Assembly (NCBI GenBank): GCA_951394045.1
Contig: OX595993.1
Location: 744,001-808,000, forward strand
Direction: 5' to 3'
From: Nitzschia sp. DOCU1
Taxonomy: Eukaryota > Bacillariophyta > Bacillariophyceae > Bacillariales > Bacillariaceae
DNA length: 64,000 nt
Positions 1-64,000 of the stretch are shown here, in pieces. Below the pieces are notes generated by a model, which did not search any database, had not been told where the DNA came from, and saw only the letters and a list, made by a program, of their open reading frames with translations. How positions within the stretch are numbered: position 1 is the stretch's first letter; the number at the start of each line of letters is the position of its first letter. The position numbers and the translations under genes are program-made.

Positions 1-1032
1 GAGGCTGAAAATGCCCTTTAGCACTTGACCCTCCACCATTAGTCCGCCGTCTTTGGGGGAAACATCCACCTCGAAGTCAGCTGGAGGTGGAGTGGTGGAG
101 GGAGAGGCTGCATCCGCCATTGTCACGGGCCAAATGTTGTGTTTGCGTTGTGTTTGCCGGAATTTTGTGGCTACACAAAAAAGACGTAGCCAAGATTGGT
201 AGGCGGAGCTCAAAAACACACTTTTTGAGCTCCACCTACCAATCTTGGCTACGTCTTTTTTGCGTAGAGATTGGCATGCCAAGTTTTGGGCGGGAGGGGG
301 GATGTGTTCGGCCGGATGAGAATTTATGACTGTGTTTCGGTACTACAGTGGCCTGAAGTGAGAGTCGATGACGGATGGCCGGCAGTGACTGCGGAGTAAT
401 TGCCAGAATTTCTCCGTCACCCTACAGTCATTTGACGCATGCTGGCGCCAAGTGGCTGCAAGGCAGTGTCATTCCGGTGAGAATACGTCAGCAGATCAAG
501 GAGAATCAAGGAATGGCATGGAACTTGTTCGTTGGTACCCTCATGTTCAACATTGACTTATGAAACAATTACTTAAAGGCGGCTTAATTATTCATGGAAG
601 GCTTAATCCCGGCCACATAATGCGCTATCTATCGGTACAGTAATTTTCCAAAGTGGTTTGTAATCAATGAATTATTGTGCCAATGTTTAGGGGGGGTAAG
701 AATTTTCCGAGGTGTTCTACGATTGAGTGGAGCGGAGGGCACTCTAAGAGTCGCATGCTACCAAGGTACTGCTACCTATGACACGAATTGAGTCGGATGA
801 GACAGAGCACCTGTCCAAGCCCTGAAACCGGGGTCCAGATGTACATGATGGTAGTACTACTACTAGTACACAACAACACAGGATCATCCTCCTACCTAAT
901 AGTAGTACTAGCCAGAACACTACGACTCTAGCATGTGCTAGAGTAGTAGTAGTAGTAGTAGTAGGATATGCACTGTTCCCGTTAGCAACAGCCATACAGA
1001 AGCAATAGTCGATCTTGTCGCCGCAGTTGCCA
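1..1032. other. Gene-free left flank
   Basis: I see no convincing gene here. The short open frames lack family resemblance and several begin at non-ATG codons. The stretch contains the long hairpin at 171-267, and a CTA/TAG-rich tract near 849-963 that ends in a run of TAG trinucleotides. The transposon starts at 1033. Confidence 0.6.
171..267. repeat. 46-bp-arm inverted repeat (hairpin), 5-nt loop
   Basis: The left arm is 171-216, the loop is 217-221 (CACAC) and the right arm is 222-267. The arms are reverse complements at 44 of 46 positions. The two differences pair base 175 with 263 and base 204 with 234. In RNA copied from the minus strand both become G-U wobbles, so that transcript would fold without a mismatch; in plus-strand RNA both are A-C mismatches. 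It could be a miniature inverted-repeat element, a small-RNA precursor or a recent palindromic duplication. Confidence 0.85.
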
Positions 1033-1054
1033 GGAGCAAGCGGGTATATATGCC
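1033..1054 (+). repeat. Left terminal inverted repeat of the transposon
   Basis: This 22-bp sequence matches the reverse complement of 6383-6404 at 21 of 22 positions. Similarity fades quickly inward, apart from a weaker shared GCGAAC-containing patch. Confidence 0.75.
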
Positions 1055-1105
1055 ATTTGCGAAAATTTTAGACAAATTGGCGAACACCATTACTGGTGGG
1101 GACGG

Positions 1106-1260
1106 GATGGCGAACCTTGAGGCTATCTCAGCCGTAATTTCAGCCGGCTGAAACTTTCAGCCGGCTGAAAACGGCTGAAGTTTCAGCCGGCTGAAGTTTC
1201 AGCCGTGAAATCTGAATCGACTAATCTGACCACTGAGCGTTCACATGGGAGTTCGCCATC
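1106..1260. repeat. Left subterminal palindrome array
   Basis: Three copies of the 14-bp palindrome TTCAGCCGGCTGAA lie at 1139-1152, 1156-1169 and 1182-1195, with half-sites (CAGCCG, CGGCTGAA) between them. A 10-bp inverted pair, GATGGCGAAC at 1106-1115 and GTTCGCCATC at 1251-1260, brackets the array. Subterminal repeats of this kind are usually transposase or companion-protein binding sites; that role is inferred here. Confidence 0.75.
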
Positions 1261-1443
1261 TAATTTTTGCGATCACTTGCTGCGTTATTTAATGGTAGGG
1301 GGTAGCCGTTGCTTTGTGGTGGCTTTGTGCGATCCCATTCACAAACCAAAACTCAAACACAACAATCGAACACAACCAAAGCTGCTCTAGCTATCGGTAG
1401 TCTATGCTAGAGTAGACGCAACAAAACAACACATCTTCCTCAA

Positions 1444-3078
1444 ATGACAATGATAGGTCAAGTTGCTCCTGGTGGTGGTCGTGGTCGTGGTCGTGGTGCT
1501 GGCCGTGCTGCTGCTGGCCGAGTGATGGGAGGACAAGAACCCGCTGGTCGTCTGCATGCTGCTGGCCCTGCAGCAGGCCGCATTGTTGGTGGTCCTCATG
1601 GTGGCCCAATGCCAGTAGCTGCTGGCCGTGCTGGCCGAGTTCTTGTTGCTGCTGCTGGTGGTGGTGGTCGTGGCCGTGCTGCTGGCCCAGCGGTGGAACA
1701 ACCCGCTGGTCATGCTGCTGGCCGAGTTCTTGTTGCTGCTGGTGGTGGCCGTGGCCGTGCTGCTGGCCGAGTAGTGGAACAACCAGCTGGTCATGCTGTT
1801 GGCCAGCATGCTGGCCGAGTTCTTGTTGTTGCTGGTGGTGGTGCTGGTCGTGGCCGTGCTGCTGGGCGGCAAGTGGTGGAACAACCCGCTGGTCGGGCTG
1901 GCCGTGCTGCTGGCCGAGTGGTGGAACAACCTGCTGGCCAGCATGCTGGCCAAGTTCTTGTTGTTGCTGGTGGTGGTCGTGGCCGTGGTGGTGGCCGTGC
2001 TGCTGGCCGAGTGGTAGAACAACCCGCTGGTCATGCTGGCCATGCAGACCAATTTCTTGGTGGTCGGGGTGGCCGGGGTGGGCGTGGTGGTTGGGGTGGG
2101 CGTGGCAACAATGCTGCTCCCCAACTCACCCCAGCCCAAATTCTTCAACAAGGATTAGAGCAGGTGGGGTTTCAACAGCAACAAGTCACTCAACGATTAC
2201 TGATTCGCCGCTTTCGCAGTGCCTTTGGTCCAGCCACTGAAGCTTTGGCCAGTTTATACAATGATTTGAAGGACAATGTTGCCCTCCTTATTGAGAGGAC
2301 AGAAGCTGATCCCCACCCGGTTCGTCAAAATCCTACAAGAATCAATGTGAAGGATTTTCTTATGGCAATGTACTGGCTTAAGACCTACGATCTTGAGTCC
2401 AACATTGCTGGACGGTTTGACTATGATGAGAAGACTGTTCGAATTAAAGTTCGGGCCTATGCTAGGTGGATACAAGTCATGGCCGAAGTCAAAATTGTTT
2501 TTGACAATGCCATCCCCGATGAAGACATTGCCTTCATAATTTCAGTTGACGGGGTTCATTGTTGTATATATGAACCCCGAAAACACCCGGATACCAAATG
2601 GTACTCCCACAAGCATAATGGTCCAGCCCTCACCTATGAGCTGGCCATTGCAATTCACGGCAACGGTGGGTGTGTGAACGTCCGGGGCCCATTTCCGGCA
2701 GCCCAGCATGACATTACGACCTTTCGTGGTGGGCGGAAAATGGAAGACAAGGATCCAGACGCTCTGCAATTCAAAATTGCCGAAGACCAGTGAGCGATTG
2801 GTGACTCGGGCTATAGAGGTGAGCCCAACAAGATCACGGTCACCAGGCCCGAAGATTCAGCAGAGCTCAAGCGTTTCAAGGCTCGAGTGAAGGCCCGTCA
2901 TGAGACTTTCAATAGTCGAATCAAGGCCTACAAGATTTTGTCAACTCGTTTTCGTCACAGGTTGACCACTGATCCGGAGTCGGAGGGCTTCTTGTCCCAG
3001 CACAGGCGGGCATTCGAAGCAGTAGTTGTGGCGGTACAGTATGACCTGGAGAATGGTCATGCCCTCTTTGATGTTTAG
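1444..3078 (+). pseudogene. Harbinger-type DDE transposase with one in-frame stop
   Basis: The frame opens at ATG 1444 and runs to a TGA at 2791-2793. The same frame continues without a shift to a TAG at 3076-3078, so a single stop interrupts a protein of about 544 codons. The first 215 or so residues are glycine/arginine-rich tandem repeats built on 'AAGRVLVAAGGGRGR' and 'VVEQPAGHA'. The rest resembles the DDE_Tnp_4 nuclease family: the first Asp is in VDGVH (codon 369), the second in QHDIT (codon 423), then GDSGYRG just after the stop, and the Glu in RHETFNSR (codon 487). The stop at codon 450 therefore removes the third catalytic residue. A one-base change such as CGA to TGA would explain it. 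Readthrough or a sequencing error are alternatives. Confidence 0.8.
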
Positions 3079-3159
3079 CAAGATAGTAGAAGTAGTTACT
3101 ATTACTAGTTCATACTCTTGCAAGCCTTACATTAGCTTGTAGTTGTAGAGTTGGCCTCC

Positions 3160-3310
3160 AAAGTCCATGGGACTCAATCATCTCTCATGAACCCTATCAT
3201 CGTCTAGTAGTTGTAGACAGCAGGGCATCAAAGGTCCATGGGACTCGATTATCTCTCATGAACCCTATCAATAGTAGTCAAAAGATAGGGCAAAAGTCCA
3301 TGTGACTCCC
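3160..3310. repeat. Imperfect direct repeats between transposase and second gene
   Basis: A segment of about 43 bp containing GTCCATGGGACTC and ATCTCTCATGAACCCTATCA occurs near 3160-3202 and again near 3231-3273. A third partial copy (AAAAGTCCATGTGACTCCC) lies at about 3292-3310. The position, inside the transposon and about 200 bp upstream of the next ATG, fits a regulatory or transposase-binding role, but nothing in the sequence proves it. Confidence 0.6.
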
Positions 3311-3514
3311 GTCCACCATTTGAATTGCAGTTCCCGCGCCATTCAAATCAAAGTTTGAATAGCCCCAGAGATAAGGCTTAAGTATCTCATGTCACATACT
3401 TGTCCGACTGTGTCAACCACAAAGGGGGGAAAGAAGAAGAAGAATCTTTGAAGACCCGCTTGTTGAGAAGCTCTTGGGAAAAGCTTCTTGAGAAGCGGCA
3501 GCTTTCATTTCACA

Positions 3515-5052
3515 ATGCCACCAAAGCAAAAGTCGAAACTCCCTCAAGCTGTTGAAGAACAACTTCTCTTGCTCCTTTCTGACAGCAAGACACGTGACAT
3601 ACCACTCAGCAAATTGTGCAACACCAACCCTGCACTAAGAAGCCTGTTTGGATTTCACGGCTCTCCCTTGTACAAAGCAATCCTCAATCAACGCTTGTAC
3701 CTTCTCAAGAACCAGCGAGCTTTGATTAGTTCTGTCCAGTCGCAACAAGTATCTCCTCCTTTGCTTGGATCTCCTCTTCTTGTATCGCCTTCATTTGCAT
3801 CGCCTTCTCTTGCATCGCCTTCATTTGCATCGCCTTCAACACCTTTGGCAAGCTGCCGAGAACTCTTTCCTACAACTCCAACCATGGCTGACGATGACTA
3901 CAACGTTCAAGCGAACCTTGAGTGGGATCCTGATCTCAATGTGGGCAACGTGACCATTTGGCAGGCCCAGACGATCAACCATCGTAATGAGGTCACCCAA
4001 CGAATTCGGGTTGAGGTGAATTGCATCAACGGCAATGACAGAGATCAGATCAAACTTCGCATCTCTAAGGATTTCAAGGGCTTCATCCTCGAAGAGCCGT
4101 CGCTTCCTGCTCATCGCCGCAACAAGAAGAGTGTTGAGCTTCTCAACACAATGGCGGCCAAGGTTAGCAATAATAAAGCCTGTGCAAACATGTTGCATGC
4201 ACAGCTTCAGTCGGCTAATGAGGCAAAGAAGAAAGCAAGAAAGATCAAGTTCTGGCTGCCCGACAATATCATTGTGAACAACAAGTCGTTCAATGGGATC
4301 TCCCCATCGGATGACTACGAGTTGATTCGGTGGCCTTTGCTATATGAGGAGAAGCTTGAAAAGCAGATTGGTCTGCAAAAGAAGCAACTTCTCATCGCCT
4401 TCTATTGGGATGTCGCGATTACTCAGAAGGCGGTCAAGTCTATTGGGGCAGATAATGATGAGGCCGATGATACCGATGCCATGGACAAGGCAATGCAAGC
4501 AATGTTGAGTGCACTCAACGAAGCTGAAGCTGAAAACAATGAAGGTATGGACAGTGGTGACTTTGATTGATCGATCGTCCGTAAGGATAATTCTATTCTA
4601 AAGATTTCATTTATTCATGTGTAGGAGTTCCATTTGTTTCGGCTGCTGCCACCAGTAGTAGCATACCCCTGTCCTCACAGCCTACCAGTGGTAGTGCAGC
4701 ACCAGCAGTATCTCCTACACAGCAGTTTGCATCCATGGTTCCAACTGCACCTACCACCAAGTTGCTGCCCCTGATTCCACTGGCACCAACAGAACCTCCC
4801 GTCAAACGTGCCAAGGCCAACACTGAACTTGCTGTTGTTCCTACTAGTAGTACTTTGAGTACGCCTAAGAGGAACTTTGGGGAGAAGGCATGGCGGCGAC
4901 AAATCCCAAAGCCATCAAACAAGAAGGAGGCAACAACTGACCCTCGCTTCAGCAACGCACAGGAATTGCGCAAGCAGCAATTCCAGCACCACAATAAAGG
5001 CAAAAGTGATGATGGCAATGGTGGGATTAGTGATGCCTTGTCTGATGAATGA
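3515..5052 (+). CDS. Transposon-borne protein of unknown function, two exons
   Basis: Exon 1 is 3515-4544, the intron is 4545-4624 (80 nt, GTATGG...GTGTAG) and exon 2 is 4625-5052, giving about 485 residues. The ATG at 3515 (CACAATGCC) is chosen because the open frame upstream has only a TTG. Without splicing, the frame stops at 4568; splicing joins it in phase to a downstream open frame that starts well before its first Met. The protein begins with a basic stretch (PPKQKSKL), has a Ser/Pro repeat of 'SPSFA' type near residues 85-115, a charged middle, an acidic patch at the end of exon 1, and a Lys/Arg-rich tail (KRAK, KAWRRQ). I recognise no domain. Its place inside the terminal repeats suggests a companion of the transposase, perhaps DNA-binding. 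Confidence 0.65.
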
Positions 5053-5181
5053 CTAGCAGCACTGCCTACAACCGAACAAGCAACCATGTGGCTGGTTCTA
5101 GCTGAACTAGAATACAAAGCATTAGACAGAAAGAACTAGAATTGTAAACTAATCATCCATTACTATTACTTCCGCTATCTT

Positions 5182-5979
5182 CTAGTTTTCTAAAGTTTCC
5201 TGCTCAAGGACTTCTTCGTACTTCTTGCTCATTTTGCGATTTCGTTTCATCTGCCAGTACACCGCCTGGCGCTTCTTCGACTTGGCCTTGTGAAAGTAGT
5301 TCCGAAAGTCCTCAAGAGTAAATGCCTGATACTCTTGATGGCGCCGATAGACCTCAGCTGGTTTGAGGTGAGAGACTTCGTCCAGCTCTTCTTCAAGGAT
5401 CTGCTGAGCATCCGAACGATCCCAGAAAGGTTTACCTTGCGAGGTCAAGTGTGGTCTAGGGAAGGAATGCAGTTCCTTCTCCCATGCCTGTTGGTTGAAG
5501 GCAACGGCATCCCTAGTACCAACCACCTCTGCTTTCAATGTTCGTAGATTGTTGGCAAAGTTTTTCGGATTGTATCTCATGTATAACCAATGCGACTGCT
5601 GGACCTGCTTTGGCCTCATCTTCTTGAGAAATATTTCATCGTTTGGGTTGTTGAGTCTTTCTCTCAAATGATCCTTGGCTCGACTCGTGCCCCAAGGAGA
5701 TGGCGGTCCCTCCCCGGGTGCGGCATAAGAACCATCCACAGGAGCCACATCGCCTTGTCGTCCAGCATTGCTGTTACTGGATTGAGCTTCGCCGGCAACT
5801 TGGCCAGCAACTTGATGAAGCGTCGTCCGATCAACTCGCCCAGCTGCTGATGCTGGTCTCCCGGCTATCATGAGCCTGCCGCCAATAGCGACGGGCGGCC
5901 CTGCAATGACGGCAGGGCTGTCAACTCTCCCAGCAACTATCAATGGCTGCTGGCCCAGGTCAGCAAGGTGATTGCTCAT
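5182..5979 (-). CDS. Transposon-borne AGR-repeat protein of unknown function
   Basis: The frame encodes 265 residues, with ATG at 5979 and TAG at 5182-5184. Residues 15-65 or so are rich in AGR/GGR motifs (VAGRVD, IAGRPASAAGR), like the low-complexity head of the transposase in the same element. The second half is a compact charged domain: a stretch around 'SHWLYMRYNPKNFANNLR', then 'FWDRSDAQQILEEE' and a C-terminal helical region 'FRNYFHKAKSKKRQAVYW' followed by KRNRK. No named family is recognised. It is transcribed towards the second gene (convergent, 129 bp between the stops). A DNA-binding or structural companion of the transposase is the most plausible role, by position only. Confidence 0.7.
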   Translation of the reverse strand: MSNHLADLGQQPLIVAGRVDSPAVIAGPPVAIGGRLMIAGRPASAAGRVDRTTLHQVAGQVAGEAQSSNSNAGRQGDVAPVDGSYAAPGEGPPSPWGTSRAKDHLRERLNNPNDEIFLKKMRPKQVQQSHWLYMRYNPKNFANNLRTLKAEVVGTRDAVAFNQQAWEKELHSFPRPHLTSQGKPFWDRSDAQQILEEELDEVSHLKPAEVYRRHQEYQAFTLEDFRNYFHKAKSKKRQAVYWQMKRNRKMSKKYEEVLEQETLEN

Positions 5980-6187
5980 TGTCGGTATTTGATGTGTTGG
6001 AAGAAAAGAAATGTGGATGTGATGGGGGGATGATGGCGCGAAGTTTCAAAAAACCAACGGTTTTATGAGCGACGAGATGGCACGCGCGCTATTCAGCAAA
6101 ATCGTTATGTGAGGAGTGCGATCGCAAACTCAACCCTTCTCTGCATGCTAAGGATCTAAATATTCGTTAAACTAAGTGCCTTGGTGT

Positions 6188-6302
6188 GATGGCGAACCGG
6201 CTGAAACTTCAGCCGCGGCTGATCTTTCAGCCGTCATATCTGAAACTTCAGCCGGCTGAACTTTCAGCCGGCTGAAATTTCAGCCGTTTTCAGCCGGCTG
6301 AC
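6188..6302. repeat. Right subterminal palindrome array
   Basis: Perfect copies of TTCAGCCGGCTGAA lie at 6247-6260 and 6263-6276, with a 13/14 copy at 6289-6302 and several half-sites upstream (CAGCCG, CGGCTGA). GATGGCGAAC at 6188-6197 repeats the motif that brackets the left array. The reverse complement of this block matches the left array over about 37 bp. Confidence 0.75.
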
Positions 6303-6382
6303 CAAACGTCTGCTTTTGTCGAACTTAAGGCGAATGACCCGACATACAACGGCGTTCGCTATCTTTATGCGAGCACGTGCCG

Positions 6383-6404
6383 GGCACATATACCCGCTTG
6401 CTCC
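6383..6404 (-). repeat. Right terminal inverted repeat of the transposon
   Basis: The reverse complement matches 1033-1054 with one mismatch in 22. The element ends here, 85 bp before the first ATG of the RBR ligase frame, so it has probably been placed in that gene's promoter or 5' leader. Confidence 0.75.
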
Positions 6405-6489
6405 AGCTATTACCTACTCCTCCTTTGACTCTCACCGCCGGTTTGGGGATTCTAAATTTAGTCGTAGAAGTCAATGATCCGACCGCCGT

Positions 6490-8319
6490 ATGAGAAAAGG
6501 CGCCGCACCACGAACGAACACTTTCCTGCATCGCCTACATTGTACGCCGAACAAGGACAAGACCCACACACCAACGAAACATGTGAAGTATTTCACTCTT
6601 TCTCCACAAACGAGTTGTTGTCGTAGTATTATATTCATTATGAAACGCCGACGCTCTTCCATTACTACTGCAATGTTTCACAACAATACGTCTTCGGCAG
6701 ATGATGTTGTGGCAGCAACGGCCGGAGAAGATTCCTGGAAAACATGGGCTGGCCGATCTCATGGGACTTCGGAGTTTGAATGGATGGACTTGATTCGTGG
6801 GTCTCGCCGCGAAGTCCTCAAGTTGGTGGGTGTAGGAAAATCCAATCTTCCCACAGCATGCCCTGTCTGTTACAATGAAGACGTGGAAGAATGGCATGTC
6901 ACGGAAAGCTGTTTTCATGCCGTGTGTGTGGATTGTTTACGAGGCTACGCCTCGAGTCAAGTCTTGGATGCGACGCACAGTGGTCCTCTCAAATGTCCCA
7001 TCTGCCCCCAAGTGTTACGGAAAAAAGATGCCTTGGTGGCCTTGCAAGGCAGTCCTGACTTGATCAAGAGGTGGGATGAAAAGATTCGAAATCAATTGTT
7101 ACGAGCCTTGCCGAGTTATCGGCCCTGTCCGCATTGTAGTACGACTAGCAGCACCACTGCTAATGTGGATGCCATGTCTCTGAATGAAAGTGGCACTGGT
7201 GGTGGTGCCGGTGGGGGCTTTGTGACGCCATCTTGTTTGGCACCTCATTATCAAGAACGACGAGAGGAAGCTACCAAGTTGTTACATCAAGGGCTGGTTG
7301 TCGCAGTCGTCGGTGTAGCCTTGGCGTGGATGTTGTGGTGCTGGCAGATTTCCAAATGGCCCTCGTCATCGCCGATTGTGGATTTGGTGTTTATGCTACT
7401 ACCACTAGCTGCCCTCGTGCCTAATTTTCGACTGGTACGCCGCTATTTTGCGCAACAAGCTCGTCAAGCTCTCTTTCGACCTATATCTGTGGAATGTCCG
7501 GGTTGTCTGGAGGGCTTTTTATTGCCAGCATCGTCCAATACCATTGCCGATGCCGAATCCAAACAATGGATGGAACGCAACACACGACCATGTCCCTCCT
7601 GTAGTGTTCCCATCTCAAAACAAGGAGGATGCAATCATATGAAATGTCCCAATTGTCATGCCGGCTTTTGTTGGGCCTGTATGCAACTACAAACGACCTG
7701 CCGGGCGTATTCTTGTCAAAATGGAGCACGATTTGGCAATGCAATTCCAACCAACCATTTGACGGAAGCTGTTGTGAATAATGTATCCTTGGAAGATACC
7801 CTATTGAATCGAATTGATGCAATCTTGAATCCAACTAGCAACACCACAAGAACGAGAGAAGGCTCCTTGACTCGAAAGCTACAAGCCTATTCGCCCTATT
7901 GGCAAAATGGACTTGTGGTTGTCTTGGGACTATTCGGTCGATCTTCCAAACTGGTTCAAGCCGTGGTAGAACCTATGGTTCAGTTGATAGCGGCCATATC
8001 GGCGACTACTTCTTGGTGGATTTTGATTTTTGTCGTCATGTGGAACATGGGACAATGGTACCAACACTTGCAAGAACGGCAACGTCGACGACAACGACAT
8101 GCTCGTCAGCATTGGGACCATGCTCATGCCATGGCGGGTGTAGCTCCTGCTACTATTGGAATTCCAGTGACAGCGTCGGAATTTTGGTTGGGAGCACAAG
8201 AGCGCAATCGACGAGATTGGGAACGAAACAATTACAATCTACGACGACGAGGCCGTGTACAAGACGACGAGGATGCAGCGTTGAGAGAAGCATTGCGACG
8301 TTCGGTTCTAGAACAATAA
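6490..8319 (+). CDS. Membrane RBR (RING-IBR-RING) E3 ubiquitin ligase with C-terminal UIM
   Basis: The frame encodes 609 residues from ATG 6490. An in-frame ATG at 6640 (MKRRRSS) is an equally good start, because the first 50 residues show no domain. RING1 spans residues 124-172 (CPVCYNED ... CPIC). RING2/Rcat spans 368-397 (CPSC ... GGCNHMKCPNCHAGFCWAC); the Cys of GGCNHM, residue 381, is the expected ubiquitin-thioester cysteine of RBR ligases. Between them the IBR-like cysteines (RPCPHC near 213, ECPGC near 336) are separated by about 120 residues that include two hydrophobic segments (about 264-284 and 297-313). A third hydrophobic segment lies near 498-518. The C-terminus, DEDAALREALRRSVLE, fits the ubiquitin-interacting motif consensus. 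The architecture suggests an organelle- or ER-anchored ligase; substrates are unknown. Confidence 0.85.
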   Translation: MRKGAAPRTNTFLHRLHCTPNKDKTHTPTKHVKYFTLSPQTSCCRSIIFIMKRRRSSITTAMFHNNTSSADDVVAATAGEDSWKTWAGRSHGTSEFEWMDLIRGSRREVLKLVGVGKSNLPTACPVCYNEDVEEWHVTESCFHAVCVDCLRGYASSQVLDATHSGPLKCPICPQVLRKKDALVALQGSPDLIKRWDEKIRNQLLRALPSYRPCPHCSTTSSTTANVDAMSLNESGTGGGAGGGFVTPSCLAPHYQERREEATKLLHQGLVVAVVGVALAWMLWCWQISKWPSSSPIVDLVFMLLPLAALVPNFRLVRRYFAQQARQALFRPISVECPGCLEGFLLPASSNTIADAESKQWMERNTRPCPSCSVPISKQGGCNHMKCPNCHAGFCWACMQLQTTCRAYSCQNGARFGNAIPTNHLTEAVVNNVSLEDTLLNRIDAILNPTSNTTRTREGSLTRKLQAYSPYWQNGLVVVLGLFGRSSKLVQAVVEPMVQLIAAISATTSWWILIFVVMWNMGQWYQHLQERQRRRQRHARQHWDHAHAMAGVAPATIGIPVTASEFWLGAQERNRRDWERNNYNLRRRGRVQDDEDAALREALRRSVLEQ

Positions 8320-8946
8320 AATAACAAGGGCGCCGATTTCTTATTCTCATGGGGGCGGCGTAATCGTAATAGAAAGGGGCTCTCCTGCCTGCAGTTGCTA
8401 GCTAGTAGCAATACTAAGACTAGTAGCTGATGCAACAAAGTACAAACAAGGATATCCTACCTGATAGATCTTGGAGTCTGATCGCGATACTACCGCGATT
8501 GGCTACTACTCATCAAGAATAGCGCCTGGCCGGCCGGCCAGAGGCCTCTCAAACGACGAAAGGCCACGTGTATGAGGCCTTTGATTGCACGTTTTTTACG
8601 CTTGCGACCACAACACTGCTTCGTACTGGGACGCTCAAGGAAAAACTATCTCAGTCCACGAAAAAGTGAGTGAACAGGGAGTGTGTAGTGAGTGACTGGA
8701 TGACACCGTCACATAGGTCGTAGCTCTCACTCTTCGTTGCCAAAAAGACCATGCCGTATGGCATGGGCCTCAACTATTGCAGCTAACAACAGCAGAAACA
8801 TCTTGCCTTGAAGAGTTGCATATTGCAAGAGAGATTAGACGTTTGTTGTGGCTTCGGATCCCTTTCATGTCTAAAAGGCTGTGAGACCTCTTTCGAGTGG
8901 TGGCGCGCGACACAAATCCACGAGAAATGGTGTATTTTGAGGATTG
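8320..8946. other. Intergenic, no gene seen
   Basis: No convincing ORF. A GGCCGGCC-containing palindrome lies near 8527-8542 (CTGGCCGGCCGGCCAG). The rest shows no recognisable structure. Confidence 0.6.
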
Positions 8947-10079
8947 ATGATGATGACGATGAGTGAAAGGCCTTTTCCTGTTCGGCGGGGGCGTGCCTTG
9001 GTTATCGCTATTGCAGTGATTGTCATTTCAGTATTGGCGTTGTTTTGTCAGTCGCCGTCCTCGACGTTAACCTCAGCGTATCTCTCTGATGCTATTGTCA
9101 GCACCACCGAAGCCAAAGAGCAGCAGGATTCGACGTTATTATCATCATCCTTATTTTCATCGCCGGCATCGATCCATCGGCAGTTTTCCTTTTGCAACAC
9201 TACCAACCGATGCCAGCCAATAGTACATCAACAAGAAGATTTGATTAGTTATGTGCACATGTCCAAAAATGCGGGTTCTTCCTGGATTCAAGAACTCAAG
9301 CGTCTCCGAGGCCTTTCTCCCAATTCCAGAGCGGCCGGCCCGGACAAAATTACCCTCAAGCGCTTGTATCCACTCAAACCGGCCGGACCGGAACATAGTG
9401 TCCTCTATCAAGATGGACTTCTTCAACAATATACTACTTCACGGAACAATTATCTTCGAATGTTGACCTTACGAAGTCCCCGGCATCACATGTGGTCTCT
9501 GTTTAGCCACTGTTACTATTCCGACTGGGGGTGGGCTCATACCTACCGAACCAACTTTCCTCGGAGCACTACTACTCGAAACGACGACGACGACAATAAA
9601 GTCCTTGACGATTTCCATGCATGGCTACTTCATTTTGCCAATGACACGGCGATTCACAGACGCAAATAATGCTTTCAGTGTTATCATCCTGCCAATTTTC
9701 AATCCCGTGCCTTGGTAGTTAATTCAAGAGAGCCTCACAGGATTGTGGATGAAATTTGGGAACCCCACTTTGAACAAGTCAACAAAACGTAGCAACAAGT
9801 TCCATGCTGGTTCGAGATTATCTTGACCAAAAGTGTCGTTGTGACAGGCAACCTCCTCAGCATCATTCATCTGCTGCTTCCGACGCCAATACTACTGCTC
9901 GGAATATCAGCGACCACGTCCTCACCAATGTCGACGCCGCACTATATCGCCTGGCGTTGGAGCAATCATTCTGGTTGGAAATGTTATGGCTCGAGTCGGG
10001 CCTGAGCCGACGGATACTTTGTGATGCTGTCATTCAACGTTGGGACCAGGAATAAGCCTATCTTTACCACAAGAAATAG
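8947..10079 (+). pseudogene. Decayed sulfotransferase-like type II membrane protein
   Basis: The frame starts at ATG 8947 with a short cytosolic head and a signal anchor (about residues 18-36, ALVIAIAVIVISVLALF). A luminal domain follows with SYVHMSKNAGSSWIQEL, a P-loop-like PAPS-binding motif of sulfotransferases, then TLRSPRHHMWSLFSHC. Coding similarity continues past three stops: TAA at 9667-9669 (followed by CYHPANFQSRALV), TAG at 9790-9792, and TAA at 10053-10055 (followed by AYLYHKK and a stop at 10077). A one-base loss near 9808-9812 shifts the frame; afterwards the reading resumes as RDYLDQK ... ALYRLALEQSFWLEMLWLE. No splice sites remove these lesions, so I call a pseudogene. The family call rests on the P-loop-like motif and general resemblance to diatom sulfotransferase-like proteins. 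Confidence 0.65.
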
Positions 10080-11158
10080 GGCCTTGTTGGAGCAGCAGGT
10101 CGTTGTTGTTGGAAAATGTACAATGTAATAGGCGGCGCGCGGGAGCCATCGATAGTAGTAGTAGTGACTTCGAACATCCACAAGAATACTGTAGCTCTGA
10201 GTACACGCATTTGCGTCCATTGTCGCTGCTACCTCAAGATTCTAGTTATCTGGTGCTACCGCTGCTTTAGTCCTGCGGTAGCTACTGTATTCTTCCCCTG
10301 TCCCATGCACCGCAGTGTTGAAATCTCTCGTAACTTGTAGCGTTCCTGCTCGACTAACTCGACTGTAGTTGACTAGCTCGGCTGTAGTCTTTTCGTAGCA
10401 GGTCTCTAGACAATACTTGTTGGTGGTGCACCAGAAGTTCCTCTCTCAAAGCTTCTCCTAAATATTGTGATTATCTACTAGTGCTAGACGTTCTTTCCGC
10501 TTGGTATTCGTAATGACCCGATTGATCGTGTTCGATGGTCCCACAGGACCGACTCTGATCGTCGTTCCTTCAGTCTACTAGTTCGAAGTATCGGTCATCT
10601 ACAATGTCCCACCGATCGTCTTGGATGTCCTCTAGATCATCCCAGCCCTCGTTGTCTTGTCCAAGAGTCTCAGATGAACATCTATGGGATGCCTCTTCAT
10701 CTGGTCTCATGTCCGATCTTACCACTGACATGACCTTCTGTAGTTCCGTTGCCCCGACGACAGTCGTGACGTAGTGTGCAGTCGACACATTCGAATGGTC
10801 GGTCTTCAGTCCCGAGTTGCCAGTCCTGAAAGACCCCATTCCGACACCGCAGCTTCGTGATTCGGTTACTACGATTCGATTCAGTCTCCTGGGACTGACT
10901 GAGATTCGATGATTCGTCCGTCCGACTCACGACGTCCCGCCAGCAAGAAGGCCTGCCTGATCCCATAACGATCGACCTCTCCGACTCACATGGATTCGTA
11001 TTCGAATTCGGTCGCCCAAAATTCGGGTCTCAACGCAAATGACGAACGACAATGATGCTACGGTCTCCCTCCATTGCAGATCTTCACTCAGGCCTTTAAC
11101 AACTCATGGACATTGTTAGCGATATCAGCCACAACAACATTATTCTGTTGCAGTGATT
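10080..11158. other. Intergenic, no gene seen
   Basis: The small ORFs on both strands lack domain signatures and overlap each other. From about 10,860 to 11,030 the sequence is rich in GATTCG-like words, possibly an old degenerate repeat. No RNA gene is recognised. Confidence 0.5.
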
Positions 11159-14100
11159 ATGAGTTTGTATCATCGACTTCCGGACCATCATGAAGAAGAT
11201 GCCGAACTATTATGGGATCAATTGAACGATGAACAATCCCGAGAAGTTCAACAACATCAATCGCGATTTCATCGACCGTCGGCCACGTCGCGTACCAATC
11301 ACCTTGTCATTTTGCAAAGCATGGTATGGAATACTCTGGGGAGAACCGCGTCGGCTACGTCGTCGGCCTGGAGAGCTGCACGAGATGCTTGGCGATCGCA
11401 TCCTTCTTCGCAACAACGTCGTTCGACAGATGTGGACTGGGATGAACAATTTGGAATGGACGAATTGTTACGACCACAATCCTATACCACCACTACAACG
11501 ACAACTGACACTACTGCCACTAGTCGCAATACTACCGCTAATGGCAAACCGAATCCTGGATATCCCTTTGTAGTTCTACGAACCAATCAGCACTTTCCCT
11601 CTCGGCGTGGTTTGTCCAGAGAACAAGATCATTGGGGACTTGCGGCAAATATGGATGTCTTTTTACAACACTTGTATCATTACTACTATCATCGAGGCTT
11701 GCAACCCATGATTTGTCAATTTGTCGTGGAATTTGCAAGTCTAGTATTTACTCTGTGGTTGTCTCGCATTTTGTTATATCGAGTGGATTGGCACAAATTG
11801 GTGCAAATTACCTGTCAAAAAGATGAAACGTGCACCACTCATTGGTCGGAGTATTATTATCAACAACATCCCAGTACGACATGGTGGTTCCTAGTACAAG
11901 GATACACTCTACTATTGGTGGCCTATGCGGGATTTTCCGTTTGGAATTTTTGGCAATCTCTGGGGCATGCCTGGAAATGTCAAGTTATCCTTCATGACAA
12001 GTTGGGTATTTCCAGACGCAAATTACAAGGGGGTGCCGTTTCCTGGGATGCTGTCGTACAAGCCTTGGTACAAGCTCAATCTTCGGGAGAATATCGAACG
12101 GCACTTTCACAATTGGATGCTTTGGTAGTAGCGCAACGAATTTTGCGCAAAGACAATTTTTTACTGGCCTTTTGGAATCAAGGATTGTTGGACGTCAAGA
12201 TTGGCAATCGACAGTATTGGTGTCCAACACTCGAATGGTCTTTACATTTTGCCGTTTTGAATTTCATGTTCAATCACAAGTACGAAGTACGGCCCGCCTT
12301 TTGTTTGGATGCTACCAGTTTGGAACGCCGACTCGTGGTGTGCGGTATTGTGCATGCTGTCCTATTGCCCTTTTTGATCTTGTTTGTCAGTTTGCATTTT
12401 TTGTTTCGCAATGTCTATGATTTCAAAACATCCAAAAGTTTGGGCAATAAACATTGGTCCACCGTCGCAGTATGGACATTTCGAGAATACAATGAATTGC
12501 CACATGTCTTGGAACGACGATTGGAACCCTCGTATGCGGCCAGTGAAGCTTATCTGAAATTGTTTGGACAATCCGAAGTCATGGCCGCCTTGGGGAAACT
12601 ATTGGTCTTTTTGGGCGGTGCCGTGGGGGGTGTCTTGTTGGTGCTGGGCGTTTTAAATGATGATATTTTATTGCATGTGCAATTGTGGAATCGCAACTTG
12701 TTGTGGTATGCTGGTATGGCTGGTATTGCGTATTCGGTCGGCAAGAGTTTGTTGCCCACCAAGGAAGCACAACCCAGTGTTACCCGAAATTTATTTGCCG
12801 ATATGGATGCCGCATTGAAACAAGTTGCCGGACATACACACTATTATCCAGAACATTGGAAAGGACGGGGATGGGATACCAAAGTTCATGAACAATTTGG
12901 AATGTTGTTTGATTCCAAAGTCAAATTGTTCTTGTGGGAATTAGTCTCTCTGGTGTTGGCACCCTACATCTTGATTGGAAAATTGTCCAAGTGTGCACCA
13001 GCGATTTGTGAATTTTGCATGACCATCAAAGCCAAAGTACCGGGAGCCGGAGATGTCTGTGGGTATAGTGCATTTGACTTTGATACCTTTAAGGATGAAG
13101 CTTGGGACGGTAAAACATTGGGAGATTCGGCTGTACTGGTAGAAGACGATGACGATGACGACGAACATCAAGCACAAACGAGACGGCCGCAGCACAATCA
13201 CGAATCACTGGTGGAATCGATTTTACGCACGGGCAATTTGGAAGAAGCCACGAGACAACATCCAAAACCCAAAGCCAAGGATGGCAAAATGGAAAAGTCC
13301 TTTTTTGGCTTTCAAGCAGCTCATCCTAGTTGGAAATGTTCTCCGTCGGGCCAGTCTTTGGTGGACCGGGTGGAAGAGTACAAGCAAGCGGAATTGGCGG
13401 CTATTTCGAGAGAACGCGACTTGTATATTGAAGCGGCAGCTCGGCAATTGGAGACTTTGGCTCATTTGGAAACCTTTCAAAAAAGCAGCAGTCGAGACCC
13501 CAAGGTTCGCTTTGAAAAATATCGTCTTCGAGAGGCCCATCATGGGCCAGCGGATGCCGATGCCGGAACGCACCCGTCTCCCCGATTGGAAGCATTGTCG
13601 AGCCCGCACCATCAGCCGCCACTGTCCAGTGCTGCACCATCATCGGCTCCAAATTTGCCTCCTGCAACAACAACCACTGCTGGCACTACGACGAGTACTC
13701 CTCCTCTACCTGCAGTTCAACAACAGCACAATGCAGCTACTACGTTGCGCCCGCCTCCTCTTCTTGCACCAGCGACGGTTGCGAGCTCGGGTTTTCCTTT
13801 TGCCAGGGATGTGGATGAAGCCGACCAAGGATCTTCGGCGTTGACTGCATTGTCGCAACCAGCAGAAGGCAGGCCCCAGCATTTTTCAGTACCATCTTCC
13901 TTGCAGCAACAGAACCACGATCATGGACAGTTCCACAGTATCAGCAGTATTGGGCCACCACGTTCTACTACATTGGTGGATCCCTTGGCCGCCGCTTCAT
14001 TAGCACCACCACTGGGTGCTTCTTTTTCCGACCGTGACGTTCTGAGAGCCGGCTTGTCCACGGAACTCCGTCGCCTATTGACATTGTCCACCACGTTGGA

Positions 14101-14482
14101 ATCATCCACGACCTCTTTGTTGCAGCAACAACAACAACATCATGACGACGGTAGTACTAGTTTGCTAGTACCGACATCCATGTCCATGGCGGATCCCAGT
14201 AGTATTACAACAGCCGAACAGCGACAATACTATTGGTTAGAACGGTTCCATCAACACTTGGAGAGTCAGCAGCAGCAGCAGCAGCAGCAACTACAACGAG
14301 GAGAGGAAGTGCCAGAAGAAAATGCCCCACGCATTGCGCAGTCTTCTTTGCCTACATCTTTCGCGACAATGCCAGCACCACCGGGGGCTGCGGCAGGCAG
14401 TAGTTCTGCATCATTGGATCGACGAGGAGGCGAGCCTAATGGTGGTGACAACGGATTTTCTTCGGCGTCGAATATCGTCTAG
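11159..14482 (+). CDS. ATG9: Autophagy-related protein 9 (lipid scramblase)
   Basis: About 1,107 residues in a single exon; the open frame has a GTG at 11153 but the first ATG is at 11159. ATG9 is the multi-membrane-spanning scramblase of Golgi-derived vesicles that seed the autophagosome. Family signatures: HDKLGISRRKLQGG with SWDAVV (about residues 280-300), WTFREYNELPHVLERRL (about 440-455), the histidine/tyrosine block HTHYYPEHWKGR (about 560-570) and SKCAPAICEF with YSAFDFD (about 610-643). Hydrophobic segments lie near 186-207, 240-260, 396-418, 478-498, 512-529 and 590-606. The last 300 or so residues are disordered, with Ser/Thr/Pro and Gln runs, and an acidic DDDDDDE run precedes them. 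A long tail after the core domain is common in ATG9 proteins. I see no truncation. Confidence 0.9.
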   Translation: MSLYHRLPDHHEEDAELLWDQLNDEQSREVQQHQSRFHRPSATSRTNHLVILQSMVWNTLGRTASATSSAWRAARDAWRSHPSSQQRRSTDVDWDEQFGMDELLRPQSYTTTTTTTDTTATSRNTTANGKPNPGYPFVVLRTNQHFPSRRGLSREQDHWGLAANMDVFLQHLYHYYYHRGLQPMICQFVVEFASLVFTLWLSRILLYRVDWHKLVQITCQKDETCTTHWSEYYYQQHPSTTWWFLVQGYTLLLVAYAGFSVWNFWQSLGHAWKCQVILHDKLGISRRKLQGGAVSWDAVVQALVQAQSSGEYRTALSQLDALVVAQRILRKDNFLLAFWNQGLLDVKIGNRQYWCPTLEWSLHFAVLNFMFNHKYEVRPAFCLDATSLERRLVVCGIVHAVLLPFLILFVSLHFLFRNVYDFKTSKSLGNKHWSTVAVWTFREYNELPHVLERRLEPSYAASEAYLKLFGQSEVMAALGKLLVFLGGAVGGVLLVLGVLNDDILLHVQLWNRNLLWYAGMAGIAYSVGKSLLPTKEAQPSVTRNLFADMDAALKQVAGHTHYYPEHWKGRGWDTKVHEQFGMLFDSKVKLFLWELVSLVLAPYILIGKLSKCAPAICEFCMTIKAKVPGAGDVCGYSAFDFDTFKDEAWDGKTLGDSAVLVEDDDDDDEHQAQTRRPQHNHESLVESILRTGNLEEATRQHPKPKAKDGKMEKSFFGFQAAHPSWKCSPSGQSLVDRVEEYKQAELAAISRERDLYIEAAARQLETLAHLETFQKSSSRDPKVRFEKYRLREAHHGPADADAGTHPSPRLEALSSPHHQPPLSSAAPSSAPNLPPATTTTAGTTTSTPPLPAVQQQHNAATTLRPPPLLAPATVASSGFPFARDVDEADQGSSALTALSQPAEGRPQHFSVPSSLQQQNHDHGQFHSISSIGPPRSTTLVDPLAAASLAPPLGASFSDRDVLRAGLSTELRRLLTLSTTLESSTTSLLQQQQQHHDDGSTSLLVPTSMSMADPSSITTAEQRQYYWLERFHQHLESQQQQQQQQLQRGEEVPEENAPRIAQSSLPTSFATMPAPPGAAAGSSSASLDRRGGEPNGGDNGFSSASNIV

Positions 14483-15718
14483 GCACTGTCTTATATCTAC
14501 TGATGCTAGAGACAAGCTATCATAGCTAGCTAGCTACAAACTGACATTTTGCTGCCGTCGACAGCCTGTCCACCGCTCCTTACTTCGTTTCAGGCTGCAC
14601 CACAAGATTGCGTATTGTAGTGCTCTATTCGATTGTACTTTGCGGCAAGGCCGGCGATAGCAGTGATTTTCCCTCCATATTTTTTGGAAGATCAAACTAC
14701 AGCAATCGTCCGTCCGCCCCTGCAGCCATTTTAGGCCCACGGTTAACTTCCGGACAGGCCCTTTTGGACGCGTACTTCTATGGCGATTGTTGAGCACTGC
14801 TTCAAACGCTTACCGTTAGCTTCTAGACCTGCCCTTTCATCGGAGGCTTATTACTACAGCGATTGCGGGGCACTTGCCACGACACGTACGTCTCCCAGTC
14901 TACCCCGAGATCGATTCGTAGCGACTAACTAGGTAATAAAAGCAACCTCTTTCAGATCACAAAGAAAGCAACAACTGGGCCTCTTGTTACTGTTGGTCGT
15001 CACCGAGACGCCGAATTGTCGCACGACAGGCTAGTAGCAGCTAGTAGTACCAATTGACCACCAAGCCCGGCGGTGGGAGCTTCTTGTAGCAGCTTGATCG
15101 TCAACTACTATCTTCTATTTCTCCACTGCTCTAGCAGCGCCAATAGAATAAACAAAATGTCTCTAGCTACAGAGTGCGTATCAATGTCCCGAAAAAAAAA
15201 ATAGTACGTAGTACGAATACAAATAGAACAAAATAAGTGTTATCTAATGTTCGAGTCGAAACAGCATACATAAATGCTATGCAGACTTTTGGGCCTTCTC
15301 CTTTCTTGCATATCCTGAAATATCGCGGCATACTGTAAATCATTAGAGCGAAGGTTTCTGGATATTTCGTAATAGGCATATTCATGTCATTGTAGTTCAA
15401 TCCAGGCTTGGAATTGCCTCTATGAGTATTATGCCCTCACTCTTGAATTCCCATTCTTGGGCTTGTGTATTGAAAGCGTGGCGCTGCATGCGCGCTCGGA
15501 GGTGGCCCTACGCTCAAAATCTGCCGACGACGACGGCGATGGAGGCAGCATTTTCGCCCATAGTCACTTTTGACACTCCCTCTCCTTCCCTCTCCCTCAT
15601 CCAACGGCATCGCCTTCCTCATTTCTTCCTTGCTTCCCACCAGAGAGCAGCAAAGGTGTGAATACTCTACTAAAGTCTTCCAGAAAGTCCTCCATTCACT
15701 ACTTTGTCGATTTCCAAA
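14483..15718. other. Intergenic, no gene seen
   Basis: About 1.2 kb between ATG9 and the cyclase/PDE gene. The short ORFs are not convincing. A loosely repeated GCGATTG...GCACT pattern occurs near 14783-14800 and 14859-14876. The last stretch before 15719 is C/T-rich (about 15570-15650), as expected of a promoter or 5' leader. Confidence 0.5.
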
Positions 15719-18700
15719 ATGACATCCTCGGTCCATACTCCTCCACCCACATCCTTTCCCAAATCTACCGCTCATACTCGACGCAGTCATGGAGACTGGT
15801 CGACTTCGACAGGAGGGTTTTTTACCCAGTCCGAACCTTCCACGGCATTTTCACGCATGACCCGAATGAGTAGCAGTAGTTTTGCCGTGACAAGCGTCGG
15901 AGTACCAGGAGTGGTCGGGAATGCTCCGCGAAATAACGACGAAGAAGATGCAGGCGCCACATCCGAAGCGGATAGCAGCGATTCACCTCAACCATCACAA
16001 TCCAGACCTGTTCTAGGGGATCGACAATGGTCCGAAGATGATTTAAATGTTTTACAAATGGCTCATGATCAAGAAATAGAACAACGACGACAAAAACAAA
16101 CCCACAAGTTAAGGCTGGCGCAACGAGAAACACGAATGTTACGGTGGTTGCGCATTTTGACTCTGTTAGTCTTTGCACTGGCGACATCTCTCGTGAGTGT
16201 GGCCGTCTTTCGTAGTCTCACGCAATATCAAGACGAGCAATTGCAACAAGTCGTGGATCTCCAAACGACGGCGTATTTGGAACGCCTGGAGGATCAATTG
16301 TGTACGCACGTATTACAAGGTCTTGAAGAATGGCAATACGACTATTTACAAGACTTTACTGTGGATCCATCGTATTTATCACGCGCCGATTCGTGGTTAC
16401 AATCTTCGGGTACGAGTTGGATGGGCATGGCACCCCTAGTGCCAAATACGGAGGTGGATCGGACGGAATGGGAATTGTACAGTCAACAAAACGCTCCCTT
16501 GTGGATGCCCCAAGAAAGCGAGGAATTACCCACTCTGATTCATCCCCCAACAATTTCGACTACGACCATGCCACTCTGGCAACATGCGCCATTTGCAGAG
16601 TCCGCATGGCTCAATTATGATTTATTGGCCACCAATCCAGAATTATCCAGTGTGATTCAATTGGATCCACCTGCCATTGTCATGGGCAATTGGATGAAAC
16701 TATCGTTTGATCGATCTCCCCACGCACTACAACAACAAGCTCCGCTCGAACGAGATATGCATTCCACCCTGCTGTATTATCCCATTGTGGTCAACTCTAC
16801 TATTACAGGAATGGTCATGGCCTCGATAGATTGGGATGTCTTTTTGCAAAGTTTTGTCAATGAATTGGTGCCAGGAATGATCATTCGTTTGGCCAATAAA
16901 TGTCAAGATAATTACAGGGAATTGGTCTATCAAGTGCAATCCAATGGACAGTTGCAACGCCTACAGCAAATGCCTTCCGGGCTACTCCAAGACTTGGCGC
17001 AAGATTTGTATTTGACACAAGCCATGGCCGACGTTCCATTGACAACTCCCACAAAATTGGATACCAATTATTGTCAATATCAACTGCAAGTCGTTCCCAC
17101 GACACAAGTACAAGACTATTATGCGACACGTCATCCGGCTGTCTTTACCGGAGGCATTGTGGGCGTCTTTTTGTTTTGTGGCCTAGTGTTTGTCGCCTAT
17201 GACTGTTTGGTTCGTAAACGTCAAAAAAAGGTTATGAAAAGTGCTGCCAAGACGCATGAAATTGTCGCTGGACTCTTTCCTGAAGTAGTGCGGAATCGAT
17301 TGTTTGGAGAAAGTATTTTTTACAGCCAAAAGGATCCCAAAGCCAATGCCTTGACTCAATCCGTATTAGATGACGACCCCAAAAAGAAAAGCAGCAACAA
17401 CAAGAAAAAAGACCAGGATCCCGAACAATCGCCTGTTGCAGCAACATCTGCCAAACTAAAAACCGCCTCGGACGATGAACTCGTGAGTCCACGCAAACCA
17501 GACGTGTTGGGGCGGGGTGGATTCTTGTCGAATTCGGACCGTACTACTTCCGTGGTGCCACAATACAAGGATAAGCCGATTGCCGATTTGTTCCCGGCCA
17601 CCACAGTACTCTTTGCCGATATTGCCGGCTTTACGGCATGGAGTAGTGCACGGGATCCATCCCAAGTCTTTACACTTTTGGAAACCATTTATGCGGCTTT
17701 TGATAAATTGGCCGAACAACGAACGGTATTCAAAGTGGAAACGATTGGTGATTGTTATGTTGCCGTCACGGGTTTGCCTCATCCCCAAGAAGATCATGCT
17801 GTTATCATGGTCAAATTTGCTCGAGATTGTGTCAAAATGATGCAAGCGTTGGTGCAATCTTTGGAAACAGAATTGGGACCCGATACATCTGACCTCAAAA
17901 TTCGAGTGGGCTTGCATAGTGGTCCTGTTACGGCGGGTGTATTGAGGGGACAAAAATCTCGGTTTCAATTGTTTGGCGACACGGTCAATTTTGCCAGTCG
18001 TATGGAATCGAATGGACTACCCAATCAAATTCATTGTAGTCAACAAACAGCGGATTTGCTCATCATGGCAAACAAGGAGCATTGGATACATCCTCGCAAA
18101 GATTTGGTACATGCCAAGGTATGTGTTTAGCAATACGGCAACTATCGTTGTGAAGGCGGAACAAATGGCTCACACATTCTGACTCATCTACTCGCGATAC
18201 AGGGAAAGGGACTTGTACAAACTTATTGGGTGATTGGAAGCAAGCCCACGACGTCTACAAATGCTAGCAGCCGTCGGAGTTTGGGGACGAGCAGTAATGA
18301 CATGGATCAATACACAGCGTCTTTCTCAAATATCGACGACGATCAGTCGGACATTACCGAAGAGCCTCTAGACAATATCCATGCGCCCCATTCCACCAGC
18401 GCCGCTAGTCGAGATGACGAACCAATGGACCCGTTGGAAGTTTCACCGCACTTGCAAAGACTCATTGAATGGAATGTAGACATGTTGAGCAAAATTATCA
18501 AGACCATTGTGGCTACACGGGACGCTCGACATGGCGGCGCGGATCTGCAAGAGACCGTCCAAAGGATTGCCGATGCTACGAGTCCTCCTCCCACTCTTAT
18601 TCTGAATTCCAACCCGCGAAACGAGTACGTCGAAGCTATTCAATTACCAAACTACGATCCGAACCGCAAAATCAAGCGAACTTCCGAGGTGAAGGATGAC

Positions 18701-19926
18701 TCAAACTTTTTGGATGGAGTTGTTCGAAAGCAATTGAAGGACTACATCACGACGATTGCTTGTGCTTACAATGACAATCCATTTCACAATTTTGAACACG
18801 CGAGGTAAGTAAAGAGGAGGGGAGAATGGGGAGGATAGCGCAATTCGTGGGCTCACTCGATCTGTTTTGTTTGTCAGTCATGTGACCATGTCGGCCAACA
18901 AACTCTTGAAACGCGTCGTGAATGCTGAGAACGTGCGATGCCGCCGCAGCTCATTGGATAATTTGGATTCCAAGCTTCACCATTACACCTACGGCATCAC
19001 GTCAGATCCGTTGACCCACTTTGCCTGTCTCTTTAGTAGCTTGATTCATGACGTCGACCATCCGGGCATTAGCAATGCTCAAATGCTCAAGGAAAAGCAT
19101 CCACTTGCCGAAGTTTACGAAGGAAAGTCGATTGCCGAACAAAATTCATTTGACTTTGCATGGGAATTGCTCATGGATGCGGAATTCGATGATCTCCGGC
19201 GTTGCTTGTTTGAGAACGAAACAGATCTTCAGCGTTTCCGTCAGTTGGTGATTAACTCTATTCTTGCCACGGATGTGTTTGATCCAGATTTGGTACGAAT
19301 TCGTAACGAACGGTGGCGAAAGGCATTTCCAGGAAGCATGCGACACTTGGGCGCAAGTGACCTGGGAATCAATGTCGATGCTGGCAACGATGGGGCAGTG
19401 GAAGCGCCACCTGTCGAAACTACGGATTATAGCACGGGCATTAACAACAATTTGGATCTCAAGGCTACAGTTGTCATTGAACATATCATTCAAGCCGCCG
19501 ACGTGGCCCATACCATGCAACATTGGCATGTCTATCAAAAATGGAATCGTCGCTTGTTTGAGGAAATGCACGCTGCATACAAGGCAGGCAAGAGTCCTGT
19601 CAACCCCGCTGATACCTGGTACAACGGCGAGCTATGGTTCTATGACAATTACATTATTCCATTGGCCAAGAAGTTACGTGAATGCCGAGTATTTGGCCCT
19701 TCGAGCGATGAATTCTTGACCTATGCGGTAAGTTCTGGCGATCGCAGTAAAAGTGCGTTCTACAGTCTGGGATCCACCTCTTCTTACACAGTTGTTTTGT
19801 ATGTTTTAGCTTGATAACAAGTCGGAATGGGAAACAAAAGGCAAGGCGATTGTCCAAGACATGGTGGCGACTTGTACGCACCAGTCGGAAGAGTTTCTAT
19901 TGAATCAAATGTCCAAGGACACATAA
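15719..19926 (+). CDS. Receptor-type nucleotide cyclase fused to cyclic-nucleotide phosphodiesterase
   Basis: Four exons: 15719-18118, 18203-18804, 18878-19727 and 19810-19926, with introns of 84, 73 and 82 nt (all GT-AG). The joined frame encodes 1,322 residues. ATG 15719 sits in CAAAATGAC; the frame upstream has only TTG. TM1 (about 146-166) and TM2 (about 477-498) flank an extracellular domain of about 310 residues, CHASE-like by position. The class III cyclase domain (about 620-810) has metal Asp in FADIAGFT and IGDCY, plus NFASR. The Glu of KVETIGD is the residue typical of guanylate cyclases; the partner position, in RFQLFGD, is Gln rather than Cys or Asp. The PDE domain follows, with HNFEH (about 994), HDVDHPG and ADVAHTMQ, all the HD metal ligands. 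It should make and destroy the same second messenger, probably cGMP. Similar fusions have been linked to sex-pheromone signalling in Seminavis (recalled, not checked). Confidence 0.9.
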
Positions 19927-20129
19927 TGGGGATGCAGATTTGGCGAGTAGGTTACAATTGCATTGTACAGCGTTCTAGCAATTAGGACTCGCTTGCTAGA
20001 TGGGATATCATAGAGTACATTGTCAAAAACGCAGTGATCTAACTTCAAAAGTTTGTTGTAAATTGAAACCTCCCCTTGATATGCCAAGAACTTTGGCGCA
20101 AGCCAAGAACTTTCTTGTGTAGTTTGGGC

Positions 20130-21053
20130 TCAAAGAATGCCCCCACTGCACTCTGTGTCTCCACAACTACTATCCGTCGATGGCACTTGATTCAAGGTGA
20201 ACTCGTCCGAAGAATCCCGTCGTTCGGGATGCGCCAAGACACTATCACTCGTTTGCCGAAATAATTGAGCATGATTGGGTTTCCGAACGGCACGGATATT
20301 CGGAAGTGCACAGTGTTCACTCACGTCCATATCCGATCGACTCGGCAAGACGGGTTGTGTATCAGAGTAGGAGTTCCGTAATAGTAATAGTGAATCTTTT
20401 CGTGATTGTTGTCCTCGTACTGGTGATGCTGGTCGTTTGGTGGGTATGGTTGGAGAATGAAAGGGTGGGGGCGGAGGTGTGCCCCGACGACCTGCTTGTT
20501 GTGGAGCCGTGGACTCGTTATGGCTAGGTTCGGCTTCGGTTCGTGGGGAAGTATCCGATGTCCATCGGCAGGGTCGATACTTGGACTTATTCATAACCGT
20601 GCGATCCGACAAACTCTTGGAAAACATGGGCCTATTGTTGTTGTGTAACGTCGGCGTTGTCTGAAACGAAGGCGGCAATAATCGAGCATTGTCCGGTACC
20701 AGCACGAGATTGGAGATATCCTTGGCAGTCATATCCAATAGTTTATTCATATGTTCCTGTAATGGTGAGGCTATATACACATCCGATGTCGATGTAGTGG
20801 GAGATTCTTCTTTGTCCATTCTCGGTACAGGATAAAATTTGAGCGATTGTTCCTGCGGTTGTTTGGAAGAAGCCGAAAGATCGCTCGAAGCGGCCCCGCC
20901 ACGAGCCGCCCCTTTCAAATCATATCGTAGATGATCAATCAAAGAGCCACCCGGGACGGAGTCCGTAGGATATGATCGTCGATATCCTTTATCATTGCTC
21001 GGCCTCCGTTTTGTGGAAAAGTACTTGCGATCGGAAGGTTGCGCGGACGGCAT
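20130..21053 (-). CDS. Disordered hypothetical protein, 307 aa
   Basis: ATG at 21053 (AACAACCATG, MPSAQPSDRKYF) to stop at 20130. The frame stays open about 270 bp further upstream, but that part reads as translated leader (Cys/Trp/His-rich, no ATG in a good context), so I start at 21053. The protein is Ser/Pro/Arg-rich, with a polyproline run (GTPPPPPF) near residue 190. A short helical stretch, SPLQEHMNKLLDMTAKDISNLVLVPDNA, lies near 95-125 and is the only part that looks folded; I give it here with a break after residue 20: SPLQEHMNKLLDMTAKDISN / LVLVPDNA. No TM or signal peptide. It is convergent with the cyclase/PDE gene (203 bp apart). Function unknown. Confidence 0.6.
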   Translation of the reverse strand: MPSAQPSDRKYFSTKRRPSNDKGYRRSYPTDSVPGGSLIDHLRYDLKGAARGGAASSDLSASSKQPQEQSLKFYPVPRMDKEESPTTSTSDVYIASPLQEHMNKLLDMTAKDISNLVLVPDNARLLPPSFQTTPTLHNNNRPMFSKSLSDRTVMNKSKYRPCRWTSDTSPRTEAEPSHNESTAPQQAGRRGTPPPPPFHSPTIPTKRPASPVRGQQSRKDSLLLLRNSYSDTQPVLPSRSDMDVSEHCALPNIRAVRKPNHAQLFRQTSDSVLAHPERRDSSDEFTLNQVPSTDSSCGDTECSGGIL

Positions 21054-22325
21054 GGTTGTTTGCCTCGGCTTCGGATACAAAACTGACTCGAAAAGGAAGC
21101 TAGAATTGACCCTATGAGCCTGTATGGGAGCTGCGTTTATTGAAAAGCTCAATCTACCAATGCAATGTTTGTGACAAGTTGTAGAGATGATGCCGAAAGG
21201 AGATGAATGTGTTACTGCATGACTACAGGAAACCCACACTAGGTAAAGTCTGAAGCGCAGAAGCACAGAATCTAATTTTCGGCCCCATAAAATCCAGCAT
21301 TTGATGGGCGCGCACCTCGACAAATTTTCAATTGCCTTTCCTGCATTGGAATACCAGTCATTAATTAATATTTTACGAGGATCGACGCCAACGGTCGTTT
21401 ATCAATTAAAGGAAAATGCTCATCCGGCTTAATCGATTAAAGGAAAATACTTCTCCTCCTAGTCGCTAAGTATATGATGACTGGAAACCCTAGAAACGCG
21501 ACAACCCCATAATTATATATCTATCACGTGGGATACCAATCGTGGAAGCCAGACTCCCCAAGACACACAAAAGCGCCTGATAAAAGCCAACGCTTAACAC
21601 CTTGAAAATATCATTTAAAAACTAGTGAACGAGTTTCCAAAGCGAACGAGCGTCGAGCTCTCCTCTCTGGATAGTACTCACACAAACAAACAAAGCGGCA
21701 TCGCAACAGCGATACAAACACAACCCCACAAAAGGGGGTCGTAGTTGTTGGGGGGGGGGGGTGCACGAGTCAAGGCGGTGCGTGAAATGCCAAGACCATG
21801 CGTGGAGGTTATTGTGCAAGCACAAGGGAACCTCCCCAGATCAAAAAGTAGTCTAACAAGTAAGGCACAGTGTGCCTAATCAATTTGTCAGAATTGATAG
21901 AACAGTTACTACACAAGATCAAAGCCAATAGGCGAAGAGAGATGGGTCATGCACTAAAATGAACTGTGAGGTAGGAAATCTTGGGGTCAAATAAATTTGA
22001 AAGGGTGTTGTAGATTAGGTTTAATTTGATCTTCTTCCCAACGCGAACACATACCAGGCAGTTCGCATTCGACATGGTTCCACCAATCATTACGCAGACG
22101 GAGTATTTTCGCGCCGGGCGGCTCATGCAAGTGCACCCGGCAGTGACCTTTCATCACGCCATTCATTTTTAGTCGTCGACGAGGTCGGAGTACAAGCGTC
22201 AGAATTTCTCAACAATCCAATTTTCCGGCATCAATCTCAGATTTGATCCACTTCACATCTTTGGGACGGTCATTATACTTGTGGAAATTTCATATCCTCT
22301 TGCCTTGCCGTCGTTGAACTTCACC
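21054..22325. other. Intergenic, no gene seen
   Basis: Between divergently transcribed genes. There is a run of 12 G at 21750-21761, a short direct repeat ATTAAAGGAAAAT (21405 and 21436) overlapping the palindrome TTAATCGATTAA, and AT-rich sequence near 21,350-21,620. It probably contains both promoters. Confidence 0.5.
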
Positions 22326-23698
22326 ATGATGCAATCCATCCTTTCTTCGAGCCGATTGACTGCGAGCCGAGTAGTCTCCAGCAACACTTGGCCGATCGGT
22401 CGTCGCACTCCAGTTCCTCGACGATTCAAGTCGACTCCTGCCGTCGACAAAACAGCAGCAGCAGCCCCCACCGCGGAGACTAGTTCTGCGTCTTCTTCTG
22501 TTCCAGTCGGTGCCTCCCTAGCCGCCGCCCTTGCGGGTGTGACTGTCGTTTCGGTTGGAGCGGCAGCCGTCGAATATGCCACCGCCGACACGTGTTTGCC
22601 TTATTCTTCCCATGGTCAACGGTTCGACCAAAACTCGTTTCAAGGACGCTTTGCTCGTATGCTCTTGGCATGCGACCCCCGACTGTTGTTGTATACGGAA
22701 TCTCAAGTCCGACAAGCCCAAGCACTCTTGGAAACGGCCGATAACTACCGAGACGACCGAAGCATGGATCGAACCTTGTGGGAAGCCCGAAGGATTGCCG
22801 ATGCGGCCTTGCATCCTGACACTGGCGAGGTGATTCCTCGTCCCTTTCGAATGAGTGGTTATGTTCCTTATAATGGTCCTATTTGTGTGGCCATGGTGGC
22901 GGCCACTTCCACTCCATCCTTGTTGTTTTGGAGTTGGGTCAATCAGTCGCAAAATGCACTCGTCAATTACTATGTGAGTATAAATTCGATGACGACCGAC
23001 GAAATTCGTCAGGCAACATACATGGCGTCTGACAATGCCCCCACTTTTTGTTTCTTTCTTCTTTTAATTTTTCATTCCAGAACCGAAATGCTTCCAGCCC
23101 CATGAGCAATGAAACCCTGCTGAAATCTTATAGTGCAGCCGTCGGTTCGGCCTTGACGGTCGCCTTTGGACTGGCTACCTTTATTCAAAAACGATATTCA
23201 CCCGCACAAGCCAAGCATCTCATGAAATTCGTCGCCTTTCCATCGGCCGTCGTGGCGAGCTCCTTGAATTGTTATATCGTTCGTAGTCCCGAAATTGAAA
23301 CTGGCATTCCCTTGATGGATGAAAACGCACAAGCCATTATGGTGTTGGACGCCAACAACAAAATGGTACCAGCGGTTTCACAAGAGGCTGCAACACGGGG
23401 AGTCAATTCCACTACCATGAGCCGTGCTTTGTTGCAAGCTCCTGTTTATTTTTTGCCGCCACTCTTGTTGGGATTGGGTCCCTTTGCCAAGTTCTTGGCG
23501 AAACGACCCACAGCCAGAGTTCCCATGACAACCTTTTTGCTCTTGACATCGTTTGGGTTGGGATTACCAGCGACGGTTGCCATTTTTCCACAAATCACTA
23601 CCATTGATGCCGATCAAGTGGAACCTGCCTTTCAAAATTTGCAAAACCCCAACACACAAACACCCTACACTGTCTACTACTACAACAAGGGTCTATAA
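22326..23698 (+). CDS. Sideroflexin, mitochondrial carrier
   Basis: Two exons, 22326-22973 and 23081-23698, with an intron of 107 nt (GTGAGT...TTCCAG) in phase 0; 421 residues. ATG 22326 lies in CACCATGATG. Sideroflexins are inner-membrane proteins; animal members import serine for one-carbon metabolism. Signature parts: RQAQALLETADNY, HPDTGEVIPRPFRMSGYVPYN given in two pieces as HPDTGE and PRPFRMSGYVP, then a split NQSQNALVNYY / NRNASSP motif that spans the splice junction, which confirms the intron. Four to five hydrophobic segments follow (CVAMVAATSTPSLLFW, SALTVAFGLATF, FVAFPSAVVAS, YFLPPLLLGLGPF, TFLLLTSFGLGLP). The N-terminus (SSRLTASRVVSSNTWPIGRR) is basic and Ser-rich, a plausible mitochondrial presequence, with an extra hydrophobic stretch near residues 65-85. 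Confidence 0.9.
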
Positions 23699-24468
23699 GA
23701 TAGACAATCAGAGGGGGGTTTTGGTGAAAATAACAATTGGTTCATAAAAACACACACAAGCAATATACAGACAACCAGAACAAAAACAATAACTCCTGCT
23801 CGTCATCCCTCAGGCCAGTTAATCTCGTACTATTTCTTTTGCGTCATTCCTCAATAGCCATAAAGTAACAAGCATTCCACAAAAAGTCCTCGATTTGTGT
23901 TGGTGTGCCCGTAGTACTCCTTCCTGTTTTGGGTGGTTCAAGAACAAGAGTCAAAGAAAGTAGCGTCTGCGACGACGACGACAAAGGAAGAAATATGCAG
24001 CATGATACTGCTACTAGTTCCTCCTGCCATCCTACTACTAGAATAGCAGCCCACGCCAAGCGTCTCCTGCTGGTGGGGAGTTCTACAGTAGACTAGCGAC
24101 CCTATAGAATGTATAGTAGTTTCGGGGACCATCACTGTTCTCGCCTTTTAGATTCGTCTGTCCATGATGGGCCTCACGAGGATTAGGGATGCCACGAGTT
24201 TCATTACGCAGCGACGGACAGATCACAACTACATCTTATTAAGCACGCCTTCACTCTGAACCCTCTATCATCTAAATAATCCTCTCACTATTTTTGCCAC
24301 AAAGTCGTCTGTCCGCCTCGCCAATCTATCACGATCTTTGGCAAACCTCCACTCGCGTCACATCACCTCGTGACATGACTTTTGCCCATTTTCACTTTAC
24401 CGCCTGATGCTCAACATTGTAAACTCTTTGTGTATTCGTACCCTATTTCAACACTAAAGCACCAGACG
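23699..24468. other. Intergenic, no gene seen
   Basis: No credible ORF. It holds the 3' region of the sideroflexin gene and the promoter/leader of the dioxygenase, with scattered CTA/TAG-rich words (24,010-24,120). Confidence 0.5.
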
Positions 24469-25365
24469 ATGAGTGCCAGCACGAAAGCAACAACAACAAC
24501 ATCAGCAGCTAGTAGTACGCCGCCACTTCATCCAGTCACAAAGCAGGTACTCGATTGCCTGGATGCTGAAAATCCTCGCACGCAAGAAATTTTGAGTCAT
24601 CTCATTTCGTCGTTGCATGATTTTGTGCAAAATGTCCGACCCACAACCAAAGAATGGTTCCAAGCCATTGAATTCTTGACACGTACTGGCCAGAAATGTG
24701 ACGAGAAACGTCAAGAATTCATTCTCTTGTCCGATGTCTTGGGCATTAGCATGCTAGTGGATTCTCTTCAAAATACCCAGGACGTGCCGGGGGCGACGCC
24801 GAGTACAGTGCAAGGTCCGTTTCACGCACCGTCGGATCCTGCTGATATGGGAGATCAAATCGCCCATGGTCTGGAACAAGAACGAGGAGAAGCTGTGTGG
24901 GTGCAAGGAATCATTCAAGATGCATCTACAGGACAACCGATTGGCGAGGCCACTCTCGATGTGTGGCAAAGTGACGATTTGGGATACTATGATTTACAGA
25001 CGCACCAGGACAAGAAGAATTTACGTGCGACCTTTACTACCGCGTCGGATGGTCGTTATTGGTTTCAGACGATTCGTCCGGCAAGTTATCCAGTGCCGAC
25101 CGATGGACCCGTAGGAGAACTTTTGAAAGCCATGGGGAGACATGCCATGCGACCAGCACACATTCACTTTTTAGTGCAAGCTCCGGGATATCGACGACTT
25201 GTGACACATTTATTTGTCCAAGGTGATCCCTATCTAGAATCGGATGCTGTGTTTGGCGTTAAAGATGCTTTGATTGTGGAATTTGTCAAGAATAATGAAA
25301 CAGGAGGTTATATGGTGGACTTTACCATTGGACTTGTACCGGATGACGAAACAAGGACAACGTAA
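24469..25365 (+). CDS. Intradiol ring-cleavage dioxygenase (catechol/hydroxyquinol 1,2-dioxygenase type)
   Basis: ATG 24469 (ACGATGAGT) to stop at 25365; 298 residues, a normal length for the family; the open frame upstream has only TTG. These non-haem Fe(III) enzymes open catechol-type rings between the two hydroxyls to give muconates or maleylacetate. All four iron ligands are visible: Tyr in DDLGYYD (about 174), Tyr in RPASYPVP (207), and both His in RPAHIHF (231 and 233). The N-terminal helical dimerisation region (about 20-110) has TKEWFQAIEFLTRTGQKC, as in hydroxyquinol dioxygenases. There is no signal peptide, so it is likely cytosolic. I see no neighbouring ring-cleavage pathway gene. 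Such genes are typical of bacteria and fungi, so an ancient transfer into the diatom line is possible. Confidence 0.88.
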   Translation: MSASTKATTTTSAASSTPPLHPVTKQVLDCLDAENPRTQEILSHLISSLHDFVQNVRPTTKEWFQAIEFLTRTGQKCDEKRQEFILLSDVLGISMLVDSLQNTQDVPGATPSTVQGPFHAPSDPADMGDQIAHGLEQERGEAVWVQGIIQDASTGQPIGEATLDVWQSDDLGYYDLQTHQDKKNLRATFTTASDGRYWFQTIRPASYPVPTDGPVGELLKAMGRHAMRPAHIHFLVQAPGYRRLVTHLFVQGDPYLESDAVFGVKDALIVEFVKNNETGGYMVDFTIGLVPDDETRTT

Positions 25366-25606
25366 TGCCAATCATGCCAAGGAGTTGTTGGAGTATGACT
25401 ACAAGGCAGCCGCAAAACGTGCAACAGCAGCAGCTGCTGCTGCGATAAAGCGACACTGTCCTACTTTTCTTCTTCGCGGTGGTTGCTTGTATCACGGTCA
25501 GACAGTCGACGAAAAGCCATGCCTTGTCGTCGTCGAAAGGACAGCGCAGCAGCAGCAACTAGAAGCAAGAAGTGCACGACGAACGAAACACACGCAAACA
25601 CGGCTG

Positions 25607-26038
25607 TCACCTTGGTTCAATTATTCCATTACAAATTTCCACTACGGTTTTGAATCCTCTCATGACGAGTAATGTTCTTCTGGCACGTTCCAACACGTTG
25701 CGCCACCACTTCTCGTCTTGGGGATGCCCTTCTCCACCACCCCACGACTTTTGCATGGGAGCTTCGCAATGAATTTTGAGACCAGCACCCGACAAACTTG
25801 CAAATAGCGGGAAAAGGAATTCAGGGATTTGTTCAAAGACAATCGCACGCTCTTCGACCTCTCCCCCTTCCGCCGCCGCCGCCTTCTTTTTGAACTCGCC
25901 TGCTTCGGCGTCGTAATAAATAACACCTTCGGGCGTGCTGGATTTAGGACTCACACGTTGTTCATCACAATCACAAGGGTTGGGGAAATTGGTGCATGGC
26001 CCTGTTGGTTCATAAACTTGAAACCCGGTAATGACCAT
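25607..26038 (-). CDS. Uncertain ORF, possible remnant or 3' exon
   Basis: ATG at 26038 (MVITGFQVYEPTG) to stop at 25607; 143 residues. The frame stays open, and still reads like protein, up to about 26167 (PWNLCHHLTTGVPLGLAI), with no ATG and no obvious splice acceptor. This suggests a truncated gene or a missed upstream exon. It contains a Cys cluster (CTNFPNPCDCDEQ) and a Lys/Ala/Glu-rich middle; no family is recognised. It lies head-to-head with the ORF at 26149. Confidence 0.35.
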   Translation of the reverse strand: MVITGFQVYEPTGPCTNFPNPCDCDEQRVSPKSSTPEGVIYYDAEAGEFKKKAAAAEGGEVEERAIVFEQIPEFLFPLFASLSGAGLKIHCEAPMQKSWGGGEGHPQDEKWWRNVLERARRTLLVMRGFKTVVEICNGIIEPR

Positions 26039-26148
26039 GCCGGGATCACATTCAAGTCTGCCAAGTGGCCCGTCTACAATGGCGAGGCCAAGAGGGACCC
26101 CGGTAGTCAAATGGTGGCACAAATTCCACGGACAGTGTGACAGTGGGA

Positions 26149-26847
26149 ATGAATAATCACATGAGCATCAAGGGAGGCAAATTAAAACGTTGTCGTGGGG
26201 TCAGTGAGACGGCGGCCTGCACCAACGGGCATCCCTTTGTTCCAATCGGCCCCGAATCGCAGCAAGAAAATTTTCAACCCGCTGTCATGTTGGCCATTCG
26301 GAATTTCGCTTCAGCCTTTCCGGTCGGCCATACCGACAAGCATATTGCCTACCATGGAGGTCAGGGACAAGCACCTGAAGAACAATGGCGCAAGATTCGA
26401 GATGAGGACATGGAAAGTAGTTTACAAACGTGGAGAGACATGATTCAATGGTGGAAGCAAGCCGACTATTATCATATTGCTCTCTACCTTCCATTTGAAT
26501 GGCTCTTATCGCCCAACAAAGGTCCTATTTTGGTTCAACAATTGGCCGATGTCTATCAACAAGCTGGCTTTGAAGTGGCATCCACGCCGCAGGATATTTC
26601 GTGTATATGGTATCAAGTCGCACACAAAGAGTGGCAACGACAAGAACAACTGCAAGAATATCAACCAGGATATACAGTCGAGCAAAAAGAGTATATTCTG
26701 AATCAATATCAAGCGTTTCTGCAAGAATCGAAGGACGACCCCATCTTGACCCAAATCCTTGTAGAGTACATGCAAGACGTTGAGAAGAATACCAAGATTG
26801 ACCGGCCATCAAGCAAAACCAAGAATGAGACCACAGCATCTGTCTAG
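26149..26847 (+). CDS. Possible partial sulfotransferase-like protein
   Basis: ATG 26149 to stop at 26847; 232 residues; an in-frame stop lies at 26104. Middle region: AVMLAIRNFASAFPVGHTDK then EEQWRKIRDEDM and YYHIALYLPFEWLL, reminiscent of the PAPS 3'-phosphate region ('R-N-P') and following helices of algal sulfotransferase-like proteins. No P-loop precedes it, so the N-terminal half of such an enzyme would be missing. Either a 5' exon lies further upstream or this is a remnant. There is no TM segment. Confidence 0.45.
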   Translation: MNNHMSIKGGKLKRCRGVSETAACTNGHPFVPIGPESQQENFQPAVMLAIRNFASAFPVGHTDKHIAYHGGQGQAPEEQWRKIRDEDMESSLQTWRDMIQWWKQADYYHIALYLPFEWLLSPNKGPILVQQLADVYQQAGFEVASTPQDISCIWYQVAHKEWQRQEQLQEYQPGYTVEQKEYILNQYQAFLQESKDDPILTQILVEYMQDVEKNTKIDRPSSKTKNETTASV

Positions 26848-27037
26848 GAACAAATAACCTGGTTGGCTGGTGTTGCCTCACGTTTTACTCGGACGATTGC
26901 AAGCTAGAGACATTCCGACTACTTTTGAGTCCCAGCTGGCACGATGGCTCCCTGCTACGTTGTTGCAACTAAGACCAAGATAACTTAGAGATTGTACTAC
27001 TTTTGCTGAAACAGATGGGCTTAATATTCATCGCATT

Positions 27038-28381
27038 TCAACAGTAATGGATTGGCGGCAAACCACCGTTTTCAATCATACCCACCCCATCGGGTCCATG
27101 GCGGAAATTGAGTGGATTGCTGCCGTTACTTGCTTTGGACAGTACGTATCGTACAGTCCAAACATCTGTCGAATACGACGACCCAAATGTACCAACAAAT
27201 GCCTTGGCCTGGACGGCGATGAAGAAGTTAATGATTTGTGCGGCAGTATGGACTTGTTCCGGAGGTACATCCTGAAGCGATGCAACTAAATTTTCGCCTC
27301 CCTCGCGCACTGGAACGCGGCCCTCCCAGAGTCCGTGTTCCGCGGCATCATTGAGTGTCTTCAAATTTTCATCGGCCAGTTCTTGGAGTGCAGGAAAGGC
27401 TGGACCTTCCATGCCGCTTCTGCTGATACATACGAATGCCTGGTCGTATTTGGGTTGGGGCCTCTCTGGCATAGTAAGATCTGAAAAGAAATCACTGCCT
27501 TGAATCATGTCGAAGATGAGCGTCAAATTCTTTGCCATGCGTCTGGAGCATCGGTGCGCCAACATTTCAGGTTCGCATCGTGGGTGAATGGCCAAAAGTC
27601 CAGTGCTAGAGGAATTCACAATAGATTGGACTGCCCGTGCCAAATGAGGAGCTGGACGCAGGGCTTCCGTTATTGCCTCTTCTATCAGAGTCAGACCCGG
27701 GTTTTCTCGTTTATAGGATATGTAGATATTCCAAGTTCGCCCATTACCTTGTCGGGGCCCAGATCCGTATGCATAGGGCGCCGTGCAATTTTCAACCAGC
27801 GGAAACAAATCAGGTCCCCGTTTGTTCGCTACCAAAAGGACACTCGTGTCATTGATGTCCCGAAACATGGAAAGTTCAGGATCCCAGTCGGGGTGAAGCT
27901 GTGGTGAATATCCCACGAGCCGGGGCAAAATGTGGCTCCCATATCGATCTGATACCGCATTCCAGTGATCCACATCAAATAATGACTGAAACGGAATCCT
28001 TCCCAAACTATAGCTGGAAGGATTGCGTGACGACACTACATAGTTGTCGAATCGTAGACTGTCCAACAACAAGTTTTTCATATTCTGGCTTTGTGCGTAA
28101 ATAACGAGCCCTGTCAATCGCATGTGCTGATTTCGAAACCCGCCAATGAGCCGAGGATCCAACAGAGCCAGTGTTGACCCTGATGACTCTACCTCCATTC
28201 TTGCAGCAATGCTTGTAGGCCCGTCCATGACGTCCTGAAATGCAGTTGACGAGGTCCATTCGGATAGTAGATTCAAACTCGCAAAAAATGGCATTGAAAA
28301 CCCCAGGACCAATAACACGAAAATCGCCAAAACATAGTAGACGCCCATTAGGAATCCGCGGCGATTCAACTTCACTTTCAT
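27038..28381 (-). CDS. O-fucosyltransferase-like type II membrane glycosyltransferase
   Basis: ATG 28381 to stop at 27038; 447 residues, one exon. A short basic head is followed by a signal anchor (about residues 13-35, VYYVLAIFVLLVLGFSMPFF), then a luminal domain. GGFRNQHMRLTG (about 80-91) resembles the GDP-binding GG.RNQ start of GDP-fucose protein O-fucosyltransferases. AIHPRCEPEM fits the H-x-R-x-E region, and AFVGTFGSSYSTDVW near the C-terminus fits the conserved F.G...S segment. Likely Golgi/ER; acceptor unknown. Divergent from the MsrA gene (441 bp between the ATGs). Confidence 0.65.
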   Translation of the reverse strand: MKVKLNRRGFLMGVYYVLAIFVLLVLGFSMPFFASLNLLSEWTSSTAFQDVMDGPTSIAARMEVESSGSTLALLDPRLIGGFRNQHMRLTGLVIYAQSQNMKNLLLDSLRFDNYVVSSRNPSSYSLGRIPFQSLFDVDHWNAVSDRYGSHILPRLVGYSPQLHPDWDPELSMFRDINDTSVLLVANKRGPDLFPLVENCTAPYAYGSGPRQGNGRTWNIYISYKRENPGLTLIEEAITEALRPAPHLARAVQSIVNSSSTGLLAIHPRCEPEMLAHRCSRRMAKNLTLIFDMIQGSDFFSDLTMPERPQPKYDQAFVCISRSGMEGPAFPALQELADENLKTLNDAAEHGLWEGRVPVREGGENLVASLQDVPPEQVHTAAQIINFFIAVQAKAFVGTFGSSYSTDVWTVRYVLSKASNGSNPLNFRHGPDGVGMIENGGLPPIHYC

Positions 28382-28822
28382 GCTGTCAGGATGCAGTAGT
28401 TTTGATAGCTTTTATTGCGCCGCATTCAATATCTGTCATCCTCGGTCAATGATTTCAATGCTTTCTCTGTTTTTGTGCCGCTACGGAACCAAAAAGAGGT
28501 GCAGGTGCCTCTCCGTTTCGTTTTTATTTTGTTGTTGTCGTGTATCCATTAGAGGTGTTCTTATAGTTCTTGGTTTATTTGATGGGATTTACCTTTTACG
28601 GCTAAGACGAACCACTTGGAGTTTGATTAGGAAACACCCTAAACCTCATCATGCATATACCAGGCTAATCGGGCGACTCATACGATCAGGGCAGACTCAC
28701 TCGTCTTTTTTGCGATATTAGATCTTGCCGAATATACGACCATGACATGACGATGCTGTTTGAGGCAAGAGTGTGGCGTTTGATGATTCATTCTTCCAAA
28801 TCGGTTGGCAGCATTCTTAACA
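28382..28822. promoter_or_regulatory. Shared promoter region of a divergent gene pair
   Basis: A 441-bp gap between the start codons of the FucT-like gene (minus) and MsrA (plus). No gene is seen in it. It must hold both 5' leaders; no specific element is recognised. Confidence 0.4.
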
Positions 28823-29782
28823 ATGAGACGGATCGTGTTTTCTTCCTCTAGTAGTAGCACTACTGGTAGAACCAAGGCGACAACGATGGCAGCCGCCTGG
28901 GTCATTTCCGTGTGTTCCGTCTCGGCGGCCGTGACCCGAAATGGCGGTTGCGCTGCTTTTTCCCACACTAGTAGTAGCCAACCCAGCCATGTAGCGATAC
29001 GGCAAGCTTCCTCTCACATCATCAAGTCATCCGCGTTTTTCCGATCACATGGCGGCCGGCCGTCATCTTCTTGGAAGTGGCAAAACCCGCATGTCTCTCG
29101 ACGACAAGGACGATCGCCGGGTCCCTTGTTCATGGCCGATTGGTGGCAATCCTTTTTTGGAGGTGGAGCGTACAATTTGGCTATTGACTATGATTCACTC
29201 GAGTATCCAGCTCCCGAATTAGCCGAATGTGCCAAACAGGGAGACATTCCTCTTGTTTCACCGTCCAAACCGCACTTGGAACTCGCCACCTTTGCAGGTG
29301 GATGCTTCTGGGGACTCGAACTAGCCTTTCAACGCACACAAGGAGTGGAGTATACCGTCGTGGGGTACACGCAAGGAAGCGAAACCTGTCCGAATTATGA
29401 ACAAGTAGGAGCTGGAAATACAGGGCATACCGAAGCCGTATGTGTGTATTTTGATCCCAAGGTAGTTTCGTATTCAGAATTGGTGGCCATGTTTTTGAAG
29501 CGCATTGATCCTACCACTGTCAATGGGCAAGGCCGAGACTATGGAAAGCAATATAGGACGGGCATTTACTATCATTCCGAAGCGCAAAAACAAGTGGCTC
29601 AGTCCGCATTGGCGCAGGCGCAATCGTCCTACACCAAGCCGATTGCGACGGAATGGCGGCCGGCCATGCCCTTTTGGCCGGCCGAAGATTATCATCAACA
29701 ATATCTCGCCAAGGGTGGGAGGTTTGGAGTTCCACAATCAACAGAGAAGAATTGTCAAGATGAAATTCGATGCTATGGTTAA
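28823..29782 (+). CDS. MSRA: Peptide methionine sulfoxide reductase MsrA, probably organellar
   Basis: ATG 28823 (AACAATGAG) to stop at 29782; 319 residues; the frame upstream has only TTG. MsrA reduces methionine-S-sulfoxide in oxidised proteins. The catalytic motif is GGCFWG (Cys about 161). Further family segments are GYTQG, GNTGHTEAV, NGQGRDYGKQYRTGIY and EDYHQQYL. The C-terminal CQDEIRC (about 311 and 317) matches the resolving-cysteine tail of plant MsrA. The first 110 residues are an extension: a signal-peptide-like hydrophobic stretch (AAAWVISVCSVSAAVT), then GGCAAFSHTSSS, which resembles the ASAFAP-type cleavage site of diatom plastid proteins, then a Ser/Arg-rich transit-like region. 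Plastid import is inferred. Confidence 0.9.
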   Translation: MRRIVFSSSSSSTTGRTKATTMAAAWVISVCSVSAAVTRNGGCAAFSHTSSSQPSHVAIRQASSHIIKSSAFFRSHGGRPSSSWKWQNPHVSRRQGRSPGPLFMADWWQSFFGGGAYNLAIDYDSLEYPAPELAECAKQGDIPLVSPSKPHLELATFAGGCFWGLELAFQRTQGVEYTVVGYTQGSETCPNYEQVGAGNTGHTEAVCVYFDPKVVSYSELVAMFLKRIDPTTVNGQGRDYGKQYRTGIYYHSEAQKQVAQSALAQAQSSYTKPIATEWRPAMPFWPAEDYHQQYLAKGGRFGVPQSTEKNCQDEIRCYG

Positions 29783-29960
29783 TGAAATCATTGATTGGTG
29801 ATTCCTATAGTCTTATTTTTTGTGTTGTTTTCATGTCCTAGCCGTAGCCAAACAGTTGCAGAACTCATGTAGAACCACGGCCCATGGCTTTTGACAAATG
29901 TTTCTTCTTTCGCTTCTGTGCGGTCCCATCCGACTCTACTAGTAGTAGTAACGATGGTAG

Positions 29961-31640
29961 CTAGGCGCATCCAAACTCGTCGTCGCAACAAGTCGTGCAG
30001 CAGGAACATTGCACTTCACTGCAATCCGACCAAAAGTCCAAGAATTCCAATTCACAAATCGCATCACATATCGAAGGTCCCAAATCATTCGAATCAATAT
30101 AAAATAACTCCAATCGATCCAATGCTTGAAACTCGCACGGAACACTCCCTGTCAACTTGTTGTCAAAGAACGAAAGACCCGCAAGATGGGTCATTGCCGC
30201 CATTTCCGAAGGGATTGTTCCTTCCAGTTGATTGGAACCCAAATCCAATACTTGCAATGTCGTGAGGAGGCCAAGCTCACTGGGGATAGTGGAACCAATC
30301 TCGTTGGCAAACACAGTCAAATGAGTCAAGGCGCCTCCAAACAATCCCAGTTCCGTGGGCAAGCTTCCAGTCAATGCATTCGTAGAAAGATCGAAATGTT
30401 CCAAAGTCGTCATCACGTTCATCATGGTTGGGATAGTTCCACCCAATGTATTTTCCTGTAACCGCAAAACTTGCAGAGAATCCGACAGCATTGTCACTTC
30501 CGGTGGGAAAACACCCACCAGATTGTTCGCTCTCAAATCCAACTCAATCAACCTTCCATCCTGGTCACAAATGGTGCTCGACTTGCTTGTCGAGAACCAA
30601 ATGCACTCGTCGGCGCTTGTCAACCACATGAAGTTGTCTTTCCACTCCTCTCCAGCGGTAGCATAGAACAAGGTCGCCAAAGCGTATCGCTGGAGCAATT
30701 GATCTTCATCCAAAAAGTCACTATTGTCAGGCGACTTGATCCATGCCAGCGCTTGCGATTGGGGCGAATATGGATCTGCCAAGCTAGCACCCCGGTCGGG
30801 GGAGTTGGCAACAATCAAATCTCGCACCGCGTCACCTGACTGGCTGTTGCATTCAATGTTGGTACAGCAACTGCACGAAAACGTGGCGCTGCAAGTTGCT
30901 TCAAGTTCCTCCAACAGGGGCAAGTCACAAACCTGCTGTGGCATTGTCCCCGTAAACAAGTTATTCCGTAGGTGCAGACTGCGCAAGCTGCTCAGCAAAC
31001 CCAATTCGGTCGGGAGAGTACCGGTGAAGACGTTGTTGTTGAGCCAGAGAGTCTCCAAAGACGTCAAGACACCGATTTGTGTCGGAAGCGAACCGGTTAA
31101 TAGGTTGCTGTCCACATCTACATACTGCAGATTGGACAAAAACTCAATCGTAGTAGGGATGCTTCCAGAAAGTTGGTTCGAGAACATGTCAAAAGCAACC
31201 AAATTGCTCAAATAGCCAATTTCAAGCGGTAGAGATCCAACAACGCTGTTGTCGTAAAAGTCAATCACCTTGAGTTGATCCTTAAGCATCGCTAGGTCGA
31301 TCCACGGGATCGTTCCAGCAACTTTGTTCTCGTCCAAGTCAAATTCATCCAACAAACCATTGAGGTCACAGACGGGGTTTTCGGTTTCTGCAGTATACCA
31401 CTCGCACTCATCTTGATCGGTCAGCCAACCTTGGTTGTTTGCCCACTGAGTTCCATCAGTAGAGTAGAACAAAGTGGCCATAGCATAACGCTGTAGGATG
31501 CGATCGGGAGGATATGCTGATAAATTTTCATTGCCTTCCACCCAGTCCAATGCCATAGCTTGTGGGCTGTTCGGGTCGCTGAGCGGTAAGTCTCCCTGCT
31601 CATACAATTCTGCCCGTAAGTTTGCAACTAGCGAGTACAC
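29961..31640 (-). other. Two LRR ectodomains of the giant protein
   Basis: Domain A (about 30830-31640) and domain B (about 29961-30820) share one plan: a helical N-cap with LQRYA-ATLFY and a conserved W, a C-x-W...C pair (DECEWY ... VCDLNG; DECIWF ... ICDQDG), five to seven 24-residue LRRs with (L/F)(T/S)G(S/T)(I/L)P, and a Cys-rich end (CSATFSCSCC; CSEVQCSCCTTCC). The pair looks like an internal tandem duplication that has diverged. Secreted LRRs with Cys caps usually bind ligands or other surface proteins. Confidence 0.85.
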
Positions 31641-34600
31641 GGTCGGTGACGAGGTGGGCGCAGCGGGTGCACTGGGGGAGGGAGATGGCGTGTCGTTCCC
31701 GTTGCCGATCAACAAAATCGCAACACCTACTGCTCCGCCAGCTACCAAAAAGAGAACGAAACAACATTTGAACCAACCCATCCCACGTTTCTGCTTCACC
31801 GCCGAAGTACTGTCCGTCATCCTGCCAATGGCATACCCTTGTTCCACATCGAGAGGCTGCTGAGGGGAATTTTGAGCGGTGGATTCTTCCTCATCGGAGG
31901 CTTCTTCAATGCCACCCACGAATTTTGTTCCCGCCGCTGGCGGGAAGTCGGGGAGTGGCTTCGAAATTCCATGCTCGATGTCAACACTTTTGGAATCCGA
32001 GGATGTACTTTCTGATGACGATGAAGACTCCTTGGAGGATTTGGAGGAAGAGGCAGATGATGCGCTCTTCTCGGAACGGGTTTTGGTATCACTCGTCTTG
32101 GATGATTCCGATGAAGAGGGAGATGCTGTGCGCTTGTCCGAAGACCTCTTGGGTGTGCGCTTGTCGGAAGACCTTTTGGTACCATGATCATCAGTTGGCG
32201 CGTGTTCTTCCCTCATTTTAGTTGACTCAACAAAAGGGGGTGAAATAAAGCCCCCTTTGCCTTCTTCCATTTGGTCGAAGATTGAAGGTTTGTAAAGGTA
32301 CTCGGGCACGGCTTGTGTGGTTACGATTTGGACCACGGGGGATGACCAAAGCGGAACAGCATTTTCAAATGGCCCAACTTTGGGGGAGCGACCAGAGGAA
32401 GCATCCGAAGCTGAGCTAACAGGTTGAGGAGAGGCTGGGGTTACCGCAGGCGATCGGTACCAAGCAGCATACAATGCTGCCTTGTCTGGCTTCGGAGATG
32501 ACGCCTGCTTGCCGGGTGGTGCCCAATTCGAAGTGATGCTTGAAGATCGCGACGATGAAGGGGCCGTCACACTTGTTGACCTGGTATAGGTAGTCGGGTA
32601 ACGAGGCAATTCAATAATTGGCGGGTGTCGGCGATCCAACTTCTTCATTACTGGCGGGGCCCACGAAGATGGTGGAGCCCAGGTTGAGCTGACAGAAGTT
32701 TCGTCGCTGGTATCAAAGTAGTATGTTGTTCGTACAACAGGCTCGGCGGCTGGTGCAACTGAGATCTCGTTTGGTGGGTCGGGCCTCGGCTCTGATAGGT
32801 AGTCATTTGGCGCCACGCGCCGAATGTGCGAAAATGGGTTCCACTCGAACAGAGGTGCTGCCCACGAAGATGCCGACTTGCGCATTCGGCTGGCTTTGGA
32901 CAGTGTGTCTTCTTCAACGGCAGGTTGTGGTTTCTCCACGTACTCTGGAGCTTCATCCCATGAACGAAGCCTCTCATACGCTGTCATTATCCCTTTCCCA
33001 GCAAAGGATTTGTCATCCTCTTTCGACATTTGCGTTTGTGGCGATAAAACGCGGCCGTAGCCGTCTTCCTCCAAGATGTCATCAGGAAATGTTTTGGCTC
33101 GTGCTTTCACCATTTCCGCATTCTCGGCTTTTGGCACGCCAGGAAATCCGCTCTCCAGGTCTACGGCTTCGCCAGTGGCGAACGTTGAAGACTTTGAGGT
33201 TGAATTCTGCGACGACCCCCTAAGGGCTTCGAGGGCAGCCTTGGCCCTGCTAGACATTGTCGACCTGGACAATAGGCTTGCGATGCTGTAATCTGGGGCC
33301 GCGTTGTCCTCTCCGTTCAATGAGGTCCTTGTTTTCTTATTGCTGTCGCGTGCAGCAACCTCTTGGGTCTCGAGCGGTTGGGTTGTGCGGCTCGTGTGTT
33401 TTGATGCCGACTTACCTCGTGACGATCGGCTCGATCTCGACGACGACTCCTTCGATCCAATGCTACTAGAAGGTTTTGGTTTGGTGTCCTTCGTCGCGCT
33501 CTTTGACGAGGTCGCAGACAGCATGGTAGACCTGGAAGAGCCCGTTTCGTCGCGGGATCTTTCTTGCTCAGATGCTCTTATCTTGTCGCTTTTCCTTGAC
33601 TCCCTTCTGGCCTTGTCACTCCTCGATGACCTGGAGGGCTTGCTTGATCCAGAAGAGGATGCTCCTACAGAAACGTCACTTTGTTTCGAAGACTTGTCTT
33701 TTCGACGAGGACTCATCCCTAAAGACATCGCTGACGAATCGAAATCCATATCCAACGAGGAATCCAATACAGGCGCAGTGAAGTCAAGGGCCGGTGGAAC
33801 CCAGATACCATCGTCTGGCGTTGCAGCGCCTGTATCCTTCGCGCCGCCCTCTTCCTGCAGATACTGGTCAGCATCAGCCTCAATACCTTTCATGACACTT
33901 TCGAAGGTCGGAATCGTCGAGCCTGCAATGAAGCTCTCTTTCTTCGGTCTGTTTTTCTTCCTTGACGACCGCGACGATTTTGTTGACGATGAGCCCCCAG
34001 ATGAAGAACTTCCGGGTGACGAGTCCGACGACCGCGATGACGATGAGTCACTAGAACTTGAGGATTCGCCCTTCGTTGCCCCTTTTGCTGCCAACTTTTC
34101 GGCCTCTTCACCCTGTTGTCGAGCTTTGAGAGCAGCAGCTACCAAAGGTTTGTCAGGCGGTGGGCCCCTTGGCGCTTCGAACAAGTCACCGGATCCCAGA
34201 GAGTCAGCATCACTCTCGTGCCCTTCCTTCGGTTGATTCATAGCTGCCAGATGGACTGCTGCGGCCTCGGCATCTGCTTGCTTACGCGCTTTCAGCGCAG
34301 CGGCAACCAGTGGCTTGGCCGGTGGAGGGCCCTTCGGAGCTTCGAATAATTCCCCAGATCCGATAGAGTCGGCATCACTCTCGTGTTCTTTAATGGGCTG
34401 GTTCATGGCAGCAAGATGTTCTGGAGCCGAAACGGAAGTTGTCGACTCCCGCAACCTCGCACTCGTCCCCAAAGACATCGCTGACAAATCAAAATCCATA
34501 TTCGTCGAAGAATCCACTGCAGGCGCCATGAAGTCCAGAGGAGGTGGAACCCAGATTCCATCACCCAGGGTTCCATCTCCAGAATCTTTCGCTTTGTTCC

Positions 34601-37600
34601 TTAACGATTTTGCTGAGGACGAGCCATCAGATGTCGAACCGCTGGATAAAGAGCCTGGAGGTCGTGAGGGGTGTCCAGCGGACGAAGCCTCGCCTGAATT
34701 TGAATCTGCTGGTTTTTGACTAGTCGTACCCTTTTCCTCCCTTCTGACAGGACTTTTCGTTGTTTCTTTTTCCGATTCCTTCAGCTTTTCGGCCTTTTCG
34801 AAGTCTTGAAGATCCATGAGCTCATCGATAGACAAAGGCTCCCCAAGCATTTTTCGCGCGAACAAACCGAGAATGTAAAGGCGTTGTTCGTCGATTTCTT
34901 CGCCTTCGTCCTTGCGTTCCATCAATGCTTCAAACTCGTGTCTAAGCCTTCTTTCCCTACGCCTTTTCGGAAGAAAGGCGAGCAATTTCTCTTTTTCCTG
35001 CTCTTCTAAACTATCTCCGTTCTGCCATTTCTCAAATATATCCAATTTTTCAAGCCGCTCGTCGTCAAAGTCTTCTCCGCTGTCTTTCTGATCAAGCAAC
35101 TCGTCAAGTTCGTCTAATTCACCGGAAGAGAGACTAGAATCGTCGGCCTCACCAAAAGGTGGTAGCGACTTTTTCTCTTGCGATCGAGGGACAGACACAG
35201 ACGCCGTGCTCTCTCCTTCTGGCTCTTCCGAGGACTCAGAAAAATTCCTTTGTATGGGCGATGCTTCACCCGTCATTTTCGTCCCTTCTAGCACCGGTTC
35301 AGTGGGCAAAGACCAAAACTCGTCGCCCTCGGTGTTCGGTTTGTTGATCTTCGCACGTGCTGCCATGTACTCATCGCGGTTATCTTCAATGAGAGTAGAA
35401 ATATCCGGTGCAACCCAAACCTTGGATGAACTTGCTGAACCTGAAGAAGAGACCGACGACCTGGAAGAAGATTTTCTTGTCCGTATAATTTCTGCCTTTT
35501 TTAATTCTTCAGCCTGTTGTCGAGCTTTGAGCGCAGCAGCAACCAAAGGTTTGTCGGGAGGTGGGCCCTTTGGAGCTTCGAACAGCTCATCAGATCCCAA
35601 TGAGTCGGCATCGCTCTCGTGCTCCTCTTTCGGTTGATTCAGAGTGGCGAGATGTTCGGGTGCAACAGTGGACGACCTGGGTGAAGAGTCCGAAGATCGG
35701 GAAGAACGTCCAGAGGACGAGGCGTCATCCTTCTTTGGTGCAGTTTTTGCGGCTTTGTCGTGTGCGTCATCCTTCTTTGGTGTAGTTTTCGCGGCTCTTT
35801 CGGCCTCTTCAGCCTGTTGTCGAGCTTTGAGCGCAGCAGCAACCAAAGGTTTGTCGGGAGGTGGGCCCTTTGGAGCTTCGAACAGCTCATCAGATCCCAA
35901 TGAGTCGGCATCGCTCTCGTGCTCCTCTTTCGGTTGATTCAGAATGGCGAGATGTTCGGGTGCAACAGTGGACGACCTGGATGAAGAGTCCGAAGATCGG
36001 GAAGAACGTCCAGAGGACGAGGCGTCATCCTTCTTTGGTGCAGTTTTCGCGGCTCTTTCGGCCTCTTCAGCCTGTTGTCGAGCTTTGAGCGCAGCAGCAA
36101 CCAAAGGTTTGTCGGGAGGTGGACCCTTTGGAGCTTCGAACAGCTCACCAGATCCCAATGAGTCGGCATCGCTCTCGTGCTCCTCTTTCGGTTGATTCAG
36201 AGTGGCGAGATGTTCGGGTGCAACAGTGGACGACCTGGATGAAGAGTCCGAAGATCGGGAAGAACGTCCAGAGGACGAGGCGTCATCCTTCTTTGGTGCA
36301 GTTTTCGCGGCTCTTTCGGCCTCTTCAGCCTGTTTTCGAGCTTTGAGCGCAGCAGCAACCAAAGGTTTGTCGGGAGGTGGGCCCTTTGGAGCTTCGAACA
36401 GCTCATCAGATCCCAATGAGTCGGCATCGCTCTCGTGCTCCTCTTTCGGTTGATTCAGAGTGGCGAGATGTTCGCGTGCAACAGTGGACGACCTGGATGA
36501 AGAGCCCAAAGATCGCGAAGAACGTCCAGAGGACGAGGCGTCATCCTTCTTTGGTGTAGTTTTCGCGGCTCTTTCGGCCTCTTCAGCCTGTTGTCGAGCT
36601 TTGAGCGCAGCAGCAACCAAAGGTTTGTCGGGAGGTGGGCCCTTTGGAGCTTCGAACAGCTCATCAGATCCCAATGAGTCGGCATCGCTCTCGTGCTCCT
36701 CTTTCGGTTGATTCAGAGTGGCGAGATGTTCGGGTGCAACAGTGGACGACCTGGAGGAAAAGCCCGAAGATCGCGAAGAACGTCCAGAGGACGAGGCGTC
36801 ATCCTTCTTTGGTGTAGTTTTCGCGGCTCTTTCGGCCTCTTCAGCTTGTTGTCGAGCTTTGAGCGCAGCAGCAACCAAAGGTTTGTCGGGAGGTGGGCCC
36901 TTTGGAGCTTCGAACAGCTCATCAGATCCCAATGAGTCGGCATCGCTCTCGTGCTCCTCTTTCGGTTGATTCAGAATGGCGAGATGTTCGGGTGCAACAG
37001 TGGACGACCTGGAGGAAGAGCCCGAAGATCGCGAAGAACGTCCAGAGGACGAGGCGTCATCCTTCTTTGGTGCAGTTTTCGCGGCTCTTTCGGCCTCTTC
37101 AGCCTGTTGTCGAGCTTTGAGCGCAGCAGCAACCAAAGGTTTGTCGGGAGGTGGACCCTTTGGAGCTTCGAACAGCTCATCAGATCCCAATGAGTCGGCA
37201 TCGCTCTCGTGCTCCTCTTTCGGTTGATTCAGAGTGGCGAGATGTTCGGGTGCAACAGTGGACGACCTGGAGGAAAAGCCCGAAGATCGCGAAGAACGTC
37301 CAGAGGACGAGGCGTCATCCTTCTTTGGTGTAGTTTTCGCGGCTCTTTCGGCCTCTTCAGCTTGTTGTCGAGCTTTGAGCGCAGCGGCAACCAAAGGTTT
37401 GTCGGGAGGTGGGCCCTTTGGAGCTTCGAACAGCTCATCAGATCCCAATGAGTCGGCATCGCTCTCGTGCTCCTCTTTCGGTTGATTCAGAGTGGCGAGA
37501 TGTTCGGGTGCAACGGTGGACGACCTGGAGGAAGAGCCCGAAGATCGCGAAGAACGTCCAGAGGACGAGGCGTCATCCTTCTTTGGTGTAGTTTTCGCGG

Positions 37601-40600
37601 GTCTTTCGGCCTCTTCAGCCTGTTGTCGAGCTTTGAGCGCAGCAGCAACCAAAGGTTTGTCGGGAGGTGGGCCCTTTGGAGCTTCGAACAGCTCATCAGA
37701 TCCCAATGAGTCGGCATCGCTCTCGTGCTCCTCTTTCGGTTGATTCAGAATGGCGAGATGTTCGGGTGCAACAGTGGACGACCTGGATGAAGAGTCCGAA
37801 GATCGGGAAGAACGTCCAGAGGACGAGGCGTCATCCTTCTTTGGTGCAGTTTTCGCGGCTCTTTCGGCCTCTTCAGCCTGTTGTCGAGCTTTGAGCGCAG
37901 CAGCAACCAAAGGTTTGTCGGGAGGTGGACCCTTTGGAGCTTCGAACAGCTCATCAGATCCCAATGAGTCGGCATCGCTCTCGTGCTCCTCTTTCGGTTG
38001 ATTCAGAGTGGCGAGATGTTCGGGTGCAACAGTGGACGACCTGGATGAAGAGTCCGAAGATCGGGAAGAACGTCCAGAGGACGAGGCGTCATCCTTCTTT
38101 GGTGCAGTTTTCGCGGCTCTTTCGGCCTCTTCAGCCTGTTTTCGAGCTTTGAGCGCAGCAGCAACCAAAGGTTTGTCGGGAGGTGGGCCCTTTGGAGCTT
38201 CGAACAGCTCATCAGATCCCAATGAGTCGGCATCGCTCTCGTGCTCCTCTTTCGGTTGATTCAGAGTGGCGAGATGTTCGCGTGCAACAGTGGACGACCT
38301 GGATGAAGAGCCCAAAGATCGCGAAGAACGTCCAGAGGACGAGGCGTCATCCTTCTTTGGTGTAGTTTTCGCGGCTCTTTCGGCCTCTTCAGCCTGTTGT
38401 CGAGCTTTGAGCGCAGCAGCAACCAAAGGTTTGTCGGGAGGTGGGCCCTTTGGAGCTTCGAACAGCTCATCAGATCCCAATGAGTCGGCATCGCTCTCGT
38501 GCTCCTCTTTCGGTTGATTCAGAGTGGCGAGATGTTCGGGTGCAACAGTGGACGACCTGGAGGAAAAGCCCGAAGATCGCGAAGAACGTCCAGAGGACGA
38601 GGCGTCATCCTTCTTTGGTGTAGTTTTCGCGGCTCTTTCGGCCTCTTCAGCTTGTTGTCGAGCTTTGAGCGCAGCAGCAACCAAAGGTTTGTCGGGAGGT
38701 GGGCCCTTTGGAGCTTCGAACAGCTCACCAGATCCCAATGAGTCGGCATCGCTCTCGTGCTCCTCTTTCGGTTGATTCAGAGTGGCGAGATGTTCGGGTG
38801 CAACAGTGGACGACCTGGAGGAAGAGCCCGAAGATCGCGAAGAACGTCCAGAGGACGAGGCGTCATCCTTCTTTGGTGTAGTTTTCGCGGCTCTTTCGGC
38901 CTCTTCAGCCTGTTGTCGAGCTTTGAGCGCAGCAGCAACCAAAGGTTTGTCGGGAGGTGGGCCCTTTGGAGCTTCGAACAGCTCATCAGATCCCAATGAG
39001 TCGGCATCGCTCTCGTGCTCCTCTTTCGGTTGATTCAGAGTGGCGAGATGTTCGGGTGCAACAGTGGACGACCTGGAGGAAGATCGCGAAGAACGTCCAG
39101 AGGACGAGGCGTCATCCTTCTTTGGTGTAGTTTTCGCGGCTCTTTCGGCCTCTTCAGCTTGTTGTCGAGCTTTGAGCGCAGCAGCAACCAAAGGTTTGTC
39201 GGGAGGTGGGCCCTTTGGAGCTTCGAACAGCTCATCAGATCCCAATGAGTCGGCATCGCTCTCGTGCTCCTCTTTCGGTTGATTCAGAGTGGCGAGATGT
39301 TCGGGTGCAACGGTGGACGACCTGGAGGAAGAGCCCGAAGATCGCGAAGAACGTCCAGAGGACGAGGCGTCATCCTTCTTTGGTGTAGTTTTCGCGGCTC
39401 TTTCGGCCTCTTCAGCTTGTTGTCGAGCTTTGAGCGCAGCAGCAACCAAAGGTTTGTCGGGAGGTGGGCCCTTTGGAGCTTCGAACAGCTCATCAGATCC
39501 CAATGAGTCGGCATCGCTCTCGTGCTCCTCTTTCGGTTGATTCAGAGTGGCGAGATGTTCGGGTGCAACAGTGGACGACCTGGAGGAAGAGCCCGAAGAT
39601 CGCGAAGAACGTCCAGCGGACGAGGCGTCATCCTCCTTTGGTGTAGTTTTCGCGACTCTTTCGGCCTCTTCAGCCTGTTGTCGAGCTTTGAGCGCAGCAG
39701 CAACCAAAGGTTTGTCGGGAGGTGGGCCTTTTGGAGCTTCGAACAGCTCATCAGATCCCAATGAGTCGGCATCGCTCTCGTGCTCCTCTTTCGGTTGATT
39801 CAGAGTGTCGAGATGTTCGGGTGCAACAGTTGACGACCTGGATGAAGAGCCCGAAGATCGGGAAGAACGTCCCGAGGACGATGCATCATCCTTCTTAGGC
39901 GCAGTTTTCGCGGTTTTGTCGTGTGTGTTTTCCTCTATGCTCGATGGTGGGACGCCATGTTTCAGAAAGTGTTCGAGCGTGTTTTCTTCTTCTGGACTTA
40001 ATTGTTCTCCCAGCATTTTACGTCCAAACAAACCCAAACAATGCAATCGAGCCTCGTCAATCGCCTCACCTTCGTCTCGTCTTTCCAACAAATCCTGGAA
40101 TTCTTTTCGTAGACCCCTCTCGTGATTGCGCTTTGACCGAAATTGGGAAAGAGTCATGGCTTCGCCTTTGGTTAACTCTTCCCCGTTTTGCCACTTGTCG
40201 AAAGCGTCCAGCCCGTCCAACCGGTCTTCGTCGATGGTTTCGTCGTTGTCCTTACGGTCAACCAATTCATCCATTTCATCAATCTCACCGGACGACAGAC
40301 TTGAGTCGCTAGTTTCATCGAAAGGCGGGACTTGAACTGAAACAGCATGTGATTCCGGCAATTCTTCCTTCCGGGGGGCTTGGACCGTGCTTGTAGATAT
40401 CTTTGATTGCGAGTTCACCTCTGTTGCCGACGCGTTGTTGGGCTTAGAGCCAGCAGATTCACCAGGCTCAAGGCTTCCTACAACAACCGTTTTCTTGGGC
40501 ACAGAGTCTCGCTCTCCGCTACTTAAACTAGAGCGTTCGCTTGGCCTTGAATCCAATGACTCTTGAGAGGCTGGAGCAGCGACAAAATAGGCAGAGTCTG

Positions 40601-43600
40601 GAGGTGACCATACATTCTCCCCGTGATTGAAACTTTTGGAGCCTGCTGACCCAGAGTTAATAGAATCTTCGGATGTGGACGACGATGCCTGGCGTCTTTC
40701 TGACGACGGGGCAGCAAAATAAGACGAGTCTGGAGGCGACCACATATCAACGCCAAGTTCCTCGCTGTCGTCGGGCCTCGTGGACCGTGAAGAGCCCGAG
40801 CTGGCTGCGCTGTTCTCAGAATCAAAATCCGAAGGCTTGTTGATACCAGTAAAATACGACGAATCCGGGGGTGACCAATTACTCGAAATCTTTTCACGCT
40901 CCTCAGAGGTATTTGACGATGACGATTCGCTGCTGGAAGCCATATCGTCAGGTTCTCTTCGACCTTTTACAGAATCGTCGAAAAAAGTTGAATCCGGAGG
41001 CGACCAAACATGGGTTTCCTTCCCAGTTTCTTGTTCACCAACGCCTACCCGTCGTACATTATCCTTGGATAGCGAATCATCAAAAAATGAAGCTTCAGGT
41101 GGCACCCAAGATACCGGTGTAGTGGATGTTTCCTCGGCGTCATTCGGCATTTTATCTGCTTCGTCGAAGTAAGCAACGTCTGGTGGCTGCCATGTCAAAG
41201 CCCCTCCGTTAACATCACTTTCTTGGCTCCTGTCATCTCCGTCTTCGCCTGCGAAGAAAGCTTTGTTGGGTGGCTGCCAAGATATGTCATCCTTCTGGGT
41301 TTCTAGACCCTCCACTGATGATTTTGTTGTTTCCTCTCCTTGTCGCCTTGGCACATCGCCAAAGAAAGAAGCACGAGGGGCTTCCCAAGACAGGTTGTTG
41401 GCGTTGTCTCCAACAGAATGATCGGGCTGTGTTGGGCTAGTCGTCATTTGCATATTGGAAGGCGCTTCTTCGTCAAAAAATGATGATCTCGGAGGTTTCC
41501 AATACAATGCAGCAGGTCCTGCTTCGCCTTCAGAGATACCGTTCTCCTCAAAAGCTCCCGCGGAAGGTTGAATCCCCTCGCTCAGACTGTGGGAGCTGCT
41601 ACCCTCGCCCGAGTCACCCATTCCGAGCATCGACCAGACCTTGTTTGCTCCGCTAGCTCCCACTGAACTTATGACGCTATCAGTGGAAGTAGACAGATCA
41701 TCGTTGATCGATCGAGACTCGCTGCGTGCACTTGGTTCGTCTACCGTATCGAAAGTCGGCATCGCGTTATTTCTGTATTGAGATTGATCAAATGCGCTGG
41801 GATGCAGTTCGAATGCATCATGAGCGGGCTTGGTTGCTTCTCCGACGTTGTTGGTATCCTTGACATCGTCATTCATTGGCTCATTTCGCTTTCCGAAAAT
41901 CGACTTGAAAAAGCCTCTAACGGGCCCCGCCTTCTTCTCATCCCGCTCACGCATGCCTGAATCTGACTCATTGACTGGTTGTTGCTCTCCACTCGAGGCA
42001 ACTTCCCTCCCGGCGAACGACGATTCGTCGCCCACTGTCTTCGCCGCTATATCTACCTGCACAAGAGGAATGGACGCCATCGAATCTGAAGATCTACTCG
42101 ACGATGAAGAAGAAGAACTAGAGGACTGCATCATCTCGCCATGCTCTTCCTCGTCATTGTCACCTGCCAACCGAAGAAGTTCTTGTGCCCGTTTACGGGC
42201 GGCGGCGACGGGGTCTACAAGGTCTGTAGCTGTCGCCGCGCTAATGGACGACTTGCCAATATCGCCCCCGACATTCTTGGGCTTGAATTTCCCTCTATAT
42301 TTTTCGACATCGCTTCGTTGGGCCCTGAAAGCTTCAAGGTCGTCGGTTTCTTCATCATCCAGGTCCTCACCTCGCTGCCAGCGACTGAACAAATCGAGAT
42401 CATACAATCTATCTTCGTCCAGCGGCTCCCCGTTGGCCTCTTTGTCAAGGAGATCATTGAGTTCTTCGACTTCCCATGCAGAGAGCCTTGATTCGTTGCT
42501 ACGAACAGAATCCTCTTCCCTTGCAGCAAGCGAAGGAAGGAAAGCTTGTTTGTCATCCTGTCGAATACTCTCTTTAGTGCTGTCGCTGTCTGAGCCCGAA
42601 GACCAATCATACTCCCCCGGACCGATTCCAGCAGCAACAGCCGAATGCAACAGTTCTTCAGATCGAACTGAGTTGCTGCTGCTACTGCTGGTACCAATGT
42701 GCCGTAAATCATTTGGTAAAAAATTACCACGTTGGCCCTCGACGACGGGAGTTTGTGAGACAGGATATTCCAAGCGCAGGAGCTCAGATTCCTCTTGTTT
42801 TGACAGCGATTCGCCAAGCATCTTTTTCCCATATAGGCCCAAGAGATTAAGACGGTCCTCGTCGATATCCTCCCCGGAGTCACGACGGCGCAACAAATCT
42901 TCGAACTCCTTCCGGTACCCGCGCTCCTTCCGGCGTTTCTTCTTGAAAGCGTCAAGGTCGGCCTTCTCTTCATCGTCGAGTTCCTCTCCACTCTGCCACT
43001 TGTCGAACAAGTCAAGCTCGTAGAGTCGGTCTTCGTCGATGTCTTCGCCGTTCTCCTGCCGATCGAGTAAATCGTTTAACTCGTCGACCTCGCCAGACGA
43101 CAAACTAGAATCCTCTGATCCGGATTCGATTCCCATGCTCGCAGGAAGGATAGCATCGTCCTTTGATGCCGGCACCGGAGCGTCTGAAGGCATTCCCGTG
43201 GAAGAGCCCGAGGAAGAGCCCGAGGAAGATCTTTTTGACGATCCATGGGAGGATCGACTGGAAGATCCGCCTGACGAGGAGACCTCATCAGGGTGCCCGT
43301 CTTCCTCAATCTTGGCAAGCTTGGCTGCCGCCTCTGCCTGCTCCCTCGCCTTGATGGCGGCAGCTAGCAACGGCTTGTCGGGTGGTGGACCCTTGGGGGC
43401 ATCAAACAACTCCCCGGAACCCAACGAGTCTTCGTCACTCTCGTGCTCTTCGATCGGTTGATTCAGATTCGCCAAGTGCTGACCTTTCGTTGGATCGCCA
43501 CGCTTTAGTCTTGCCCTCTCCTCGGCCTCCGCCTGCTCCCTCGCCTTGATGGCCGCAGCCAGCAATGGCTTGTCGGGCGGTGGACCCTTGGGGGCATCAA

Positions 43601-46600
43601 ACAACTCCCCGGAACCCAACGAGTCTTCGTCACTCTCGTGCTCTTCGATCGGTTGATTTAGATTCGCCAAGTGCTGACCTTTCGTTGGATCGCCGCGCTT
43701 TAGTCTTGCCCTCTCCTCGGCCTCCGCCTGCTCCCTCGCCTTGATGGCGGCAGCCAACAATGGTTTGTCAGGCGGTGGACCCTTGGGGGCATCAAACAAC
43801 TCCCCGGAACCCAACGAGTCTTCGTCACTCTCGTGCTCTTCGATCGGTTGATTTAGATTCGCCAAGTGCTGACCTTTCGTTGGATCGCCGCGCTTTAGTC
43901 TTGCCCTCTCCTCGGCCTCCGCCTGCTCCCTCGCCTTGATGGCGGCAGCCAACAATGGTTTGTCAGGCGGTGGACCCTTGGGGGCATCAAACAACTCCCC
44001 GGAACCCAGCGAGTTGCCGTCATTGTCATAGTTGGTCTTCGGTTGGTTCAAATCCTTCAGGTGACCAGTAGGATCCTCGCTGGTCGCGCGACGCACGGGT
44101 GGAAGTCCCCCAATGCCGTCGGGAACAGGGGATAATGTCACTGAAGGGCGTTCCTTCGCTTCCTCCTGTTCAAAATCTTCCAGCTCCCGCAGCTCGCTGT
44201 CAGCTAGTTCCTCGCCCAAGTGGCGTCGGGCAAACAACTCAAGACAATACAAGCGATCCTCGTCGATATCTTCCCCGGAGTCACGACGGCGCAACAAATC
44301 TTCGAACTCCTTCCGGTACCCGCGCTCCTTCCGGCGTTTCTTCTTGAAAGCGTCAAGGTCGGCCTTCTCTTCATCGTCGAGTTCCTCTCCACTCTGCCAC
44401 TTGTCGAACAAGTCAAGCTCGTAGAGTCGGTCTTCGTCGATGTCTTCGCCGTTCTCCTGCCGATCGAGTAAATCGTTTAACTCGTCGACCTCGCCAGACG
44501 ACAAACTAGAATCCTCTGATCCGGATTCGATTCCCATGCTCGCAGGAAGGATAGCATCGTCCTTTGATGCCGGCACCGGAGCGTCTGAAGGCATTCCCGT
44601 GGAAGAGCCCGAGGAAGAGCCCGAGGAAGATCTTTTTGACGATCCATGGGAGGATCGACTGGAAGATCCGCCTGACGAGGAGACCTCATCAGGGTGCCCG
44701 TCTTCCTCAATCTTGGCAAGCTTGGCTGCCGCCTCTGCCTGCTCCCTCGCCTTGATGGCGGCAGCTAGCAACGGCTTGTCGGGTGGTGGACCCTTGGGGG
44801 CATCAAACAACTCCCCGGAACCCAACGAGTCTTCGTCACTCTCGTGCTCTTCGATCGGTTGATTCAGATTCGCCAAGTGCTGACCTTTCGTTGGATCGCC
44901 ACGCTTTAGTCTTGCCCTCTCCTCGGCCTCCGCCTGCTCCCTCGCCTTGATGGCCGCAGCCAGCAATGGCTTGTCGGGCGGTGGACCCTTGGGGGCATCA
45001 AACAACTCCCCGGAACCCAACGAGTCTTCGTCACTCTCGTGCTCTTCGATCGGTTGATTTAGATTCGCCAAGTGCTGCCCTTTCGTTGGATCGCCGCGCT
45101 TTAGTCTTGCCCTCTCCTCGGCCTCCGCCTGCTCCCTCGCCTTGATGGCGGCAGCCAGCAATGGCTTGTCGGGCGGTGGACCCTTGGGGGCATCAAACAA
45201 CTCCCCGGAACCCAACGAGTCTTCGTCACTCTCGTGCTCTTCGATCGGTTGATTTAGATTCGCCAAGTGCTGACCTTTCGTTGGATCGCCGCGCTTTAGT
45301 CTTGCCCTCTCCTCGGCCTCCGCCTGCTCCCTCGCCTTGATGGCGGCAGCCAACAATGGTTTGTCAGGCGGTGGACCCTTGGGGGCATCAAACAACTCCC
45401 CGGAACCCAGCGAGTCGCCGTCATTGTCATAGTTGGTCTTCGGTTGGTTCAAATCCTTCAGGTGACCAGTAGGATCCTCGCTGGTCGCGCGACGCACGGG
45501 TGGAAGTCCCCCAATGCCGTCGGGAACAGGGGATAATGTCACTGAAGGGCGTTCCTTCGCTTCCTCCTGTTCAAAATCTTCCAGCTCCCGCAGCTCGCTG
45601 TCAGCTAGTTCCTCGCCCAAGTGGCGTCGGGCAAACAACTCAAGACAATACAAGCGATCCTCGTCGATATCTTCCCCGGAGTCACGACGGCGCAACAAAT
45701 CTTCGAACTCCTTCCGGTACCCGCGCTCCTTCCGGCGTTTCTTCTTGAAAGCGTCAAGGTCGGCCTTCTCTTCATCGTCGAGTTCCTCTCCACTCTGCCA
45801 CTTGTCGAACAAGTCAAGCTCGTAGAGTCGGTCTTCGTCGATGTCTTCGCCGTTCTCCTGCCGATCGAGTAAATCGTTTAACTCGTCGACCTCGCCAGAC
45901 GACAAACTAGAATCCTCTGATCCGGATTCGATTCCCATGCTCGCAGGAAGGATAGCATCGTCCTTTGATGCCGGCACCGGAGCGTCTGAAGGCATTCCCG
46001 TGGAAGAGCCCGAGGAAGAGCCCGAGGAAGATCTTTTTGACGATCCATGGGAGGATCGACTGGAAGATCCGCCTGACGAGGAGACCTCATCAGGGTGCCC
46101 GTCTTCCTCAATCTTGGCAAGCTTGGCTGCCGCCTCTGCCTGCTCCCTCGCCTTGATGGCGGCAGCTAGCAACGGCTTGTCGGGTGGTGGACCCTTGGGG
46201 GCATCAAACAACTCCCCGGAACCCAACGAGTCTTCGTCACTCTCGTGCTCTTCGATCGGTTGATTCAGATTCGCCAAGTGCTGACCTTTCGTTGGATCGC
46301 CACGCTTTAGTCTTGCCCTCTCCTCGGCCTCCGCCTGCTCCCTCGCCTTGATGGCCGCAGCCAGCAATGGCTTGTCGGGCGGTGGACCCTTGGGGGCATC
46401 AAACAACTCCCCGGAACCCAACGAGTCTTCGTCACTCTCGTGCTCTTCGATCGGTTGATTTAGATTCGCCAAGTGCTGACCTTTCGTTGGATCGCCACGC
46501 TTTAGTCTTGCCCTCTCCTCGGCCTCCGCCTGCTCCCTCGCCTTGATGGCGGCAGCCAGCAATGGCTTGTCGGGCGGTGGACCCTTGGGGGCATCAAACA

Positions 46601-49600
46601 ACTCCCCGGAACCCAACGAGTCTTCGTCACTCTCGTGCTCTTCGATCGGTTGATTTAGATTCGCCAAGTGCTGACCTTTCGTTGGATCGCCGCGCTTTAG
46701 TCTTGCCCTCTCCTCGGCCTCCGCCTGCTCCCTCGCCTTGATGGCGGCAGCCAACAATGGTTTGTCAGGCGGTGGACCCTTGGGGGCATCAAACAACTCC
46801 CCGGAACCCAGCGAGTCGCCGTCATTGTCATAGTTGGTCTTCGGTTGGTTCAAATCCTTCAGGTGACCAGTAGGATCCTCGCTGGTCGCGCGACGCACGG
46901 GTGGAAGTCCCCCAATGCCGTCGGGAACAGGGGATAATGTCACTGAAGGGCGTTCCTTCGCTTCCTCCTGTTCAAAATCTTCCAGTTCCCGCAGCTCGCT
47001 GTCAGCTAGTTCCTCGCCCAAGTGGCGTCGGGCAAACAACTCAAGACAATACAAGCGATCCTCGTCGATATCTTCCCCGGAGTCACGACGGCGCAACAAA
47101 TCTTCGAACTCCTTCCGGTACCCGCGCTCCTTCCGGCGTTTCTTCTTGAAAGCGTCAAGGTCGGCCTTCTCTTCATCGTCGAGTTCCTCTCCACTCTGCC
47201 ACTTGTCGAACAAGTCAAGCTCGTAGAGTCGGTCTTCGTCGATGTCTTCGCCGTTCTCCTGCCGATCGAGTAAATCGTTTAACTCGTCGACCTCGCCAGA
47301 CGACAAACTAGAATCCTCTGATCCGGATTCGATTCCCATGCTCGCAGGGGGGAGAGAAGAACCGGACGAAGAGGTCGACGAGGAAGAAGAGGCCATTCGT
47401 GGTAAGTCGTGTTTTTCTTTTTTCGTTTCTTCAGCTTGGGTTGGACTTTTTGGAGCATCAGACGACTTGCCAAATCTCAGAGAATCCTCACCCTCGTCAA
47501 CTCCTTCCCTGGACTGGCTGGTGGCAAACTGTTCTGGATCAAAGACAGAAATAGTAGAATCCCTCATTCCCAGCGACATTGCCGACGAATCAAAATCCAT
47601 ATCGGACGAGAGATCTACTGTGGGCGCTGCAAAGTCAAGGACCGGTGGAACCCAAATAGAATCACTGGTTGCATCGCCTGTATCTGTCGTGTCACCCTCG
47701 CTTTGAATGTACTTGTCAGCATCAGCCTCGATTCCTCGCATCACACTTTCAAAAGTTGGAATCGTCGAGCCTGCGATGAAACTTTCTCTCTTTGTTGCAT
47801 CGTTTTTACTTGACGAATGCGTGGATGTTGAAGAAGACGATGAATCCCCAGACGAAGAATCGCTAGAGGAGGACCCGGTAGATGAAGAGCCTGAAGATCG
47901 TGTGGAGGAAAAAGATTCTGCAGTGCTTGATCCAGCATTCACTGTGAGTTCGGCCGTTTCGGGTTGTTGAACAGTATTGGAAGCAGCAGTGAAAGTACCT
48001 GCATCGTGAGAAGTCAGATCGGAAGTAACCGCCAGTGGGCTAGCAACCAGACTAGATACGACTGCTCGCGATTCGGGCACCTGCTTTTGCTTTTCTTTCT
48101 TCTCGAAATCTTGCAAGTCCATTTGTTCATTTATCGACAACTCTCCGCCCAAATGATGGCGGGCGAGTAACTCAAGACAGTATAAACGATCTTCGTCGAC
48201 GTCCTCGCCATTGTCCCTCTGGTCCAGTAGTTCTTCGAGCTCACGCCGGTAGGCTCGCTCTTGTCGCCGCCTGTTCTTGAAGGCATTTAGGCTCGCTTTC
48301 TCTTCCTGACCAAGTTCTTCCCCTCTCTTCCACTTGTCAAATAAGTCCAGCTCTTTGAGACGATCTTCGTCGATCTGCTCGCCGCTGTCCTTTCTGTCAA
48401 GCAAATCATCCAACTCGTCCACCTCGCCAGATGACAGACTCGAATCATCATCAATACCAGCAACGACCTCCTTTATGTTCGAGGCTGGGACAGTGGCTAG
48501 GGAAGCAACCGCAGCAGCGTCGGTCGCTGACATTGTCGAACTTGAGGGCGCATTATCTGGAACCATTGAGGGGGCAGCTGGCCCATTGATAGACGATTCG
48601 GAAGACGACGAAGAAGAACCTTCGTCACCAGAGACATTGCCAGCATGGTCCTCCTCAATGTTGGCAAGCTTGGTTGCGGCCTCCGCCTGCTCCCTAGCCT
48701 TGAGGGCGGCAGCCACGAGCGGCTTGTCAGGTGGTGGCCCCTTTGCGGTTTCGAAAAGATCTCCAGAACCCAACGAGTCTCCGTCGCTCTCGTGTTCAAT
48801 CTTGGGCTGGTTCAGGTCATTCAGATGACCCGTAGGATCGTCACTAGAAGCCAGCTTGATCGGGGGTGCCTGGTCGGACCCTTCAGATTCGTCCTCGTTT
48901 GGAACCTTTTCTGGACTGATTGGAGCCGGAGCTGCTTTAGACTTGAGCTCCTGCTTCTCCTTTTCCTCTTTCTCGAAATCCTGCAAATCGAGCGATTCCT
49001 TTTCATCGAGCTCTTCGCCCAGGTGGCGGCGGGCATAAAGTTCCAGGCAATATAATCGATCTTCGTCGACGTCCTCGCCATTCTCTCTTCGGTCCAAAAG
49101 GCTTTGGAATTCACGTCGATACGCCCGCTCTTGTTGCCGCCTCTTCTTGAATGCGTTTAGGTCAGCTTTCTCTTGCGTGTCCAGCTCCTTCCCGCTCTGC
49201 CACCTGTCGAATAAGTCCAGCTCATATAGACGATCTTCGTCTATTGTTTCTCCGTTCTCTTGGCGCTCCAACAAACTGTTCAACTCGTCAACCTCGCCAG
49301 ATGACAAACTCGAATCATCATCAATACCAGCACCCACCTCGATCGAATCTCCGCTCTCGACTGGCCCTGGCACCGGTAAGGTCTGGATATGGGCCGGGGA
49401 AACAACAGCAGCAGGTTCTGCAACTGTCGATCTTGTTAGCGCATCAACTTGAATTTTCGATGGAACAGCAGGTCCGTTGACAGACGATTCGGAAGACGTC
49501 GAAGATGAACCATCGTCACCAGAGCCATTGCCAGCATGGTCCTCCTTAATGTTGGCAGGCTTGGTTGCGGCCTCCGCCTTCTCCCTAGCCTTGAGGGCGG

Positions 49601-52600
49601 CAGCCACGAGCGGCTTGTCAGGTGGTGGCCCCTTTGCGGTTTCGAAAAGATCTCCAGAACCCAACGAGTCTCCGTCGCTCTCGTGTTCAATATTGGGCTG
49701 GTTCAGGTCATTCAGATGACCCGTAGGATCGTCACTAGAAGCCAGCTTGATCGGGGGTGCCTGGTCGGACCCTTCAGATTCGTCCTCGTTTGGAACCTTT
49801 TCTGGACTGATTGGAGCCTCCGATTCGCATGGCGCCGGAGCTGCTTTAGACTTGAGCTCCTGCTTCTCCTTTTCCTCTTTCTCGAAATCCTGCAAATCGA
49901 GCGATTCCTTTTCATCGAGATCTTCGCCCAGGTGGCGGCGGGCATAAAGTTCCAGGCAATATAATCGATCTTCGTCGACGTCCTCGCCATTCTCTCTTCG
50001 GTCCAAAAGGCTTTGGAATTCACGTCGATACGCCCTCTCTTGTCGCCGCCTCTCCTTGAATGCGTTTAGGTCAGCTTTCTCTACCGTGTCCAGCTCCTCC
50101 CCGCTCTGCCACCTGTCGAATAAGTCCAGCTCATATAGACGATCTTCGTCTATTGTTTCTCCGTTCTCTTGGCGCTCCAACAAACTGTTCAACTCGTCAA
50201 CCTCGCCAGATGACAAACTCGAATCATCATCAATACCAGCAACAACATTGATCGAATCTTTGCTGGTAACGGGCTTTTCAACGGTAGGGATTGTGGTCAG
50301 CCCTGGAGCAACAGCGGCAGAACCGATCGAACCTGGGAGCGGATCGTCTCCCATCGTTGACGGGGTATCTGAAACACTGGCAGACGATTCGGAAGATGTC
50401 GAAGAAGAACCATCGTCACCAGAGACATTGCCAGCATGGTCCTCCTCAATGTTGGCAAGCTTGGTTGCGGCCTCCGCCTTCTCCCTAGCCTTGAGGGCGG
50501 CAGCCACGAGCGGCTTGTCAGGTGGTGGCCCCTTTGCGGTTTCGAAAAGATCTCCAGAACCCAACGAGTCTCCGTCGCTCTCGTGTTCAATCTTGGGCTG
50601 GTTCAGGTCATTCAGATGACCCGTAGGATCGTCACTAGAAACCCGCTTGATCGGGGGTGCCTGGTCGGACCCTTCAGATTCGTCCTCATTTGGAACCTTT
50701 TCTGGATTAATTGAAGCCTCTGATTCGATTGGCGCAGAAGCTGCTTTTGACTTGAGCAACTGCTTTTGCTTTTCTTTCTTCTCGAAATCTTGCAAATCCA
50801 TTTGTTCATTTATCGACAACTCTCCGCCCAAATGATGGCGGGCGAGTAACTCAAGACAGTATAAACGATCTTCGTCGACGTCCTCGCCATTGTCCCTCTG
50901 GTCCAGTAGTTCTTCGAGCTCACGCCGGTAGGCTCGCTCTTGTCGCCGCCTGTTCTTGAAGGCATTTAGGCTCGCTTTCTCTTCCTGACCAAGTTCTTCC
51001 CCTCTCTTCCACTTGTCAAATAAGTCCAGCTCTTTGAGACGATCTTCGTCGATCTGCTCGCCGCTGTCCTTTCTATCAAGCAAATCATCCAACTCGTCCA
51101 CCTCGCCAGATGACAGACTCGAATCATCATCAATACCAGCAACGACCTCCTTTATGTTCGAGGCTGGGACAGTGGCCAGGGAAGCAACCGCAGCAGCGTC
51201 GGTCGCTGACATTGTCGAACTTGAGGGCGCATTATCTGGAACCATTGAGGGGGCAGCTGGCCCATTGACAGACGATTCGGAAGACGACGAAGAAGAACCA
51301 TCGTCACCAGAGACATTGCCAGCATGGTCCTCCTCAATGTTGGCAAGCTTGGTTGCGGCCTCCGCCTTCTCCCTAGCCTTGAGGGCGGCAGCCACGAGCG
51401 GCTTGTCAGGTGGTGGCCCCTTTGCGGTTTCGAAAAGATCTCCAGAACCCAACGCGTCTCCGTCGCTCTCGTGTTCAATCTTGGGCTGGTTCAGGTCATT
51501 CAGATGACCCGTAGGATCGTCACTAGAAGCCAGCTTGATCGGGGGTGCCTGGTCGGACCCTTCAGGTTCGTCCTCGTTTGGAACCTTTTCTGGACTGATT
51601 GGAGCCGGAGCTGCTTTAGACTTGAGCTCCTGCTTCTCCTTTTCCTCTTTCTCGAAATCCTGCAAATCGAGCAATTCCTTTTCATCGAGCTCTTCGCCCA
51701 GGTAGCGGCGGGCATAAAGTTCCAGGCAATATAATCGATCTTCGTCGACGTCCTCGCCATTCTCTCTTCGGTCCAAAAGGCTTTGGAATTCACGTCGATA
51801 CGCCCGCTCTTGTTGCCGCTTCTTCTTGAATGCGTTTAGGTCAGCTTTCTCTCCCATGTCCAGCTCCTCCCCGCTCTGCCACCTGTCGAATAAGTCCAGC
51901 TCATATAGACGAGCTTCATCGACCTCCTCCCCGTTCTCCTTTCTATCAAGCAAATCATCCAACTCGTCAACCTCGCCAGATGACAAACTCGAATCATCAT
52001 CAATACCAGCACCCACCTCGATCGAATCTCCGCTCTCGACTGGCCCTGGCACCGGTAAGGTCTGGATATGGGCCGGGGAAACAACAGCAGCAGGTTCTGC
52101 AACTGTCGATCTTGTTAGCGCATCATCTTGAACTTTCGGTGAGACCGCAGGTCCGTTGACAGACGATTCGGAAGACGACGAAGAAGAACCATCGTCACCA
52201 GAGCCATTGCCAGCTTGGTCCTCCTTAATGTTGGCAGGCTTGGTTGCGGCCTCCGCCTTCTCCCTAGCCTTGAGGGCGGCAGCCACGAGCGGCTTGTCAG
52301 GTGGTGGCCCCTTTGCGGTTTCGAAAAGATCTCCAGAACCCAACGAGTCTCCGTCGCTCTCGTGTTCAATCTTGGGCTGGTTCAGGTCATTCAGATGACC
52401 CGTAGGATCGTCACTAGAAGCCAGCTTGATCGGGGGTGCCTGGTCGGACCCTTCAGATTCGTCCTCGTTTGGAACCTTTTCTGGACTGATTGGAGCCTCC
52501 GATTCGCATGGCGCCGGAGCTGCTTTAGACTTGAGCTCCTGCTTCTCCTTTTCCTCTTTCTCGAAATCTTGCAAGTCAAGCAGCTCGTCCTCTGTTAAAT

Positions 52601-55600
52601 CTTCGCCTAAATGTCTTCTGGCATATAGTTCCAGGCAGTACAAGCGATCATCGTCGACGTCCTCGCCATTCTCTCTTCGGTCCAAAAGGCTTTGGAATTC
52701 ACGTCGATACGCCCGCTCTTGTTGCCGCCTCTTCTTGAATGCGTTTAGGTCAGCTTTCTCTTCCGTGTCCAGCTCCTCCCCGCTCTGCCACCTGTCGAAT
52801 AAGTCCAGCTCATATAGACGATCTTCGTCTATTGTTTCTCCGTTCTCTTGGCGCTCCAACAAACTGTTCAACTCGTCAACCTCGTCTGACGACAAGCTTG
52901 ATTCTTCATAGATATTCCCTTCACGACTATGTGAGGAAGACATCGCTGGCGATGCATCACGGTTGTTCTTTTCAAGGCCAATTGTCGGGTCTACCGGCAC
53001 AGGCGTAGTTTGTGAAGCATTTGATACCGTTGATGCACCACTATGTGATGAATTATCTGACGCACTTTCCGTCGCCGGCAGTTCTTGTCCCGGTCTCTCC
53101 CCTTGACCAACAACATCATCATCCGTGGTCTGCGCTACTGGGACAGCAGTTTTGACATTGTAGAAAACAGTGATATCAGCACCCATTCGATTCGATTCAG
53201 CCACCTGAAAGTCCCGCAATAACGCAGCTTCGTTGTCATTCAATTTTTCCCCAGTGCGGGATCGTTCAAGGAGCTCAAGAATGCCGAGTCTGCTGTCGTC
53301 GATCGACTCCCCGGCCTCCATTTTCTCTTTGAGTATTATGTACTCCTTCTTTAGTTTCCGTTGAAATAGTCGGCGCTGCCGAAACTTCTGGTTCAAAGCC
53401 CTTTCCGATGGCTCTAGCGTACCTCCATTTTGCCATCGGTCAAAGAGCTCAAGGTCTCGCAGGCGATCATGGTCATAAGTCGCACCGGAATGGCGGTTGG
53501 AGCGAAGGTGACTGAGCTCTTCCAATTCATTTTTAGAAAGAACGGAATCTTGTGCATCGTTGAGAGAACTATTGGCCGACGAGTTCGATTGGGACATGTC
53601 TGCATTCGATGACTGGCTTGAGTCGGTGTCACCGTCAGCAGCTGAATGCATGCTTGATGCTTCCTGGATAGCGGGCAGGGAGGCACCCGGGGTATGCGCA
53701 TGTTTAAGAATCTGTTTCGACAGCTCGGAAGCAGCGACCGCTTCGGCGAATTCCTCTTCATTTTCAAAGTCTTGAAGGTCCAATAGCTCATCTTTGGACA
53801 ACTCATCACCAACACGTCGACGTTCCAAAAGCTCCAGACAGTAAAGACGATCTTCGTCGACCGCGTCGCCCTTTTCTGCTTTATCGAGCATTTGAAGGAG
53901 CTCCTTGCGGTACTGGCGCTCTTTGCGACGCTTTGCCTTAAAAACATTCAAGTCCTCCTGTTCCTTCTCGTCGAGTGATTCACCGCTCTGAAATTTGTCG
54001 TACAGATCGAGGTCGTAAAGGCGGCTTTCATCCACTTTCTCTCCGTTTTCTTGTTGTTCGAGTAGGTCGTTCAGTTCCTCCAGCTCACCAGACGAGAGAC
54101 TGGAGTCCGTGAAGCTTTTCTGCTGGTCCTCGTCGTGTGCTGCAGGTTTGCTTGTCGGTGCTGACTGACCAACCCTTTTCTTTCCAGTACCACTGGAACT
54201 GCTGCTACCGCTACTGGAGGAAGCATCATCATCTCCAAGCAAAGCCTTGGCTTTGGCGCGAGCTGCTTCTCGCGGATCGTCGACCTTGGCAGGTTCGGCT
54301 ATCTGCTCCGTTTTCGTCTTCTCAGGAGTAACTCGTTCCTTTTCTTCGTTCTCGAAGTCCTGTAGATCCAACAACTCGTCCTCCGAAAGATCCTCGCCCA
54401 CCCGCCGCCGTTCCATCAATTCCAAACAGTAAAGGCGGTCTTCGTCAACCATTTCTCCGCGGTCACTGCGATCCAAGAGAGCCAAAAATTCCTTACGGTA
54501 GGCCCGTTGTCGCCGCCGCCGTTCCTGGAATTTGCGAAGATCGGCCCTCTCTTCGGCACTCAAATCTTCACCTGCCTGCCATCGGTCCATCAAGTCTAAT
54601 TCATAGAGACGGTCAACGTCGACTGCTTCTCCATTGTCTTGACGTTCCAAGAGATGATTGAGTTCCGCCAACTCTGCCGAGGACAAGCTGGACTCACTCA
54701 TAGATTGATCAATCTCACCAGGGGAGCCTGGTGTCGGGGTGCTCGTAGTATTAGCTGGAGGGGATGAAGCATTGGATGGCGGTTCCTTGTGCGTGGGCTT
54801 GTCCCCTCCGAGCGACCCAAAGGAAGCGTTCAAACTCGAGTTGGAGTCAAACGGCAATGTTGGCGGATTTGACCATACTTGAGGATCCTGCTCGCTCTCT
54901 GGAGGGTGTGACCCTTCTTTGATATCGGTGGAAGTTGACGAGGCAGATGACGAATCGCTAGGTTGATAGGAGGATCGGTCTGGAAAAGCCTGGGATGCAA
55001 TGGATGCGGGGGTCCCGCCGGGTGCGAACGACGCTACTCGACCTTGATGCTGGGGTTTTAATGGTTCTTCTTCGGAGGACGAAGTGGAAGCTCCCGGACT
55101 TGGCATTCCTTGCCGTCGATGGGACGTCGATCGCTGACTCGAAGAAGGATGATGACTGGTGCTCTCTTGACTGGGTTCACCGGTGCTAAAGTATGCACTC
55201 TCTTGAGAGGATTGCCCGCTTAATTCAACCTCTTCTTCGTCCCATTCATCGGCACGTTCACTGGCGCTACTTGACGCAACATTGGAATCCATGCTGCTTT
55301 CAATGGAATTTTCCAGGGACGCGTCGCCCTCGTCCGAGTAAGCTTGCGTTTCGTAGCTAGACTCTTCGCTCTGCTCTTCCTCGCTGACGTCCATGTCTTC
55401 TGCCGTCGAATGACGAGAAGAAGACTTTTCCTGTGACTCTTTGCCCTTACTTGACCTAGTAGAGGCGTCTTCAGCAACGGCCTCCATGGAGGGAGCAAAC
55501 TCGTGGCCGGATCCATATTGTCGTCGAGGCTTGGATCGGGGGGTCTTGTCGTCATCTCGCGCTAGAACTGCAGCTAAACGGGTTCTGCCACTTTGTTGGG

Positions 55601-56915
55601 GAGTGGAATCCACTTCAAGTTGCGATTTTTGCTGTTGTTGCGGACTGTTGTCTCCGTCGGTGCCCCCTTGAGCAAGACGGTGGTGGTCCGTTGAAGCGAC
55701 ACTATGTCTTTCCTCGGCCCCTTCTTTGGTAGCATATGTCTCCAAAGAAAAAACGCTTCCCACAGCAGACCATACTCCTGACATTTTGCTGCTATCGTAA
55801 GAATACGCCATTGAGTCATCAAAATCCGAATGTTCCGCCTCTTCATGTCGCTTATCGAGAAACGGAGCACTCAGGAACTTTTTCAGCGCCCATTTTTCTT
55901 GGGGTGTCACAGGAGACGGAGCCGTCTGATGGTGGGGCGCTCCCGATCCAGGCGTTTGGGGACCACCGGCACCGTAGCGTCCCATGCCGGGTTGCCGAAG
56001 ATCTTTGGTGGGAGCAAAAAAGGGCGTCTCGCCCGCTTCCGAATCATCCGTGTAGGAAGCATAAGAGCTCCCTTGATAGCTCGAACTCTGATACGATGAT
56101 TCTCCGGTATCATTCTCATCGTCATCGTATTCGGATTCTTCCGAGGAATCCGCGGGTGTCGCATCTCCGTGAAACACTTCGCTGGGTGTCATGCTCATTT
56201 CCATGGCATTTGCGGTGAAGGATCGCTGCAAATTCGGCTGCGGGGAGGGTAATGCAAAGCTGCCTAGCGATCGACGGTTATCATAGTCATCTGCATCATG
56301 GGCAAACGACTGTGCGCTAGCGTCAAAGTCGTCAGGGCGTTGTTGTTGTTGTTGTTGTTGTTGCGTTGGAGGAGGATCCTTTAACTTGAACGATTGTTGA
56401 CGCCGTCGTTCCTCCTCCCCCGACGAAGAAGAATCCTCCCCACTACCACCACCTTCTTCTTGAGTCCCCAATCGGACTTGTAGTTTTTCGGATTCCGTAA
56501 TGGGAGAGTCCAACTCGCTTCGATTGCCAGTATCATCGTCCTCCTCCCACATGGCGTCATCCGATATCGAAGGTGGGCGATTATTAGAGCTATTCGTATC
56601 GCTGCTTCGTCGAGAAGTAAAGGTCACATTGGTTCTGGGAGCCGTGGATTCCGATTGGATTGAATGGCCACTGGTACTGTACATACTATAACCGGAATGG
56701 TCACTTAAATTCCGCGTTGGACGAGCACTGGATCCGCCGGGACTCGGAGGCACATTCTGGGGAGGCGGTGCAATGGTTGCCATCACGACGACTTTTCTCA
56801 TATCCACAACCTCCACCTCATCTTCATCGGCTTCTTCGTCGCTGTTGTTGTCGCCGTCGCGTTGTTGTTCTCGAGTCGGACTACCATCCGATTCAGAAGA
56901 CCCAGAGCTGCTCAT
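29961..56915 (-). CDS. Giant single-TM LRR protein with about 8.4-kilo-residue repetitive tail (about 8,984 aa)
   Basis: One uninterrupted frame of 26,955 bp; ATG 56915 (the six codons upstream begin with TTG), stop at 29961. Order: acidic Ser/Glu-rich disordered head with a Gln run (residues 1 to about 730); 16 copies of a charged helical module, one only a half copy, of 'SSLSSGEVDELNDLL ... NGEDIDEDRLYELDL ... FARRHLGEEL' type; 36 linker units ending KGPPPDKPL-AA; a block of nine WxPP...F motifs (40570-41515); Ser/Lys/Arg-rich stretches; a TM near 8380-8403 (CCFVLFLVAGGAVGVAILLI); then two LRR domains with plant-type repeats (LSGSIPTTI, LTGSLPTELG), each opened by an ALATLFY...W cap and closed by a Cys cluster. 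A positive flank before the TM (KQKRG) favours tail inside, LRRs outside. The LRR part resembles known diatom TM-LRR proteins; the tail modules match no family I know. It ends tail-to-tail with MsrA, 178 bp apart. Confidence 0.85.
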   Translation of the reverse strand: MSSSGSSESDGSPTREQQRDGDNNSDEEADEDEVEVVDMRKVVVMATIAPPPQNVPPSPGGSSARPTRNLSDHSGYSMYSTSGHSIQSESTAPRTNVTFTSRRSSDTNSSNNRPPSISDDAMWEEDDDTGNRSELDSPITESEKLQVRLGTQEEGGGSGEDSSSSGEEERRRQQSFKLKDPPPTQQQQQQQQRPDDFDASAQSFAHDADDYDNRRSLGSFALPSPQPNLQRSFTANAMEMSMTPSEVFHGDATPADSSEESEYDDDENDTGESSYQSSSYQGSSYASYTDDSEAGETPFFAPTKDLRQPGMGRYGAGGPQTPGSGAPHHQTAPSPVTPQEKWALKKFLSAPFLDKRHEEAEHSDFDDSMAYSYDSSKMSGVWSAVGSVFSLETYATKEGAEERHSVASTDHHRLAQGGTDGDNSPQQQQKSQLEVDSTPQQSGRTRLAAVLARDDDKTPRSKPRRQYGSGHEFAPSMEAVAEDASTRSSKGKESQEKSSSRHSTAEDMDVSEEEQSEESSYETQAYSDEGDASLENSIESSMDSNVASSSASERADEWDEEEVELSGQSSQESAYFSTGEPSQESTSHHPSSSQRSTSHRRQGMPSPGASTSSSEEEPLKPQHQGRVASFAPGGTPASIASQAFPDRSSYQPSDSSSASSTSTDIKEGSHPPESEQDPQVWSNPPTLPFDSNSSLNASFGSLGGDKPTHKEPPSNASSPPANTTSTPTPGSPGEIDQSMSESSLSSAELAELNHLLERQDNGEAVDVDRLYELDLMDRWQAGEDLSAEERADLRKFQERRRRQRAYRKEFLALLDRSDRGEMVDEDRLYCLELMERRRVGEDLSEDELLDLQDFENEEKERVTPEKTKTEQIAEPAKVDDPREAARAKAKALLGDDDASSSSGSSSSSGTGKKRVGQSAPTSKPAAHDEDQQKSFTDSSLSSGELEELNDLLEQQENGEKVDESRLYDLDLYDKFQSGESLDEKEQEDLNVFKAKRRKERQYRKELLQMLDKAEKGDAVDEDRLYCLELLERRRVGDELSKDELLDLQDFENEEEFAEAVAASELSKQILKHAHTPGASLPAIQEASSMHSAADGDTDSSQSSNADMSQSNSSANSSLNDAQDSVLSKNELEELSHLRSNRHSGATYDHDRLRDLELFDRWQNGGTLEPSERALNQKFRQRRLFQRKLKKEYIILKEKMEAGESIDDSRLGILELLERSRTGEKLNDNEAALLRDFQVAESNRMGADITVFYNVKTAVPVAQTTDDDVVGQGERPGQELPATESASDNSSHSGASTVSNASQTTPVPVDPTIGLEKNNRDASPAMSSSHSREGNIYEESSLSSDEVDELNSLLERQENGETIDEDRLYELDLFDRWQSGEELDTEEKADLNAFKKRRQQERAYRREFQSLLDRRENGEDVDDDRLYCLELYARRHLGEDLTEDELLDLQDFEKEEKEKQELKSKAAPAPCESEAPISPEKVPNEDESEGSDQAPPIKLASSDDPTGHLNDLNQPKIEHESDGDSLGSGDLFETAKGPPPDKPLVAAALKAREKAEAATKPANIKEDQAGNGSGDDGSSSSSSESSVNGPAVSPKVQDDALTRSTVAEPAAVVSPAHIQTLPVPGPVESGDSIEVGAGIDDDSSLSSGEVDELDDLLDRKENGEEVDEARLYELDLFDRWQSGEELDMGEKADLNAFKKKRQQERAYRREFQSLLDRRENGEDVDEDRLYCLELYARRYLGEELDEKELLDLQDFEKEEKEKQELKSKAAPAPISPEKVPNEDEPEGSDQAPPIKLASSDDPTGHLNDLNQPKIEHESDGDALGSGDLFETAKGPPPDKPLVAAALKAREKAEAATKLANIEEDHAGNVSGDDGSSSSSSESSVNGPAAPSMVPDNAPSSSTMSATDAAAVASLATVPASNIKEVVAGIDDDSSLSSGEVDELDDLLDRKDSGEQIDEDRLKELDLFDKWKRGEELGQEEKASLNAFKNRRRQERAYRRELEELLDQRDNGEDVDEDRLYCLELLARHHLGGELSINEQMDLQDFEKKEKQKQLLKSKAASAPIESEASINPEKVPNEDESEGSDQAPPIKRVSSDDPTGHLNDLNQPKIEHESDGDSLGSGDLFETAKGPPPDKPLVAAALKAREKAEAATKLANIEEDHAGNVSGDDGSSSTSSESSASVSDTPSTMGDDPLPGSIGSAAVAPGLTTIPTVEKPVTSKDSINVVAGIDDDSSLSSGEVDELNSLLERQENGETIDEDRLYELDLFDRWQSGEELDTVEKADLNAFKERRRQERAYRREFQSLLDRRENGEDVDEDRLYCLELYARRHLGEDLDEKESLDLQDFEKEEKEKQELKSKAAPAPCESEAPISPEKVPNEDESEGSDQAPPIKLASSDDPTGHLNDLNQPNIEHESDGDSLGSGDLFETAKGPPPDKPLVAAALKAREKAEAATKPANIKEDHAGNGSGDDGSSSTSSESSVNGPAVPSKIQVDALTRSTVAEPAAVVSPAHIQTLPVPGPVESGDSIEVGAGIDDDSSLSSGEVDELNSLLERQENGETIDEDRLYELDLFDRWQSGKELDTQEKADLNAFKKRRQQERAYRREFQSLLDRRENGEDVDEDRLYCLELYARRHLGEELDEKESLDLQDFEKEEKEKQELKSKAAPAPISPEKVPNEDESEGSDQAPPIKLASSDDPTGHLNDLNQPKIEHESDGDSLGSGDLFETAKGPPPDKPLVAAALKAREQAEAATKLANIEEDHAGNVSGDEGSSSSSSESSINGPAAPSMVPDNAPSSSTMSATDAAAVASLATVPASNIKEVVAGIDDDSSLSSGEVDELDDLLDRKDSGEQIDEDRLKELDLFDKWKRGEELGQEEKASLNAFKNRRRQERAYRRELEELLDQRDNGEDVDEDRLYCLELLARHHLGGELSINEQMDLQDFEKKEKQKQVPESRAVVSSLVASPLAVTSDLTSHDAGTFTAASNTVQQPETAELTVNAGSSTAESFSSTRSSGSSSTGSSSSDSSSGDSSSSSTSTHSSSKNDATKRESFIAGSTIPTFESVMRGIEADADKYIQSEGDTTDTGDATSDSIWVPPVLDFAAPTVDLSSDMDFDSSAMSLGMRDSTISVFDPEQFATSQSREGVDEGEDSLRFGKSSDAPKSPTQAEETKKEKHDLPRMASSSSSTSSSGSSLPPASMGIESGSEDSSLSSGEVDELNDLLDRQENGEDIDEDRLYELDLFDKWQSGEELDDEEKADLDAFKKKRRKERGYRKEFEDLLRRRDSGEDIDEDRLYCLELFARRHLGEELADSELRELEDFEQEEAKERPSVTLSPVPDGIGGLPPVRRATSEDPTGHLKDLNQPKTNYDNDGDSLGSGELFDAPKGPPPDKPLLAAAIKAREQAEAEERARLKRGDPTKGQHLANLNQPIEEHESDEDSLGSGELFDAPKGPPPDKPLLAAAIKAREQAEAEERARLKRGDPTKGQHLANLNQPIEEHESDEDSLGSGELFDAPKGPPPDKPLLAAAIKAREQAEAEERARLKRGDPTKGQHLANLNQPIEEHESDEDSLGSGELFDAPKGPPPDKPLLAAAIKAREQAEAAAKLAKIEEDGHPDEVSSSGGSSSRSSHGSSKRSSSGSSSGSSTGMPSDAPVPASKDDAILPASMGIESGSEDSSLSSGEVDELNDLLDRQENGEDIDEDRLYELDLFDKWQSGEELDDEEKADLDAFKKKRRKERGYRKEFEDLLRRRDSGEDIDEDRLYCLELFARRHLGEELADSELRELEDFEQEEAKERPSVTLSPVPDGIGGLPPVRRATSEDPTGHLKDLNQPKTNYDNDGDSLGSGELFDAPKGPPPDKPLLAAAIKAREQAEAEERARLKRGDPTKGQHLANLNQPIEEHESDEDSLGSGELFDAPKGPPPDKPLLAAAIKAREQAEAEERARLKRGDPTKGQHLANLNQPIEEHESDEDSLGSGELFDAPKGPPPDKPLLAAAIKAREQAEAEERARLKRGDPTKGQHLANLNQPIEEHESDEDSLGSGELFDAPKGPPPDKPLLAAAIKAREQAEAAAKLAKIEEDGHPDEVSSSGGSSSRSSHGSSKRSSSGSSSGSSTGMPSDAPVPASKDDAILPASMGIESGSEDSSLSSGEVDELNDLLDRQENGEDIDEDRLYELDLFDKWQSGEELDDEEKADLDAFKKKRRKERGYRKEFEDLLRRRDSGEDIDEDRLYCLELFARRHLGEELADSELRELEDFEQEEAKERPSVTLSPVPDGIGGLPPVRRATSEDPTGHLKDLNQPKTNYDNDGNSLGSGELFDAPKGPPPDKPLLAAAIKAREQAEAEERARLKRGDPTKGQHLANLNQPIEEHESDEDSLGSGELFDAPKGPPPDKPLLAAAIKAREQAEAEERARLKRGDPTKGQHLANLNQPIEEHESDEDSLGSGELFDAPKGPPPDKPLLAAAIKAREQAEAEERARLKRGDPTKGQHLANLNQPIEEHESDEDSLGSGELFDAPKGPPPDKPLLAAAIKAREQAEAAAKLAKIEEDGHPDEVSSSGGSSSRSSHGSSKRSSSGSSSGSSTGMPSDAPVPASKDDAILPASMGIESGSEDSSLSSGEVDELNDLLDRQENGEDIDEDRLYELDLFDKWQSGEELDDEEKADLDAFKKKRRKERGYRKEFEDLLRRRDSGEDIDEDRLNLLGLYGKKMLGESLSKQEESELLRLEYPVSQTPVVEGQRGNFLPNDLRHIGTSSSSSNSVRSEELLHSAVAAGIGPGEYDWSSGSDSDSTKESIRQDDKQAFLPSLAAREEDSVRSNESRLSAWEVEELNDLLDKEANGEPLDEDRLYDLDLFSRWQRGEDLDDEETDDLEAFRAQRSDVEKYRGKFKPKNVGGDIGKSSISAATATDLVDPVAAARKRAQELLRLAGDNDEEEHGEMMQSSSSSSSSSSRSSDSMASIPLVQVDIAAKTVGDESSFAGREVASSGEQQPVNESDSGMRERDEKKAGPVRGFFKSIFGKRNEPMNDDVKDTNNVGEATKPAHDAFELHPSAFDQSQYRNNAMPTFDTVDEPSARSESRSINDDLSTSTDSVISSVGASGANKVWSMLGMGDSGEGSSSHSLSEGIQPSAGAFEENGISEGEAGPAALYWKPPRSSFFDEEAPSNMQMTTSPTQPDHSVGDNANNLSWEAPRASFFGDVPRRQGEETTKSSVEGLETQKDDISWQPPNKAFFAGEDGDDRSQESDVNGGALTWQPPDVAYFDEADKMPNDAEETSTTPVSWVPPEASFFDDSLSKDNVRRVGVGEQETGKETHVWSPPDSTFFDDSVKGRREPDDMASSSESSSSNTSEEREKISSNWSPPDSSYFTGINKPSDFDSENSAASSGSSRSTRPDDSEELGVDMWSPPDSSYFAAPSSERRQASSSTSEDSINSGSAGSKSFNHGENVWSPPDSAYFVAAPASQESLDSRPSERSSLSSGERDSVPKKTVVVGSLEPGESAGSKPNNASATEVNSQSKISTSTVQAPRKEELPESHAVSVQVPPFDETSDSSLSSGEIDEMDELVDRKDNDETIDEDRLDGLDAFDKWQNGEELTKGEAMTLSQFRSKRNHERGLRKEFQDLLERRDEGEAIDEARLHCLGLFGRKMLGEQLSPEEENTLEHFLKHGVPPSSIEENTHDKTAKTAPKKDDASSSGRSSRSSGSSSRSSTVAPEHLDTLNQPKEEHESDADSLGSDELFEAPKGPPPDKPLVAAALKARQQAEEAERVAKTTPKEDDASSAGRSSRSSGSSSRSSTVAPEHLATLNQPKEEHESDADSLGSDELFEAPKGPPPDKPLVAAALKARQQAEEAERAAKTTPKKDDASSSGRSSRSSGSSSRSSTVAPEHLATLNQPKEEHESDADSLGSDELFEAPKGPPPDKPLVAAALKARQQAEEAERAAKTTPKKDDASSSGRSSRSSSRSSTVAPEHLATLNQPKEEHESDADSLGSDELFEAPKGPPPDKPLVAAALKARQQAEEAERAAKTTPKKDDASSSGRSSRSSGSSSRSSTVAPEHLATLNQPKEEHESDADSLGSGELFEAPKGPPPDKPLVAAALKARQQAEEAERAAKTTPKKDDASSSGRSSRSSGFSSRSSTVAPEHLATLNQPKEEHESDADSLGSDELFEAPKGPPPDKPLVAAALKARQQAEEAERAAKTTPKKDDASSSGRSSRSLGSSSRSSTVAREHLATLNQPKEEHESDADSLGSDELFEAPKGPPPDKPLVAAALKARKQAEEAERAAKTAPKKDDASSSGRSSRSSDSSSRSSTVAPEHLATLNQPKEEHESDADSLGSDELFEAPKGPPPDKPLVAAALKARQQAEEAERAAKTAPKKDDASSSGRSSRSSDSSSRSSTVAPEHLAILNQPKEEHESDADSLGSDELFEAPKGPPPDKPLVAAALKARQQAEEAERPAKTTPKKDDASSSGRSSRSSGSSSRSSTVAPEHLATLNQPKEEHESDADSLGSDELFEAPKGPPPDKPLVAAALKARQQAEEAERAAKTTPKKDDASSSGRSSRSSGFSSRSSTVAPEHLATLNQPKEEHESDADSLGSDELFEAPKGPPPDKPLVAAALKARQQAEEAERAAKTAPKKDDASSSGRSSRSSGSSSRSSTVAPEHLAILNQPKEEHESDADSLGSDELFEAPKGPPPDKPLVAAALKARQQAEEAERAAKTTPKKDDASSSGRSSRSSGFSSRSSTVAPEHLATLNQPKEEHESDADSLGSDELFEAPKGPPPDKPLVAAALKARQQAEEAERAAKTTPKKDDASSSGRSSRSLGSSSRSSTVAREHLATLNQPKEEHESDADSLGSDELFEAPKGPPPDKPLVAAALKARKQAEEAERAAKTAPKKDDASSSGRSSRSSDSSSRSSTVAPEHLATLNQPKEEHESDADSLGSGELFEAPKGPPPDKPLVAAALKARQQAEEAERAAKTAPKKDDASSSGRSSRSSDSSSRSSTVAPEHLAILNQPKEEHESDADSLGSDELFEAPKGPPPDKPLVAAALKARQQAEEAERAAKTTPKKDDAHDKAAKTAPKKDDASSSGRSSRSSDSSPRSSTVAPEHLATLNQPKEEHESDADSLGSDELFEAPKGPPPDKPLVAAALKARQQAEELKKAEIIRTRKSSSRSSVSSSGSASSSKVWVAPDISTLIEDNRDEYMAARAKINKPNTEGDEFWSLPTEPVLEGTKMTGEASPIQRNFSESSEEPEGESTASVSVPRSQEKKSLPPFGEADDSSLSSGELDELDELLDQKDSGEDFDDERLEKLDIFEKWQNGDSLEEQEKEKLLAFLPKRRRERRLRHEFEALMERKDEGEEIDEQRLYILGLFARKMLGEPLSIDELMDLQDFEKAEKLKESEKETTKSPVRREEKGTTSQKPADSNSGEASSAGHPSRPPGSLSSGSTSDGSSSAKSLRNKAKDSGDGTLGDGIWVPPPLDFMAPAVDSSTNMDFDLSAMSLGTSARLRESTTSVSAPEHLAAMNQPIKEHESDADSIGSGELFEAPKGPPPAKPLVAAALKARKQADAEAAAVHLAAMNQPKEGHESDADSLGSGDLFEAPRGPPPDKPLVAAALKARQQGEEAEKLAAKGATKGESSSSSDSSSSRSSDSSPGSSSSGGSSSTKSSRSSRKKNRPKKESFIAGSTIPTFESVMKGIEADADQYLQEEGGAKDTGAATPDDGIWVPPALDFTAPVLDSSLDMDFDSSAMSLGMSPRRKDKSSKQSDVSVGASSSGSSKPSRSSRSDKARRESRKSDKIRASEQERSRDETGSSRSTMLSATSSKSATKDTKPKPSSSIGSKESSSRSSRSSRGKSASKHTSRTTQPLETQEVAARDSNKKTRTSLNGEDNAAPDYSIASLLSRSTMSSRAKAALEALRGSSQNSTSKSSTFATGEAVDLESGFPGVPKAENAEMVKARAKTFPDDILEEDGYGRVLSPQTQMSKEDDKSFAGKGIMTAYERLRSWDEAPEYVEKPQPAVEEDTLSKASRMRKSASSWAAPLFEWNPFSHIRRVAPNDYLSEPRPDPPNEISVAPAAEPVVRTTYYFDTSDETSVSSTWAPPSSWAPPVMKKLDRRHPPIIELPRYPTTYTRSTSVTAPSSSRSSSITSNWAPPGKQASSPKPDKAALYAAWYRSPAVTPASPQPVSSASDASSGRSPKVGPFENAVPLWSSPVVQIVTTQAVPEYLYKPSIFDQMEEGKGGFISPPFVESTKMREEHAPTDDHGTKRSSDKRTPKRSSDKRTASPSSSESSKTSDTKTRSEKSASSASSSKSSKESSSSSESTSSDSKSVDIEHGISKPLPDFPPAAGTKFVGGIEEASDEEESTAQNSPQQPLDVEQGYAIGRMTDSTSAVKQKRGMGWFKCCFVLFLVAGGAVGVAILLIGNGNDTPSPSPSAPAAPTSSPTVYSLVANLRAELYEQGDLPLSDPNSPQAMALDWVEGNENLSAYPPDRILQRYAMATLFYSTDGTQWANNQGWLTDQDECEWYTAETENPVCDLNGLLDEFDLDENKVAGTIPWIDLAMLKDQLKVIDFYDNSVVGSLPLEIGYLSNLVAFDMFSNQLSGSIPTTIEFLSNLQYVDVDSNLLTGSLPTQIGVLTSLETLWLNNNVFTGTLPTELGLLSSLRSLHLRNNLFTGTMPQQVCDLPLLEELEATCSATFSCSCCTNIECNSQSGDAVRDLIVANSPDRGASLADPYSPQSQALAWIKSPDNSDFLDEDQLLQRYALATLFYATAGEEWKDNFMWLTSADECIWFSTSKSSTICDQDGRLIELDLRANNLVGVFPPEVTMLSDSLQVLRLQENTLGGTIPTMMNVMTTLEHFDLSTNALTGSLPTELGLFGGALTHLTVFANEIGSTIPSELGLLTTLQVLDLGSNQLEGTIPSEMAAMTHLAGLSFFDNKLTGSVPCEFQALDRLELFYIDSNDLGPSICDAICELEFLDFWSDCSEVQCSCCTTCCDDEFGCA
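35513..39900 (-). repeat. 258-bp tandem array, 17 copies (86-residue unit)
   Basis: The unit encodes a Ser/Arg stretch, VAPEHLATLNQPKEEHESD, then ADSLGSDELFEAPKGPPPDK and PLVAAALKARQQAEEAE. Equivalent points lie at 35644, 35944, 36202, 36460, 36718, 36976, 37234, 37492, 37750, 38008, 38266, 38524, 38782, 39040, 39289, 39547 and 39805. The spacing is 258 bp except for one unit 9 bp shorter and one 42 bp longer, both in frame. Variant patterns recur at an offset of 1806 bp (7 units). Confidence 0.95.
40570..41515 (-). repeat. Nine WxPPxxxxF motifs in the giant protein
   Basis: In protein order: YWKPPRSSFF, SWEAPRASFF, SWQPPNKAFF, TWQPPDVAYF, SWVPPEASFF, VWSPPDSTFF, NWSPPDSSYF, MWSPPDSSYF and VWSPPDSAYF, spaced irregularly in acidic, Ser-rich sequence. 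Related motifs (IWVPPPLDF, SSWAPP) occur elsewhere in the tail. It looks like a multivalent short linear motif for an unknown partner. Confidence 0.85.
42865..47345 (-). repeat. 1401-bp tandem array, about 3.2 near-identical copies
   Basis: Equivalent points recur exactly 1401 bp apart (43039, 44440, 45841, 47242), i.e. 467 codons. Each unit has one helical module, four linker units (the last three at 195-bp spacing) and a Ser-rich spacer ending near MGIESGSEDSS. I see only isolated differences between copies, for example GCGAGTTGCC at 44011 against GCGAGTCGCC in the other two, so the duplication or gene conversion is recent. Confidence 0.95.
47900..52900 (-). repeat. Tandem array of about 891-bp units with five linker copies
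   Basis: Equivalent points lie at 48645, 49536, 50436, 51324 and 52215, spaced 891, 900, 888 and 891 bp, all multiples of three. Each unit combines one helical module (two alternating subtypes, DRKDSGEQIDEDRLKEL and ERQENGETIDEDRLYEL), a KEEKEKQELKSKAAPAP-like linker, and one LNQP...KGPPPDKPL unit. Confidence 0.9.
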
Positions 56916-57894
56916 GATTTGCGGATCTTCCAAGAAAGTGATTTCTCTGATGGCTAACTGTCAATAGAATAACGATAGTAAAACCACACCCCCACTTCTA
57001 GCTAAGGCCAAGGAAAAGGGCTTGCAGAGGTGCTTTAATCCCAATTTACGAGGGGTCGTGTTGGCAAGGGATGTTGCCACCACTTATTCGTTGCCAACTT
57101 TTGCGGCTAACTTGATTTCTTGATGAGATGGACTTGGATCGTTGTTGTCACGGCGCACCGACGTAGTTACTACGGTGCGGAAGAGGCGTCTGGCCATGAA
57201 CGGACGTGGTATTCAAGCCTTCGATGTCTTGGAGGGAGGCCAGCGACGCAATGTTAATCCTCATACTTGAACATTGGATAATTTTTTTGTGTCTTTTTAT
57301 TGGCTACTAAGATTCGGAAGCTGTATGTGACATGCTTGGTTATTTAACAACCGGAAGGCCATCGGGACCCACATACCCGAATACAAGTGAAACGCGGGGG
57401 CTTGTATTTTCCCACGTTTGAGCATGCTCCAAAAAATAGGTTCAACGGGCGTGCCAAATTTGTCCGGACGGTGTGCGTTGGCATCAAATATCTGCACCTC
57501 AAAAGGAGCACAAACGCCCAATTGGGGAATGAAGGAAACAACAGTCGGAATGGTCGGAAATATCGAAACGAACACCGGCGAGCGACGTGGGTGCATGCAG
57601 GTAATAGAGTGAGTAACGATGAGAAGGCAGCCAGAGGCACGGTGATGCTGGATTGCATACGATGACCAGACAAAGAAGCACTTCACAGCATCGCAGTCGT
57701 TGACCGCTACTTCTTTGTCACAGAGCATCCTTCTTGAGAGCGAGAGCACTTTTAGGCTTTGACCCCCGTCATCTCTTTCGATCTGCCGGACCCGTTTGAT
57801 CGATTGGATTTTTTCCACATTGATACATCACTTGGATTGACCACGAACCACGCATCGTTTCGAATACTAAAGACCTCCCTCAATTTTCATCATC
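56916..57894. other. Intergenic region between divergent genes
   Basis: Lies between the start of the giant gene (minus) and the acidic membrane protein gene (plus). A minus-strand open frame at 57297-57818 begins at GTG and is not convincing. No repeats or RNA genes seen. Confidence 0.5.
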
Positions 57895-58428
57895 ATGGCG
57901 CCATCTCCAGCTCGTCGTGGCAAAGTCCCCGTCACATTGAGTTATGCCCACCATGGCTCTTCAAACCAAAAGCGATCGTGGGGATCTACCTTTGTGTATT
58001 TAGTGGCGCTCGCCATTATTCTCTTTCAAGTGTCCTTGTACATTTTTCGAGACGATCCAGCCTTGACCATTGGAAAAACTCCTGGAACAACAAAAAAGAC
58101 AGTGCGTGGATCTTCCTCCTCCTTTGCCAATGCTGTTTATTCTAATCGTGGAGGAAGCAGTAGCAGTAGTCGGGATCATGATACAGTGGCGGCTGCTGCT
58201 TATCCTACTGAGTTGGAGAAAGAAGAGGATGATGATGTCAGTAGTGGTGATGGCAGTGGAACTTTGGATCCAACCGAGGAAGAGACGGAAGAGGAAGAAG
58301 AACTAGATGAGGATGATTCTGATGAAGATGAAGATGACGACGACGAAGATGTGGATGACGATCAAACCGACGATGAAATGGACGACAGTGACGACGACGC
58401 AGGGGCATCGTCGGGAGACAATAGATAA
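57895..58428 (+). CDS. Small single-TM protein with long acidic tail
   Basis: ATG 57895 (ATCATGGCG) to stop at 58428; 177 residues. A basic N-terminal part (residues 1-32) is followed by one TM segment (about 33-51, FVYLVALAIILFQVSLYIF), then a Ser/Thr linker. The last 60 or so residues are almost only Asp and Glu (EEEEELDEDDSDEDEDDDDE). The positive-inside rule suggests the acidic tail is luminal or outside. Acidic luminal tails are seen in Ca-binding or chaperone-like secretory proteins, but no family is recognised. Confidence 0.65.
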   Translation: MAPSPARRGKVPVTLSYAHHGSSNQKRSWGSTFVYLVALAIILFQVSLYIFRDDPALTIGKTPGTTKKTVRGSSSSFANAVYSNRGGSSSSSRDHDTVAAAAYPTELEKEEDDDVSSGDGSGTLDPTEEETEEEEELDEDDSDEDEDDDDEDVDDDQTDDEMDDSDDDAGASSGDNR

Positions 58429-58755
58429 AACCTTCATGCTCGGGACGGGGTCTAGCTAGGATGCTGGTAACGATTGAATGAATTCATCCATGGGCTGCTG
58501 TACAATGTGGAAATACGACGAGCTCATGGTATGATGTAAGAATGAGCGAGGAGCCCATTCTATCGCTTTGACGGTTTTCGTGGTCTGCGTCGCTTGTCAA
58601 CTCCTGGACGGATAGGAAATTCAAATGATATATACTCTATTTATGTAATATCGAATTCAATATCGCTTGATTGTCACAACCGGGTGTTGCATTTTCAATG
58701 CCAAATAGTAACCGGTTGCAGACGCTGTTAGCGTTGTCCTCTCCGTTTTGGAGAA
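58429..58755. other. Intergenic, convergent 3' regions
   Basis: Between two converging genes; AT-rich near 58620-58670. Nothing else seen. Confidence 0.5.
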
Positions 58756-59826
58756 CTAGTAGCTCTTGTCCCAGTCCACAATATATTGAAGCGGTCTTCC
58801 GCTGATGTACCGTTCGTATTGATCTACCACTACATTTGGGATATCTTGTGCCCCCGTCACACCGCTGACGTGAGGCGATATTGTCACCTTGGGATGCTTC
58901 CACAGTGGATTTGAGGGAGGCAGCGGTTCTTGTTCAAATACATCCAAAATAGCAGCCGAAATATGATTGGCGTCCAGTGCTGCTAGAATGGTACTCGAAC
59001 TTGTCACATCCCCTCGGCCCACATTGACAAAGACTGGCGACTTGCCACCGTGGCTAGAATTGGCCATTTGAAACGTCTCAAGTTTCAACAAATTGCGAGT
59101 TTTCTCGGTGGATGGCAATATATTCACAATATAATCACACGCTTGTAAAGCTTCTGTAATATTCGTCACGGACTCATCCAAGGCCTCGGATACTTTTGGC
59201 CGTGTCGAATATCCCACAACTTTCATTCCAAAGGCTTTGGCAGCCCGCGCAATGCTCATGCCAATATCACCGCAACCCAAGATTGAAAGAGTCAGATCCG
59301 ACAAGTTTCGATACTGTAAAACCTGTGGTGATCCCACCCACTCTTGTCGGGATTGATCTAGTCGCATCAAATCAAACCTTCGTTCATGAGCAATCATCTG
59401 AGCAATGCACCATTCCGCAATGCGAGGTCCAAAGACACCGGCACATCGCGTCAGTGTAAACGGTAGTGGCAATGTCAACCCCTTTGTTTTGAACAAGGGA
59501 TCCACTCCGGCAAATGTCGATTGGCACCATTTTAGGTTTGGAAGCAGTGGTGGAGTGTGTGCCAACAATTTGGCTAGAACGGCGGGATCTGTGACCAAAA
59601 TTTCGGCCTCGCGCAATTTGGACAAGGAGGATTCCTGTAGCCTGGAGGGATCAAATTCAACGACTGCGCCATGTCTACTCGGAGCATTCTCGTCCTCAAT
59701 TTCTTCGAACGGCAAGCCCGACACTTTCTCCAAGGCCGGACCAATATTGCGAACCGACGTGAAAAGAGTCATGACTGGACGAGGACTCATCGATGTAACG
59801 CTGGTGCTGGCGGCAACAGCGGCCAT
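58756..59826 (-). CDS. D-isomer-specific 2-hydroxyacid dehydrogenase
   Basis: ATG 59826 (MAAVAASTS) to stop at 58756; 356 residues; the open frame extends further but begins at TTG. NAD(P)H-dependent 2-ketoacid/2-hydroxyacid oxidoreductase. The Rossmann motif is LGCGDIGMSIARAAKAFGM (about 190-208). Catalytic residues: Arg in VNVGRGDV, Glu in DVFEQEPLP, His in ISPHVSG. The substrate-domain segment LKWCQSTFAGVDPL is also typical. This variety resembles the GhrA-like/hydroxypyruvate reductase-like branch more than phosphoglycerate dehydrogenase, as there is no ACT domain. There is no clear targeting peptide; the substrate is unresolved. Confidence 0.87.
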   Translation of the reverse strand: MAAVAASTSVTSMSPRPVMTLFTSVRNIGPALEKVSGLPFEEIEDENAPSRHGAVVEFDPSRLQESSLSKLREAEILVTDPAVLAKLLAHTPPLLPNLKWCQSTFAGVDPLFKTKGLTLPLPFTLTRCAGVFGPRIAEWCIAQMIAHERRFDLMRLDQSRQEWVGSPQVLQYRNLSDLTLSILGCGDIGMSIARAAKAFGMKVVGYSTRPKVSEALDESVTNITEALQACDYIVNILPSTEKTRNLLKLETFQMANSSHGGKSPVFVNVGRGDVTSSSTILAALDANHISAAILDVFEQEPLPPSNPLWKHPKVTISPHVSGVTGAQDIPNVVVDQYERYISGRPLQYIVDWDKSY

Positions 59827-60193
59827 GATTATCGTCGTCAATACAAAAGAATCACAATGACTGCAATTGTAGAAAGTCGTTACATGCGATGGAATCAATG
59901 CAGCAGCGAATAACCTTGCTGGTCCCTCTCACCACCGTCAGTTGTTGCACCTTGGCGGCAGAAGATGGAAAAAGCGAAGGCAAAAGCTATCATCACATCA
60001 AAAATCCAAAGATCCATCGCGATCTTCTCGATGACGTCATAGATCAAAAAATAGTAGTCGCTTTGGTCGGTGGGCCTTTTGGCCCGGTAGTAGTTGTGAC
60101 CCATCGGATGTAGTTCATGGGTCAAACGACAATATAATAGTAGGTTCCAAGGTGTCTTTTACGAATACAGAACATCACTTCTTCTATAATAAC
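59827..60193. other. Intergenic, no gene seen
   Basis: Between two minus-strand genes; holds the promoter of the dehydrogenase gene and the 3' end of the FucT-like gene. The small ORFs are not convincing. Confidence 0.5.
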
Positions 60194-61585
60194 TTACAAT
60201 GTTATTTCAATACCATAAAGAAGCTCGCTTTTTGTGGTGGTTGTATTGTTAGCAGCCGCTGGAGGTGCAAAAATGCCAGCACTGCCCACCAAATCTTGCA
60301 TTCGAAAGGGTGCTTGACCCTTGCAAGGTACCGGAAAGAATTGCTTGACATGCTTAATGGAACATGTGGCATTAAAACTCAACATGGCAGCAAACCTTCC
60401 AAATCCTCCTCTTCCATGTGCCACACACTTTCCACTACCCGCCAAATACAAATCCACAAAGGTACTATAAAATTCTTGTGGCGTGCTGTCATTCCAAGCA
60501 TCCAAGGTACGGGGTGTATCTTCGGATCGTTCAAAGGTTATAATGGGATAGTTTTCTTGGCGGGCAAGTTTCCGTGCAATTGTCAAGGCATGGATATTGT
60601 CGGATGCAAAATAAATGGGAGCGCCCGGTTGGAGATCGGAAGCACAACGAATGGCATTGAGAGCGACGCGGTACAAAAAGCCAGGATCACGCAATTTAGG
60701 ATGACGTTGGATTTCTTTTCCATATTCGGCGCGATAATGAGCCACAGCGTATTCGCCTTCCACAAGCTTGTTGTTGTTATTGACGTCTGCAGCTTGTTGT
60801 TCGTTTTTGTCTTTTCGAATCAAATGCAAGTCCACTAACCGTTGGACTGACGGTGATGGCTCGAACAGGATACGAAACAAGTCATGATAGACTTGTGTAA
60901 AGGCACCTTTTCCAAATTCATGATTGTATTGTGTCGCTCCTCCTTGTGTATCATGAATGTGCGAATGAATCATAATGGCCGGCATTTCTTGACACTTTTC
61001 GATCAATTTTTCCGCTCGCGACATGACAAACCACGTCTTGTTTTGCAGAATGGGCACTAAAAACGCTGGAGGGACCCAATTCAAGCCACCGCGTGGTGGA
61101 ACTAGAAATTCTGTCAAGGCACACGGTCGATCCCAGTCAATAAAAGCAATGCGTTTGGATTTGGAGGCCGCCAACAGAATCAAGGGAACAGGTTTGAGTC
61201 GGTCACTCACACCCCCACAACGTTCATCTTTACGATAGCATCTCAACACTAAATATCGATGTTCTTGCCAATTGTCCAAAGTCAAAGTGGGAACAATCGA
61301 AGTGTGCCAGTCCATGTACTCTTTCATCCAATCGGGAATGTTGGGATTCGAAGTCCACAAGTAGCCAGTGGATGGCACAGCAGCAGCCACTAGAGAGGAA
61401 TTGCGATAATGACTTTGTTGTTGTTGTGTCACTACAATTTGCGCAGTAATGGTACGTGAGGATGATGATGACAAGATGCGATCGTCGGTCGGGTCCTCCA
61501 ACGAGCCTCCCACCCACAAGGTTGTCGCAATAATTAACGAAACCAAGAACCACAATATCCGCTCCAATCTCTGAAAGGACGCCAT
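60194..61585 (-). CDS. Fucosyltransferase-like type II membrane protein
   Basis: ATG 61585 (GACGCCATGG on the plus strand) to stop at 60194; 463 residues, one exon. Signal anchor at about residues 10-27 (ILWFLVSLIIATTLWVGG), a Ser/Gln-rich stem, then the luminal catalytic-like domain. CGGVSDRLKPVPLILLAA and RIAFIDWDRPCALTEFL (about 122-165) match the start of fucosyltransferase-type GT-B folds in algae. YAVAHYRAEYG and PIYFASDNIHALTIAR (about 290-345) fit the donor-binding half. AHGRGGFGRFAAML (about 405) takes the place of the conserved S/G-x-G-F segment. The sugar donor and acceptor cannot be read from sequence. It is a different subfamily from the protein at 27038-28381. Confidence 0.6.
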   Translation of the reverse strand: MASFQRLERILWFLVSLIIATTLWVGGSLEDPTDDRILSSSSSRTITAQIVVTQQQQSHYRNSSLVAAAVPSTGYLWTSNPNIPDWMKEYMDWHTSIVPTLTLDNWQEHRYLVLRCYRKDERCGGVSDRLKPVPLILLAASKSKRIAFIDWDRPCALTEFLVPPRGGLNWVPPAFLVPILQNKTWFVMSRAEKLIEKCQEMPAIMIHSHIHDTQGGATQYNHEFGKGAFTQVYHDLFRILFEPSPSVQRLVDLHLIRKDKNEQQAADVNNNNKLVEGEYAVAHYRAEYGKEIQRHPKLRDPGFLYRVALNAIRCASDLQPGAPIYFASDNIHALTIARKLARQENYPIITFERSEDTPRTLDAWNDSTPQEFYSTFVDLYLAGSGKCVAHGRGGFGRFAAMLSFNATCSIKHVKQFFPVPCKGQAPFRMQDLVGSAGIFAPPAAANNTTTTKSELLYGIEITL

Positions 61586-62170
61586 GGTCTCTGTTTCGAG
61601 GATTCCCCTCGGCAGTGACTGTACTGCTGATTTTGCTACTTTGTTTCAATAGGTCTCAACTACAAACAAGACGAGAGGGCGAAATGTGCATCTGCATAAT
61701 GGTCGGTCATTGTTCATCGACTCGACTCGACTCACGCATCACATCATCATTGGAATAGTAGTCGTCCGAGTCGACCATTACCTGGAAACAAAGTTAGGGG
61801 GGCCCCCTTTGCATTGCCCCCGCGGCGTCGTTTGAATTCATTGTCCTCATGGGACTCCTACTTTTGACTTTTTGTGAAGATAATCCACTCGCTACTACTC
61901 CTTACTAGCTTACTTCGACGTCTATGAATCACACCATGTCATTGCAGCGCGATTTCGGGGTTTTCAAGCCTTTGCTACTGCTAGAGTAAGGGTTACCCAG
62001 CGTCGATTCAATATCCTTCGAATACCAGTAGTAGTATCGTCGTGATCTCTTGGCTAGCTAGAGCATCGTGTGTTTCGGTAGCATATCATCATGCCGATAT
62101 TCCACAAAAAAGAAGATTCAGTCGGAAAGATGCATGCCACCGACAAGGCGTGCAAGATACTAGTAGAGCA
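61586..62170. other. Intergenic, no gene seen
   Basis: No convincing ORF. There is a C/G block at 61797-61809 (GGGGGGCCCCC). It should contain the promoter of the FucT-like gene. Confidence 0.5.
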
Positions 62171-63733
62171 TCACGTACTTGTTCTCACCATTCCAGCAAC
62201 AGCCGCCGCTACTCCAAGTGCGTCGGCTGCTGACGAGGCAGGAACATTGTCGTCCACTTCTTCTTCTTCATAAATCACTTCTTCTTCTTCAATGATTTCT
62301 TCTTCGATAATTTCAACGTCATCATCTTCCACAACTTCGGTAAAGTCATAACTCATGAAAGAATCCTTATTTCGAGTCATGTTTCGCATGGCACCTTGGG
62401 GTGTTTTGGGTAAACGTGGATCCAGAGGGACAGCCGCATCGTCTTCGATTTCTTCTTCTTCCTCCACTTCGGTCTCTTCCATGATGGATTCGGAATATTC
62501 CGACGATTCCACAATGGAACTCTTGGCATTGGATTTTCGCGAAATAGCCGCCTGGGGAGATTCTCCTGCTGCTGTTGACAATGATTTGCCGGGAGTAGTA
62601 GTAGCATCTGGTACACCTTGGGCCAGTTGAATGATATATTTGCGAGCTTGCACTAGATCCAATTCCGGCGGCAAATTCTTGGCCAATAAACTGAAATCAT
62701 CCACAATCATCATGGAACCCCGTAATTGTTGTTGGGCATTATTATCCGTGCAGTGTTTTCGATTTCGAGCACGGGGCGTGGCTGAAGGAGAATCGGCCAA
62801 CAACGAGTTGCCATGAGGTAAAAACAAGGATTTGTAAAGTCGTTTCGTAACGCCTGCCATGTCGTCGTTGTCGGAACTACTATTGGATTGTTTGGGAATC
62901 AAATCCTCAAATCCCAACGATCGTTCTTCGTCGTCATCGTCATCATCTTCATTGGCAACTTCAGGCAAATAATCCAAACCAATTTGGGATGATACACTCA
63001 TATGAAATAGCATTTTTTTGGAAGAATGAAAGGTCTCTCTGACAAAGTGTTGTGGTGATCGTGTGACATCTGTTGTTGTTGTAGCTCCAGCAGGTGGACT
63101 TTTGAACATTTCGGACGTGTCGACTTCAATCACTGGCTTGTGTTGTTGTTGTTGGGAATGTTTTGGATTACTGTCCGTATTATTGGAATCCTCATTGGTT
63201 CCACCACCACCACTGTCTCCTTCTTTTTCTTCTTCCTTGAGACTAATATCATCGACACCATAATAGTCGTCGTCCGTCATGTTGGGACCAGCATCATCAT
63301 CACCCGCACCTAAACTCGACACATCATCTTGAGCACCCACGGGTAAACTAAAAGCATCCGACGTTGTACTTTGAATCGATTGCCGTGATGTGGCTCGATT
63401 TAAACCTCTAGGAGGTGGTGGTGCTGCTTTTCCAAGCATATTATGATGTTGTTCCGACGAATTATAAAACGAAGATTCATCATCGTCGTCGTCGTCGTCA
63501 AGGTCATCATCGTCGGTCGAATAAAATTCAATTTCGGTATGTTGGCTGACACTTGTTAAACCTGCTGTTGGTGCTGGTGGTCGTTGTGGAGTCGTTTCTT
63601 TTCGTTTGACCCTGGTGGGATGATTCTCATCATTGTCAGTGGTGGACATGGATATCGTATGTTCGGGACCCATACCCATGGGATGAGATTCTCCATCAAA
63701 GTCTTGATCGTCGGGACTATCGTCTCGGCTCAT
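62171..63733 (-). CDS. Disordered acidic protein, 520 aa
   Basis: ATG 63733 (MSRDDSPDDQDFDG) to stop at 62171; 520 residues. The upstream open frame (58 codons) has Cys/Phe-rich leader-like sequence, so I use the internal ATG. It contains runs of Asp (near residues 75-85 and 265-275) and of Glu at the C-terminal end, and polyproline PPPPR. Two stretches look structured: TKRLYKSLFLPHGNSLL (about 300) and ELDLVQARKYIIQLAQGVPD (about 355-375). No TM or signal peptide, no recognised family. Its composition resembles the N-terminal head of the giant protein, but I see no shared motif. Confidence 0.65.
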   Translation of the reverse strand: MSRDDSPDDQDFDGESHPMGMGPEHTISMSTTDNDENHPTRVKRKETTPQRPPAPTAGLTSVSQHTEIEFYSTDDDDLDDDDDDDESSFYNSSEQHHNMLGKAAPPPPRGLNRATSRQSIQSTTSDAFSLPVGAQDDVSSLGAGDDDAGPNMTDDDYYGVDDISLKEEEKEGDSGGGGTNEDSNNTDSNPKHSQQQQHKPVIEVDTSEMFKSPPAGATTTTDVTRSPQHFVRETFHSSKKMLFHMSVSSQIGLDYLPEVANEDDDDDDEERSLGFEDLIPKQSNSSSDNDDMAGVTKRLYKSLFLPHGNSLLADSPSATPRARNRKHCTDNNAQQQLRGSMMIVDDFSLLAKNLPPELDLVQARKYIIQLAQGVPDATTTPGKSLSTAAGESPQAAISRKSNAKSSIVESSEYSESIMEETEVEEEEEIEDDAAVPLDPRLPKTPQGAMRNMTRNKDSFMSYDFTEVVEDDDVEIIEEEIIEEEEVIYEEEEVDDNVPASSAADALGVAAAVAGMVRTST

Positions 63734-64000
63734 GTTGAAATTCTTCCTTTTCGATCCAAAACTCGAGTATAGTACAGTAAGGAGAGTCCTCGACGACGAG
63801 ACGTTTCTGCCCGCCGCTATCACTACTAGGAATACAAAGTTGTGTTGTGTGTTGCAACAAAACAAACAAACAAACAAACAACCAAATGGACGGTTAGGAG
63901 ATGCCACAAGATCAAGGGCTTGTATGCTTTTCTTTTATCTGGTGTGGTTCCCTCTCTGTTTTCTCTCTAGTTGCGGTTTGTGTGTTTGTGTGTCACACGT
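63734..64000. other. Right edge, upstream region of the last gene
   Basis: Contains a CAAA simple repeat at about 63857-63882. No gene seen; the window ends here. Confidence 0.5.

Follow-up and report, generated by a model that had tools for sequence, protein, structure and literature searches.

We identified a coding frame for a protein of 8,984 residues in the window, that is, the whole 64,000-bp stretch of diatom DNA analysed here (C9:744001-808000 of a 52.08-Mb assembly in 63 contigs). We hold with moderate confidence that it encodes a single-exon, single-pass receptor-like protein of the diatom transmembrane leucine-rich-repeat (TM-LRR) type, in which a repeat-enlarged cytosolic tail of about 8,380 residues would form a membrane-anchored multivalent scaffold. 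The frame lies on the minus strand, with its ATG at 56915 and its stop codon ending at 29961 (Table 1), and contains no internal stop codon over its 8,984 residues, which bears out the preliminary description of this DNA as an intronless frame open over 26,955 bp; from the open frame we infer a single exon. Its stop-to-stop version (29964-56960) has 8,999 codons, the runner-up in a scan of both strands of the same 27 kb having 399, and the protein has a calculated mass of 971 kDa and a pI of 4.6.

Table 1. Features of the giant gene (window positions) and two related single-frame giants elsewhere in the genome (contig positions)
Feature	Position	Strand	Residues	Evidence
Whole coding frame, ATG to stop	29961..56915	-	8,984 in all	frame scan, translation
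N-terminal Ser/Glu/Asp-rich low-complexity region	54681..56915	-	1-745	composition; no Pfam family above cut-off
Helical doublet 1	54345..54668	-	750-857	repeat profile
Helical doublet 2	53757..54080	-	946-1053	repeat profile
Helical doublet 3	53205..53522	-	1132-1237	repeat profile
Helical doublet 4	52554..52877	-	1347-1454	repeat profile
Five HLxxLNQP...KPLLAAAxKAR motifs between helical doublets	48681..52397	-	1507-2745	motif scan
Helical doublet 5	51645..51968	-	1650-1757	repeat profile
Helical doublet 6	50772..51098	-	1940-2048	repeat profile
Helical doublet 7	49875..50198	-	2240-2347	repeat profile
Helical doublet 8	48966..49289	-	2543-2650	repeat profile
Helical doublet 9	48093..48419	-	2833-2941	repeat profile
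Three 1401-bp super-repeats	43128..47330	-		second copy 3 bases and third copy 6 bases different from the first
Helical doublet 10 (the one folded)	46965..47288	-	3210-3317	repeat profile; AlphaFold pLDDT 91.9, pTM 0.73
12 HLxxLNQP...KPLLAAAxKAR motifs, 195-bp units inside the super-repeats	43332..46865	-	3351-4528	motif and tandem-repeat scan
Helical doublet 11	45564..45887	-	3677-3784	repeat profile
Helical doublet 12	44163..44486	-	4144-4251	repeat profile
Helical doublet 13	42771..43085	-	4611-4715	repeat profile
Helical single repeat	42315..42467	-	4817-4867	repeat profile
WxPP cluster, 8 of 14 copies	40581..41501	-	5139-5445	sequence scan
Helical doublet 14	39963..40280	-	5546-5651	repeat profile
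Array of 17 HLxxLNQP...KPLLAAAxKAR motifs, 258-bp units	35508..39815	-	5701-7136	motif and tandem-repeat scan
Helical doublet 15	34791..35114	-	7268-7375	repeat profile
Final two HLxxLNQP...KPLLAAAxKAR motifs	34107..34418	-	7500-7603	motif scan
Juxtamembrane tail	31767..34118	-	7600-8383	residues ~7600-8290 colinear with P0012
Sole predicted transmembrane segment	31704..31766	-	8384-8404	hydropathy scan
C-terminal ectodomain, two leucine-rich-repeat blocks and cysteine-rich caps	29964..31688	-	8410-8984	Pfam LRR_1 2.9e-26, LRR_8 1.2e-15; sequence reading
Single-frame giant rich in helical repeats, 4,519 codons	C9:1245683-1259239			repeat profile
Single-frame giant rich in helical repeats, 3,861 codons, C-terminal BTB domain	C8:141791-153373			repeat profile; Pfam

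Membrane segment, ectodomain and orientation

Hydropathy over the whole protein revealed one strongly hydrophobic stretch only, with basic residues before it and a Pro/Ser/Thr linker after it, and no hydrophobic N-terminus. By hydropathy, this single segment adjoins the LRR domain, as in diatom TM-LRR receptor-like proteins. Four Pfam families (LRR_1, LRR_14, LRR_8 and LRR_4) scored above their cut-offs in the last 615 residues (8370-8984), the two LRR blocks sitting within the final 575, and the earlier reading of the locus as a diatom-type LRR membrane protein is upheld by these matches together with the hydrophobic segment. The seven pieces that span all 8,984 residues gave no kinase family among the Pfam matches, and the five NCBIfam families matched by the LRR part, which have LRRs in common with it, all fell far under their cut-offs.

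According to the positive-inside rule, the basic flank of a transmembrane segment faces the cytosol. Because basic residues precede the segment and the tail is cysteine-poor (0.17 cysteines per 100 residues, versus 3.5 in the ectodomain), the N-terminal tail is predicted to lie in the cytosol and the C-terminal LRR ectodomain outside the cell or in a lumen, both the transmembrane call and this N-in topology coming from hydropathy and composition. N-x-S/T sequons number one in the ectodomain and 27 in the tail; therefore, glycosylation lends no support to this orientation. The tail of ~8,380 residues opposite the LRR side matches the roughly 8,400 residues that had been predicted to be cytosolic.

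Two other loci in the window deserve mention. An intradiol (catechol-type) dioxygenase is encoded at 24379-25362 on the plus strand (Pfam E 1.1e-41), and an intradiol dioxygenase is among the enriched secreted proteins of Nitzschia putrida (PMC9054022). Positions 1138-2105 hold tandem arrays with periods of 9-135 bp, TGCTGG-rich from 1470, in which long frames are open on both strands.

Repeat modules of the tail and selection on them

The tail is built largely of two repeat families. The first is a helical repeat of ~57 residues with the core consensus xElxxLlxxxxxGexxDedRLyeLeLxxrxrxGexLxxxExxxLxxFxxxR, found in 31 copies arranged as 15 doublets and one single, which together make up the 16 modules counted previously; the doublet folded with AlphaFold has a confident helical fold. 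The second is a ~50-residue motif, HLxxLNQP...DSLGSxxLFDxPKGPPPxKPLLAAAxKARxQAEA, present in 36 copies and predicted to be mostly disordered, with one C-terminal helix of ~20 residues (pLDDT 70.8, pTM 0.27). Doublets and motifs mostly alternate over residues 1347-4715. A shorter motif, WxPP, often WSPPDSSYF or IWVPPxLDF, occurs 14 times, versus a mean of 0.22 and a maximum of 3 in 2,000 shuffles. In addition, a block of ~70 residues (IPTFESV...GIEADADxY...IWVPPxLDF) occurs twice in the tail, at window positions 47568-47786 and 33717-33938 on the minus strand (residues ~3044-3116 and ~7660-7733), and once in the database protein P0012; its IWVPPxLDF half is found a third time at residue 7454.

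No Pfam family had a stretch that passed by itself anywhere in the ~8,380-residue tail. Of the five families listed for residues 3331-4805, three exceeded the cut-off on the whole-piece score only, namely, Upf2 (36.6 bits, cut-off 29.8), the phosphatidylinositol 4-phosphate binding domain PF14860 (34.6, cut-off 26.2) and DM14 of CC2D1A/B (25.4, cut-off 24.6), and we rejected all three as weak matches summed across near-identical repeats. The DM14 match, which falls on the helix of the motif and recurs below the cut-off in residues 2335-3330, is at best a weak lead. ECM11 and PF03549, which complete the five, and the remaining weak Pfam matches stayed under their cut-offs. NCBIfam returned nothing for one helical doublet or one 66-residue motif stretch, and no PDB match was given for one helical doublet. 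The doublet and the HLxxLNQP motif are thus apparently two unclassified modules, having no convincing match in Pfam or NCBIfam.

At the DNA level, we recovered the 195-bp and 258-bp periods noticed before, as arrays at 43330-46824 and at 35764-39913 (16.1 units, 97% matches), respectively. The motifs in the 258-bp array are spaced by 86 aa, except for one step of 83 aa and one of 100 aa, which correspond to the 9-bp deletion and the 42-bp insertion of the preliminary description. The 1401-bp period likewise reappeared, as three super-repeats, and since their copies differ by so few bases (Table 1), the expansion or homogenisation is taken to be recent. Copy numbers could be wrong in arrays as near-identical as these (97% matches; 3-6 differences per 1401 bp).

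It had been argued that the frame is under selection because the repeat periods and indels are multiples of three. This argument is weak alone, since any in-frame repeat within an open frame gives such periods; the claim itself, however, is sustained by codon-position differences and dN/dS. Among the 36 motif cores (630 pairs), differences at codon positions 1, 2 and 3 number 2676, 2027 and 9787, and six diverse copies (15 pairs) give 130, 75 and 416. The mean dN/dS (Nei-Gojobori) is 0.08 for the motif cores (307 of the 630 pairs computable), 0.22 for the helical A repeats (21 of 105 pairs), 0.20 for the B repeats (25 of 91) and 0.29 for the 258-bp array (136 of 136), means that lean toward young pairs because saturated ones are left out, and in which gene conversion among copies breaks the assumed independence. 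On these comparisons, the tail is protein sequence under purifying selection between copies, with differences mostly at third codon positions.

Relatives in databases and shared modules in the genome

The protein searches scored just the ~8,000 candidates with the most words in common with the query. The first search returned 16 relatives, and the eight of them with an organism name or taxid all come from Cylindrotheca or 'Bacillariaceae sp.'; since only ~8,000 candidates were scored, this hints at a restriction to raphid diatoms but does not establish it. When 17 relatives were pooled, helical repeats were found in 15, motifs in six, and a transmembrane segment plus LRR in one, P0001 (1,839 aa), a single predicted protein with 13 motif copies, two WxPP, one transmembrane segment, five LRR-pattern matches and no helical repeats; thus, none of the 17 joins helical modules to a TM-LRR part. 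P0002-P0004 have motif arrays and, at the C-terminus, a single helical doublet, neither a transmembrane segment nor LRRs being found. P0012 (860 aa, no transmembrane segment) aligns over its whole length, with gaps, to giant residues ~7600-8290, and the local score of giant residues 7700-8380 against P0012 residues 251-860 is 407, compared with 95 +/- 12 (maximum 134) in 200 shuffles. As the alignment is colinear, these ~690 residues of the juxtamembrane tail are conserved protein sequence. P0011 is labelled a Cylindrotheca closterium transcriptome protein, which tells us that helical repeats are transcribed in that species, and no more. Pfam gave no match in the eight of the 17 relatives scanned, including P0005.

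A search for full-length relatives (query residues 700-5699; candidates of 4.9-15.7 thousand aa) found none among 524 scored, which carries little weight, as very long eukaryotic genes are presumably in pieces in most such collections; given this outcome, the extreme length is known from one assembly. Pattern-matched stretches of viral contigs, 150 for the doublet and 37 for the motif, encoded no relative. In bacterial and archaeal genomes, searched with the doublet only, one of 572 stretches did (L043:2950-3456): a helical doublet with 58% identity to the query, at the end of contig JALOKO010000179.1 of a metagenome-assembled genome (MAG) filed as Bryobacterales. Since the start of the module coincides with a drop in G+C content from ~60-70% to ~42%, this contig is probably a chimera with diatom DNA and not evidence of a bacterial gene.

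Within the genome itself, the doublet query gave 56 matches, 16 of them in this gene, 16 in the 4,519-codon frame on C9, and six in the 3,861-codon frame on C8; shorter frames on C1, C3, C9, C10, C11 and C17 hold the remaining 18. By the helical profile, the C9 paralogue has 34 matches (some overlapping) and the C8 paralogue 11. At its C-terminus, the latter has a BTB domain (E 2e-6) and shares 44% identity over 115 residues with the C-terminus of P0005, a protein in which a BTB domain is suggested solely by this alignment; the C-terminal part of the C9 paralogue is 39% identical to P0010 over 646 residues. Because of these two alignments, the C-terminal parts of both paralogues can be considered conserved. 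The motif occurs in five copies in a 2,029-residue BSD-domain protein, in six in a 2,068-residue protein that appears ankyrin-like on visual inspection (in the 1,496 residues scanned, Pfam found no ankyrin family) and in one in a 1,096-residue protein. Wherever the hydropathy scan was applied to these large module-sharing proteins, it found no transmembrane segment. Neither the juxtamembrane tail (411 aa) nor the main WxPP block (341 aa) was matched anywhere else in the genome. On C10 (L017), C3 (L018, L019) and C17 (L020), segments of up to 2.7 kb that are mutually 88-99% identical bear helical-repeat fragments, some with stop codons, and may be recent duplications or a mobile element.

The LRR ectodomain, on the other hand, has at least 203 matching stretches in the genome (71 of 442 candidates scored). 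Eleven frames of >=450 codons at the 11 loci examined have an LRR pattern or alignment and an internal hydrophobic stretch, preceded, in a first-ATG reading, by about 20 to 1,254 residues; two of them have long Ser-rich tails with WxPP (1,254 and 867 residues). The giant looks like a member of this TM-LRR class, with a tail ~6.7 times the next longest among the 11 loci examined.

Known systems and possible roles of the tail

Plant LRR receptor kinases and receptor-like proteins have a plant-type LRR and a single membrane pass, and the kinases carry a cytosolic kinase domain. The giant shares the LRR type and the single pass, but its C-terminal LRR gives it a topology that is the reverse of the kinases', and none of its Pfam matches is to a kinase domain. 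Giant scaffold or spring proteins of the titin kind are composed of folded modules and disordered segments as beads on a chain, an order also predicted for the giant, although it has no Ig or fibronectin match in Pfam. Closer to hand, MRP2 and MRM2 of Pseudo-nitzschia multistriata have a transmembrane region and an LRR domain with no recognisable kinase, and the role suggested for them is that of a pheromone receptor or an adhesion molecule (PMC6261938). The giant has all the tested features of this TM-LRR class, namely, an LRR domain, a single adjoining transmembrane segment and no kinase match, but unlike MRP2 and MRM2 as described there, it carries two repeat families in a tail of ~8,380 residues. 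In Seminavis, LRR genes form one of the main groups of tandem duplicates (PMC7335047), and LRR-containing proteins are the commonest secreted proteins of N. putrida (PMC9054022). Diatom proteins of about equal mass and modular build are, by description, CaTrailin4 (~900 kDa) and Ca5609 (>1 MDa) of Craspedostauros australis; however, these are located in adhesive trails (PMC11420354). The giant differs in having a single transmembrane segment close to the C-terminus, in lacking a hydrophobic N-terminus, and in having most of its length opposite the LRR. In the literature searched, which covers few subscription journals, we recognised no published description of the giant, although this is not proof of absence.

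If the giant is instead a signalling receptor, the LRR would sense a pheromone or bacterial cue, the Ser/Asp/Glu-rich tail would be a platform for multisite phosphorylation, and its length would reflect neutral repeat drift. The kinase-less putative receptors of Pseudo-nitzschia offer a precedent, and Ser makes up 9-19% of tail segments. However, CK2-like [ST]xx[DE] sites, for which we rejected an enrichment, number 239 in the giant versus 311 in shuffles, and the purifying selection on motif cores speaks against wholly neutral growth of the tail. We consider this account unlikely.

A spring or gliding-tether role for the tail is possible, but that an elastic tail links raphe actomyosin across the membrane to secreted strands, as the membrane-spanning part of the adhesion motility complex, appears to us decidedly doubtful. 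A fully stretched residue is ~0.36 nm long, and the 8,380-residue tail of this single-pass protein would then reach about 3 micrometres. The published model of this complex requires that biomolecules connect without a break from raphe-associated actin, through the plasma membrane, to the polymer secreted outside, and the adhesive trails of Craspedostauros already contain very large modular proteins, as mentioned above; the available text of the model, however, names no such linking protein (PMC11420354). The eight relatives of named origin would suit a gliding function, but restriction to raphid diatoms is only a hint from the searches, no actin- or myosin-binding family appears among the Pfam matches of the entire protein, and the modules are common to BTB- and BSD-domain proteins.

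Finally, it is very improbable that adjacent genes or mis-assembled repeats have been read as one frame, for although near-identical arrays are difficult to assemble, the 8,999 codons are free of stops, the last helical doublet and motifs share a frame with the membrane segment at a distance of about 800-1,000 residues, P0001 is a single predicted protein that unites a motif array, transmembrane segment and LRRs, and the juxtamembrane tail has a colinear counterpart in P0012; copy number, not the existence of the gene, could be the erroneous part.

That other large proteins contain the same modules points to partners in common or to co-assembly, and since no transmembrane segment was found in those of them that were scanned, we consider a binding network shared inside the cell more likely than a purpose-built spring. 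In the scaffold that we propose, repeat duplication would have enlarged the cytosolic N-terminal tail to its present length, and the LRR ectodomain, facing the outside or a lumen, would bind a ligand or matrix. The folded helical doublets would sit as beads along an acidic disordered chain, while the tandem motif copies, through their C-terminal helix, and the WxPP motifs might dock, and so cluster, many copies of intracellular partners, which may include proteins from the same module families. In a bolder version, to which we give little credence, the undescribed doublet and motif modules would build an intracellular network of giant scaffolds, with the giant as its membrane anchor and as the missing transmembrane link between cortical cytoskeleton and adhesive strand in a gliding diatom. 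If the scaffold reading is right, the locus would encode a near-megadalton, single-exon receptor-like protein with two new protein modules, and would provide a concrete, taggable candidate for the molecules that couple the diatom interior to its surface.
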